From the NCBI RefSeq assembly GCF_000003605.2, contig NW_003155740.1, forward strand, positions 603,002 through 664,386: DNA of 61,385 bases. Direction: 5' to 3'. The notes under the pieces are model-generated. The model had not been told where the DNA came from. It worked only from the letters and a program-made list of their open reading frames with translations, and did not search any database. Below, piece by piece: positions 1 to 61,385 of this stretch. The stretch comes from Saccoglossus kowalevskii (lineage: Eukaryota; Hemichordata; Enteropneusta; Harrimaniidae). Within the stretch, counting starts at the first letter, position 1. The number at the start of each line of letters is the position of its first letter. The translations under genes and the position numbers were made by a program.

Positions 1-1538
1 GTCAAACCACGTGACACGTGGATGAGACATGCTGAATAACGAAAATATTAGTTTTAGTGACGTTGAACACAAAATAAAATTTATATGGTGCTCTGAGGTA
101 AGTTATCAGTAGGATTTTGTATATTTGTATCCGTTCAAGGACTGTAAACCACAGATGTTGATGCAGAAGCGAGGTAATATGTTGGCAGAATACTGTATAT
201 GCTGTTGTAATGGAAACAACTACCTAAGATGTATAGATTTCAAATAATGCATTTGTGTGTACTTCATTATAAATAGCACGATACTATTTACCCCACGTGA
301 CACCCTAAACGCCTACGCCCACTTTGGTTTGCCGATGTGAATTTCATACTCAAGAACACACATTCTCTGGTAATTCGATTTCATTAGATAATTATTTTAT
401 TGCTGATTCGTATTACAAACTGTTATATACATTACTGTTCTATGCGTAAGTAATTAAGTTGAAATATTATTAATGAACATTTCAATTGGTGAAAACTCAA
501 AGAGTGCCATTGGCAAGCGATAAAGGTGTGAGCGTTAAAAGTGCGACCTGTTATTTTTTTAGTTTGTTTATTTTTTTCATGATTTATTTTGTTTTTAGTA
601 AATGAATTTAAAAATACGAGAGGGTGTATTCCCATAATATCTGATGGAACACCGAAGACTGAACTAATACCAGGGTAATGTGTAGTTTTTCGAGAATAAC
701 CAATAGTAAAAATGTGGCATGTTAAACAATTGAGAACTTGATTTTACAGAAGTATTTACAATTTTGAAACATATCATAGTGGCCAAGTATAAACTTCAAT
801 CGAAAAAAAAACGAAATGTACAAAAATATACAGAATTGTAAAGAGTCTAGTATCTATTACTTAAACATGTTCATTGGTATATATAATGTTCTATGTAAAA
901 ACGTTAAATCTTTACCATACGACAACTAAATAAAAGACGCTGTTTATTAAAACGCCAAACGAAACAAAATGATTCTGTCCGTTTTAGGAACGGTAAATGG
1001 CGTTTAATTATTCAAACGGTGACGGTTCCCAAACACATATTTCTCCAAGTTCATTCACATATATCACAGGCATATATAGATATTTGAAATTTCAGTCAAC
1101 ATAATTGTATAAGACAAAAATCTGTAATAGTCTACTTGTCGGTTGAATATCCATATGTTACATGTATCAAAAGTAAAAAAAAATGGATTGTAAACTATGA
1201 ACTTAATGAACATGCTTGGTTACCTATGACAATCCAATCTAACGTGATGTAGTCATTATTCATAGATGAGTAAAAAATTATGCAATCCATGTTAGTCAAA
1301 ACACACTTTTCTGTACACGCTGGCCATGAATATCGTGCAATACTAATTCTGTCAAACTATATGACGCATCTCGTAACTACGCAAACTTCGGGTCCTTTCT
1401 TCAACTGTGTTTTCCCACAAATATTACGACCGTGTATTTTACGACATGTGTTCGATTTCAAACGTGAGCAATTACTATTCACTTATAACACGAACAACGT
1501 TAACACATACATCAAAACTTTATAAAAAGATAATTCAA
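1..1538. other. 3' flank of gene A, no gene seen
   Basis: AT-rich sequence without a supported exon. It contains a 15-bp palindrome at 7-21 made of two CACGTG E-boxes one base apart, and a third CACGTG near 294. Open frames here are short and unlike known proteins. Confidence 0.5.
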
Positions 1539-1544
1539 TTTATT
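1539..1544 (-). terminator. Candidate polyadenylation signal of gene A
   Basis: AATAAA on the minus strand, about 300 nt past the gene A stop codon, is the first canonical signal downstream. Nothing independent marks the cleavage site. Confidence 0.4.
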
Positions 1545-1840
1545 TAACAAATGAACAAAATGTAAGATGATCAACGTCTTACAAGTAATAGTTTTGGCAT
1601 GTAGTATTTTTTTTTATCTCCTATCTACCGAATATCAACGACTGCATATGATATCTAATAAGGTTTCCCAACAGTTTATCAGCGTCAGCCCACAAAAACA
1701 ACACGTAAGAACATCCATTGCTTTTGCGCTGTTACTGCCCATGGTATCAACCATGTTTTGTTTTTTTAACAACTCAGCGCTTGAATATGTAAATGTATGT
1801 AAATATTTATGTGCATTTTTCATTCACGATACTCGAAGGA

Positions 1841-2101
1841 TCAAAGCGTTTCAGACTCTATCTCAAGGGCGTTATTCATATCCTGTGCTCCATCTTTCCC
1901 CACGTCATTTTCTTCGTCTGCTTGTGCAGTTTCATCAGTTTCGTTCTTGTGTTTACTACGAACACATATACAGGCGGTAAGTTTCAAAGCGAACAAAGTA
2001 AAGAGACTTTTGATAAATACACAGAATTCGCAGATTGTGATAACAGACACGCCGATATAGAGGCCTAGCAGTCCGCCCATATCACTCATCAGGTCATCGC
2101 T
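1841..2101 (-). CDS. Gene A exon 30: DEG/ENaC TM2, selectivity filter, C-tail, stop
   Basis: The terminal coding exon (261 nt) starts in phase 0 after cgacag and ends at TGA. It encodes SDMGGLLGLYIGVSVITICE, with the G-x-S selectivity filter as GVS and the conserved TM2 Glu. The degenerin site aligns with a small Ser, as in many ENaC subunits. A Cys-containing membrane exit (TACICVRSK) is followed by an acidic tail (ETDETAQADEENDV). Confidence 0.93.
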   Translation of the reverse strand, partial: SDDLMSDMGGLLGLYIGVSVITICEFCVFIKSLFTLFALKLTACICVRSKHKNETDETAQADEENDVGKDGAQDMNNALEIESETL

Positions 2102-2136
2102 CTGTCGAGTTAATCATAGAGTAACATGAAGACTGA

Positions 2137-2166
2137 ATTAGATTAGATTACATTACATTACATTAC
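2137..2166. repeat. Short (GATTA/CATTA)n microsatellite
   Basis: About six 5-bp units, first GATTA and then CATTA, lie in the intron before the terminal exon of gene A. Confidence 0.8.
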
Positions 2167-2285
2167 ACATTTAGTTGACTATAAATCCATAATACATAAT
2201 ATGTAATTCAGGTGTACAATCTGGTACATGACGAATACATGTACGTGGAAAAAACACGTGTGGTACTAGAATCATTGATATTTAC

Positions 2286-2361
2286 CGTATATGCTATCGT
2301 TTCCTTCACGTATTGCACACTTAAACTATCGTAATAGACCTCAATGTACGCCAGATTTTTC
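2286..2361 (-). CDS. Gene A exon 29: DEG/ENaC last palm strand
   Basis: A 76-nt exon, phase 2 to 0, with ttacag acceptor and gtaaat donor. It encodes KNLAYIEVYYDSLSVQYVKE and ends TIAYT. It corresponds to the strand that runs back to the membrane in ASC channels (N....I.VYY..L....), just before TM2. Confidence 0.88.
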
Positions 2362-2452
2362 CTGTAATACAAATACCGTACCATTAGATAAATGCAATTT
2401 GTAGGTTTATAGGGCAGTATCATTATATACAAAGTAACACATGTGTACTTAC

Positions 2453-2523
2453 TGCGCTGACTCGTAGTCAGATATTCGTTTCGTTTTCGGGTTGATTGCA
2501 TTTATACTTTTCAATAGTTGTCT
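2453..2523 (-). CDS. Gene A exon 28: DEG/ENaC linker to last palm strand
   Basis: A 71-nt exon, phase 0 to 2, with tgtacag acceptor and gtaagt donor. It encodes RQLLKSINAINPKTKRI and ends SDYESA. It is basic and poorly conserved in the family at this place. It is supported by good splice sites and by being the only piece that joins exon 27 (phase 0) to exon 29 (phase 2). Confidence 0.72.
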
Positions 2524-2643
2524 CTGTACAGATATGAAAACAAGATTAAAAGCGAAAAAATATCAATTTAACCATAATGTATATTTATGAAAAATCAGTT
2601 GTTCGCTTTACCCCGAAGTCTCGATATTATACTTGTAACTTAC

Positions 2644-2701
2644 CAAATAGCTGTCCGAAGGCCAAGAAGCCAGAGATGTAGTTTTATCAAAACCAGCTTC
2701 C
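2644..2701 (-). CDS. Gene A exon 27: DEG/ENaC late thumb
   Basis: A 58-nt exon, phase 2 to 0, with ctacag acceptor and gtaagt donor. It encodes EAGFDKTTSLASWPSDSYL. The S.A.WPS stretch matches the ASC segment (S..PS) after the conserved thumb cysteines. Confidence 0.85.
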
Positions 2702-2828
2702 CTGTAGAAAATTAAAAAAATAAATATGGTTTATTTTAACTGTAACCAATACGACTTCAATCACAACATCGGATAAGGATAATGTTCACCTGTCATTGTG
2801 GTGTATACGAGTTACAAATAGACTTTAC

Positions 2829-3045
2829 AAGCAAATGACCGGCAAAATCTCACTGAGAACGAGAGCGCGATATGAATGATTTTTAAGTTACAAATTGTGT
2901 TCCATTTTCTCCCGTCATCATATCCACTGTTTCATGTAACCATGGTATTTCAAACATTGGACGTAATGACGAGAGAATATGGAATTCTACTTGAGCGCGT
3001 TGTGTCTCTCTCGCTTTAAACGAGATCTCTGTGGTAATTTGCGTC
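2829..3045. mobile_element. MITE-like palindromic element, copy 1
   Basis: About 215 bp with imperfect terminal inverted repeats of about 35 bp. The left end is GCAAATGACCGGC..ATCTC and the right end reads inward as GCAAATTACCACAGAGATCTC. A second copy with the same ends and a related middle (catgtaaccatggtattt against tatgtaactatggcattt) is at 22981-23190. It has no coding capacity, so it would be non-autonomous. It lies in the gene A intron between exons 26 and 27. Confidence 0.7.
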
Positions 3046-3299
3046 TAGAATATTAATAATAATACAAAAAATCATTAAGGTGTCTTCTGTCTCGTGTTCA
3101 GTTGCAATGAGCACACAGAATATGACGCGTAGTGTAAGACATGGCAAGCGGATACCGTGGTTTATGCAAGTGATTAGTTTATCAATATGGTGTCAGTAAA
3201 TGAGCACCACCAATCCAGTTGATCTAAACGTTATACGTCACTCAGGTGACTTCCCTGTACTGCTTGGTCGTGTAGTGAATTATCCCACTGTTTACTTAC

Positions 3300-3372
3300 T
3301 CGCACGGTGGCCAACAGTCGCATGGCAGTACTTGATTTTGTTGTAAATAATGCATCAGTTGACGACATGCCT
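3300..3372 (-). CDS. Gene A exon 26: DEG/ENaC CDCWPPC segment
   Basis: This 73-nt exon is phase 1 to 2, with tgtttag acceptor and gtaagt donor. It encodes ACRQLMHYLQQNQVLPCDC and WPPC. It supplies the C-x-C-x-P-C segment that ASC subunits carry between the thumb and the last palm strands. It was found by requiring a bridge between the phases of its neighbours, and the bridge is exact. Confidence 0.85.
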
Positions 3373-3627
3373 CTAAACAAATAATACAGGTCTATATTAG
3401 TAAGTATCACAGATAAATCAAGCGTCAATTTTCGTGTATCTGCTCTATAATACTTTGTTACCGTTGGGGAAATCGCTGCTGAAATTGCTTGCTCGTAATA
3501 GTCGGTTATATCTCATTTGGGAGCATCAAGTAATACTCATATTATTAGTATTGGCGAAGATGTAGTTAGTCAGAATATGATTCATCTTAAACTCTCCTCA
3601 CCATACATGGATACTAAAGTTAAATAC

Positions 3628-3772
3628 CTTCATCATAAAAATCCGTGATAAAAACAACTTTCTCACCCTGTGTTTTATTCAAGATATGACATTTTCCTCC
3701 ACCATAAAATGGAACATCCATACAACCACAGTATTCTTGCATTCTGGATTGTAAACAGAAGTGTCTGCAACC
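3628..3772 (-). CDS. Gene A exon 25: DEG/ENaC Cys-rich thumb
   Basis: The 145-nt exon is phase 0 to 1, with atcag acceptor and gtattt donor. It encodes GCRHFCLQSRMQEYCGCMD, then VPFYGGGKC and ends FYDE. The CxxxC and CxC arrangement is the conserved thumb disulphide ladder of the family. Confidence 0.9.
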
Positions 3773-4148
3773 CTGATAAACAAAAAATACAAATTGCTAA
3801 GCCTTGTCAAGTCACATGTTGTAATGTGAATTGTACGCTGACATAGTGCATTCTCTCATATTTGTACCTTTCACTAAATATTATGAAGAGGTACGCTAAT
3901 GATAAATGTAAATATGTAATCGTGTTTCTTTGTACATCAATAGTAAAGTGACGAGCGTAGGGACGCCCGAAACTATTCTGAAAATGCTGACACTTTAATA
4001 ATTAGGTATTATTCGACACACAGTGCATTCTAAGATACTTGTTATGTAGAGAGATTTTTAAGAACAAAATTATTGTTCATCATGATTTAATGATGTATTG
4101 AACTCAAAATGCATTTTATTTTCCAACAAAGTATATGGGTCTGCTTAC

Positions 4149-4235
4149 CAGAGTAGAATGTCTGTAATTTCGATATATGGGATCTGTCGTGCTATTACAG
4201 TCGCTATATTGCTTGCCTTTCCTCTCGTAGATATT
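4149..4235 (-). CDS. Gene A exon 24: DEG/ENaC thumb, YSxC segment
   Basis: The 87-nt exon is phase 0-0, with cacag acceptor and gtaagc donor. It encodes NIYERKGKQYSDCNSTTDP and ends HSTL. It matches the ASC thumb segment in which an aromatic residue and Ser precede a conserved Cys. An NST sequon is present. Confidence 0.85.
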
Positions 4236-4411
4236 CTGTGATAGAGTGAATAATGAAGAACATGCTAAAATTAATGTTTACAAAATAACTAACCCAGTCC
4301 GCATACGGCTTTGGGCGTACAACTAGTCTTCTATTTTACAGAGGTTGCAAGGTTTTTTAAGTGTGCCGGTATGAATCTATAAATACAGAAACGATATAGG
4401 TGTTCCATTAC

Positions 4412-4575
4412 CTGACGTATGGCAAATGATGTGGCGGCCCCTGTTTTGGCTGTCAGACCATTGTCTTCTGGCATAGGCATCTCATAAGGATGGTGAAGAG
4501 TAACGCGAACACCTGATTCTTGACCGTATATTCCAAGGTACTCATGTTGTTCAGTGAATAAAGTTAGCTTCAATC
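4412..4575 (-). CDS. Gene A exon 23: DEG/ENaC palm
   Basis: The 164-nt exon is phase 1 to 0. It encodes GLKLTLFTEQHEYLGIYG, then GVRVTLHHPYEMPMP and TGAATSFAIRQ. GL.LTL..EQ.EYL and the GVRV.LH.P block are standard ASC palm signatures. The frame continues past the gtaatg donor for a while, but the family alignment ends here. Confidence 0.93.
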
Positions 4576-4606
4576 CTAAAGGTTATAACGAACACAGTTA
4601 ACAAAC

Positions 4607-4618
4607 ATCACCACCACC

Positions 4619-4649
<31 letters not shown>

Positions 4650-4655
4650 GCAGCT
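4607..4655. repeat. (CAA)n microsatellite
   Basis: CACCACCAC changes into about twelve CAA units and ends in CAGCAGC. It lies in the intron between gene A exons 22 and 23. Confidence 0.9.
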
Positions 4656-5092
4656 AAAACAGCAACATCAATAATGACTAACTGTGACCATAATCGAACT
4701 AGGTCTAATAAGTATACAGTGTAATATACCAAAGCACGGAACATGAATCCGTTGATTATTCTACACCGCGATCACATCCATGTGACAATAAAAGTGCTCT
4801 AGAATGTCTTTGTTCGTGTTTACAAGAGCATTATAGAGTTAGCATCCGTGTAATACAGTGGTTTTAATTTTGTTACAATTATATCCATTGCAATTAGTTC
4901 AACACGACTTGCTATGAGTTTACGTACATTTTTTTTTCATTATCACATTTTTAATATCTATAACATATTTCTCATTATCGCTCGATAAATGAATATTCAA
5001 AAATTGGATGGTCAATTAAAACGTGAGTATGTGTTGATAAGTAGTGTCTCTGCTAGTACACAAATGAGGTTGTACAAGTTTGAATATATTAC

Positions 5093-5196
5093 CGTATTGT
5101 GCTCCTGACTTCGTAGCATTTCGAAGATCTCCATCCTCCCCATGATTAAAGGTAAAACAGTTGCCATATACTTTGCTTTCAAAGGATTTGAAGTCA
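5093..5196 (-). CDS. Gene A exon 22: DEG/ENaC YGNCFTFN motif
   Basis: The 104-nt exon is phase 2 to 1, with ttgcag acceptor and gtaata donor. It encodes SDFKSFESKVYGNCFTFNHG and ends SGAQY. The YGNCFTFN string is a near-invariant ASC signature in the palm domain. It contains an NAT sequon. Confidence 0.93.
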
Positions 5197-5541
5197 CTGC
5201 AATGAAAGTTATATCAGAGATACGTTAGGTAAAATCTAGTACGTGATTTCTTTCATAATTTCTACCGTAGTGGCGCACTACATGAGTACGCAATATTAAA
5301 AAATGTGTGGCGCACAGGTTCAATGTGCGCGAAGAAAAATAGTTTAGAGGACCTATGTGAAAATAGAGAAAATGTCTGTGGATTATATAACATGTCACTA
5401 ATTAAACTAAAATCAAGTTTTGAACTGTTTCCGTCGATTGTTATACGTTACAGTGCCAGGTATATATTGATAGTGGTGGTGGTCAAATGTTGAACTGGGC
5501 TTTTGACACGCAGAACATTGAAAACAATATATTTTGCGCAC

Positions 5542-5848
5542 CTGTAATTACACGGCCGTTCGTTGTAACTGCATTGTAAAATGAAATCTTCGGCTTGGTG
5601 ACCATACTCATTGATCTCTTCCGTGTTTAACTGGAGCACATTTTGAAGGTCGCTGAAATCAGGAGTGGCGCTAAAAGTGACAAATCCGTTCCAGTCAGGA
5701 GGATCTTCACGTCTTACTCTGTCGAACCCAGGATCTTTATAATAATACCTTAAAAAATCGTCGTAGAGATTCTTTGGGGTAGACGTTTTCGACATGTTGG
5801 AGTAACGATGCCACCACCCGTCTTCGAAAACGTCTGTTTTACTTAAAT
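5542..5848 (-). CDS. Gene A exon 21: DEG/ENaC finger and thumb region
   Basis: The 307-nt exon is phase 1 to 2, with tcctag acceptor and gtgcgc donor. It encodes the part of the ASC ectodomain after the inserted modules: a finger-like stretch (NLYDDFLRYYYKDPGFD) and the hallmark GHQAEDFILQCSYN with CNY. The GHQ..DFIL.C motif is characteristic of the family. The acceptor's phase 1 is the same as that of the inserted modules, so host and insert share one phase-1 boundary. Confidence 0.92.
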
Positions 5849-7007
5849 CTAGGAAAATGTAATAGTAAATTCAAGTAAAAAAAAATATCAGTATCCCTAA
5901 GTACGAATGTCAAACGACAAATGATCCCACTATAATTGCGCGCACATCGAACATATTCTGAAATATATACCCGTTGGTGATTTTGGAATTGATCAACAAA
6001 ATCAGGCCCGTTTTTGCAGTGATACGTTCAAATTTAGCATGGTAGAAAATGAAATTCACTTTGTTTTTATATGTCCATTTTATAATGCTCTAAGGGCTGA
6101 TCTTTTGTCAATAACCCTATGCAATTATGCAAATACTGACAGTCTGGGCTTACTTCGTCGCTACACAAACTGTCACACCATATAACAAATAGCTCTATAT
6201 CTTTTAAAAGTTTTCAAGCGACGAGATGAATATGAATCCAGCTTAACTTAGTACCATATGTTTACATGGATGTTGTATTGTGTTTAAAACGTTCTATGCA
6301 CTTTTCTACCTATTACATTTTATACGATAGGCTGAGGCCCTGTACAGAAATAAAATTACATAATACACAATTGACTAATACTAAAAGGAATAATTGTAGA
6401 CAGATTTCGACATGAAATCGTGTCACTTTTATGTGCGCTAACATCTGCGAAGAGCGAAAAAACTCGTAAGTAGTCTTCTACCTTAAAATACTTAAACAAT
6501 AATGCTAAGATAAGTACAGTCTTATCTTTTTTGTGTACAACATTTAGCCGTAGTGGATCAAGGGTGTGGATGTGTTTTTCTGTAGGTGAGGAATGGCTCA
6601 GGACCCCTTCTCTAAAATGGTAAAATAGTTCAAGGATGTTATGTGAAATATCTTACCAACGTAACACAAAGTAACCCAATTGAATTTAAAACCGATAATA
6701 TAAAAATATCTGTAATCTGTTACACACTTTTTGAATATTTTAAAATTCACACATTTCACATCAAATATATAATTGTTGTTTTCGAACCCCCTGTTCAAAA
6801 GTGCTGGCTACGGCCTGAAAATCCTGTAACAGGTTCAACTAGGAGACAGTCAATAAGTACTGGTGTGGTGTGATCAAATCTGTATATACCGCGGATTAAA
6901 CGTTCTACCATTTTCGCTAGCCAGGGTCTAAGTTTATTCGGCCAAGCCTCTAAACAGACCTTGGCAGAACGACCATCAAATATGCGTATTCTAACATTTT
7001 GAACAAA

Positions 7008-7175
7008 ATGGCGGCGCCCATGAATCGTGATATTTGTGATGATAAAATTGTTTTCGGTGCCTTCAAGCCTCATCAGGTACAGGCAATCGACACAGTTTTG
7101 TGTGGGAAGGATGTCTTCATGCCGACAAAAACAGGAAGTGGAATATTGTTTTATAATTTAGTACGTCCAAGATGA
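7008..7175 (+). pseudogene. RecQ-like helicase fragment
   Basis: Plus-strand reading gives 55 codons to a stop, including FKPHQVQAI (Q-motif-like entry of RecQ-type helicases), GKDVFMPTKTGSG (Walker A region) and then Ile where the catalytic Lys should be. RecQ-type helicases unwind DNA using ATP. This piece has only the first motifs, so it is a broken fragment, either a processed copy or part of a mobile element. It sits opposite to gene A in its 1.5-kb intron between exons 20 and 21. Confidence 0.6.
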
Positions 7176-7206
7176 TTGGGCGCCTTGTTTCGAGGCGCGC
7201 CCAATC
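7174..7206. repeat. GC-rich hairpin
   Basis: GATTGGGCGCC and GGCGCGCCCAATC form an almost perfect inverted repeat around a 9-nt loop. It directly follows the stop of the helicase fragment and may mark an element end. Confidence 0.6.
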
Positions 7207-7312
7207 AGATCTCACTGCTTAAGATACGCAATTAGCCTTAGCAATCCCGCACGGTATCGTGTAGAGACCTATAGGTCGAAGACCTGGACCGTGCGATTCG
7301 GATGATGACGTT

Positions 7313-7351
7313 CTACACGCGTACTACATGCGTATTACACGCGTACTACAC
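7313..7351. repeat. 11-bp tandem repeat
   Basis: About three and a half units of TACACGCGTAC/TACATGCGTAT lie just downstream of the exon 20 donor of gene A. Confidence 0.75.
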
Positions 7352-7377
7352 ACATACAGCGTGGTTGGGCGTATTAC

Positions 7378-7521
7378 CTTTGTAGATGCACTGCGACCAG
7401 AATTCGTCGTTACCGTCCGGGCAATCGCTGTTGATATCACAGAACAGAACGTCATCAATGCAGGATTTCTCATCACACTTGAAAAAATCAGGCGGACAAT
7501 TACCGAGTTCATCCGGTGTGA
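7378..7521 (-). CDS. Gene A exon 20: LDLa module 6
   Basis: The exon is 144 nt, phase 1-1, with ttcag acceptor and a gtaata donor. It encodes CPPDFFKCDEKSC, then CDINSDCPDGNDEF and a final Cys. The calcium motif is DGNDE rather than DGSDE. It is the last module before the channel sequence resumes, and its downstream intron (1.5 kb) holds helicase-like debris. Confidence 0.92.
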
Positions 7522-8005
7522 CTGAAATGAATCAAAGAATTGTGTTTTTGTCGAAACAACATAAATCAGAAATTCTATACCTGAATGAGATCCAAAGAAA
7601 CTTCAACACTCCCGCGTTCCTTTTTTAAAAATTATTATCTCCTATGGCCAAATAATGCATTAATAGTTACGTATAGTGTTTATTTATTCTGTACGGCCAA
7701 TGTTAAATCACATTTACTTTATCATTGCCATTTATGACAAATGCGTTAGTCACATATGAAAACATGGCAACAATAGCCCTTGGACGCGAGAGAGCATTGG
7801 GTCTTCTTGCCTTTCAAATAGTCTCCCATCCTCTCATTCATAATCACGTTCCAAATACCATGGTTATGTCGGCCATGGAAACAAACAAGATGAATTGCCA
7901 TCTTACTAGAGAGACACGGCTCTTTTGAAGTCCCTTTCACACAGCGTGCTCTGAGTCCCGCGTTACATAATAGACAAAGGTGTCTAACAACAACAATGTA
8001 CTTAC

Positions 8006-8125
8006 CTTGCTTTCCTTCACATATTTTACAACTTAGAGGGCAGTATCTCATCATGTATGAGGGATTCTGCTCACACTCTCCATTGTCTGCCCAGTGTGGA
8101 CACTGCTCTTGAATATCGGTACACA
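8006..8125 (-). CDS. Gene A exon 19: ShKT module
   Basis: The exon is 120 nt, phase 1-1, with gtaagt donor. It encodes a six-cysteine ShKT domain with spacing C-x6-C-x8-C-x10-C-x3-C-x2-C and the typical WADNGEC and NPSYM segments. ShKT domains occur in secreted proteases and surface proteins as well as in peptides that block potassium channels. At the position of the functional Lys-Tyr pair known from the founding peptide, this copy has Ser-Tyr, so pore block is not expected. It sits between LDLa 5 and LDLa 6. Confidence 0.92.
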
Positions 8126-8542
8126 CTTCAAGTGTGAAGAAGAACAAATAGACAGTGATTCAATAACTAATTGGGCTGTAGAGTTGGTAATATGATAACA
8201 ACATTCAATTTCAGTAGTGAGAGGAGGGTAGTTCGTCAAACACTGGACAATATTTGTTCCGGGACTAAAGTACAAAAAGTCTAACGTTGCACCGTGTTAG
8301 ATTTAAAATTACGTACTTTGAATTAACCTTTTTCGTGTCAATGATTCGTGATGTAAAAATGTTGAGATTACCGCGGCGTGATAAACATCCCATTTACCCT
8401 CACATAAGTATACGTTGTTATGCTTATATCATGTGGTCCTTATTGAACGAATGCGGATACGATGACCATCGAGTTGGAAATACATAGATATAAGCGACAT
8501 GAGTCTATGTGTAAGTTCAATGTCAAAACAATGTTAACTCAC

Positions 8543-8665
8543 GTAAGCTTGTGCAGTTCTGTAGCTCATCACTGTGATCTTTACAGTCATTGAAACTGTT
8601 ACACACCTTCCATCCTTTGATGCACTCACCACTGTCACATTTGAACTCGTTCTTGTTACATGGTC
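8543..8665 (-). CDS. Gene A exon 18: LDLa module 5
   Basis: The exon is 123 nt, phase 1-1, with acatag acceptor and gtgagt donor. It encodes [16 protein letters not shown], then [17 protein letters not shown]. Six cysteines and the DHSDE motif are intact. The usual CDG is CNS, a common LDLa variation. An NCT sequon follows. Confidence 0.93.
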
Positions 8666-8984
8666 CTATGTAGAAAACAAACACACGTCATGAGGCCGAC
8701 ATATAAGCAGATCGCAATATCCAGTTATCTATGTGTTTCATCTGTGAGGTTAGTTTTAACGCAAAGTAGTAAGATACCTAGACGAGACGCGCGACAAGGT
8801 GTAGATAGCGTTATTCTGATATTTCACAATTAAAACCTGTTTAATTGAATATAAATGGCGCCTGGGGTGGCCACTCTGGTAAAATTGTGTCACCAAAACT
8901 TCCCCGACGCTGCGTATCCGGATTGACGGTGGAACAGGGGGCATGTCACTAAAGAATGTCACATCGCATCACTATAATACTCAC

Positions 8985-9101
8985 TATATTGGCAGCCAAC
9001 TTCGTCACTATTATCGCCGCAGTTGTCGTTCCAATCGCAGTGTTCTTCACGGGGAATACATTTTTTGTTGTCACATGTATATTCCCATTCTTGACATACT
9101 C
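8985..9101 (-). CDS. Gene A exon 17: LDLa module 4
   Basis: The exon is 117 nt, phase 1-1, with tttgtag acceptor and gtgagt donor. It encodes CQEWEYTCDNKKCIP, then CDWNDNCGDNSDEVGC. Six cysteines and the DNSDE calcium motif are intact. It is the shortest of the LDLa exons. Confidence 0.93.
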
Positions 9102-9538
9102 CTACAAATTAAAATTTAAACATTATTTCCGCAGATGAGACTTAGAATCGATTTAATTACAAACGAAATCTATTGAAAGAAATAAAATTTGCACTAGCAA
9201 AATAAAAAAAAAATGGACAATGAAAACATTGGTATTTAAGCTGAATACGTCTAAATTAAATTATTAAAGTTGAATTTCCACTTTTGTATGATATAAAGAA
9301 TAATAATATTGGGAATACAGTGAAAAATTCTTTTTATTGGACTGGGGGTTGTGAGCGTATCAATATGACTTACATAAATTCCCATTCAACGGCACAATGA
9401 ACGCACCCATAAATATAAATCTGCGCACGTCTTCGACGCATGTCCAGTGAGAAGATCACTTATCACGAACATATACTTGATTTCGTGCGTTTGTAATTTG
9501 TATATGCGAAATACGTGAAATTTTAAAAATGCACTCAC

Positions 9539-9664
9539 TAAATTTACACCCGTCCTCGTCACTCCCGTCTCGACAGTCTTTCTTATAGTCGCATTTATCG
9601 GTGTAGGGATGACAGAAATTGCCATCGCAGAAAAATCCCTCGCACTCTCGGGCATCACCGCCAC
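9539..9664 (-). CDS. Gene A exon 16: LDLa module 3
   Basis: The exon is 126 nt, phase 1-1, with gtgagt donor. It encodes CEGFFCDGNFC, then CDYKKDCRDGSDEDGC. It is a canonical LDLa repeat with six cysteines and an intact DGSDE calcium motif. It follows a Gly-rich linker (GGGDARE). Confidence 0.93.
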
Positions 9665-9768
9665 CTAGTGTTGAAACATAGAAAGTCATTGTGTTGCAGA
9701 TGGACTAGTACAAGAGAATTGATTTCAAGACATCTCTGTTTGTGATTCTAATGTTTGCCTGATCTTAC

Positions 9769-9897
9769 CGCAATTCTTCTCGTCTTCTTTCTCGTTACAG
9801 TCTGGAATGCCATCGCATTGCAGTGACGATGGGATACACACGCCGGATAAACCTCCCTTGGAGCATTTGAACTGGTCTGAACCGCACACATAGTTAC
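9769..9897 (-). CDS. Gene A exon 15: LDLa module 2
   Basis: The exon is 129 nt, phase 1-1. It encodes [23 protein letters not shown] and [10 protein letters not shown]. Six cysteines are kept, but the usual DxSDE calcium cage is ExEDE. Acidic side chains remain, so calcium binding is possible but may be weakened. Confidence 0.93.
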
Positions 9898-9988
9898 CTA
9901 ATAAGAACATGAATAAATATACATGAATGACCTGAAGTGTTGCAACAGTGCCACCTTCAGTTAGAGATTAACGAAACTGAAAACTCAC

Positions 9989-10108
9989 TGTAATCGCAAC
10001 CGAATTCGTCGCTTCCATCCGGGCAATTCCTCATTCCATCGCATACAAGATAGGCTTTGACGCAGTGGACACCGTTGTTACAAATAAAGTCCCCGGGAAG
10101 ACACGGAA
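9989..10108 (-). CDS. Gene A exon 14: LDLa module 1
   Basis: The exon is 120 nt, phase 1-1, with ctcag acceptor and gtgagt donor. It encodes a complete LDL-receptor class A repeat: six cysteines, CDGMRNC and the calcium-binding CPDGSDEFGC. It begins the run of modules that interrupts the channel ectodomain right after the first palm strand. Confidence 0.93.
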
Positions 10109-10889
10109 CTGAGGAAACAATACGATACTCGATTAATACTATTAGATACGTCGGTATATTTTTCTAGCCACCTAATGTATTTTCCAGGAATGGAGAAATG
10201 GACATATTTCATATAAGGCCGCCCTCTATGTCGCCAAAATGATGTAAACGAGTGAAAATATATACCCTACTACTGTATGGTGTATGTACACTATTTGGAA
10301 TATTGCTCCAAAAGTCAATTATATAATGATTTGTAGTTGGTCCTTTATAATATATATATAATGCAGTAAGTCTTTGTGTTTTGTTAACGACAAACGGTTA
10401 AAATTTACACTATGTGAATGGCATTGGGGGCGCAACTCATAGAAATAGTGTTCTATCATAATCACGCCACTAACTCAGTATGCCATCGTGAAATAAGGTC
10501 AATGAAATGATATTTTCAAAGAATATCTCATCGAGATGCCCATGAATTATATCATTGAACGATTTTATTTTTGTGTATGGTATTTTCAGTCGCGGGACCA
10601 TGTAATCCCATTGTTCGCGAGACAGGACGAAAAAGGGGCGTGGTCATGCATAAACGTCTAATTAAATTTGTGAAATCTAATAACGCCTTTATGCAAGCAG
10701 AGCAAAATAATGTTGAAGCTACGATTTATTTGACAACTCCAGGAGTTCAGGTAACAAAATAATAGATAAATGGGGATATTTTAATCAGGGTCGTAGAATG
10801 ACTGATGGTAACGACAAGGTAACGTTATAACGTGATTGGATGTGCTACGTAATTCGATAAGAATTGCGTAGTTAAGAATAACAACGTAC

Positions 10890-11329
10890 CGTAGTAGGCT
10901 TGGACTTTGACGTTCAGCATGAGATTTACAAACGGGTAATGGTTGCTCAGTCGCAGCGCTGATGCTCGTACTTTGTTCGTGTTGCATACCGTTACTGCCG
11001 GGAACGGCAATGTGGGCCAAGCTATCTCCTCCATATCGATATTCACTTTGTAATCAAAGAACCGAAACACCATCACAGAGGCCTGTACGATAAAACCAAT
11101 ACAGGCACCGAGCACCACCAACGCCCATAACAGGCGACTTGCGCTTGATTTCGAGCGACCAATATTGGGAAGACCGTGCCAAGTAGTATTGTCGCAGAAT
11201 TCGTGAGTGACCTGGTTCAGTTCATGTGCAAACTGTGACTTGTTCTTGTCTTCGTTTTCATCGCAACTAGAAAGTGACACGTCATCACCTAACACATCAT
11301 CGCCAGCGTCTTCCGGTGACGCCGTCGAC
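10890..11329 (-). CDS. Gene A exon 13: DEG/ENaC N-terminus, His-Gly motif, TM1, palm start
   Basis: The largest exon (440 nt, phase 2 to 1). It starts with an acidic cytoplasmic stretch (SPEDAGDDVLGDDVS), then the ASC gating motif TTWHGLPNIG with conserved His-Gly. TM1 follows (LLWALVVLGACIGFIVQ), then the extracellular palm strand FPAVTVCNTN, a family hallmark. It ends shortly after, at QAYY, with gtacgt. There is no Met between its acceptor and TM1, so this exon cannot by itself start a separate channel protein. At the sites of the ASIC proton-sensing His pair it has Lys-Val. Confidence 0.92.
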
Positions 11330-11679
11330 CTGAAGAGAGAATAATCGAATTCGATATTCAGAATTTTAGTTTCATTTCCACGCCCATATATTCGGCAAAT
11401 CTTCTCGCTTATGTTGCACTCGTATAAACATCACATGTTGATGGAAGGAACCATTATGAATTATGGGGTGTAAATTAGGAATTGAAAATCAGTCTGCTAG
11501 AGAAAATTTATCAAACACATATACCAAATTAGTACACGATCGTCTTTTCGCCAGACTGATAACAGAGTCCGACAACAGACAGAAACAGAAATTGTACACT
11601 ATTTCCACCAACCCAGCCTAAATATTGATGAAACGTTCGACGTGTATATAAATATTAACACAAAAATACAAGTACTCAC

Positions 11680-11738
11680 TTTGGGATGTTTCCATTGCTA
11701 GCGATATCCACTGTATATCCATTATTGTGCCGACCTTG
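11680..11738 (-). CDS. Gene A exon 12: cytoplasmic linker
   Basis: This 59-nt exon is phase 0 to 2, with ttttgcag acceptor and gtgagt donor. It encodes QGRHNNGYTVDIASNGNIP, a polar linker without a recognised motif and without Met. It bridges the helix exon and the channel exon, with introns of only 93 and 350 nt on its two sides. Its phases are the only ones that link the two neighbours in frame. Confidence 0.7.
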
Positions 11739-11831
11739 CTGCAAAAAAAAACGCAAAATTTACGTCATTTTTGGATATATACGGAAATGTTACAGGTTAA
11801 CCGCTGTGAGAACAATACAAACTTTACTTAC

Positions 11832-11977
11832 AACCATACTCTTGTGCCGATACAGTGCACTGCGTCTGCGCAGAGCCATTTTCTTCTTTTTTCGTCGTTT
11901 GCGAACGCATACCACAGTTACATTTATTGCAATCAAGATGGCCACCAAAAGGACCTGCGCTGCGATCAGAATTGACA
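11832..11977 (-). CDS. Gene A exon 11: first transmembrane helix
   Basis: The 146-nt exon is phase 1 to 0, between ttttcag and gtaagt. It encodes a helix of about 23 hydrophobic residues (starting VSILIAAQVLLVAIL), then a stop-transfer run VRKRRKKKK and a basic segment (MALRRRSALYRHKSMV). By the positive-inside rule the EGF arm is outside and the basic part is cytoplasmic. This agrees with the cytoplasmic N-terminus that DEG/ENaC subunits require further on. Confidence 0.85.
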
Positions 11978-12092
11978 CTGAAAACAAACACATATCAATC
12001 TGTTACTTCGTCAATATTTCTGTAGTATTAAACTTTATAATGAAATTAGAAATTGGTTAGTCATGTTTACTGTTGTAAATAAATGCACTTAC

Positions 12093-12218
12093 CAAGGTTC
12101 AATTCGCAGTCTGGACCTATCCACCACGTATTGCATTTACAAGTGTACGCCAAACAGTCCTCCGATGGAATACACGTTCCGCCATTGTGACAAGGCATGA
12201 GTCGACAAGCATCAAAAC
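12093..12218 (-). CDS. Gene A exon 10: EGF-like domain 8, juxtamembrane
   Basis: The exon is 126 nt, phase 1-1. It encodes CRLMPCHNGGTCIPSEDC, then CKCNTWWIGPDCELNL. It has seven cysteines: the Cys after C-x-C is replaced by a Trp pair (NTWW), while the extra Cys before C4 (SEDC) is kept. This repeat sits directly before the membrane helix, so the predicted free cysteine would lie close to the cell surface. Confidence 0.88.
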
Positions 12219-12339
12219 CTAACATTAAAAATTAAAAATATAAGCATTTAATCTTTTCAAGACAAAGTCCGCTAGAGTGTTAACCCATTCATGTATACAG
12301 AATCAGTTAATATATTTCTTTTACGTTCCAAACCATTGA

Positions 12340-12493
12340 TAGGCCACGCGCCAGGCGCGCGCCCCCGCCTTCAGTCCACAAAAAAAAAAGAAAAAATGAC
12401 AAATCAATTGACAAACCCAGCCCACCGGAGGTCTACTTCGGCCATGTCAATATGAGCGCGCGCCCCCTTAACGAATTTCTGGATCCGCCAGTG
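12340..12493. mobile_element. Probable truncated DNA-transposon remnant
   Basis: A GC-rich block in an AT-rich intron contains GCGCGCGCCCCC twice. Its right border reads inward as CACTGGCGGATCCAGAAATT, a terminal sequence style shared by several cut-and-paste families. No matching left end was found. The family cannot be assigned by eye. Confidence 0.4.
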
Positions 12494-12703
12494 TAGGTGG
12501 ATTGTTCCGTCAGTGTTGTCTCACTGAAAACGGCACAGTGGACCGATGATGTTTGTTTCATCACGGTAGGAAGTTGAGCAAGATGAAGACTGTAGTGTTA
12601 TTGAGTGAACATCCGGTTACGGTGATAGACGTCATAAATATTAACGATCATTCGAATGCGTGAGATAAAAAGTCCCCGCTATATTGTTAACTGGTTTACT
12701 CAC

Positions 12704-12826
12704 TCGTTTCGCACATGTCTCCTTTATAACAAGTAGGGCACGTACAATTGTACTCCGTACAAGATCCTTCCAATGGCTCGCATATTCCTTGGTTCTGACA
12801 CGGACTCGAGTCGCATGGATTCTTCC
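12704..12826 (-). CDS. Gene A exon 9: EGF-like domain 7 (8 Cys)
   Basis: The exon is 123 nt, phase 1-1, with ggcag acceptor and gtgagt donor. It encodes [21 protein letters not shown], split here as [12 protein letters not shown] and ICEPLEGSC, then CTCPTC and CYKGDMC. It is closest to EGF repeat 2 in loop lengths (EGSC and CPTC are shared), which suggests a recent duplication within the array. Confidence 0.9.
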
Positions 12827-13236
12827 CTGCCGCAAAAAAAGAATCAAATCAGAAAACATACACAAAACTATATCTGATACGAAGAGCAAATCCCAAAATA
12901 TAAAGAATGAGATGTACTTTATTAACTACACTTTTTAATAATTATGTAGGAAATTTAAAACTATGTAAATTAAATCTTAACAAAATTTTCAATAAATGAA
13001 GTATTTTCAACCCGTCTTGAGTCTGTTTTCCATTGCGTTCAATTGTTCTCTTCGAAAAGTAAAGAAAATTAATTTTATTTTATTTGAAAAAGTTAATTGT
13101 GTTATATTTCGTAGCTTCTCACATACAAACACTACTCAATATTTGGTGAGAGAAAACCAACGAATTGTATCATTGGAACAATAGGCAACAATGACGAGTA
13201 AGAAAATAACTAATATAAAACAAAAGCCCTACTTAC

Positions 13237-13365
13237 AGTTTTGGCACACCTTCCCTTCATAGCATGGCGGACATTTACATTGATAATCCATGCATTTGTC
13301 TTCAACTGTCCTGCACGTACCGCCATTACGACATGGTTGAAAAAACTCACAGGAGTCATTCACAA
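13237..13365 (-). CDS. Gene A exon 8: EGF-like domain 6 (8 Cys)
   Basis: The exon is 129 nt, phase 1-1. The acceptor is ccaaag, chosen because it is the AG that keeps the phase and the reading frame. It encodes DSCEFFQPCRNGGTCRTVEDKC, here split for reading as DSCEFFQPC and RNGGTCRTVEDKC, then CKCPPC and CYEGKVC. Eight cysteines are present. Confidence 0.88.
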
Positions 13366-13797
13366 CTTTGGAGAAAGGAAATATACACGTGAATTGCTAT
13401 AAGGGAATTTTAATACGCCACAAAATGTATAAATTACAGGAAATTGTGCCATTTAAAATATTCTAGGATTGAGGTGCATGTTTGATGACGTCATCAAAGG
13501 TTAGTTCAAAGATGGACCACGACCTAATGATGTGTACCTTAGATTCGTATCAAAATAACGACAAATGTGAGTGGATATCACGATATCAGATATACCTGGC
13601 GAAATTCGGTTGTGATTGACAAACATTGGAACATATTGAAGGACATTTAAATTATATTGATAGATTATTGAAATTATGATATAGGCGATAACACAACAAT
13701 TTATAAACGAAGATGAGCCAAAATGACAGATTATGACGTACTTTATGATAACATATCACGTGACACAGAACTACTTAGACTGATTGATTATACTTAC

Positions 13798-13917
13798 GTT
13801 TGTCGCAGTATTTACCGGTATAACAGTCGTCACATGAACACGAATACTGGTAGCACGACCTCTCATCACGTACGCACTCTCCGTGCTGACACAAGTCATC
13901 CAAACACGGGTCAAGAA
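13798..13917 (-). CDS. Gene A exon 7: EGF-like domain 5 (8 Cys)
   Basis: The exon is 120 nt, phase 1-1, with gggcag acceptor and gtaagt donor. It encodes DPCLDDLCQHGECVRDERSC, then CSCDDC and CYTGKYC. All eight cysteines are present. Charged loops (DERS, DD) distinguish it from its neighbours. It is separated from the preceding exon by only 164 nt. Confidence 0.9.
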
Positions 13918-14081
13918 CTGCCCACAAAGTAAAAATATCGCATGTTATTCTATTGGCAGAGAATTAAATTATACAATATTGCCGTTGCTGATGTTTCGTT
14001 TGAGAAGAGCAAAACTGAATAGCGCCACCTAGAAAAATCGGATTACTGAACTGAGTACTAATTAGTTCAGAATGTACTTAC

Positions 14082-14198
14082 GGTCCTGGCATTCTGGACC
14101 AGTGAAACATCCGGGACATTCGCATCTATGATTACAGGAAACCTCGTCCGGCAAACAAACTCCACGACTACATGGATTTGGCTGGCATGGGTTGTACA
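14082..14198 (-). CDS. Gene A exon 6: EGF-like domain 4 (8 Cys)
   Basis: The exon is 117 nt, phase 1-1, with a ctctag acceptor and gtaagt donor. It encodes NPCQPNPCSRGVCLPDEVSC, then CECPGC and CFTGPEC. All eight cysteines are present. Shorter loops than in the neighbouring repeats make it the most compact copy. Confidence 0.9.
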
Positions 14199-14672
14199 CT
14201 AGAGAAGAGAGTTTGTGTGAACTCAGGTTAACACAGACATAGTAGGCATCGCTAATTCTATATTGATGTTATTATCTCTCGTATAAAGTAAGAAACACTG
14301 AAAAAGTCGCCGGGTTAATTGTTCACGCGTGATCTAATAATAAGCAATTAAATGGAACTGAAACCGCCAGTTTCTAATGTTTTGCTGTTTAGTCGTTACG
14401 GTTCAGCATATATGTTTAATAGTTTATTGAAAAAAGTAATACCGAGTTAAAGTTCCGGTACATGTTTTTGTGCGCACATGCCATAGAACAACAATGTAAG
14501 TAAACAGATCGGTATATTCGATCGCATCCACGATGAATTTTAGAGTCGACGTTTAGATTATTACATAGTGTGAATTATACAAATATGTACGATTCCCCGT
14601 GTATTACCTTTTGGTCTAAAATATTAGAATATTATATTCGAACTAAAGCATGGAATCACAAGAGTGACTTAC

Positions 14673-14819
14673 CTGTTTGGCATTGTTTACCAACATAACA
14701 CCCATCTTCTTTGTTACTACATTTACATTCGTAATCACTGCACTGGTCCCCAATCGGATGACACGTGGTATTGAATCCTTCTCGGACCGGACACGGATTG
14801 GTGTTACAGGCATTGTTAT
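14673..14819 (-). CDS. Gene A exon 5: EGF-like domain 3 (8 Cys)
   Basis: The exon is 147 nt, phase 1-1, between ttttcag-like acceptor sequence and gtaagt. It is the longest EGF repeat here: the loop between C2 and C3 is stretched (PVREGFNTT) and so is the loop before the seventh Cys (SNKEDG). Eight cysteines are kept. An NTT sequon could be glycosylated. Confidence 0.88.
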
Positions 14820-16951
14820 CTGAAATTGACAGTTATAATTACTTAACTAAAAAGGAATCTACTCAATTGCACGAGTGTTGTTACCTTCACAAAATGTTGA
14901 CGTCATTTAAGGGCAATTATCTGTTAGTGATACTGTTCTAATGTGTTCATTGTGTGTGTGTTTTTTTATATATAAAACGGAATTCAGTGGCATGTTCCAT
15001 AAGACAAATACACTTCTTTCGTCGATCACAAATAATCATTATTTTATTTGACACTGAATTAATATTGATTGGAATAAGACCAAAGTAGAAAACAAAATTA
15101 TTTTATTAATACAGAGGTCAAGAATATAATTATTATCCTTTGCGTACATCCTTTCTCCATCTCACATTAATTTTTATTGACGTTTGACATTTTATAACAT
15201 ACATCAAATCGAATATACGTAACATACATACATTATTAATTTGTAACCAGGTTGTATGTATTATTAGATATTTTGACGTCGTGTGGATAATTCATTAACA
15301 AGTTAAACAATGACGTGTTGACTGTCCACACATTACCATTCTATGTCAGTCGACACCGCGTTGAGATATAAAGTGCTCTTATGAAACCATTTTTTTTCAT
15401 TAATTTTCACGATAACAGTATTTTAATTTTACTACACCAGCCTTGTAATATTTCTACAGAAAAATAAAATTGTTAAGTAACAGCTGTTTACCTTGTTAAT
15501 GTATTTTTAACTATATTGCTTATGATGTTGATAACGATATCGTGTTGTCGATTTGTTTGTAAGTTCCCATCAAGGATAATTCTAACATGACATTAAATAT
15601 TACTTATCCCATATTAATTATCCTATATTACCTATCCCTTATTACTCATCCGAAAACTACTAATCACAAACATTGGTTCAGCCAAAGGTATGTCATGTAT
15701 TCACTTTATAAGCCAGACAGTTCAGCGTGAGACTAGTAATAATGACACAGCGTATTAATATGAAGGAGCACACTGTCACTTGATCACATGCACGCCTGAC
15801 TATGAGATGCAACAATTTTCAATCAGTTTAGCATTTTAATGTTTCACACATCTCGTCGTTCAATTTGTTGGATTTTGTTTAACGAGGAGTCACAACTTTA
15901 TCAGTGGTATTGGTTCATGTAGTTTTAGGGGATATACACCATAGTATCGCTCATGTCGTTCATGGTCGAGTATTACATTTAGATATATGCAAGCAAGGCG
16001 AGCAATAGATTAAACAGGTTGAGTTTTTTCATCTATATTGTAATGGTATTACGTGTGTCAATAAAACGAATCAGTTGTCAGTTTACCGACTGGTATTAAA
16101 TTGCGAGGATGAAGTCCAATCAAATTTGATTAAAGATGAAATAACTTAATGAAATGAACGATATTGGACGTCCAATGCATTGAGCAGTCCACATAGCAAT
16201 GCGATAGTTAAGTATCAGTCAGTTATTTGTTCTTATTATACAGTCATAAATAAGTTTTATGTATGTGACATTTACACCACCCAGATAAATAATAGGTATA
16301 GATATATGCAGGTATTATATGAGTAATACTTATAATTCACGTATTATTAGCTAATATTTCACTTTGTTTGTTAGCTAAAACAACACTAAAGCATGGTCAG
16401 TCACGTTCCACACACTACAAAAAGAACAATCTGCAAACAATGCATCAAATAACCATATGGTAATCGATAAAACCATTTGTACAATGAAAGAATAATCGCA
16501 TGAATAATTTACGGGACATATGTACTCATAGTCCTAAATTAAGACTTTTTTTTATTTTTAAGGATTATTTTAATTTAATTTCTCCGTAAACTATTTTTTT
16601 AATATTAATATGACTGCGACATGTTTTAAAGTCAAGTTCACGGGTACCGTTCTTCAAATTTCCGGCTCAAATGTTGGTTGGTGTATTCGTGTAACGCTAT
16701 TGAGCTGCAGGTGTGTTGATAAGTGTATCAATCTGTTTACCGCGAATTTATCGTGATTAGCGGAAACAATTATTTTCTGCCACTAAAATGAGCTGGTTTG
16801 ACCCTTCCACCTTGTTATCGCTTTTACAAAATAGTTCTGTGCCTTGCTCTCATTAGAAAATGTTACGCCGGCTTGTTCTGATCGAGCAGTAAATATTTGA
16901 TTTAAAGGTGTATTGTCGGTAAAACTGGAAGCCCTTTCAATAATGAGTAAT

Positions 16952-17229
16952 TCGTCAACAGAGGCGGCGGCACGAAATGTTGCGATGGGGGTAAGATCTG
17001 CACACCAACCTTGCACCGAAGGCGCGAACTTACAAAGGGGCCCGGGCATGCTCCCCCTTAAACATTTTGAAAAATAGACCCTCTGAAACGCTATTTACTG
17101 TATTTTGAGGGGCAAATTTTGCTGACACAAAAGATTTCAACTTGATTTTGGTGGGGGACATTTTTTTCGAGGGGGCGGGTGCCTCCTCTGCCCCCCCCCC
17201 CGTTCCGTGCTGCCGCCACTGGTTGACGA
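16952..17229. mobile_element. 278-bp element with terminal inverted repeats
   Basis: The left end TCGTCAACAGAGGCGGCGGC and the right end, read inward, TCGTCAACCAGTGGCGGCAGC are imperfect inverted repeats that extend to about 27 bp (CACGAAATG against CACGGAACG). The interior holds a C13-like tract near 17191. No transposase is present, so it is a non-autonomous element. The CAGTGGCGG core resembles the end of the remnant near 12.49 kb. Confidence 0.65.
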
Positions 17230-19517
17230 TCGAACCTGAAAGTTATGGAGCTCGCGGGTTGTCATGATCGACCAAGTATTTATTGTCTTTAATACATTAG
17301 TCACTTTCATGCATTATTGTTCGAATGCTGCTTCGTGTGCGCGGTAAAGTAGGCCACACACAGCCCAACTTGGCGCATCCCGTCTGTGAGTGAGCCCAAC
17401 ATTTGTGCTCAGTTGCGTTCAAATTAGTTCACTGTTTATGACTGAGATTTCCCGACTGTGTGACACACGCTGCTATCATCTGACCACACTCGATTTTCAT
17501 GCAACCTGTTCGCCTTTTATCACTTCTCTCAAAATGCAACGCAACAAGCCTTTACTTGGCAGCACTCTGCAACATATTCAGTTTTTCTAATGCCATTGTT
17601 AAGTTGCGGCAATGCACACTGCTGCGATAAGTTATAACCTGCGCGTTTTGCAATAATTACTTCTTTAAATAATATGTTGCTTTTATCATGAGCCTGTGGC
17701 ACTATAAATATATATTTTGTTAAATCAATTGAAATGATACATAAATATCGATATAATTGTGTGAATATTTTTTCCGCATCAAAGTGGAGAATGTTACACT
17801 CATTTGTATTCACGTAGTTATGAACCTGGTTACCTGAAATTGATCATGTTGATTGTATGACCACGTACCCTGTTTTCCGAAAGTTGTCAAAATCCGGACT
17901 GTTTCTACTTCACGGTGTTACACAATCTGAATATATCTAACATTAAGAATGAATTTGATCTAGGCATATAACAATTGTGTTCTCGGTTTCTTACAGAATG
18001 GGCGATATCAGTCAATAACAATTAAAATGTGTTTTATATAGATATTTTTACCATATCCTACTGAGAAACACTGAAAAACAGTGTATGTAGATAAATTGTT
18101 CTATTATTTGAAAAAAAATCACCACGATTACATGCCGAATATTATATTTGAATGACGTTATAACGCCTACGTGAACAAAACGATCAAAGGTTTATAAAAA
18201 GTGTAAAAATGGCAATCTTGATTATGTCACCGCTTTTAAAATCTAAATTATATGATTAGTTTTAATTGTCTCATGTCTTTCTCTTAAGATTAATAGCAAT
18301 ATAATGGCAGGACTGACTGCATGTAATACTCCAAGTACACGTGATAATGAACATGTATTTATTGCATGGACGTTAGTTGTTTCTTGGTATAATTGATATT
18401 AACATAGTTGAAAAACGCAGAATTATATTATATTATAAATAAATACAAAATGTGACAATTGCTACTAAATTTCACTTATACATTTTTAATCTAAAAAACT
18501 ACACTCTATGTCAAACCGCAACGACAAAATATTGCAGTACAGGGTGGGACATTGGGTGGGGAGTTTGTCGGAGAAGTCTTACTATATGTTCTGCTGCAGG
18601 GACAATGCGAATTTAAACTTGTTTTTGTCAGTATCCATTCGATTATTCTTTTGCCCTACAATCATATAAACAAAGATAGTTTTTAAATATTTCGACCTCC
18701 CTGTCTTCTTTCTCACCACATTGGTTAGTTCACGTGCTTAAATCCTCATTGGATAAGATGGGTATAGTTGAATAAATTCAAACGTGATTACATCTGACAA
18801 TGGTCATCAAATGCAGTTTCGTCCCCTAATAACTCACTGCGAATTGTCGCTGAGCGCTGCCATTTCAGCCAAATGCTGTGCCAGTGTAACATTTTTACAC
18901 CTGAGTTTTCCGACAGTGTAATTGAACAGAAAAGGATCACAGAAGCATCGCTGCTCAAAGTCGTCTTATTTTTCAATAATACGTATCCTAATTTTAAATA
19001 GCTGAACAAAATATAATTCTGTCTGAATGGTTTAAAAATTAACATTAAATTTTCAGAAAACTCTCAAATATTTGAACAAATATATTGACGAGGAAAGTAT
19101 GTGTGAAAACAATTGAACTGAATCGCATGATATGTGTTCATTTGCAGCTTGTTTTTGACACCTACTTCTGCAAACAAATCCCCATTTGTACCATGTCTTC
19201 AAAAGACTCTTTATGTTAATGGAAATATTCAAAGTTGGGGTATACTTTTCTTTAAAACGAAACTCAAAATAACGCACCCAACCGATTTGCTTTTTTTTCA
19301 TTAATAAACCGAATGCATCCGATTATATCCTTTTCACAGACAGCAGTTTTCAATTTGCATGATGACATATATTCTTGAAACATACTTTATTCTTTTAATG
19401 TCATACTGATACATGTCGTGCTTTTGATAAAGTCATCACATGAGAAGAAATTAAACTCAATGAAATTAAAGTCAATGGATGTACAATAACAACTACGCGA
19501 CTTTCTGGCGTCTGTTT

Positions 19518-19785
19518 GTCTAGACAGACTACCGTCCTTCAATTTTTATATGTGTTCATATCTGTTTGTTTGCTATTACACCGGCGTCAGAAAAAAAGAA
19601 ACTGAAGTGAACAAGTTACGTCGGCGTAAGGGGCTTCTATGTGGCGAAACCTTGGAAGGAAACAGCAGTCTAGACAGACTACCGTCATTCAATCTTTATG
19701 TGTTCATATCTTTTTGTTCTATTATACCGGCGTTAACAGAAGTTAACACGTCACGTCGGCGTTTGGGACATGCATGTGGCGGAAT
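19518..19785. repeat. Tandem duplication, unit about 150 bp
   Basis: Two diverged copies begin with the palindrome GTCTAGACAGACTACCGT at 19518 and 19668. Both continue with TCAAT..TTTAT..TGTGTTCATATC, TATTA.ACCGGCGT, CACGTCGGCGT-like and TGTGGCG segments in the same order. The second copy has short deletions. Confidence 0.8.
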
Positions 19786-22700
19786 TAAAACTGAATCTTA
19801 AACTGAATTTGAGAACCACAATCAACTGTATTTACGTTTATCTCATAAATTATAGAATAAGTACTCTCATTACGTGTCAAATTGCCAGGCAGTTTGGTTT
19901 GTATACGTTGTTAAACTCGAAATACGGACCATGGTTCCAACAAGTTTATATGTATGTATATTATTATGACATTTTACATGACCCAAAATTGTCAAATGTA
20001 TTTGCTCGATTGAAAAAGTACACAAAAGACGCAGAAATATATGATCACCGGAAACACTACCTGTAGTGCGAGTCAGCTTCAATGTGGTGTTATCCAGGGA
20101 ACCACATATTGCACGACTCTTGAAAAAAACGCTGTTATGAAATTCTTAACGTTTTTATCGCGTGATTTAGGAAAACTTTCTAATCAAGGAAAGGCAATCA
20201 AGGAACAGGGATGTTCAGTAAGCGTATAGAAAACATATTTAGTTATAAATATTCTTATATAAAATGGATGTCTGAGTTTGAATTAGAAAGAGGGGGCATA
20301 GAATAAATCTCCTACCCCATGCTGCTTGACTGTGACGACAAGAAATCAAATTATACGGACACTGACCATTGCAATTCGTTCTCCTAATACGTCAACACGG
20401 GCAATTGAATTTACTTCTACAAGTGCGTTTAAATTGACTTAATAGCAAGTCATCTCTTCCGATAAATATTGTATATTGTATATTTATCTACATGCGACAA
20501 AACACTGTCAAAATCGATTATGAAGAGAAGGGAGAGTACGCATATGTATAGAATACGCAGCAAATCCTTCCAATTGTACAATGTCGATTAATATTCAAAT
20601 ACATATTTAACAATCCTTCACGATCGAAGCATACAATCATATTTATTGTACGCCATATAGAGTATACTCTATTGAATTACTTTTAAGGACGGTGTTGAAT
20701 TCAAATATAAAACTCTTCTATAATTATACGAGTGTCTGAAAAGTAATATATTACCTGCTTTTTTTTCTTATTTTTTTTTATCGCGATGACGATTAAATCA
20801 CAAGGAGTGCGCTAATTAAAAACTATGGCCAGGTATAATAACGATATGATTCACATAATACAGCTTTTGGATTTCTGAATTCAAATTATGTACTTATATT
20901 ATGTCATGTTGTGGCATTTTGTTAATCCAAGATTGGAACTGCAGCTTATCTCTACCTCCATTATTATATAAATTAAATTAATAATAATGTTAGCTGTACG
21001 TAGCATGTGGTTTATACGTTATCGCGGGGAAATCGCAACAAGTATACGGTTTTTCAACAATGATTTAGTTAACCATATTTCGTGTTTTCTTTCTGTTGCA
21101 TTAAATCATCAATTGCGCTTTAAATTTAGCCAAAAAAACAAATATAAATACGAATTTACATATCAGCAGTGAGAGCTCATTATATATTCATCTGTGTAGT
21201 CATACATATGTTTATTGCATCAAACGTGTGCAGTATGCGTACATTGAATGCGTGCACTTAAACTGACTTGCTGATTGAACAATTTCTTCAAAGAAACATA
21301 ATGTATCAGCCAGCCGTTTAATAATGACAATTTTGTTTTATGAGAAAAATAATCGAGTCGAAAGATTTCTATTGCATTTCATAAGTTAGTAATTGTGTTA
21401 AAATGACACCGTTGTTCGAATCAACCGACACCTCTCGCTTATTGAATCCCGTTGCTATGGAGATGGTGAGTAATTGGCGGTTGCTAAGAGTAACAGTAGT
21501 TAATTCATTAATTGTAATATTATCGGCTGCGATAATGATATATTCCCGTTTACTGTTTGTTGTAAACATACTATGGAATTATATATTTGCGTAGCTTCTA
21601 AAATTAAGATTTTGACAATTGATGAAGCAGTTGCTGTGATCGTTTTATATCGATTCTATCCTATCGGCTTTCAATCAGAGTAAATTGAATCATAATAACA
21701 TGTGATCTGAGTTAGATTTGGTTTAACACATCATAAATATCCGTTACTGACACGATGATGGAAGACATTAAATAAATTGTGTTGAGAAGGGGAATAAACA
21801 AATGCCATTGTCACGTTTAACCACATTCCCTCGAACTGTGGTTTAACGGACCGGCCAATGATATGACCTCGCTTTGAATACTGTGAACCGTTTCACAATC
21901 TTTGGTTGGCTCGCACTGAACATTCAACGCTTTACAGTACATGACTTACCACATGTCGAATGGAATTGGCAAACCATTCAGTCTATATACGTCGAATTTG
22001 AAGTGAAATCACAATTTATAATTATTGTCACGTAATTTTAGATTGTGAATTGTAATCTTTTACGCTTACTAGCTGCATTTCGTGATGACAATCCTGACGG
22101 CGAATAATAAAATTGTTTGATAAACAGGAATATTTGTTTAGGCTTTTCCTTACGGCGGGGGTATTTGATCAGCATCAAATCGCTATACAACGCCAATGCG
22201 GCGTCGTTTTGGTTTTTATATCAATATATCAGAGAAATTCGTTGTCGGAATTCAATTAGATCTTTTGAATTCCATAATCTGTAAGTCTGCTTGATCGGGA
22301 TTTTCAATTATTGTGGCTTCATCGTAGTATTCTTAAAATCTCCCAATATGTTTGTATCTTGTTGCGTGGTTGGTCGCAGAACATATGGTTTTATTTGTAC
22401 GGTGTTCCCCAAAGAGAAGGTGACGTTACGTCAACGCCTCCTTAGCTGCCCAAAAAGTGTAACATGAAGAGATCGATTGTGTCATAAAATATGATAATAC
22501 GTTCGGCATTCACCAATATGAAAGATTATGTGTGGTCATATTTCAGAACAATTAAACGGTAGATATGATTGAACTAGCTCCAAAATGTATATCTGGTCAC
22601 ATAGACTTGTTTGATCCAAATCAATTTTTTATTTGAATAGTCAACATGAAGAATTATGACAAAAAAACAACATTTAGATTTGATTATTTTTGAACGCTTG

Positions 22701-22802
22701 GCATGTTTTGTATAAAGCAATAGGTACGTGCACACATCAACACGTGGTCTCAGAAAATAGTCTGATTGGAGTCAAGGTGATAGATCAAACGTAAGTACTC
22801 AC

Positions 22803-22925
22803 CGATTTCACAGTTCGTGCCGGAGTAACATGTTGGACACAAACATTCGTAGTCAGTACACGACCCTTCTTTCAGTTGGCATACACCACCATTTACACAC
22901 GGATTACTGTTGCAAGCAGAAGGAC
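22803..22925 (-). CDS. Gene A exon 4: EGF-like domain 2 (8 Cys)
   Basis: The exon is 123 nt, phase 1-1, with a gtgagt donor. It encodes CNSNPCVNGGVCQLKEGSC followed by a CLCPTC core and CYSGTNC. Eight cysteines give the pattern C-x4-C-x5-C-x6-C-x4-C-x-C-x2-C-x6-C, two more than a standard EGF. The next exon downstream is 8 kb away, yet phase and repeat type continue there. Confidence 0.9.
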
Positions 22926-22980
22926 CTTAGGACAAAGATTTTAACTTGAATAAGTTATAATTTTGCAATATACCTTAGTC

Positions 22981-23190
22981 ACAAATGGCCGGCAAGATCT
23001 CGTAGGGCGCGAGAGACATGAGACTTTCCCCCTTTGAATAATGTCCCCATCGTCCCCACTGTATCACTGATTTATGTAACTATGGCATTTGGATTAGTGG
23101 ACGCGATATATTTGAAATATTTGAAAAATATTTGAGAAACAAAAACAAGCCCTCTCGCACTTAGCGAGATCTCAGCACTCATGTGCATCT
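22981..23190. mobile_element. MITE-like palindromic element, copy 2
   Basis: About 210 bp related to the copy at 2829-3045. The left end is ACAAATGGCCGGCAAGATCTC and the right end contains TTAGCGAGATCTCAGCACTC. It lies in the intron between EGF 1 and EGF 2 of gene A, in the same relative orientation. Confidence 0.7.
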
Positions 23191-23617
23191 ATGGTCAATT
23201 AATGTCTTGACGTAAAAACAATACTTATTACGTCTTACTATGATCGTGACGTCATTATTTGTCAGGGAGAAGTGTGCACGTGGATGTTCGATTGTGTATG
23301 GTGTGTTGCACAATGGATTGTAGTTTATCGTGAATTTCACTCAAGTATTCGCGTACAACAGTGTTTTCGTTCAATGAAATCATTAACTACCTAAGGTAAT
23401 TAATACGCACTAGTGATTCAAAAACATGCGTAACGGCATAAGCTTTTAGGTGCGCGCGACGAGAACGAGTGGAAATAATAGATAACGACAGCGACGTAGA
23501 TAATGGCAATTACTGGTATGCCTTTTGCTTTTTAACAGTAAGATAAAAGTTTCATGATTACAATGCAGCTTTCAACCATCAACAAAGTAAATGCAAGGCG
23601 ATGCAAAGACAACCTAC

Positions 23618-23740
23618 CGTATTCACAGTGTTCACCGTGATAGCAATCCGTGCAGTAACAACTGTATGCTGTATACAGGCCGATCACGAGCTGACACACT
23701 CCGCCATTTTGACAACGATCCCCGTCGCAAGGATTTCCAG
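23618..23740 (-). CDS. Gene A exon 3: EGF-like domain 1
   Basis: The exon is 123 nt, phase 1-1, between tgttag and gtaggt. It encodes an EGF-like domain starting NPCDGDRCQNGGVCQ and ending CYHGEHCEY. Seven cysteines are visible. Against the other repeats it lacks the extra Cys expected between C3 and C4, where VIGLYTAYS stands instead, but keeps the extra Cys of the CTDC segment. One cysteine is therefore predicted to be unpaired inside this module. Confidence 0.88.
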
Positions 23741-24463
23741 CTAACAGAAAAAATATAATTTGTTATTTAGTTGCATAGTATATAGTATTTATGTAACTAT
23801 TTCAGAATTGTCTTGTCAAAATCAATTGTATTCAGGTTTTCTCCAAATAACGAAAAATGTATAATGGCGAAAACGGAAAGGCTTTATCGTTATGTTTAAA
23901 GAAATCTGCTCAAAGGGTTGAGCGCGTGATAAATGCGCACACAAGACGTGCGTTCACGTTGGACTTATGGATGACATAAATAGATGCGAATTTATGGAAT
24001 TTTTGATTGAAGCGAAATTATAACAGATCTTAGCGAATCTAAGATTGATTAATTACTCTCGGCTTTTCCGTAAATAATTAATAGCTACTTGTTAACTGAA
24101 CTGAACTGAACTGAACTAATGTTGGCTCTGTAATATATCTTATTATGTTTGTTTTTTAAAAAAAAAACTAATGTGCATGCGTGGAATAAAACTTTTGTTA
24201 TGTTATACACAAAATAAGATTGATAAATACGACACTTTATTACCGGAACAGAGTTTCACTTCAACTGATAAATCGCGCAATTATTGTATTCAGGTATTTG
24301 TGAACATTGCAAGAAATCCATGAAATTGACGGGAATTGGCAACACTGAATTGAATTTATGCTTTACGTTTGCTGTGATGTAATTAACCAGGTTCCTGTAA
24401 TTTGTTCTAGCCTACGAGTTGTACTGTTGTATAAGTATAGTTAAGTAATTTACGATTACGTAC

Positions 24464-24724
24464 TCGTTCGTCTGCTCTCTGTGGCTGTAATATTCCTTCC
24501 ATTTACAAATGCAGACACAAAAATGCTGTATTGCGTGCCGGGAAATAATCCAGAAAACGTGTATTCCATGAGAGATGTAGACAATGAAACAGGAAATACG
24601 CCGTCCGCTGCTGGGTCCAACAAAATAATTATGCTGTCGCCAGTAATCGTTCCATATATCTGCCATGATGCTTTGATTACTGTAGGGCTGACATGAGTGA
24701 TAGTAATTTTGATAATCTCGTCCT
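24464..24724 (-). CDS. Gene A exon 2: fibronectin type III domain
   Basis: The 261-nt exon is flanked by tttcag and gtacgt and is phase 1-1. It encodes one FN3 domain of 87 residues: the B-strand Trp in KASWQIYG, the Y-x-F-x-G-L motif (YTFSGLFPGTQYSI) before the F strand, and a TES tail. FN3 domains are extracellular beta-sandwich adhesion or ligand-binding modules. A potential N-glycosylation site (NIT) lies near the end. Only one FN3 exon was found, although neighbours in the large upstream intron could have been missed. Confidence 0.8.
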
Positions 24725-25120
24725 CTGAAATATATAGTATAACAAAGTTATAAAGATTGTCATGAGGTGTGGAGACAGATACCTACACTGGGGGTTGCTT
24801 TCAAGCATAAAACTTGTTAAAGTTAAAGTGGTAAACAAGAGTTTATTTTACATGTCATTTAACATTTGTCTGTTTCCATGGTTAGTGAGTCCAGTGAATG
24901 TTGTCTGGCATTATCGGGCACCGTGAAATAATTGGGACGCCCAAATGTTGAAACAAGCTCACTTTGATAACGGTTTCTCATAAAACTAATTGCAATTGTT
25001 GGAGGGACTGAACATATTGAACTATCAAAACTAATGAAACACAACTAATCACCCACCAGCAAAATTACTACGAAAACATCGATTGATGGAATGCATAATT
25101 CAGTACATGTGCTAGGGAAT

Positions 25121-25130
25121 TCTCGCGAGA
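25121..25130. promoter_or_regulatory. TCTCGCGAGA palindrome, site 1
   Basis: An exact 10-bp palindrome known in vertebrate CpG-island promoters as the CGCG element recognised by BANP. It lies about 400 bp 5' of the FN3 exon on the gene A strand and could mark an internal promoter. Function here is unproven. Confidence 0.4.
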
Positions 25131-28100
25131 TTGCATTAGTGAACTACGTGCGCGAACTGCAAAAGTCGGTTGAATACAATGTATATCTCCGTGACACAGT
25201 CATTTACTGCAATCTGCATATGTACGCTAATGTGCTTATTGTGAACGCTCGTACAAAATGTGTTGGTGTTGGTCAAACGCATGGTACCATTCCTTTTAAA
25301 TTAGCGTATATGTCAATCTGATATAATGCATTTTGAAATTTTCACTACAAATATATAAACAGCCAATTGCCCCTTGACAAGTATATAAACGTGACTAGGT
25401 ATCATTTGCCTACTGCAGGTCGACACGCTAGGTGAAATGCATTAAAACCTATGTTTCCACTTAACGAACATCAATTTTCTCAGGCATTTGCGCAATGATC
25501 CCATATTTATATTTCCCGTCCTTTGTTCTTGTAACATAAAATACCACTCTTGTGTATATATAGAAAATTACATATACTTTGGATAAGTTTACCTCTTATG
25601 TAAAAAAGACGACTGTGAACATTTTCACAGAAATGATGTGTTTGGATGTTTGATATGTTTTCCAAAATGCTCATTATTATACTAAATGAGTAAGCACTTG
25701 ATAATACGCCAAGTTACGTGATATATACTTATCATAATAGTATGCTCTCGGTCTACTCAATAAAATTGTCATAAACGATTGTTAGTTTCAACAAAATGCA
25801 ATCATCCAGCTGTCCAGTTGCTGTTTCATTCCATATCCTGTCCGACCTTTCCATTTAGCCCCGTGTACATTCATTTGAAACAACATTGGGTATTTTGGCT
25901 CAGTAACACATTAATTAAATATACAAAAAGAAAATGCGCACTTCGCGACTGTTTAAGAGCAACGGCGCCTTAACTTAATAATCGTAAACACGAGATGTAT
26001 GTTTAATGAGACAAGAAGCGTAGCATACAATGTAAAAAAAGTTACTGGTTCCCGGGAGAGAATATCACTACCTTAGAGACATGTGGACAGCATACAATTT
26101 ATAGAATTATTTTTTGACGTATTGCTAATAACGAGTAACGCATGACAATAGCAACGCTGTACACCTCTGACTTAAAATAGGTGCAATATTATTAGTGTAA
26201 ATTAATCTCTAGGTAATTAAGACAATATTTATTAGAACTATACTAGGATTAATTATTTTAATATTATGTGTCTACCCTGGCTTTTTTGTTTGGGTCAACA
26301 AAGTTCACAGAGGAAGCATGTTTCATCGTGAACTGAAGGTGTAAAAACAGCGCGTGGTCCGTTTTTGATGTGCCAGTTGCCATGAGAAACCATGCTGTCC
26401 TGTCTGATTGCCTCACAAAATAATGCCTACATGACACACATTATAAAATATTACTCTGAACTCGTAACGCCATATGTCGTGCATGTCAATATACACACAT
26501 TTAGCGAAAACGATGTCGATCAGTATGGATGGTCTATTTGTATTATCTTCACTAATTGTTTGCCACCACGTAAAATACTATAATATACCAACAAAAACTT
26601 TTAAAAGAATATCTGGGGCGTGATTAAAAAAACTAGTAGATACCCGAATCGTCTAAAATAAACGAAAATGGCGTCCTTTCAAACACGAATGAAGCATCGA
26701 TCGTTTTGCAACAGATATACAATGCAACCAGCTGATCAAATGAAGTATATTATAAGGGGTAACTGGTTATTATTACAGTTAACGAGAAAAACGCGAGAAA
26801 ATGTATACAAGAACACTTAAAGAAAGTGCTGAATCATTTTGTGCCTCTATGTTTTGACCTATGTACATAGTGTCAACAATGCACGTCGCATGCAATGGCA
26901 CAATCAAACTCCAAACTGCCTACGCACTACGACGATTATCAACAATCACAACGCATGTAATGGGGATTTAATGACTTGAGAACCAAGTTTAGGGTGTTCT
27001 AGAAATACTTTAGTGGAAACGTAAGTGCACGTTTATCACACCATTTAAAGCAAATGACGCTGGTTGACCGGAAAACTGGAGATTATAAACTAAACAACGC
27101 AAATGCAAAGAGTTTCGTGGTGATTGTCTTTTTTTTTTTGAAGTTTGACACCATTGAAATTAGTGTATTGGAAGGAGTTAATAGCTCTATGCGTGGTTGG
27201 CTAATTTACCATTCAAAATCTGTCTTAAATTGTCGTATGAGGTTAATTAGTAAGTTATATGATGTCGGCTGAAGACGCGTTGTACCTTGGCACTGTATGC
27301 AATACAAATAAATAAATAAATACAATGATTCTGTGGACGACGAGCAACAAAAAAAACATACTTTAATAATACAGTTTATGTTGTTGTGGATTCCATAAAT
27401 CATGACAGTTTAGCGTGATGATTATTTAAATACAAATCGAAAATCTGATTGGTTAATGCAAGCAGATTGAACTTTTGGCATCGATATTTTACCCAATATT
27501 TGTTTTAATTAATATTAAGAATTATATAAATTTGAATATTTCTGGTGATTTCAGTTGTAAACAAAAACGCGCATGTGAGACATCGCTTCAAATTGCCTCA
27601 TCCTGATTTTCTCTGCGCACAAGAACTTGTTTCACCATTTCCCTTGAAGTTTGTGAAAAGCCACTGATCCAGAATTAGTATTTATGGTAATATGTTGCTC
27701 TAAAGTCAACTAATAACGGTACTCGGTTTTTATGAGCGGCAATCTGTATATACAAATGGGGTGTTACGCTCTACAGTGTCTTACGCGCTCACAAATTACG
27801 ATCACCGTGTTAGTTTCTAGCATTTATCAGCTGTAATACTAGTATAACCAAAGACTAGAAACAAGTACAAATTACTAAATTCGTTTAATTGTTTGCCATG
27901 ATTTACCGTTTTCTTGCTTTTGATTTAGGGTAAGAATACAACTGTGAAATACGACTTTGTTTATAGTTGGGTATTCTTTAGTATACGTAACTCGCAATAA
28001 TCTTGAAAACTGTTTTTTTCTTTAAATTAATATATATATATCATTGATTGTGTTATACAAAACGTACAAGGCGGCCGAGTACTGCCATACAATGCAACTT

Positions 28101-30279
28101 ATACAGTAAACCGATACCACATACATGTTGATAATATTACGGTCCTTATAAATACGTGTCAACATATCCATATTTAAATGAACATTTCGAGAGGCCGCCA
28201 CAGATTAAATATTAGTACTGTGGTTTTCATGTATGCTGAATGATCAAGTCCTCTGTGTTGACATCGTCAAGTCATTTACCCTGTACCACTAAAGATGCGG
28301 GTTGGTGTGTTTCCATTACGGATCCTCAATAATAACCCATTTATGTTTGAACCATGGGCGTATAGGTTATTATCCTTTGTTAATAGAAAATTTAAAAAAT
28401 AAAAGAAACGTGCGTCATTTGTCATTTTGAGTTCGATATGAAACAAGGTCTGATTGATTATTTGTTTGAACTTGGTAATCAATTAGTATAATATTGAATG
28501 TCAATGTAATTTCCCTGAAATTTGATGGGAGGGTATGCAAATCTCATTAAACTGTCGCCGGGACACTAATTGAGGATTGCAAATAAAAAGACGTTTTTAT
28601 GGAAAAGTTTATTAGTGATTTTTGTGAACTAGGTTCATCTAAAATTGTATTTAATTCGAATGTGTACACGTAATATGAACACCGGTTGTGTTCCCATCTT
28701 GTGCAGATTAAAACGCGCCCCAAAATGTCACGTCAATTTGTGGCCTAGGGTACGCGAGGTAGTATATATACATTAATACTGGCACATCACATCGCGATTA
28801 CGATATATAATGGTTTCAGCATCTACATGTTCATACAATCATACAATGCAAATTGGTTTGCTTAAGTGGAATTAATTAGTATGAAAATTAATAAGCAATT
28901 GAAATCTCATTTCCGTTTGTTCTGTTTGTGATTAAAGCCAATTGTTCCAAACCTTTTCTTATCAGCATGTTCTTATCAGCTTTCATGTTGATGGGCGGGA
29001 GTGAAACAAAGCCAATGTTTTGCAAGGCCTACAAGTTGCAAATTAAAATTTTATTTTAGGACTCAATGACATTCATAAATTCTCAAATAAAACCTAATTA
29101 CCCTAATGGTTTCTTACTCAGTTATACAATAACACCTTCGCTAAATTTATAGAACAGTGATAAAGACAATCTTGAAACAAATAAATAGGACAAAGTGTTG
29201 AACATATTTGAAACCACTTGAAACAATATACAGTGTGTGGTCTCAAGATACTGAAGTCAGGTTTTTCTCCCTAATGAATTTGGAATTTAATTCAAAATTT
29301 CAAATATAAAATTAGTCATTATAAACTTACAGACTACCATCAATATTTATACTTCATAGATACGCAGGATATTTCCCCACTGGTTATTATGATCACAATG
29401 ACAAATAATAAAAACCAATTTGGCAACAAATCCCGAAGTATTGGACCACTGAAGCTAGTCTGTGCTAAAGTCGTGGTGTTTAATTACCAAATTACTTATT
29501 TCAGAAGTTTTTTAAAATTCAAAAGAAAGTTCTCATGAACTGTACAAAGCACTTATGATTGGTTTGGTAGAATGTTCAGTATTCAGAAAATACGTATTGT
29601 GCCATATCTAATTGACAGCCAAGTCACAGGGAAGCTGCATTGAAAGCGTGTTATTACAATACGTGCTATTGAATGCATTATTTATAGTAATTAAGCACAT
29701 ACTCTATCCTAGGATAAATGACGCCGTACTAAAATAAAAGACAATGTGTCGGTAATAATATAACAAAAATACGCTTACGTTTTAGCCGAGCAATACAAAG
29801 AATATATGTTTGAATAAGTCATGTATGTGTAAATTTACAAAAAAGAAACATGTATGAAATGATAACCCGATTATAATAATCAGAGCATAAACAGTGCAAC
29901 ATTTTTTAAACGTCAATAGACGGGAATATTGATAAGCAGTATTCTGATATACTGCGCACAACATCAAAAATATACGAAATTAAAAGCAATTGCATCATCA
30001 AAGAAAACCGCTTTTAATTCTTCTAACACGTTAAAAGCATTATGAACAATTGCGCCAAGACATACACTCTAATTATGGGGTAACATAATGTTAAATAGTT
30101 TGAAGACTTAAAGATATTGAATGATATACCATTATACAGTATATAGTTGCAATTAAAGGTTTCTCATAGGTTTATGGCATTTGTTCATATTGTGATTTTT
30201 GATTTACGGGTATGTAAAACGAAATTACATTAACGGATGTAACTGATAACTTTTCCAATGAAATCCTTAGCACCCCGTT

Positions 30280-30660
30280 GGCAGGCCAGTCACACTGGTT
30301 CTCACCACAAGAGGTTACGATCCCCCCTGCCAAATGCTAAGTACAACTGAAACTAATATCTACATATTTACATGAAAAAATGTCCACCTGTGCGGATCTA
30401 TTTGTGCAGGCGTTTTACGACCGTATGCCCTTACTGACGTCAACCGAACTTGTTATGTGGGAAGTTGGCACCCAAGACTCACAGGTGCTACACCTTGCCC
30501 AAGGGTGACCTGGAGGTAGTTGCGGCAAAGGATAACCTCATTCTCCCGAGTACAAAAACTCCGCAACCGGATGCAATTTTAACGTCGTACCCAGGACATA
30601 AAAAATATGTTTTAAAGCTGAAAACCGACACTACTAAGCCATGAGGCCAAACCTGTAATA
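30280..30660 (-). mobile_element. tRNA-derived SINE-like element
   Basis: Read on the minus strand, TGGCTTAGTAG (30641-30631) resembles an RNA polymerase III A box. About 40 nt further, GGGTACGACGTT (30592-30581) resembles a degenerate B box, preceded by GTCCTG as in many tRNA-derived SINEs. Downstream follow TTGCGG and a CTTGGGCAAGGTG segment. The downstream end and target duplication are not clear. Confidence 0.5.
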
Positions 30661-33600
30661 AACCAGGAGCGCTGAAAAGCACCGCGTTCACCCGCGCGAT
30701 CAGTGTGTGTTGTGTTTTCAAGTTAACGTTGTCGACACCAAACGAAACCATCGTGACAATAGAGGGATGCATTAATCATAGATAAACATAATAAACAGCA
30801 TTCAGTGATTTTGGGATTTGAATAATTCGTAAAAAAGGGCTCGTGATATACAAGTATAATATAACAAAAACTATATAATACAAGTGATGTTTGTTCAATA
30901 TACGCATGTCAAGCTCAGAATGATATCCATGATGTGTAGCAGTGCGTTAGGCACGTACAACGTCACTACAGATAAATATGATGACTGCAAACAAATTGTT
31001 AGATAACCTAATACGTGAAATGGTACAACAGAGAGTATAGGAAAAAAACACGATCACGAGCCCAACATTGATAGGCAGCATAAAGAGCAATTGCAGTGGG
31101 GTTCGTGATTCTTCCATCAATATGTATAGGTCTTTTTAGACGTATTACAATTTATCCTATCCAATTTTTGTTCAATATTCTGGAATATGATTTGTTCTCA
31201 AGAACTTTTGTATCTATAGTTCAAAAGCGATGAATAACCAGCTCCTGCAAAGTATTAATGCTAAACACCTAGAAACAAAACACCGATTGCCTTCTCAGCG
31301 ATATTGGATGTTGTGGTGGAATTGCTCTAGCAAATCGGTAAGAGAAGGCTGATAAATCCAAGCACGCAAAGATTCGGTGTTATGCAATTCATCCAACATA
31401 TACGATTTGAAATACATAAATTAATAACTTGTACAAGCTATTGTGTTAATGTATGAATAAAGTGATGTTGCAGTATTACTAAATGCCGTACATGACTGTT
31501 TAATAAGATATAATGCACGACTGGATAGATACAATCCTCAGATGGGAAAAACCTTTTATGTGTCATTAAAACACATTCAATTTTTACTTCATTGTGCGGA
31601 CTGTAACATTCTGAATGTAATTGCATGTGACGTCATATGCTAATAGGGAACTCAGTTACTTTCCTATATGAAGTCTATATCGAATTATGTAAGTGTATGT
31701 GTGTATAAGATTGGATTTTTAAGACTGTAAACTTATTTAATTTCGTATGAGACAATTTTGGCGAAATGTTGTCTTCGCGAATGCAATAAACTCCAAATGT
31801 TTTAGCAGTGCGAATTGAAGAATTCAAATTACACAATTGGTAAATAATTAACATACTAATAATATCTTGAATTAACTCTACTTTATTAACAAAGCCGGGG
31901 AGGAACGGGGAATCGCAAATACTCCTTTGTGAACATAATGTTGTATTCCCGCATTGTGTACTAGTGTGGGGTGTGCCATATGGGTATATATTTTGATGTG
32001 GCTTTACTTGCTTGTTTCAATTTAATATTGAGAGTTCAATAACATACTTAACACCGTTGGAGCATAAACATCCGCTTTTAGTATCTATTCCGGTAGGGAA
32101 CGTGGGCTGTTCGACGTGTTGTTCTTTTATACATTTCTTGGTAAATTCAGATCTACGTGAATGTGCCGTATGTACATACATTTTTTACACCATTCGCATC
32201 CGCGTATTTAAGTGAACCTCTAATATCTAATTTAGGTTCTTCGCTTTCTATTTTACAGACTTGTTTGGATTAATCCGTCTATAATATACATTCACACGAT
32301 GTCTCGATTGCATGCAGAGTAGAAACTAATTACGTTGCATTGTACATTGATTTTTAACGCATGTATAACCTGGGCTAATGGTGTCAGATTCAACGTAATC
32401 GAATGTCAAGACAGACTAATTCAATATGCTCATATCGGACATGACACGAAGTCATAGTAGCACGTGTCTTACACGCTTACAATATATTTACCTGGTCAAC
32501 GCGAATGTAATGATGTACATCGAAATGTGCTTATGCTGGTTAGTAGAGTTTTACGAGCTTAGGAACTTCGGCATTCCGATATGCCCCGTGGGCAATTACA
32601 GTTCGAGAATAGCTTAAACCAATTAGGGTATTCTGTCATAACAGTGGTGTTCGATACTGAATTATTGATTTCTATTTTTTGTTTCGTTTCTCTCTTATAA
32701 AATGCCAAAAGTACGATTCTGGAAAGGCGCAATCGATTTTTTTCTCCCAAATTATACTAATTAAAATGAATTAAACATATCGATTTTATCTATTTTGTGG
32801 ACGCCATTACTTCTAATTAGAAGTACCACATGATCGATAAAACGATCTGGCAATTAGTGTTGTTGTCAATGATGCATAAACGAACGACATAGTGAATGAG
32901 TACGTGTGTGATCGCTACACATCTCTGATCGACGTCTCCAACTAAAATATCATCGGTGTATAGCTGATACACAACTAACATTAAAGTGCCGCGCGCGTCG
33001 TAAATATGCAACTTACACGCGTTCCCCTCCAATATATGGATTACAGTTAATAACTATTAGCATTACAGTAAACAGACGATATGTCGGACAGAGTACCTAC
33101 AACTGATTTTTTTTTTCTTATTTCCAGACATAGAATTACAGTAACAACTTCTTAAGTGTACACGTTATTCCACTTAACGTCTCAAACTTCTCTTACCGGA
33201 CTTTATGTAAACATATTCAAAGTGTATAGATTCATTGGCGCATTGAAAACGACGGTCTCGAGTCAATGCGCAATTTGACTAGCTGTAGGCTCTTCAGTTA
33301 TTCTTCGTTACAGATACAATAGTGTAAATATGATGACGTGACTTGGCTGTCTTAATAGCATATCCTCGAAGAATTTTATGAAAAGTAAACGTTTTATGAT
33401 AACGGTGTCGAGTTTCAGGCGGCGGTGTCTGAAGTATAGTCCGAATTCCAACGATTGGCAAACTGAGACGTCTGTCTCCATATTTTCTAAGGTCTGATCT
33501 CAGCTTAGTTTCCAGGCTTCATTATTTACCTTCAATTTTAGAAATAAATATCGAGAGCTATTATTGCAATTAGGCGTTTTTAATATAAATATTATGTCAA

Positions 33601-34967
33601 TTACCCTAATGATGTACGCGAATGTGAAGAGTTTGCGGCCACATATCTTTTGTTATTTATTATTATTAGATTATTAACTATTGAATATTCATTATTATGA
33701 TGGGCAGTGTAATAGTGTAGCCTCGTTCAGATGCCAGAATGGAGTACCAGATGTACAGGGTCGCGAAGGCTCAAATAATAGAATAAATCGACCGTGACGG
33801 AAGTATGGACATAAATAAAGGGTTCTCAACGAGCCATGATACGGGTCCCACGCAAGGTCCCGTGCAACGCGTGTCTAATTCATTTTTTACATGACATTGA
33901 GCGCGTTTCGTGGCGAACATAGTGTTTTAATCCTACCCGAGTTTGAAATAAAAAAAGCGATACGACAAAAATAAAAAAAAAACAGACCAGTATGCCAAGG
34001 CAGCGGGATGTTAATTATCAATACGCACTCGTTACGTCATCACCTACTTTGTTAAACATGAATATACAGAATTCATGTATTATATTTGTAAACTGATTTG
34101 TAAAAATGAAACTTTATTTTTATTTTCAGTATAAATGCAAAATGTTGTTTATTTGTCGTGTGACCTGTATATTTAGCACCAGCTAGCCTCTTAGAAACTA
34201 CGAAACTTTGAGCTACCACTTTGAAACCAGACAATTTAATAAATGTAACAGGTGTTAGGTCGAATTTATTTTAAAATTTGGGTTTACACAATATACTGTT
34301 CTGCGGCAGACACATTAATAATCGCCAAAAGGGGACTGAAATCAATCGAACCGTTTAACATATTCCGCATAGTTTAAAATGAATTTATAACGTACGTAGC
34401 AAAACAGGCACATTTACGGGATTTATTTATTATCTGAAAGTATTGAACTACGATCAATCATATTGCGTCTTTGGAACAGTGCGTGAAAACCTCCATATTC
34501 ATGACTGATGCCATTGTTACGCCGTCACGGTATGAAAAACACATGTCACAAGTATGTGATATATTTATTTCAGTTATATTGAGAATATCTTTATGAATAA
34601 CACAATATGTTTTTTTGTTCTTCAAATAAAGAAATGGACCTTGCTAACAGCGAATGGTTTAAATACGGAACACAAGTAAATATGTTATGCTTTTTCAATG
34701 TGTGACGACGTCCAAGTTAATTAAGTTTTCTCCTTTTCTCTGAATTTATCTATGGCAATAACAAAATGGCTATTCAAAACCTCGTTTCCGAAATAAAAGA
34801 CTAAATCACAGCACGGTATTATGGGAAACAGTCGTTTATTTTGCGCTCCTTTCAGATGTTATTGTAAGTGAAATTGCAATCCCGTCTAAGTAGATAACAC
34901 TTGTTAAGATGCTCCTTCGCGAGATTAGAGATGAAATGAACAGTCATTGGGCGTGCTGTAATTTGAA

Positions 34968-34977
34968 TCTCGCGAGA
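34968..34977. promoter_or_regulatory. TCTCGCGAGA palindrome, site 2
   Basis: A second exact copy lies within a locally CpG-rich stretch (about 34.91-35.06 kb) that also holds TTCGCGAGAT. No nearby exon was identified, so any role is speculative. Confidence 0.35.
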
Positions 34978-37117
34978 GTCGACCCCCTGACTCATTCAAC
35001 AAATCGTACAAGGAAAGATACATTGGGTAATGGCGATGGTCGTCGCGCAGTGAGTTCGATTTTTTGTGTACGCAAACAATATATTTTACATGCGCTGTAC
35101 ACTTCACATAGGACCCGTATTAATTACAATGCGTCGCGAAATCCTGAAAGTTGCAGATTAAAAATACCGCGCTGAAATATTTGTGGAGAGAGGGATTTCT
35201 GAATAGGAAGGAGCGGATGTGTCGTGGCCACGGTCCTTCAAAATAACAAAGACTTTTGAATGACTTTGTTTATAACATGGTTCCGATTATTACGATGGTA
35301 AAGCATGTAACCTTGTGCGCAAACGGTTATGACGTTGTTATAATAAATGCATATTCAATATATTTAGCCATAATTAACATATCACATTGGGCGACTGACA
35401 CTGGAGCCCAATCAAAATTGCCTTGTAAGAAATTGCGATATCCTAACTCAATTTGTTTAATTATGAACCAGAAGTGTATGTATTTTTACCAAAACATGCC
35501 TATGGTGTATATTTTTTTTATTCTGGAAACTGACGATATAATCTTTAAAATCGGTTTATCAGTGCACATTGGATTGTATTTAGCTATAGCGACAGTGACG
35601 GTTATTAATTATATTGAACTGGATCTGACCTTGTTACATAACGTTAACGTGACGTGAACAATTTATATCCTGTTAGATTTTGACTAACCACTCCTTTGGG
35701 TATTCACTGTTCACATTGTTAAACTAATTTGCTGGAAGTACAATGCCTGGACTGTTAGCACACTAAATACCCTTTAATGTATGTGTACAAAATTAATTTT
35801 CAAGAAGTGTGAATCATAATATAATGCGGGACACATCAAATAACAAAATGCTCATTTTTATAAGAAATATAAAATGCCGGAATTGTTTGTGCTTTCAATT
35901 GTAAGTGTACTGTCAGGTTTGATTTCCATCCTCATCATTTTGTAAATACGAGAAAACCAATAGCGCAGGCAGGTTATAAAAACGTAACTGTTGATATTGT
36001 TAATGTTGTTGCTTACCGAGGCATGCAAATTATTGCCCTGCTAATTACACATGGTTGGCGACACGTGTTTTTAATGCATTGTGTAGTGTGTGTTACGAAG
36101 TACAACGCGGCTAATAACGGAGTATGACTTTACATGAACTATTATCCGGTAGCCACCTAGTGACTTATATCTTGATTGAATTTGAAGCTAGCAAATCTAC
36201 AACGACGCTGCGAGTATTTATTTTCGTTAATTTTTCTAATTATTTTAATTATCGGGATAATTACCCGAAAAAACTCGAATACAATTAACACGCCTGTGAC
36301 ATTTGTCGGTGACGTCATTGTTTACACTTTGCCCACATGTCGCCTTATATGAATATTCATTCCGTTGTTAAGTTTTCTTGAATATTGTTGACAAAATATG
36401 TCGGATCAATCTAGAATTTACTCCGACGTAAAATTGAAATGTACACGATGTTATTACAATAATATACTTCAACGCAATATACGGATTTTTTGAGAGGTTT
36501 CACAGAATAATCCCCTAATGTAAACAGTATAGAATAGAAAGAGTGTCATTCGAAGAACAGTTTTGCCGTATGTCGTTCACTGTCACGGCCAATTTGATTG
36601 TCATTACAGAATTAGGCTCGCTTGATTACAATTTTTCCGAATCACTGACAATTCACTGGACACTGCAATCGCAGAAAAAAGTCGCTGCAATTCGCGTTGT
36701 AACAACGTGTTATGACATTTCCAGTCAATTAATGATCACGGGGACAAACTCCACAATGAGGGATAAATGTGATAAAATGCACCGACATAAAAAAATGACA
36801 ATTTAGAATTAAAGAAATTACAAAAAAACGAAATAAATTAAATTAGTACTATTGCAGTGTCGAGTAGGTCTTGATTACCAATTTGAAATTTTAAACATGT
36901 TATTTGTATCTACTATTGCCCTCCGTTACTACAGTGTTATGAAATTAACATGAACTTTCAGCTACCAACGTAACTCGCGTATGTGGAATTATCGCTCAAT
37001 TCACTTTCATTAATTCAATTGTAATCTCAGATATATGTACACACATGAGTAGAAATATACACGTTTTTTTCACTGAATACATGCCAATAAAGGTATCAAA
37101 AACAAACTTTTACTCAC

Positions 37118-37190
37118 CGCTTTGCACAGGAAGGGTTATGCAAAAAGAAATCGCGAGAAACGAAACCGCGGTTAATATAATCCGTGACAT
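37118..37190 (-). CDS. Gene A exon 1: start codon and signal peptide
   Basis: The exon opens at an ATG and encodes 24 residues: a short basic start (MSR), a hydrophobic core rich in I, L, A, F and V, then a polar end (PVQS) typical of a signal-peptidase region. It ends with a strong gtgagt donor in phase 1. That phase matches the FN3 exon 12.4 kb downstream, making the junction codon Glu. A phase-1 signal-peptide exon is usual in extracellular modular proteins. An in-frame start further upstream was not seen. The link to the FN3 exon is inferred from phase, strand and order only. Confidence 0.6.
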
Positions 37191-37277
37191 TATTCAGGCT
37201 ATGCCGATACACATCCGTACGCTGTGCAATTTTTGCCGACTCTGCTCGATTAGTTTTATGATTTCAACGAATGTAGG

Positions 37278-37283
37278 TTTATA
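37278..37283 (-). promoter_or_regulatory. TATA-like box upstream of gene A
   Basis: TATAAA in the context GTTATAAACC on the minus strand, about 90 nt before the gene A start codon. It would place transcription start near 37250. A second AT-rich candidate (GTATATTAAAA) lies near 37310. Confidence 0.45.
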
Positions 37284-37333
37284 ACTAGCCTAAGGAGCCT
37301 TGTTTTAATATACACCTTGTGAACGCGTTCGCG

Positions 37334-37341
37334 TGACGTCA
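37334..37341. promoter_or_regulatory. Full cAMP-response element upstream of gene A
   Basis: The palindrome TGACGTCA lies about 50 bp upstream of the TATA-like box, within GCGTGACGTCACAG. CREB/ATF factors bind this sequence, and CREs at this distance from a TATA box are usual in regulated promoters. Use in this gene is inference. Confidence 0.45.
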
Positions 37342-39143
37342 CAGCCAGTCAGGTGACAATAAGGTAGCAGGTCTAATTATATAGGAATACAATTAGTAAT
37401 TAGCATATCTATTATTTTAAATATCTGTTGTTGTGTCTCCAATTTACTTTGACGTATTATACCAAAGCAGTTCAATGAACCTTTGTGATGGGTCGCACGA
37501 ACGGAGAAACCTATCCATTTCACAGAAGCTCTCATTTAACTTTAAAGCGCTACACTCGACATGGGAGCAATATTAACGTTTACAACGCGTGTAAAATACA
37601 TTGTTTGTGTACGTAACATGTGAACACGAGCTGCGTGATGGTTGTAGCGTTTAAGGTTTAAATCGCATAATACAGTGGTTATGGTATAATAATAACAATC
37701 AATGACATTTCCATTTATGATTTACTCAGAAGAACGCGTAAGAAAATAATATATGTATATGTATGCGTCTCAACCCACAGCTGACACAGTTCAGTCAGTA
37801 GATACTGAAAAAAAAAACGTTGTATACTCACAACAAGGCTGTATACTCGCTACAATTCATAACATTCTATATGGGTAATTGTTTTAGTGCCGGACTGCCG
37901 CAGTACGGGTCAGTAATTTTGGGATATGCTCCTTGTTAGACCGAGTAATGATGATCGTTTACACCGTTTAATGTTCATTTATTATCAAGAGTGACAGACC
38001 CGTGTTGGAAGATCAGTAATTGTCCACTGATGTAATGACAGACAATTCATTCCATATCACATAATACGAAGGCATGTATTACTCAGATATGAAAAAGCAC
38101 TACCAGATATAACAAGCATTGCCAACCGAATTACGACGCGTATAATGCAGAGCTTTGCGGTACAATTGACGATATTCGTTCACTAATATTATAGTCACAT
38201 GTAATGGCATATATTCTTGTACTACAAACAAACGCTAATACACATTTTAGTCATGCGCATTGAATTATTGGTACATACAATTAATTTAAGGAGAATGCGC
38301 ATGCTCGTATTTCAATACTAAGTTACTGATACTACGTTTGTGAAAAAATAGTGTACTTGTGATATCCTCTCCCGCGCTACCATGGGTATGTTTCACATAA
38401 ACCGCACTTGGAAAAAAAAACACCTTAAACTGGCGAAGATCAGAACTTTGTGGTATGTAACATTACTATCTTAAATCCCCACAACCAATCCCGGATGTAT
38501 ATATAAAACAACACACGAATATATGCATTAACTGACAAACCGTCCAACACAAAGATGAAATCTGAGCATCATCTCATCTCATATCGATTGATACTTTAAT
38601 AGGCTACAATAACGTCGCTGTAGACCGTCGTTTAACGAGGTAGTGCTGTGAACAGAACAGTGAGTAGATAACATGAATTAAACTTAGATTCCAATCGATA
38701 CATTGTAACGCAATGCCTGGGATAGGCGACGTGAATCAAAGAAAATGTCGAACGCAGCGTCGCAGAAATACAGCCCCGTGAACATAATTCACAATACTTT
38801 CGTTTAAGTCATTGACATGCATACGTTTCTGAATAATTAATAAATCTGCTGATTTGCGTATCTCCCTTTAGCTTATTAAAATATACCAATATACGATTAA
38901 ATATTTATGTTACGGCCCTGGCTTGGGAAAATGTTCATTCACCGCTGAGCTCTGTCAAGGCTGCTCACTCGCAATTAACGTGATGAAATGTCATTATGAA
39001 AAACACAGTTTCCTAATCGAACGTGAATTGAATTTCTTCAATTTCTATAGATAATTATTTGGTTGTGTATAATTGATTGGGGCACCTTTTAACACACATA
39101 ATGATGTTGTCGGAAAGGGAATTTTACAAATGAAAAGGTGTTC

Positions 39144-39317
39144 TTATTGAACTTCAAGTTCGTATGGAACTGTGTTTGCGTACGGGCCACGTTGCGGTGG
39201 TGCTGTATATTCATAAAGGGGATCGTGTTCAACTTTTTGTACAAATTCCAGTTTAATAGCTTTGTAGTACAACTTCCATGATAACCATTTATCGCAAATC
39301 CCAATGTATAAATATTT
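39144..39317 (-). CDS. Candidate terminal exon of an unknown gene
   Basis: After an AG (ttggcag) 57 codons stay open to TAA. The peptide starts KYLYIGICDKWLSWKLYYKA and ends with a tyrosine- and proline-rich tail: DPLYEYTAPPQRGPYANTV, then PYELEVQ. The tail looks like a cytoplasmic signalling tail with three Tyr-containing motifs. No homologue is recognised. A longer frame (110 codons) overlaps in another phase, no upstream exon is certain, and no polyadenylation signal is close. Chance is a real alternative. Confidence 0.2.
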   Translation of the reverse strand, partial: KYLYIGICDKWLSWKLYYKAIKLEFVQKVEHDPLYEYTAPPQRGPYANTVPYELEVQ

Positions 39318-40090
39318 CTGCCAAGTGACAACTTCATGATTTCAGATTCTCTTGATAGTTTTATTACGAGCATATTAAAAAAGGTTATTCTCTGCCATTT
39401 GAAACATGACCACCATGACAACTTGATTGGAATAATACTTTAATAGCTATAGGTTATATAAAGGTAACCCTCGAAAAAGAAACACATATATTTGCAAATA
39501 ATTTATTATGGTTAGTTGGATATCGAAATAACATAGAACACATTTTGCTTTTGCAATCGATCTTTGATGGTAGCGTCAATGTAGGTGTGCGCGCCCTCTG
39601 TGGTTATATATATACAGATTGTATATCTTCTAAATAAATGTGTTGGTCAATGACATCAAAGCGGCATGAAGTGTGTATTTTACATATTTGTTGAGTTCTT
39701 CTTATGTTCCCACTTGTACAATATTAGTGAGTCAACAACTCATCAAATGGGCAGAAATTAATGGCGGTGCATGAAAGCAAGTCGTTTTATATCGCCGTTA
39801 AATACTGTAGCTCTTCTATAATTCATAGGGAAAACTTAAAGGCAGGAACGGAAATTGTCAAAAGGGCATATTTTGATGACTAACTGAGTTCATTAGACAT
39901 TATGGAAATCAGTCAGTAATCATAATACATTCGGTTGAATTGTCAACGGAAGTAATGATAATTAATATTGAGTTCTAACACTTGCGTTTCTAATAGCGCA
40001 GAACGCACGTTGTTCAAATGTAAATGAGACAGAACTACAGAGAAATGAGTCTCTCAGTTCTTGCTGCAATTAAAATTAAAGTTAAATTAC

Positions 40091-40147
40091 CTCGAATCGT
40101 CGGTCCCGATTTCATATTGAACACACCGGGTGTGGTTCCTTGTACTA
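40091..40147 (-). CDS. Candidate small phase 1-1 exon
   Basis: A 57-nt stretch between gacag and gtaatt is open in phase 1-1 and encodes VQGTTPGVFNMKSGPTIR. It is CpG-rich for its surroundings and has plausible splice sites. It lies 5' of the gene A signal-peptide exon, so it cannot be part of that transcript unless a different start is used. No family is recognised. Confidence 0.15.
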
Positions 40148-43100
40148 CTGTCTGAGTTCGTTTACTGATCCGACGGGAAAGGGGGCTTCGTTGAGGTCTC
40201 TAGATCAATTGATAGCACATTAAATAGACAATGTGTTGGTTCCGGAGCACGACATTTTGCCCCATTACGTCATCAGCTTGAAGGCTCATTCAAAGTTGGT
40301 TCATTGTGAGCATTATTTCAAACCTAATGAGACAAATTAATGTAATCTTTTCAGGATTGTGCGGTGTTTTTACCTGCATTTACTTGCGTTAACGAATTAA
40401 TGAGTATTGAATGAATGGTTACGAATAGGACACTCGTAAAAATACAATGTGATACTTATAACCTGCAAGTCATGTGACAATACCAATGATAAATGGCTAC
40501 ACAAATTGAAACCTATCACGTAGCCCGCAACTGACGATGACAACCTGAAGATGTAAATGAACTAAACAATGCAAATATGGTTAGTAGGTTAACAGATGGA
40601 TATATGCACTGCTTTTTCAGAGTGGTGCTAGAATTTATTAATATATATTATGCTAATCCCCTTATCTGTCGTATTAACCTCTATCCGATTATGTATCTGA
40701 TGAATAAATCACAATGATATTATGGACCTGTGGAACCATATTGTGAGTAAAGGTAATATCAGACCCACAGTTCAAGATGAAATTACATTATGATTGAATA
40801 TTGTGCAGTTCGAATATTGTCGCAATTTACATTTTGTAAGTACATTTTTCTAAAAATATGTGTTAACATGAAATATTGTTTATCTATCACATGCTCTATC
40901 AACATCAACAGATCAATGTTTGCATAATACTATGATTCTTTGGCTTATCTGTACATCAAATTATCATTACAAATTGCATTGGACAGAATACATAAATGAA
41001 TTGTTTAGTGTTTAGTGTATGTACAGGCTTACAAATGAATCATTCATATTTAGTCATTCATATTCTACAAACCAACCATTAACTCGGGTAGGAGAATTTC
41101 CTTTTCAGCACTTCAAACTTTTTGTTCATCAAAAGTCCTCATTCATTAATAAACTACTTAATATCATTAAATGTAGCTAATTATGGCTCGTAATTTCCGT
41201 GTTATATGTTTTTATTTTTTGACAAAACATTCCTAATATTGAGCGAAATTCGATTCAAGTTTTGAATTTCTATTATTTTTGCAAGGATAGAATAACTGTA
41301 TAGAAACACAGAATTCGTATTATTTTGGATCTCATCAAGATCGCACATGTTTACGAGATTTGGTTTCGCTTAACTTAAATCAAATTGATGCACTTGGTCA
41401 ATGTGAATGTTTTCTGTGGGTTTAGAGTGACTGAACAAAATGTTACATGAAATTGTTTCACCAAACCACCTTTAACTAAATCAGATTAAAAATGCGATTT
41501 TGTGCCACGTTTTTTGTTTTAACAAAGTTGAACCAAATATTTCACTGCAACTCTTCAGAAAGAAAACGAGGCAATCTGTTACAGTTCTTCAGATGTCAGA
41601 TATAAAGGTTTGTAATATTTATTACACTCCTTTTCAATAGACATTTGTGAATCACATTTTTGGTTGTCTGTGACGAAACTGGGGCTGTGCAGCAAGAATA
41701 AATATGCAAACGCGGGAAGCAACCACAAGCTTTAGCAAGTAAATACGAGAAAAGTTAATTAGAAAGTCGTTCTTACTATCGTGTTTTTACTATGTGCAAT
41801 ATTAAAATTGAAATTGTCTTTTAAAAACCGAAAAAAACCCGGATATGCAATATATATACTCTAAACATCCTGCGATTTTAAAATTAACATTAAAGTTATC
41901 GATTAGTCATTCAATCTTTGTATGACCGTCTTAATTTAAAATAACTCGGAAATGCATATTTAATGCACAAGATCAAAGCGCTCGCGACAGAAATCAGGAA
42001 CATTATAGCCACTTCTACGGACTAATAACAGTCGATTATAAAAATTCTCCAAGCAGCTATTGTTATTCATGATACAATATTATGAGTTTGTTCGGCGAGT
42101 CCCTGAAGATTACATGTCAATGACTGTAGATGAAGTGGCCTTTGTCTTGCGTAGATACTGGGGATGTACACAAGGTAGTTAATGTCATCCAGTAGACAAT
42201 GCGACTTCCGGGTAATATGTGGCTGTGTCCTGTGTGTTTATGAGAAAGAAGAATTTATGAAGTTATTATTAGTAAGCAGGAAAGGAAAAAATCTTTGACA
42301 AGCCGACTTACTATTTGATAATATTTCACTCTGGTGAATTTCCCACGGTGGTATTATTTGGGGGTTTTCTTTAAGGTAGATAGATACCGTGGGTACGGGA
42401 ATCAATTACCGACCGATTTCGATGATTTTTGTCGTGCCTACATATATTATTGTTTCCAAAAGTACCCAAGTAAGTGGCGAAAACACACTTTATGTGTCTT
42501 TTTGGAGCAGTTTAAGGCAGTTTACGTAACGACATGTACTGCAACAGAGAAAACTCACAAGGCGTCAATGTGAAATCGTAGCAAAATTTGGGGTTTAACA
42601 CAGGAGGTCAAGATACCAACGCATACATACGAATATCGAATGTCAAACCGCCGTATTGGCAATGTATCGAACTATTCTCGTTATTAGATATTCTCTTTAT
42701 TATATATAAAGAGAGAAAAAACTTTGTGACGGGAGAAAGTTAGTTACAACATAAGAAAGAGTGTGTCAACGCATGTGTATTGTGACCAGTCCGTCCTAAG
42801 ATGTAGAAACGCTCCAGTTGATTGAATTACAGATTTGGGTGTTTTTAATAAATATTAAACCATCATGACCTTCAATCTAATCTTACTTAAGATTTGTAAA
42901 GGGAAGCCTGTTTTGGAGTGCAGAGGATCGATTGAGATAATAAAAATCACCATACATCATAGATCGCCAATCATAACTATTCTCAACACATGTCCAGTGG
43001 TAATGTAGTTCTAAGAATTTAATTTCGTACAAATGCTGAACTAGGCTAATATCAAATTGTTTTGGTTTGGGTTGTCACGATGACAAACTTATGGTATGAA

Positions 43101-46100
43101 CACAGCGTTATTGGGGAATTTCTTTTATCTCGTCACCGGAGTTTATTGACAGAATCCTACACACGATTTTGTACTCCAAAGCTAGATACAAAACTATTTT
43201 AATTTTCTTATTGGAAATACTATTGGTCGACTATTCGAAAACCACGTATACTTTGTTAGTTGTTCATTCAAATTGCACTGAATATCGTCCATAGATTCTA
43301 CTGATGTAATTTATCACGTAACAACTTATAATTATTTAAATTGTGATTGATTAAACGAAAAGAGTCGAAATTACAACGAGTGTTTACTCACCACGTTTAA
43401 ATATGTATTAGCCTGCCGCTATTATTATTAAATTTAAAGCATTTCTAAAATTACTGTGAATTGCACAAAATGTTTCAATGGGATAGTAGTTATAAAACAA
43501 AATGTCCGTTTATTGAACCTAGGGTGAATGACCTAACATAGTAATGAGTTGCTAGGCGAACACGCCAATCCGTTGTTTAATGGTAATTACAATCACATAA
43601 TGAGATGAAATTTTGGACATAACATACATTGTTTACACGATCTCATACTGTATTGGCATTGTGGCCATCATTTGGTTTACGGTGTTATGAGCTCCTGGCT
43701 GTCAGTTTGCGTCATGATGTGCCTACGTATATCACATCGCTTTATAGCGGTAATACGCAAGGCCTCTCAATAAATCAGGACCGATAACTTGTAAATGTAT
43801 ATTCAGATATCTAAAAAGTGATACACATGTATAATTTTACAATCATCTCTGGGACTAGTTGGTGAATCATAACCAATGTGACTGACCCACCTGATATAAC
43901 TTAGGATAATCGTAGTGAAAACCAATGTGACTAGCTTACCAGCATAGCCAGTTATTTTATACTGTATTGTTTAAACGTTACATGTCCTTGTCAAATTGTT
44001 ACGTAATTTTATAGTAGTAGTGACAGTTTAAAAAAGTTATATCCGAATAATATCAGCGTAGCGTAAAGTCTATTCCATAATAATGCTTTGTCACACCCAG
44101 TTTAGTCTGTGTATTCGAACAATTCACGCGCGCACTTTTCAGCTACGCAACACCATAGGCAACATAAAACACATATCCCGCGCTAGAGCGCAACGAAAAA
44201 AAATTTCACCATGGTAACACAAATGAAGATCGATTAAAAATAGATGTATCACATCCTTAATTATGCAGAATGTGAAGGACGGTTCGCTCGAGTTGAGATT
44301 GTCTGATTGTCGAAACGCCGGAACAAGCTCCTAGTGCTGACTCTAGAAATCACACTTATTTCTTGATAGTTATTGAGCAAACGTAAATTATGTGTTCTGG
44401 TTAATGACGTTATTAAATGGTATTTTTGATTACGCAGATTCACTTTAGTCACGTACACCCAAATCACGTATTTTGGTTAAAGGTTAAATAAAGAATAAAC
44501 TCAATTTTGTTTAATTCCCTTGACAGTATAATTAGTTTCTTGACAAGCAATGTGGGACGTTTGGGGTGAATTTATTGTCAGTAAAAAAACACAATATCAA
44601 TTTGACAAAAAAATATTTCAAATATCCAAACATAGGCATCAAAACGTGAAATACCATTTCTACACTTTGCGGAAAATATATGACTTGTCTGTTCTTAAAT
44701 CCACAATTTACAATTCTTTGATCTGTTCATTGATTCATTGAAATTGTGTTTATCTTTCCAGATAAATGATCACATAGACTTTTGCATGATTAAAGACCAA
44801 ACGAGAAGATTCTGTTCGACAACCGTCAAATTACCAAACATATGGTTCTATACTAAACTGGTACTAAACATGAAGAATATATTCCTTAAAAACTACATCA
44901 GATATAGGACCATCAATGTAAGGTAATACGCATTATAGTACACAGTTTACGCATCAAAGGCCGGCCATATACGAGACATTATCTGAAAAGGTAATGCATA
45001 CACTTGTGCTTACTAGATTCAGTGTCTAGACATTCCGAATTGAGAATGGTCATAATTGTACGAGACTGTTGGCAATTCAACCGAACATAATAACTCAAAA
45101 AAAAAATCAATGAATCATGCTTTTCCCAAACATGTTCAGCGGCGGATGAAAGAGAATACTGGAAAATGAATTAGATTATGTAACACGTATGCAAATTTGA
45201 ATCTAGTTTTTGTATGTTTCAATTGAGCTTTTCAATGAATAACGAAACCTTTTGTAACGATTACAATGAGCACACACTCGTAATTTGAGTTTTTTATTAA
45301 ACACTATGGACTATTATGCAATCTGATTACAAACTTGTTCGTCTTATAATAATTTTTCACATTATTTGTTTATTTGGGCACATACCCTCTATAGATCGAA
45401 TCCAACAGGTCTTTGAGGCTTATTGTCAGACTGTGATTTGGGATAATATAAGTCTTGATCAACATTTGTTTTTAAAAATAAACAAATAATTATGTGAGTT
45501 TAATTTATGAATCGTTCTGTTACCTAAACAAAACTTACATACTCATAACTACTTACATACATAAGATAATTATTATACAATACTTATCATTATAATAAAG
45601 ATATTTTCTCTGCATGGCAGTTCTTATTAGTGTAATAACTCTCGTAATAAGAAAAATACTCGTATATCTCCGAGTTGACAATCCATACATGTTTCTATCC
45701 AACGTGGAAATGAACACATGGTTCACTGATCATTAGATATTTGTCCTGACCTTGTACACGAGTTTGCTTGATGGATTAGAAATCACCAGCTGTTCCAACA
45801 AGTAAGAAATTAATTATTTATAAACCAAACTGTGCTAGTACAAAGACGCGATGCATTTTAAGTGAATAGTGTGTGCTATTTTGTATGGAAGTTGACATGA
45901 GAAATTAAAACCAATATTTGAAAAGAGAAACTCACATTTTGAAAATGATTGTCAGATTCATTATCAACTCAATTTAAGGAGTGAAATGCACTCATTGAGC
46001 AACCGTCTAAACGTTGACACTGGAAACCAAACCTCTTGAATATGTTCACATCATTGGTGTATTGGTAATAAGAGCTGAAACTAGACAGATATAGTTAGTT

Positions 46101-49100
46101 TTTATAAATATTGAATTGTCTTTGAATGTACTCATTGCATTGGTATAGGCGTGAAGACTCACTTTTATTGCCCGATTTCAATGCAACAACCATTGATCAA
46201 CAATCCCTGCGGATCCAGTAGTTACAACAATGATCCATATACCAACATATATACTTAATAGAAACAAACACATCCCGAGATTCCTATGAACAAGTGATAG
46301 AAGTGTATAAATAACAGTATCGTTACCATGACAGCAAGTTTGGCGATATAAAAAGGAATCACCACAAACAAATGATTTTTTTTTCTATTTAGGTATTTTA
46401 TGGAAGCTACCATGAAATGCATTACGCTTGTGAATGTTCATTTTTTTTTCATTTCCAATCAATATCGCTAGATTATTATTAAATTCTACAAATTTGAAAA
46501 AAGTAACAATAATCATAATATTGTTAGCAATAATTCTGCACTCTCTGCGCTATAGAATTCTAACTAAGCGTAACAAAGTATAGACTGAAATTGATTACAT
46601 TATAATTATAACATTGATCTATTTTTTTTTTATTTAATTGGTACTGGCAAATTAATATAATCTTATGAAATATGTATCTTCACATTCCAAAGCACGTACA
46701 CCAGCATTATTTTAAAACAATCGAAATAATAGTGCTGCAAACAAACTACTTATGAATTCCCAAAGCACGTAAATCACACGCAGTGACAGGAGTAATCTTC
46801 TGGGATTATATCTGCATTGATTGGAAAAGAAATATAAAGAATAATTTAGGTCGTGACAGGTTAAAACGGTAATAGCTGGAACGTTTTCTACATTTACTCG
46901 AAACAAAGCATTTCCCATGTTAGCCTAATTACTACGTGATGCCGACAGCGTGTTAGTTTCATAGATTCTAAGAACACATTGAATATTAATTTGTAAATAA
47001 AATATTGAAATGTTTGTTGGCTAAAAAAATGTTAGACACGCTATGCAGATTAGGCCAATGACCTTAATGTCAACGCACATCAAAATGAGGAAATAATGAG
47101 CATGTTGAGTACAAAATAATGTGAATATTTGCGTGGACATTGAGGCTCATAAAATGCTACAAAGATAACATTTTGAAGGCCAACTTTTATTAGCTTTCGA
47201 AAATATACAATGTATGACTTTTTTATTTCCAAACGTTGATTCAAACCTGTAGCAATGGGTAATTACACTTCGTAGACAAATGCATAAAATGTTTCCCACA
47301 ATTCGGGTTAGATGTAATCATAAGAACATACATACACATACTGAATGTTTAATAACATATGATAATTTTGCCTGTATTACATAACAATAACATTTTTAGA
47401 ATTATTGTTTTATATAGAGCTGTCGATATTTTTTCCAGTGATTATATTGTAAAAAAAAATATTGGTGATTTTGATATTTGCTTTAATTTAATGAATCTTT
47501 TTGTGATATTAGCATTTCATAGAAAACTGCAAAACTGAAGTTATTGAATTAAATATTCAACACTTATCCTGCCAGTCCCATGAACTTTTAAATTGACTTG
47601 ACCAAATAAGTGTTAAGACGGCGAGTCAAGGTGACATTCACAAGACAGTCATATCAAATGCACTTAAATTGCAAATTCTGAAAATTAAACGGTTTGATCA
47701 ATTAGCATTAAAGACATTACATTACAAATTATATAAATGTGGTATGCAGTTCATCACCAAATTGACATGGAACATCAGGATGACTTGATCGATTCACCAC
47801 GAAAGGTCCAATAATTACAAGTTTTGTTTTGGAGGACACATTGTGTTTTTATTTATATTCAGTAATCTATTTATCAATTGTTTGATGCTTCATTTTCGCT
47901 ATATATACATCTTAGATCATTCATATAGCTTTATTAGACAATGAGTGTTTGGATTTTCACTTTTGAAGAGTGTTCCAATGAACATTGATTCACAAATGTT
48001 CACTTTTATTAAAAATACATGTGACTCACACAGCAGAATTCTGTTTCCTTTTCCACAAAATTCATAACATTAAATATTTCACCCAATAATTTCTTGTACC
48101 CAGTGCTCTTAGAAAGAAGCTTGAAGGTGAGCAACACAGACATTCTGGTTAAAACTTTGGCCTGTAATTGTTAAATGTGTGTTAATATTTTTACTTTCAT
48201 GTACAAGAAGATGCCTTTAAAGTCGTGTTTAGACAAAATGAATGCATGTATTCTGCATTACAATTATCAGTTATAATACAATAAAAAACACCACTTTTTT
48301 ATAGAACCAAAAATCATTCAAATTTAGTGCTGTTTAGTGTTTTAAAACCACATATTTTAGATCAATTTAAGAAGGGTTATTTTTAAGTTGCAAGAATTAA
48401 ATTCCTGTTGGTCTTTCAAGTGATGCTTTATCTTATTCCATTGTAGATATTACAAATTCCCCAAAATAAATGTCACTTCAGTTATAAACAACTACTGCCT
48501 TTAAAAAGATTAAGTTGTATTCAATTGATAACAAGGATTGAATAAAAACAGTGATGACACCTAGGTCAAATCAGTGAAATTAAATAAATTATATTTTCCA
48601 AATTAATACATTTTATTCATGCATAGGAAAAACAATTAACATTTCAGTCCCACCAACGCATTGACAAAAGGATTATTTAATCAGTTTCCATGGCAACACT
48701 TGTCTAAGCAGCTTCATGTGGACGAGTGTTAAAGTAGAATGCCCAATATTATCCCATCAAATAGGATTGATTCATAGAGAAGATGATGGCATACAAATCC
48801 AGCATTATCTCATCACCTACATCTTTTGTTGAAGGATCAAAAGTTGATGAAAGTTTCAAATCACATTAATACCTTCAGATTACAGATGTCAAGGTTGGAA
48901 GGAACAAGCGATATGAATGGTTTATGTTTGGAATAATATCCATCTCTCATTGGTATGTATAATGCAATATAAAAATTCTCCAGGGGAACCAAGTTTGTTT
49001 TTTCACTCTAATTTTATTGGAGCTCTTGGGGCTAAACCACAAGTGTATACATTCTAACTCAAATAGTTGGCAAGGAGGAATGACTTCTATTAAAAATTAA

Positions 49101-50033
49101 GCTGGAGGACTGTTTTTTGGTAAATATATTCACATATACCGGTAGCTTATTATTGTTTTATTAATTTTTTTTCAATCCTATGACATAATGCAGTAATTTA
49201 ATTATCATCCATGACAATCCCTCAGCCTACCCTTAAGTTTTTAATTGGGTAAACATTTTGTAATACATACATGTTCAATTAAATGTGTGCTTTTCAACAA
49301 GATTTTTGTTTTTAATTGCTTGATAAACCATTTTCAAAAATTTTCTCCAGCAGCCTCATCTTAAAGTTGCACATTGAGAGCATACATAGTCTTGGAACTA
49401 TTATGTGATAATAGTCTGAATATGAGCGCATTGCAGTAAAAAACATTTTTTCTGTTTGTTTTAATTACTGTAGCACATCTTAAAACACTATTTGAAAGAG
49501 ACAGCAAAGGGAATACAAACGCATAATAAAATAGCAGAAATGATCACCAGCATTTGAATGAATTGAAATTTGAAGGTTTACTGTATATTTCCAAAAATTC
49601 TCTCACATTCAGACCATCAAATATTCCACATATTAGCCCCATGTAATAATAATGCTTTATGAATGATTACAAAGTGAAACTTTGATGCAGAGTCCGAATA
49701 AAAAGGCAAACAATACCAGTTATTTTTTTATAAACAGGTAGAGAAGGTAAATAAAATGTTCTATACACTGACAGGGTTAAATGTCATTTTCCATTTAATG
49801 AAAGTCGATACAAGTGAAAATACCAGTCTCTAAGCAATCTGTAATCTTAGCAAAGTGACCATACGGGTTGTGATACACATATACAAAATAAAACTGTTTG
49901 ACGGGCAACTGACATCTTGTCTCCCGGAAGACCAAATCCCAAATGAATTTAATACGAAAACCATCAACTTCACCAAATCCATTGTTAACTTTGAGTGCAT
50001 CACTATACATCCCAAGATATATGTAAATTATGC

Positions 50034-50228
50034 TTATTTTTTTCGATAAAATGTTGATTTGGCAAGTCCTTCAGCATCTTCAGGTTTTATTGTGAAAAAC
50101 ACTTCATCTGTAGTATCCATCTTGTACGAAGTGTCTTTTGATTGTTCACGTCTTTGATCAAGTACAGCTTTAGATTGAATTCGGTTTTGGTACCGTAGAG
50201 ATGCTTCTCGCTTCAAGTCTCGCCGTTG
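50034..50228 (-). CDS. BRIX1: BRX1 exon 8: C-terminus and stop
   Basis: After ttgcag the exon encodes QRRDLKREASLRYQNRIQSK, a basic stretch, then TDEVFFTIKPEDAEGLAKS and TFYRKK with TAA. It matches the basic C-terminal region that follows the Brix domain in BRX1 (RY..R...K......RR...DVF.T). It is shorter than the human tail, which continues with a Lys/Arg-rich segment. No canonical polyadenylation signal lies within the first 800 nt downstream. Confidence 0.88.
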   Translation of the reverse strand, partial: QRRDLKREASLRYQNRIQSKAVLDQRREQSKDTSYKMDTTDEVFFTIKPEDAEGLAKSTFYRKK

Positions 50229-50503
50229 CTGCAAATAAGAAGAGACATTTGAACTATGATGGCAAGGGTCAGGCACTTTTCAACAATCCATATCTCAAAC
50301 TGAGCTGAAATATCATAGGAATAATAAGCACAGAATTTGTTCATATTCAAAATTGATTGCATTTCCATTTCCAAAAAAAAATAAACAAGCCATGCATGGC
50401 ACAGTCCCTGTTAGTTATCAAATCTAAGTTATATAGTTTTGTTTATAGTAACATAGTACAAGTACTTGTTCATATTGAGATATATTGCTCTGGAGCAGCA
50501 TTA

Positions 50504-50957
50504 ATTAAAACAAAATGGCCACCCGTCGGCCATTTTGAATCGGAATGTCAAACCAATACGTCTGTATATCTATGACATGATGTATAATGAGTCAAAGCAT
50601 GTCAAAGATATAGCACTAAAACCCCATTCATTAAAACAAAATGGCTGCTAGTTGTTCATTTTTAATCCGATCTGAAAAAAAAATGATGTTCATCAGGAAC
50701 CCTCATTGTATGTACCAACGAATTCCATCCATACACGACCAAGATCCGGAAAACCAGAAATGCTTGATTTTTAATGATTTTTTTAGCACAAAAATGACCA
50801 CAATTGGGTCATTTTGAATTGTACTGTCAAACCAATATATGTGTATATCTATGACATGATGTATAATGAATATTTAAAATTTGAACATACAGTTGTAATC
50901 AGACAAAGCATCTCAGAGAATTGGCATTAGAACCACATTCATTAAAACAAAATGGCC
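50504..50957. repeat. Diverged direct repeats with ATTAAAACAAAATGGC
   Basis: ATTAAAACAAAATGGC occurs at 50504, 50630 and 50941. A longer pair, CATTTTGAAT..TGTCAAACCAATA followed by TGTATATCTATGACATGATG, occurs at about 50531-50590 and 50810-50870. At 50508-50536 AAAATGGCC and GGCCATTTT form a perfect inverted repeat. It is probably an old mobile element that duplicated in place. Confidence 0.65.
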
Positions 50958-51769
50958 GCCAGTCAGACAACGTACGAACGGGGACTAAAGACATTTGTCG
51001 TGAGAAAAAAATTTCCTGGGTTTCATCTAAACACATCTTCACAGGCTTTTTCTGGTGAGTAAAATGAAGACAAATCAACACACATTACATAATTATTTAA
51101 TCTAAAATCAAAAATATTTGCCAAAAAAAAAAGATTTCATGATATCTTCACAGAATAAAAACAAATCTGACAGAACTGCATATCAAGTATCAAAGCAATT
51201 TAGATTGTAGTTTACAAGAAGTTGAAAATAGAAACAATGCTGAACAATCACCTAGTATATAAACCACTCTGCTATCATTTTTGTTGACAATTGAGCTAAA
51301 AACTATTTTATATCAGACCTCAAATTATACTTGTACCCAAATGTAAAAAACAGTTAGAGGGTTAAAGGTGAACCACCCAAAAACAACAAAAATAAATTTT
51401 GGATCCATTACATATAGAATGTATTAGTGGACATCGATCCACAGCTGTAATAATTCTCCCTGCAATGTACATAGAGAGTATGTGTTTGATTTCATTCATG
51501 AAAAGCCGATATAAAGAAGACAAAGTGTTGTATGTCATCCTATACTTTGCCAACTGAGATGAATAATTCAAGTAAAATTAGCAGCATAAGAAAAAGATAG
51601 ACCATTCTATATATCAAGGGTTAGGTGTAATTTAATAGAGATTAGTATAAAGTGCAAATATCAAATCAAGCTAATAAAAGTTGGAAGGATATCCAATTAC
51701 TACAATCAGATTATTTGTTTAAAAAAAAGCATTTTCATCAAGTTGACGAAGATACTTAATAAACAGTCC

Positions 51770-52145
51770 ATTGATATGCCACTCAAACTATCTATTTCTT
51801 AATTGACATACCAGTAACCCTTTCAGTTCATGAATGGTAACCCACACTACGTATTGTTAGTTTTACCACACCATATAATACTAGTTGAGTTACCACACTA
51901 CCAATAACTAGTTTATTTGAAAGACCACGCATTACTATTTACATGTACCCACAAAACCTATTATTAGTTTACCTACTCAAACTATTTATTACTCGTTGAC
52001 ATACTCATACAATCTACCAGCATCACTAGTTGATTTGACCACAGCACCTATCACTGATTGACTTTCACACACAACATATTATATTAGTTGATTAAAAAAA
52101 CACTACCAAATACCCACACCACCTATAACTACAAATGTAGTTACT
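51770..52145. repeat. Degenerate minisatellite, unit about 28-35 bp
   Basis: About ten imperfect units share the form ACCACACNACCTATTACTAG followed by TTGATTT. Examples are ACCACACCATATAATACTAG, ACCACACTACCAATAACTAG and ACCACAGCACCTATCACTGA. Unit length varies. It lies in the last BRX1 intron close to exon 7. Confidence 0.75.
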
Positions 52146-52194
52146 TGCCCAGATTATCTATTGACAACTAAAACTAGTATCTACAATGTCTTAC

Positions 52195-52323
52195 CTCATT
52201 AGGTGATTTATAGTGAGGATTTTCATACAAAGTTGGACCAATAAAACTACCACCAAATATTTTAATAAGATTGAGTACAAATCTTGGTCCAACCTCAGCT
52301 AGTGAACCATCTTCTTCTACAAT
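52195..52323 (-). CDS. BRIX1: BRX1 exon 7: end of Brix domain
   Basis: A 129-nt exon, phase 0-0, with tttcag acceptor and gtaaga donor. It encodes IVEEDGSLAEVGPRFVLNL, then IKIFGGSFIGPTLYENPHY and KSPNE. GPRF.L.L.KIF.GSFGGPTLYENP is the conserved C-terminal part of the Brix domain in BRX1. The second Gly of GSFGG is Ile here. Confidence 0.95.
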
Positions 52324-54818
52324 CTGAAAGATAATAATGAACATAATCATTCAGTGTTCTGCTCAGTGTGACTTGTCGATATTTAATATTTAATTAATTT
52401 AACTTTTACTTTAAATATTTCAATCAAAAATGTTTGATAAAAAAAATGGATGCACTTTTTTCGGAATTGTCCTAATCTGTATCTTGAGATTTTTTTTTTA
52501 TCTGCTTTCTTTGTAATGGAACAGTGGTAAATCACATTTATAGGGAGAATACTGCATTTAATCCTCGGATTGTTGACAAAACTTTGTATCAGATTTTCAA
52601 TTTATGAACGAGTCATGAAGTCAAAAACATCAAATAAGCTTAATACACTTGAGTGCAGATTAATCTAACAAATTTCAAAGTTCATCAGATGAGATTAAAA
52701 ACACATTAAACCCAAGGTCACAGTGTGCTCAGGTTTTGAACAACAGTGTCAATTTCCATTTTCCTGTCAACTTTTCAGTTTGGATCAAATGGTAGTTAAG
52801 TATGTGATCGTTATGTTGATATTGACAAAAAAACTTGTGATATTTCACTTGTTTTAGCTAAAGAACAGACACTCAAAAAGAGAAGTGAGCAAGATGATGC
52901 TACAGTTTTGGGTGATTCCATTTCACATTTTCTACCTTATATATATATATATTTTTTATATCATTTCAGTGAATTTAATTGTATAATATTTTACAGTTAT
53001 TCCAACATTAAATAACTGCAATATCATATTCTGAATACTCAGTAGTGAATTCTAACATGCTATATTCAGGGTTTTTTCAACAACAAAAAATGCAAGAGGT
53101 AGCACTGCAATTCAGCGGAGCTACCAAGCTGGGGAGATAGGGTTCTCCATACCAGGGTGTGGGGTTTTTGATAATTCTAAGTTAAAATGGAGCATTCTAT
53201 GGCTTCCTTGGGGCCAAAATTACTATCAGACTAGTTACAGTTGAATACTGTGGCTACATGTGATCATTTTCATAAAGTTTATATTATTAAATTAAAGTCT
53301 ATATTCAAAAGATACTGATTTAGTGTTTTTCTATCCATATTCTGGGGCCTAACTCAGAATACAACAACCCATAATGGGAATGCCTGAGAATGCATTGAAC
53401 TCCATTCAACCATGGCTTGCATAAATTAAACGCATGTCTTGTCCCCATTCACAATAATCTATTCAAGGCACTAAACACTGGTATAATCTAATATTATTTC
53501 TTTCCTTGGCAATTTTGAAATCATAATTACTCCAATTTTGGCAATTGAAATTAGTCTAATATATTCTGTGCAGCATTTTCATTAAAAAAAAATAACATTT
53601 AATAATTTCAAAGAATTGTTTAAATGAATAAAACATCTATGTTTGCAAGGACAGGTCATCAGCAGTCACTGATGATCCCACTCCAAATCATGAATAAATT
53701 AAATAGATCGTGAGATAGAACTATTAACATCATTATTTGTGTACATTTCAATGTTTTCAGAAAGTCAATAACCTGAACTATATTATGTTTATCATGATGC
53801 ATTAAGTTAATTAGTCCAGCTGATGTAGATAAATCATGCCTGATGTTAAAGTCATTAATCAGATAAAATTTTAAATAATATATTATGGAATCAGACATGC
53901 CCATCCCACTCATTAACTGCATACAATTGTATCTGTCACTAATGAATTAAATTTAAAATCAACATACTGAACCAAAACATGAATGGCATAAAGCATAACA
54001 CATACAGTGCAAAAATGAAATCCGAAGATGACAGATGTGGACTTGGACTTTGATGGTTTTGACTTTGATGAAGATGGCAATGAACGTACAAATAGAGATC
54101 TGAGAAGTTTTTTTTTCAAACAACTATAAACATTTGTAATTTTTACTGTGTAAATTTGTAAATTATTATTGATCTTGTATGACTGTTGATCTAGTATTTG
54201 TCAAAACCAGAAATAATTTTATCCCTGACATTTCAGTTCAATCTGAGTTCATTTCGCACGTATTGTGCGCATTTGGCGGCAGGCAAATCCTAATTCAAAT
54301 GATTCCTAACTGATGATTTTTATTATTACTGGTTAATTTCTCACATTATAAGCAATACATTATTTTTGTTATACTTCTACTGTTGCATATTGTTCACTTA
54401 TTTTCAGTACATGTTTTCATTTGCCATTTCAGTCTCCCGCAGTTCAATCTGCATGTTGTCAATTTTTATGAATTTTCACTTTTTTTGAAGGGGGATTTTC
54501 TGGCATAGACACATCCCTATTTTTTGGCAATTTCCCATCTTCATGACCCTAGGCTCATACCCGGATAAATACGGTATATTCACTAGATTTTATTTTCACT
54601 GAGTCATAATTTCTGCGAAAATAGCGGAAATAATAAAAGTATTTTACAGTACTCAAATTCTGTTTTATTTATTTTTTTGCTGATGAAATATGATATAGAA
54701 TAAGGATGTGATCAATGTAGAAAAGCATGGAGCAATATTGATAATCTAAAAACAGTTTCTCACAATACCATTTGCTACCCTTATCAGTAACCCAAACATA
54801 TCGCCCATCATGCCTTAC
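52324..54818. other. BRX1 intron 6
   Basis: A 2.5-kb AT-rich intron with very few CpG dinucleotides. No coding exon or clear element was found. A run near 53.09-53.17 kb (AGAGGTAGCACTGC..CCAGGGTGTGGGG) looks repeat-derived but could not be placed. Confidence 0.5.
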
Positions 54819-54920
54819 CTGATAATTCCTGAACCATATTCTATTGTCGCCAACAGAAAAGGTATAAACGTGGTCAACGAATGGTTGACTTTTAGGATGA
54901 TGGTATGGCGTACTGAAAAT
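54819..54920 (-). CDS. BRIX1: BRX1 exon 6: Brix core
   Basis: A 102-nt exon, phase 0-0, with tttgcag acceptor and gtaagg donor. It encodes IFSTPYHHPKSQPFVDHVY, then TFSVGDNRIWFRNYQ. The strings STP..HPKSQPF.DHV.TF and DNRIWFRN.Q are signatures of BRX1 among Brix-domain proteins. Confidence 0.96.
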
Positions 54921-56972
54921 CTGCAAAATATAATACATATGAAATTAAAATGATGCAACTAATCAAGTTGGGATCAAGACCTGCAGCCAATGTGAAATTA
55001 AGTCCAAGATTAGCAAAGAAATTATGAAAAAATACATTAAAATATGCAAAATTTTGGAGGAAAAATTATAGCATCCAAAAGATCAACAGTATTACATTGT
55101 ATAACAATTAACCAAATACTAATTGTATTTTTTTTAGATAAATTTCCATAACATTGTAATGAACGGTATTCATAACACATAACATTGTGTGGACACTCAA
55201 CACTGATATTAGTAAATTAGGTAAACACTAAAAAGAATAAATAAATTATTGATCAACGACAATGATTTTAAAAATTACTAGTTTTTATAAAAAGGCAAAG
55301 CTAGTTGAAAGCCAATTTGGAAATTAAGCTTCAACTGTATATAATGCTATGACCCACATTAAACAGTGTGATGAATGGGATGCTGTAATGAAAGTGTAAT
55401 GAAAGTTTTTGTGCAATCAAATTTATAAAATTTTGAATTGAATACATTCAAATGGATTGAATTCACACATAAGGTAAAACAATAACACAGCAAATAGTAT
55501 TAATTTTACCGTAAAGAGGAATAGAATTATGATAAAGTGAGTAGCCTCATTTTTTAATTTTTTGAGCAGGCGTATTAGTCTTGAATGATGTTTCAGTTTT
55601 TTTCTTATGCGAGTGACTATGCCAGCTCTAGCTATAACTCCACCTTCAAAGCACACCAACTTTATTGCCAGCCGCTCTACCTCAATTCAATTTCCTAGCA
55701 ACCCCTCACTAAAGTCAGTTTCCTAGGTTTCTCAGCAATTTTTCTCTAAATCTGCCAACTCTATTCCTTAGCACCCCTACACAGCTGCCAACTCTATTTC
55801 TAATAGGCTCCAATAATTTCAGAATAGACTTTGGTGTGAAATAAAATAGAAATTTTACTCCAAGAAAACGATTTCTTTCACTTTATAAAACTATTGATCA
55901 GTACAATAATTACGGTATATTTTTTAAATTAACTTAAGGTAAGATGCAGTTTACTTGACAGGTATTTTAATTAGTTAATTAGGAAACCAAGATGACCTCC
56001 CTTGTCCACAAAACTATATATTTTCGGAAAGCTTATTGTATGAAATTTTGTTAGTATTTTTTTTTATGGACACTGTAGTTTGAAATATGCACAAAAAAGT
56101 GCTTTTTTGGTCAAAGTGATTTAAAAAAATTAGCTTCTAAACCATGCTTCTGTTTCCTGTCAAAATTGGTTTATGGGTACATCTGTTTACTATGAAGAAA
56201 GTGCTGTCTTAAAAACTGTCTACCAGTTGCCAATTTTGCAGAGCAGCAGCTCAAATTTCACTACTTCAAGTTTATGCATAAATTAACACCAAGGCTAGTT
56301 GTCTGTACGATTGTTGTAACACTGTTCAACAAAAAACAATGCCCAGATAGCGTTTTGAAGACAAATACACTGTCAATCATTTGTGAAAATTTCAAAACAA
56401 AAGGTCAAATCGTCTAGGAGCTATTTTTTTTTAAAGTTCTGGGATGTGCACAAAAAAGAAGCTGAGATAATGGCTAGTTTGCATAACAATTCACTCAGTA
56501 AGAAGTTTGCTAATGCTCATAATTAAAATGTCTGTAACAGTTCCAAATTCAAATGTATTATCGTTTTGTTAAAAGTTAAATATAGTGCATAATATGGAGA
56601 TCCGGTCATTTCTTTTTTTCACCATGTTTCTTTTTGATTATTTATGTACAGCCTTGCTAAATCTTGCTAAGCATTCAAGAGAGAATGTTTGCACCTGTTT
56701 TCTATATTTTAAAAACGTTTTTTTGAGTATTTTCCACTATTCACAATTCTACAAAATTTTAACAGTCTATATATAGCCAAGACTGTTTGGATAATAAAAA
56801 GCAAAAAAAAAAATTTCACTCCCAAGTGCCCATGAACCTGCATCTCTACCTTAAGCATTGGAACATAATTATACTGAACATATATGGAAGGAAACTTTGT
56901 AGCCATAAATTCTTGTTATAAATTCTGCCCTCTAGTGGCAATAAAAGTCAAAACTTTCTTTTTTCTGCTTAC
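54921..56972. other. BRX1 intron 5
   Basis: A 2-kb intron. At about 55650-55805 it holds a degenerate tandem repeat with units like GCCAACTCTATTTCCTAGCA followed by CCCCTACACA. No exon was found elsewhere in it. Confidence 0.5.
55650..55805. repeat. Degenerate tandem repeat
   Basis: Four to five diverged units of about 30-40 bp contain CCAACT(C/T)TATT and CCTAGCA(A)CCCCT. It may be of satellite origin. Confidence 0.45.
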
Positions 56973-57097
56973 CTGAGTGAAGACTTCTTTGAGTAAGGCG
57001 TAGTGGGGCTCGCCACCAAAAGACGAATCAAACGACAGAATTGGTCGAGATCCTTTCAAACAATTGCCAGTCATTTTAAGTTCATCCATAGTATGTA
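56973..57097 (-). CDS. BRIX1: BRX1 exon 5: Brix core
   Basis: A 125-nt exon, phase 1 to 0, with ttaacag acceptor and gtaagc donor. It encodes LHTMDELKMTGNCLKGSRP, then ILSFDSSFGGEPHYALLKE and VFTQ. ELKMTGNCLKGSRP.LSFD..F...PHYALLKE is diagnostic for BRX1. Confidence 0.97.
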
Positions 57098-57234
57098 CTG
57101 TTAAAAAGAAAATGTGATGAGTTGATATGATGTGAACACAATCCCTCAAATCATTTTGAGTATTAATGGATATCATGTGTAGACAATGTTTGTGTCTCAA
57201 ATTATAATATTTTAATTGAAGCATCTATCTATCT

Positions 57235-57700
57235 AGTGGCACATAGGGCATCCAGAAAATGTCTCCATTCTGTCTTATGAGCTGCTGCAACACTGGCCTC
57301 TTCCAATGACTTCCATCCAGCCTTGTTTCTTTCCTTCTCAACAATGTGTCACCAAGTTTTTTTGGATCTACCCCATTCCCTTTTGTGACCCATGTTAATG
57401 CTGTGTTACATATACTTGTAGAATCCTGTCTCAAGGTGTGCCCAATAAATTTCCATCTCCTCTTCATTAATATAGTGCTCAGATTTTCTATTCTCTATAT
57501 TGGTCAGTAGTTCATTCCTAACATGGTCCTGCCATTTTACTTTCAATATCCTCCTTAAACACTTTGTTTTCAAAGTATTAAGTTTTATTTCGTCACCTTT
57601 TGCGATCTTTCAAGTTTCAGACCCATATAACAGCACTGACAACACCAATGATTTGTACAATTTGAGTTTAGTTGCTCAATTGATTTTGTTACTGAGAGCA
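57235..57700 (-). mobile_element. Non-LTR retrotransposon 3' remnant
   Basis: Minus-strand reading gives, in shifting frames, LYKSLVLSVLLYGSET, then LNTLKTKCLRRILKVKWQDH, RRWKFIGHTLRQDSTSICN and TEWRHFLDALCATR. This is the usual end of the reverse-transcriptase ORF in RTE/Jockey-like LINEs (LLYG.E.W, R.L.I.W.D, RRW.WIGH.LR, W...V.AL). Stops replace conserved residues and at least one frameshift is present, so the copy is dead. It ends in a short GATA/CTAT run near 57225. Confidence 0.75.
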
Positions 57701-58030
57701 TCAATGGTTAGTAATATTAGTGACTGAAATGGTTAGACTGGTACTCAGAATGATATGTGGCATGTGCCACATGGGGAGCAGGATGAGCTCACTCATTTCA
57801 AAATGCATCCATTTATACTACTCTTACTGATCTGCTGTCTTGTAATGCATTTGTTGGTTTGTTGTTTATTTACTGTAAACCATTGCTGGAAATGTTATTA
57901 GGTTTTTATGGAATTTGTGAAAACAAAATTACAAGAAAGTTACTGACACTGTGTCATAGGACCCCACAAAGATTTTCACTGCTACAAAAGTTAGAGATGT
58001 TTAATGTTATATTTGAATATTAATACTTAC

Positions 58031-58080
58031 AATTTTCAATAAGAAATTTTGCGGATGGACCATTCGGTGAATTGGCAATC
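58031..58080 (-). CDS. BRIX1: BRX1 exon 4
   Basis: A 50-nt exon, phase 2 to 1, with ctgcag acceptor and gtaagt donor. It encodes (W)IANSPNGPSAKFLIEN, the conserved NSP.GPSAKFL segment of BRX1. The Trp codon is split across the preceding intron. Confidence 0.95.
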
Positions 58081-59319
58081 CTGCAGAGAAAGGAAATTAA
58101 TTTCAGTATCATTGACTTGACTGAAAACAGCAGTTTTTGGGAGTATTTCACCTCATACTTTTGTAATGGTGTTTTACGTCACCGAATCACACTAGTGTAT
58201 TGATATTTAATCAGTAGTGCCACTTAGGTAGCTCATTATGAATAGACAATCAATTGTAAGTTTCACATGTTTTTGTGTCAAACGTTTTAAATTGCAAACA
58301 ACTACAAATCATTATCAAACAAAGAATAACTGTGCTTGGATTACAGCAAAATATCCCAAAGAATAATGCTGCACGATAGAGCGACTGAAACACAGCTTGC
58401 TCAAAAAATGTTCACAATCCTAGAAACCATGACAGCCAATCAGATTTGTCAGTAAGAGAAGAAATTAAATTCAACAAATACACAGTTACGAGCCTTTTAC
58501 AGATGTTCACTTTTACATAGTACGGACGCCTGGATACATAATCTCCACTAGTTTAAATACAAGCTTGTACAAAGGTGAGCATAATGGAAATTTGAAAAAA
58601 ACTTTTAAATCTCATAGTTTTGTAACTCAAAAATGATTTATTTTTGAGGGCTTTATTTTCTCATCATATGTATCGAGTCAAACTCTGTGAATCTCTGTAT
58701 AATATGATAGAAAATCTCAACGTTTTCAGGACATGTTCAAATATACTTGAGTATGGTTATTACAGTTGCTGTCATATAATCTCTCGAAGTGAAAGTCGAA
58801 ATGAATTCACACAAGAAAACACATGCATTAGGGTGGTGCAAACTATTAAAACTTGAATATCATTTGAAAAAGTCAATGACCATTTATCTCAGCCAATCAT
58901 TACCCTACTAGTAAGTTTGAAAAAAATTACATTTTTTTTTTTTATTTTTTAAAGGGTCATGTTTTACTTTTTCTTCATAGAGCCTGTATTAATTGCATTG
59001 CATCAACATTCAATGAGGTTTGTGACCACCCCCTCCCCCCGTTTCAATGTTTTTGTGAACCAGTATTGATAATCCTTAATTGAGAAATACCAACATTGTC
59101 ATTCATTTTGGTGTTTGCCACAAAACTTTTCACCTCTAAATACTAGGATTTGTTATAGAGTCAGTAACTGCAACATAATTTTATATTTGTTGTTTTGAAC
59201 CATTCAGTGTAGGTACAACAAGGCTTAACCCTATATTCCAACTAACGGTAGCATGCATGTATACCAAACTTCAGTTGTTTAATTACAAATTAACAAACCA
59301 AATTTTCTTTGATACCTAC
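58081..59319. other. BRX1 intron 3
   Basis: A 1.2-kb AT-rich intron with a C-rich run (CCCCTCCCCCCGTT) near 59031. No exon or clear element was recognised. Confidence 0.5.
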
Positions 59320-59390
59320 CACATGTAAAGATCTTTTTTCTTTTTGGCTTCAAAATATATGACTTTATTGCAGTTCTTTATTTCACAGAT
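59320..59390 (-). CDS. BRIX1: BRX1 exon 3
   Basis: A 71-nt exon, phase 0 to 2, with aactag acceptor and gtaggt donor. It encodes ICEIKNCNKVIYFEAKKKKD and LYM. E.KNCNK.IYFE.KK..DLY.W is a BRX1 signature in the N-terminal half of the Brix domain. Confidence 0.96.
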
Positions 59391-59835
59391 CTAGTTTAAA
59401 AAAGGAAAAAGAAAATGTTACAAATGTGTACAAAGAAAACCAGTACAAATTTGTATTAGCCTGGGTCATGATTACCATTAGCCACTATGACAACTAGCAT
59501 GCTCTGTTATTAGTCACAATATTATCATTACCCACATACAAGTTGTAATTCTTGAATTTACTATATATAACATGTTGAAATTTTCTCATTATATAGGTAA
59601 CCTGCTTTATAATGATTATTAATATACATCTGTCACAGTAACATCGTAAGTGTATTTTCATTCTACCATATTAGGAAATGCGAATTCCAAATATGAAATG
59701 ATTACGTGTGTAAGCGTCCTCTAATAATAAAAACAAAAAATGGCTGCCACCAGGGTTTGACCGGACTCCACACAGATGTTCGCTGATTCTGTTCAAAATT
59801 TTTTGGATTTCAGCATTCCCATTATGTATCCTTGG

Positions 59836-59976
59836 AAGGAAATGATGTATAATAAGGTTATTACGAGGATACCTCAAAGTATGCACTCAGACAGTACGCC
59901 GTCCCATTCGACATCCACTGTACTGTATTCGTGCATACTTTGAGGTATTCCCGTAATAACCTCATAATATTTCCTT
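59836..59976. mobile_element. Hairpin element (near-perfect inverted repeat)
   Basis: Two arms of about 46 bp (AAGGAAATGATGTATAATAAG and onward, ending GTATGCAC) are inverted around a 45-nt spacer. They include GGTTATTACG and ACCTCAAAGTATGCAC on both sides. It is a small foldback MITE or a recent inversion duplication in the intron between BRX1 exons 2 and 3. Confidence 0.65.
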
Positions 59977-60156
59977 ACTTCAGGCATCGAGTTGCATTGT
60001 AATTAAAATTTCAAGTAGTTATTGTAATTAATATATAAATCATATTAACCACATCAAATTGACAGATGGCTAATGGGCAGTGCTAAAACATCAAATTGTT
60101 TCAAAGCAGATGAAAAAAGTATGCATCAGAGATGATGACATCACTGAATGACTCAC

Positions 60157-60200
60157 CTCATTGACTAAAAACAGTCCATCTTTCTTTTCCATTTTCACAT
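60157..60200 (-). CDS. BRIX1: BRX1 exon 2
   Basis: A 44-nt exon, phase 1 to 0, with ttatag acceptor and gtgagt donor. With the split codon it encodes DVKMEKKDGLFLVNE, the K...KD.L..INE segment of BRX1. Confidence 0.93.
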
Positions 60201-60641
60201 CTATAAACAAACAAGACTACCATGAATATCTAAATATGCATTACTGGTCTTTCACATTATGTCACAAAAACCCAAGCACAAATCATACCACCCATAATGT
60301 CCATGGGTAAACTTGAACTCTCCAATCAACATGTTATCTCAGCTTAAAAAATTCAGAATGATTTAAATACCGTACATCTGTATTTTTTCTATTATTAGAA
60401 GCGCACCTCCAAAACTAAAAAAATGCATCTGTTTTACATGTATTCTGAATACACAAGATAAAGTAACACTTAAAATGCCTCCACAGTAGGTACATGTAGC
60501 CATAATGAGCAATAGTATTACCAGGAAGTTAAGATGGACACAAGACGATTGCACACCAATCTGTGCACATCATTCTTCAAGTGATTCCAATCAGACTCAA
60601 TAACTAAATATGAGCATTTATCAACAAAAACCAAAACTTAC

Positions 60642-60753
60642 CTGGTTTTGAATGCGGCATTAGCCTTCGCAGATCATTCATAAGATGTCGTCCTCTGTAT
60701 GAAATCCCTCTTGAACAAAAGATTAACACTCTTGTCTTGTTTATCCATTTCCT
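60642..60753 (-). CDS. BRIX1: BRX1 exon 1 of those found: start of Brix domain
   Basis: A 112-nt exon with ttgcag acceptor and gtaagt donor, ending in phase 1. It encodes RKWINKTRVLIFCSRGISYR, then GRHLMNDLRRLMPHSKP. KW.NK.R.L.F.SRGI..R.RHLM.DLR.LMPH.K is the conserved opening of the Brix domain in BRX1. The factor acts in early nucleolar 60S subunit assembly, where Brix proteins bind rRNA. From here to the stop are 275 codons. The initiating exon, further right, was not identified. Confidence 0.95.
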
Positions 60754-61385
60754 CTGCAATATATAAATCAATATTTACATTTACCTAATATGTACACACT
60801 GCTTTGCTATTCATCTACTGATATTGTATAGCTTATTTTGAGCTCAATTGATCAGTGAGATTGGATTGTGTGTTGTGGCAGTAATTACCCCTTTTTATAA
60901 AGCAACAATTATTTTTGCTACATATATGTTCTTAGTTCAACAAAGAATTTTGGCATTTACTATATACAATATAAAATTCACTTTTCTTTGTTGAAACTCA
61001 GACTAGTAATACAACAGACTCGCAACGCCTATTGTTTAAGGTGTTAATTGGCTTAATTGTATATGCTATGCGTGCCACGCTCTGTAGCATTGGTATAGAC
61101 ACCGTCGAAGTTTACCGAACACTAGATATTCTGCACACTTCGCGCTTCTTCGGAAATTGCGTATTTCTTCGTGAAACAGATCCGGATATTTTTTAAAAAA
61201 CGGGAGATGCGTTCTGGACATTTTAACCTTGGCAGCTGTGTAGGAATTGTAAGAATCGACCAAGAATCAGGGGAGTTACAAGTAACTGAATGTCTTAGTG
61301 TTTACCTCAAATAGTTTTTGAATATATAATGAGCATTTTTGAAACGATATTTCTCGCTGTTGCGGATTTTGCAGAAGGTTTCCAA
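60754..61385. other. 5' region of BRX1, CpG-rich part at about 61016-61270
   Basis: CpG is frequent at about 61016-61270 while the gene body is nearly free of it, which fits the promoter or first exon of a methylated housekeeping gene. A minus-strand ATG at 61221 opens MSRTHLPFFKKYPDLFHEE, continuing to a gtaaac donor at 61115. Its phase (1) does not fit the next BRX1 exon and the peptide does not resemble BRX1. I do not call it a gene. Confidence 0.4.

Follow-up and report, generated by a model that had tools for sequence, protein, structure and literature searches.

It is unsettled whether DEG/ENaC channels are coupled to the cell exterior through a matrix tether, membrane force or a ligand, and part of the difficulty is that the anchor and the channel, being different proteins, are not easily reconstituted jointly. 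A locus in the hemichordate Saccoglossus kowalevskii bears on this question: within the window analysed here, the whole 61,385-nucleotide stretch of contig NW_003155740.1, one minus-strand reading frame appears to join the ectodomain of an adhesion-type receptor to a DEG/ENaC channel subunit. Is this a single gene, or have two neighbouring genes been read as one, and, if the former, what would such a protein do? A receptor head and a channel on one chain would make the tether question directly testable, since the whole protein could be expressed, truncated and pulled.

Results

The gene model and its reading frame

Rebuilt from the DNA, the gene (37190..1841, minus strand) comprises 30 exons that run from a start ATG at 37190 to a TGA stop at 1841, with GT-AG boundaries at 29 of 29 introns and consistent phases at all junctions. 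The single in-frame gene described in the initial annotation is thus recovered, but its length of 4,212 nt is not: the coding sequence amounts to 4,173 nt, that is, 1,390 amino acids plus the stop, with zero internal stops. The excess of 39 nt is exactly what exon 25 gains if it ends at a further donor downstream in the same frame (3772-3628 versus 3772-3667), and two paralogs, A and B, argue against the longer exon: B ends the exon at the same NKTQ, and A, which is devoid of introns 24/25 and 25/26, reads through lacking the 13 extra residues.

A tblastn search of the whole window with the model exons (E up to 0.01) yielded a single match outside the model, which contained a stop, and uncovered no missed EGF or LDLa exons in the long introns. 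In a crude screen of the minus strand from 24.7 to 61.4 kb, exon 1 (37118..37190), with the start codon and signal peptide MSRIILTAVSFLAISFCITLPVQS, was the sole signal-peptide exon candidate of fitting phase, and no alternative was found there. The first AATAAA after the stop codon, a candidate polyadenylation signal, lies at 1539..1544 on the minus strand.

The N-terminal arm

The N-terminal arm begins with the signal peptide and a fibronectin type III (FN3) domain. Eight EGF-like repeats follow, and the arm closes with a membrane helix (TM0) and a basic stop-transfer sequence. Membrane segments were called by hydropathy (19-mers at 1.6 or more), which placed the signal peptide at residues 1-24 and TM0 at residues 442-475. 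The FN3 domain (exon 2, 24464..24724) is weakly recognized by the Pfam fn3 profile, with values of 0.013 on the whole protein and 2.7e-4 on the first 112 residues, both under the curated cut-off; the counterpart exon of paralog A scores 4.4e-8, over the cut-off.

Each EGF-like repeat occupies an exon of its own: EGF1 (exon 3, 23618..23740; placed by the model and the cysteine alignment, with a counterpart in A), EGF2 (exon 4, 22803..22925), EGF3 (exon 5, 14673..14819), EGF4 (exon 6, 14082..14198), EGF5 (exon 7, 13798..13917), EGF6 (exon 8, 13237..13365), EGF7 (exon 9, 12704..12826) and EGF8 (exon 10, 12093..12218), those of exons 6-10 having counterparts in B. The canonical six cysteines are invariant in all eight repeats, and each of two additional cysteines is present in seven, such that EGF2 to EGF7 contain eight cysteines whereas EGF1 and EGF8 contain seven, WW replacing one cysteine in EGF8. 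By Pfam profile, EGF is the weakest of the domain calls: PF00008 is absent from the whole-protein listing, reaches 0.0097 on the EGF block (under the cut-off) and exceeds the cut-off on EGF8 alone (1.4e-4), and the EGF_TEN profile gives 1.9e-7, which is still under its own cut-off. A phmmer search with the EGF region matches EGF structures of Notch and Delta-like proteins.

Exon 11 (11832..11977; phase 1 in, 0 out) encodes TM0 and the stop-transfer sequence VRKRRKKKK. Taken alone, the N-terminal half fits a type I adhesion receptor, with a signal peptide called by hydropathy, an FN3/EGF ectodomain, a single membrane segment and stop-transfer charge. The window protein contains no RGD motif. 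A dystroglycan-like match at TM0 (E 0.05-0.07, under the cut-off) was taken as chance.

The channel core and its inserted modules

The domain search likewise bore out the module set previously proposed for this protein, in that ASC, six LDLa, ShKT and the fn3 and EGF signals were all recovered, the latter two mostly weak. The Pfam ASC match (3e-81) exceeds the cut-off and falls into two stretches separated by the LDLa/ShKT insert; the structures nearest to the channel core are those of FaNaC1, ASIC2 and gamma-ENaC (5e-42 to 3e-40). Exon 13 (10890..11329) covers the channel N-terminus, the HG motif (TTWHG, residues 564-568), TM1 (residues 578-607) and the start of the ectodomain, and exons 11-13 by themselves score 2.7e-22 with ASC. 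The insert in the finger region comprises LDLa1 (exon 14, 9989..10108), LDLa2 (exon 15, 9769..9897), LDLa3 (exon 16, 9539..9664), LDLa4 (exon 17, 8985..9101), LDLa5 (exon 18, 8543..8665), the ShKT module (exon 19, 8006..8125) and LDLa6 (exon 20, 7378..7521). All six LDLa modules are found by Pfam (Ldl_recept_a, 7e-29, six stretches) and have counterparts in B; ShK scores 5.6e-11 on exon 19 alone and is missing from the whole-protein listing.

The remaining finger region, with a furin-like RVRR (residues 999-1002) and the motif EDFILQC, follows in exon 21 (5542..5848). Exons 22 (5093..5196), 23 (4412..4575) and 24 (4149..4235) encode channel ectodomain, exons 25 (3667..3772, with the short donor preferred) and 26 (3300..3372) the cysteine-rich region, and exons 27 (2644..2701), 28 (2453..2523) and 29 (2286..2361) further ectodomain. 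Exon 30 (1841..2101) contains TM2 (residues 1312-1343, with weaker overlapping stretches to 1351), the GxS filter within it (GVS, residues 1321-1323), and a cytosolic tail that ends, before the stop, in SETL, which we take to be a C-terminus of the class I PDZ type.

It had been suggested that the channel could be gated or tethered by matrix, lipoprotein-like or cell-surface ligands. A pattern search detected the calcium cage in all six LDLa modules; by contrast, none carries a tryptophan at the place where modules of the LDL receptor grip a ligand lysine, LDLa5 having one a single residue earlier. The lipoprotein-like part of the suggestion is weakened, canonical LDLR-like lysine binding appearing unlikely from the residues at that place. 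B has RVGR in place of RVRR, so we do not claim ENaC-like proteolytic activation.

A diverged paralog with the same order of parts

Paralog B lies about 450 kb away on the same contig. It was modelled as 24 exons, the counterparts of window exons 6-29, which read through 1,071 amino acids without a stop, and a TM2 motif lies further downstream, near 137.5 kb. Along one strand, B contains five EGF repeats, TM0, a bridging mini-exon, TM1, five LDLa modules, ShKT, a further LDLa and the channel. Identity to the window gene is 34-67% in 21 of the 24 exons (EGF, 42-47%; LDLa/ShKT, 34-67%; channel exons, 20-67%), and the best score goes to the exon's own counterpart for all six LDLa exons of B and four of the five EGF exons, indicating that the layout predates the duplication. 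Exons 13-29 of B were first modelled with the window phases imposed, and a second scan left the phase free; the latter recovered the window phases in 22 of 24 exons, the two deviating ones being the unalignable linker exon 12 and exon 13, where two acceptors nearly tie (244.8 versus 242.8).

Between the two genes, third codon positions differ by 0.60-0.66 and first and second positions by 0.30-0.41, and the EGF, LDLa/ShKT and channel blocks have diverged to a like degree. Such a pattern suggests that each of the blocks has been under purifying selection. The FN3 domain and signal peptide of B fall in or beyond an assembly gap from C4507:155731 on. Paralog A complements this picture: it has FN3 and EGF1 (56% identical to window EGF1), then a 12-kb run of N at C4507:112644-124648, and, with no change of strand, channel exons 23-30, the gap spanning exactly EGF2 to mid-channel. 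As assembled, the EGF1 exon of A has no in-phase donor, and a crude screen of the 5.2 kb before its FN3 exon revealed no signal-peptide exon. Because of the gaps in A and B, there is no second copy with the full set end to end.

Distribution of the modules in the genome

In at least 13 further loci, of which B is one, an LDLa exon follows the TM1 exon, an arrangement that is widespread among the DEG/ENaCs of this genome; in 9 of 13 loci, the LDLa nearest TM1 best matches window LDLa1. The FN3-EGF arm was found solely in the window gene and, in part, in A and B, with no arm at at least 12 LDLa loci besides B. Among the matches listed, ShKT shares a contig with the channel only in the window gene and B, and EGF-type and channel matches occur together on no contig outside C4507, which carries A and B. 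A tree of TM1 segments groups the window gene with B (98/91), and all 14 LDLa-labelled rows lie in the larger group. The label requires 9 changes on the tree, a value equalled in 42 of 500 shuffles, so that the tree does not show a single LDLa origin; most tree loci were covered for about 1.5 kb past TM1, and absence of LDLa there means little. A match in C3226 to the TM0-to-TM1 part of the B query (27%, five stops) was taken as an over-extended TM1 match.

The junction of arm and channel

Exon 12 (11680..11738) enters in phase 0, leaves in phase 2 and encodes a putative cytosolic linker; it is the best-scoring of 17 bridging candidates, and only 1 of 300 dinucleotide shuffles does as well. 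In B, the best-scoring bridge is a mini-exon of the same phases, matched by 7 of 300 shuffles; a bridge to the other exon-13 acceptor of B is unremarkable (109 of 300). Exon 13 of the window gene has no in-frame Met ahead of TM1, while such a Met is present in 26 of 29 other TM1 loci, B among them. TM0 is followed by positive charge in both genes (VRKRRKKKK and, in B, KRRQFVRQR), which would keep the channel N-terminus cytosolic. The two genes are least alike here, with 24% identity in TM0 and 11% in the linker, and codon-position differences of 0.55, 0.45 and 0.71 over the two, which indicate constraint less clearly than those of the three blocks.

Other features of the junction concern possible separate products. 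Just past TM0, exon 11 contains Met481 and Met495, both with an A at position -3 and a G at +4. In B, a Met occurs early in the modelled exon 13. An internal start could therefore give a plain, arm-less channel. The TM0 exon of B stays open for about 45 residues past its donor before a stop, so that a separate receptor could end there.

Discussion

One gene or two

That arm and channel represent a real gene design, rather than two genes run together, is the most likely reading of these sequences, given that B, although diverged, keeps the same order of parts. This order, the bridging exon 12 and an exon 13 without an in-frame Met before TM1 jointly argue for one gene with the whole set, presumably expressed as one full-length transcript across 30 exons. 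We consider it highly unlikely that the model merges two neighbouring genes copied as a block, one for an FN3-EGF-TM receptor whose last exon is 11 or 12 and one for an LDLa/ShKT channel made from exons 13-30. Such a pair of genes could explain why similarity to B is lowest at exons 11-12, why alignment with free phase does not pin exon 12 and the exon-13 acceptor of B, why the TM0 exon of B is open beyond its donor, and why, among the matches listed, C4507 is the only contig with both EGF-type and channel matches. However, it would leave the 0-2 bridging exon of both genes, rare in shuffles, to coincidence, and would require a channel gene whose first exon in the window lacks a start codon before TM1; furthermore, the sole AATAAA in 10890-12093 falls inside coding exon 11. 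Less remote, but in our view still unlikely, is a single locus with two products, the full-length protein and a plain LDLa/ShKT channel from an internal promoter or start, which would mostly do the channel work. The good start context of Met481 and Met495, the Met of B and the in-frame Met that precedes the HG motif in 26 of 29 relatives are all compatible with it; nevertheless, the Met positions differ between the window gene and B, and an internal promoter would have to fit into one of the short introns preceding exons 11-13 or lie still further upstream. Finally, the long introns 1 and 4, together with the gap and the questionable EGF1 exon of A, might be expected of a decaying or misassembled locus, an explanation that is barely credible against 1,390 open codons, uniformly GT-AG introns and the codon pattern of purifying selection.

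A proposed self-tethered channel subunit

Overall, we lean modestly towards one gene for a self-tethered, three-helix DEG/ENaC subunit that is anchored or gated via an extracellular partner. The signal peptide would direct FN3 and the eight EGF repeats to the extracellular side, TM0 with its basic cluster would cross the membrane inward, and a cytosolic linker of about 110 residues would join TM0 to an intact DEG/ENaC subunit, namely, a cytosolic HG motif, TM1, a big ectodomain, TM2 with the GxS filter and a cytosolic tail. In the finger region, phase 1-1 exons add the five LDLa modules, ShKT and LDLa6. This topology is predicted from hydropathy and the positive-inside rule, the cytosolic position of the channel N-terminus following from TM0 and the adjacent charge. 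The predicted assembly is a Na-permeable trimer bearing three FN3-EGF arms and three LDLa/ShKT arms, which may bind a matrix or cell-surface partner and so hold the channel at a contact site; a pull on the partner, or partner binding itself, might then open or modulate the channel. Trimerization, ion selectivity, tethering and gating are all extrapolated from sequence. The extracellular anchor would thereby be partly built into the DEG/ENaC chain.

Alternatively, the EGF/FN3 arm might serve adhesion or trafficking only, with gating left to soluble ligands, for instance protons or a neuropeptide, as in FaNaC and ASIC, and LDLa/ShKT acting in folding or partner assembly. The affinity of the channel core with FaNaC1 and ASIC2, and the presence of LDLa in at least 12 loci, B not counted, in which no arm was found, are in line with this possibility; by contrast, the arm has been retained through a deep duplication, which pure anchoring could, however, also explain. 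On balance, we regard this alternative as less likely than the self-tethered reading. We also advance, tentatively and with less conviction than the self-tethered subunit itself, a more specific proposal, that this lineage built a mechanically or contact-gated sodium channel on one chain, through exon shuffling of LDLa (and ShKT) into the finger and fusion of an FN3-EGF-TM0 receptor at the N-terminus. Both added blocks show exons of phase 1-1, as in classical exon shuffling. If the proposal holds, every subunit would bring along an extracellular tether of its own, and TM0 would be a third membrane helix beside the pore, in place of the usual two-helix DEG/ENaC plan.

Comparison with known systems

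The window gene shares its channel core, HG motif, GxS filter and cysteine-rich ectodomain with FaNaC, ASIC and ENaC subunits, which are not known to have an FN3-EGF arm, TM0, LDLa or ShKT. The LDLa-bearing ASC paralogs of the same genome resemble it in having LDLa after TM1, and most of them have a Met before TM1. Tandem LDLa modules with the calcium-cage pattern are shared with the LDL receptor family; unlike that family, the window protein contains no YWTD motif of the propeller and no tryptophan at the lysine-gripping place of the LDLa modules, and its sole NPxY, at residue 888, lies within ShKT in the ectodomain rather than in the cytosol. The EGF arrays of Teneurin and Notch provide the nearest EGF profiles and structures, from which the window repeats differ by the two extra cysteines inside the canonical six, and Pfam scans of the window protein detected none of the other domains of Teneurin or Notch.

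With respect to domain content, the nearest named precedent is the EGAS group. EGAS-1 to EGAS-4 of C. elegans are described as proteins with EGF and ASC domains that, in oocytes, gave no current above control, and the main text on EGAS mentions neither LDL nor ShK (PMC10424705). As in that description, EGF modules and an ASC channel reside in one polypeptide in our gene models, the EGF profile being weak save on EGF8. A functional parallel comes from the C. elegans touch complex, in which the EGF-rich extracellular proteins MEC-1 and MEC-9 (EGF/Kunitz) are described as acting with the DEG/ENaC channel MEC-4/MEC-10: the MEC-4 channel complex reportedly depends on both for its clustering, and touch currents are reported to be disrupted when MEC-9 is lost (PMC9108448, PMC6499529), parts of the tether model being in doubt according to one of these sources (PMC9108448). 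MEC-1 and MEC-9 are separate proteins, whereas the EGF array of the window gene lies within the channel chain. If our reading is correct, an anchor of the kind that other proteins supply to the touch channel in C. elegans would here be covalently part of the channel.

Gene structure and domain composition

Exon-by-exon reading and assembly of the minus strand recovered the 30 exons of the initial annotation, running from 37190 to 1841, but the rebuilt length is 4,173 nt (1,390 residues) rather than the 4,212 nt given there, the surplus of 39 nt corresponding to a longer in-frame donor of exon 25. That donor was rejected, given that paralog B, a further gene with part of the FN3-EGF-TM0 arm, stops at the short donor, also in a phase-free scan, and that paralog A, another such gene, lacks introns 24/25 and 25/26 and reads through without the extra residues. 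All 29 introns are bounded by GT-AG, with phases agreeing throughout. Exons 2–10 (FN3, EGF) and 14–20 (LDLa1–5, ShKT, LDLa6) are phase 1-1, as is typical of modules spread by shuffling; at the junction between arm and channel, phases are 1-0 for the TM0 exon, 0-2 for the linker (exon 12) and 2-1 for the TM1 exon (exon 13). The intron preceding exon 23 carries a CAA microsatellite of 18 copies (4618–4671). Elsewhere in the window, two exon-sized minus-strand frames at 54672–57224 give Brix-domain matches (1.2e-8; 2.6e-10) and represent a predicted neighbouring gene of the ribosome-biogenesis type.

The proposed signal peptide, FN3, eight EGF repeats, membrane helix, DEG/ENaC channel, six LDLa and ShKT were all found by Pfam, cysteine pattern and hydropathy. 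Across the whole protein, Pfam detects ASC in two stretches (3e-81) and LDLa six times; ShK, not listed in that scan, is matched by exon 19 alone (5.6e-11). The FN3 match is weak, below cut-off, in the window (2.7e-4 over the first 112 residues) and clear in the counterpart exon of paralog A (4.4e-8). All eight EGF repeats possess the six canonical cysteines, and seven of the eight have an extra cysteine in the C3-C4 loop (absent from EGF1), as do seven in the C5-C6 loop (absent from EGF8); the weak Pfam EGF matches (EGF block, 0.0097; EGF8, 1.4e-4) are attributable to this variant pattern. The resulting odd number of seven cysteines in EGF1 (exon 3, 23618–23740) and EGF8 (exon 10, 12093–12218), the latter shared with the last EGF of paralog B, could provide for an inter-subunit disulfide.

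Hydropathy delineates the signal peptide, TM0, TM1 and TM2, followed by weaker overlapping stretches immediately behind TM2. The channel has both the HG motif and the GVS filter, calcium-cage patterns occur in all six LDLa modules, and the protein ends in SETL. The solved structures nearest to the channel core are those of FaNaC1, ASIC2 and gamma-ENaC; in the alignment with ASIC2, the LDLa/ShKT insert lies between residues 116 and 157 of that chain, which we take to be the finger region. A furin-like RVRR in the finger region (residues 999–1002; exon 21, 5542–5848) is RVGR in paralog B and thus not kept.

Paralogs on the same contig

In the 572-Mb genome of the same animal (4830 contigs), queries with the TM1 exon and with exons 2–12 both led to a site ~450 kb away on the same contig, C4507, of which the window covers 603002–664386 and the window gene 604842–640191. 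Paralog B, on the minus strand from ~154.3 to 137.4 kb, comprises five EGF exons, a TM exon whose helix is followed by basic residues, a TM1 exon, five LDLa, ShKT, a further LDLa and channel exons. Its 24 modelled exons, including a 44-nt linker chosen by eye as the fitting one, translate into 1,071 residues uninterrupted by any stop; outside them, at ~137.5 kb, is the TM2 motif. Identity to the window is 34–67% in 21 of the 24 exons, dropping to 20% in exon 24, 24% in TM0 and 11% in the linker. Pfam places ASC, six LDLa and ShK of B above cut-off, and EGF (0.0013) below it. Each of the six LDLa exons and four of the five EGF exons score best against their own counterparts, the exception being exon 7, which scores higher against window exons 4 and 9. 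Because B keeps all these parts, with exons matching their own counterparts, EGF, TM0, LDLa/ShKT and channel are reconstructed as already adjacent in the common ancestor of the two genes.

Third codon positions differ between window and B at 0.66 (EGF), 0.60 (LDLa/ShKT) and 0.66 (channel), compared with 0.30–0.41 at first and second positions in these three blocks; for TM0 plus linker (55 codons), the values are 0.55, 0.45 and 0.71 at positions 1, 2 and 3. The three large blocks thus look constrained, and the TM0/linker junction less so.

Paralog A, on the plus strand of C4507, has FN3 at 111.2 kb, EGF1 at 112.3 kb, a gap of Ns at 112644–124648 and channel exons 23–30 at 126.8–130.3 kb, an arrangement that is consistent with a link between arm and channel without demonstrating it. 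Its EGF1 exon (112307–112435) has, as assembled, no in-phase donor, and its in-frame reading lacks the final cysteine, reflecting either assembly error or decay. At 127610–127879, three window exons are merged into one frame.

One gene or two

Conceivably, the window and B each contain two genes that were copied as a block. Exons 13–29 of B were first placed under the window's phases, making agreement uninformative by itself, and were rescanned with phase free: the window's phases were recovered in 22 of the 24 exons, 21 at identical coordinates. In that scan, the match for exon 9 settled on an adjacent EGF exon, exon 12 was not alignable, and the exon 13 acceptor was nearly tied with one in another phase. 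Among candidate exons that could bridge the TM0 exon, left in phase 0, and the TM1 exon, entered in phase 2, the modelled one ranks first of 17 in the window and first of 18 in B; an equally good bridge arises in 1 of 300 dinucleotide shuffles for the window and 7 of 300 for B, whereas a bridge to the alternative acceptor in B is unremarkable (109 of 300). Two copied genes would leave a bridging exon in both places unexplained. Furthermore, window exon 13 has no Met ahead of TM1, unlike 26 of 29 other TM1 loci with an open-frame Met before the HG motif (one has none, two were unscored), although these 26 include B and their open frames may contain an intron.

Conversely, a plain channel lacking the arm could start from a good internal Met that follows TM0 in the window gene or, in B, from one within exon 13, and the TM0 exon of B (150209–150343) stays open for ~45 residues beyond its donor, up to a stop, so that B could also produce a shorter, receptor-only form. 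On balance, arm and channel very probably belong to a single gene.

The DEG/ENaC family in this genome

A Pfam ASC search of the genome scored at least 93 of 217 candidates, window exons included. Among the 36 further rows whose TM1 segment has at least 57 residues (L007 and L027 being the same place twice), at least 13 have an LDLa exon within the ~1.5 kb covered downstream of TM1 (L010, L014, L016, L021, L023, L024, L026, L028, L029, L030, L033, L035 and L036), pointing to a large predicted family of LDLa-bearing channels (TM1 loci L010–L038). A weak LDLa match at L034 was set aside as chance, and at one LDLa-bearing locus (C2340), 5 kb more contained neither ShKT nor a further channel exon. 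In the tree of TM1 segments, the window groups with B (98/91), and all 14 LDLa-labelled rows fall into the larger of two groups, but the label requires 9 changes, and 42 of 500 shuffles do equally well. Five one-piece ASC matches on C3473 (L002–L006; ~200 residues each, one with two internal stops) form their own tree group.

Among the matches listed, C4507 is the only contig common to EGF-type and channel matches, so that all three arm-bearing genes found sit there, and ShKT matches on channel contigs are confined to the window and B. Similar EGF repeat arrays occur on C759, C3809 and other contigs, with no channel matches there among those listed. The simplest history would be acquisition of LDLa first and of the FN3-EGF-TM0 arm later.

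Comparison with known systems

In the accessible parts of the open-licence literature, including PMC9822975, PMC10148893, PMC10507113 and PMC9234716, we found neither LDLa nor ShKT nor FN3 described for any DEG/ENaC, a negative that is no proof of absence and that in these four papers covers EGF and LDL throughout, ShK in three and fibronectin in two, and our genomic comparison is confined to this one animal genome. The EGF matches displayed for PMC10507113 are EGFP rather than the EGF domain. The combination of EGF and ASC is shared with EGAS, named in PMC10424705.

The signal peptide would place the FN3-EGF arm outside the cell, and TM0 with its basic cluster, present in both window and B, would turn the chain inward, leaving the channel N-terminus cytosolic, as DEG/ENaC channels need. 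Because the channel part retains the known working motifs, a Na+-conducting trimer is the default expectation.

In Caenorhabditis elegans, the MEC-4 complex reportedly fails to cluster properly unless MEC-1 and MEC-9, two EGF/Kunitz proteins separate from the channel, and the collagen MEC-5 are present, and touch currents are disrupted when MEC-5 or MEC-9 is lost (PMC9108448, PMC6499529); a tether model and doubts about it are discussed in PMC10148893. Extracellular anchoring seems somewhat favoured, and gating proper by force or contact is a more doubtful proposition. Whereas the anchor proteins of the MEC complex are separate from the channel, here the arm, located on the channel's own chain, would supply part of a MEC-like anchor.
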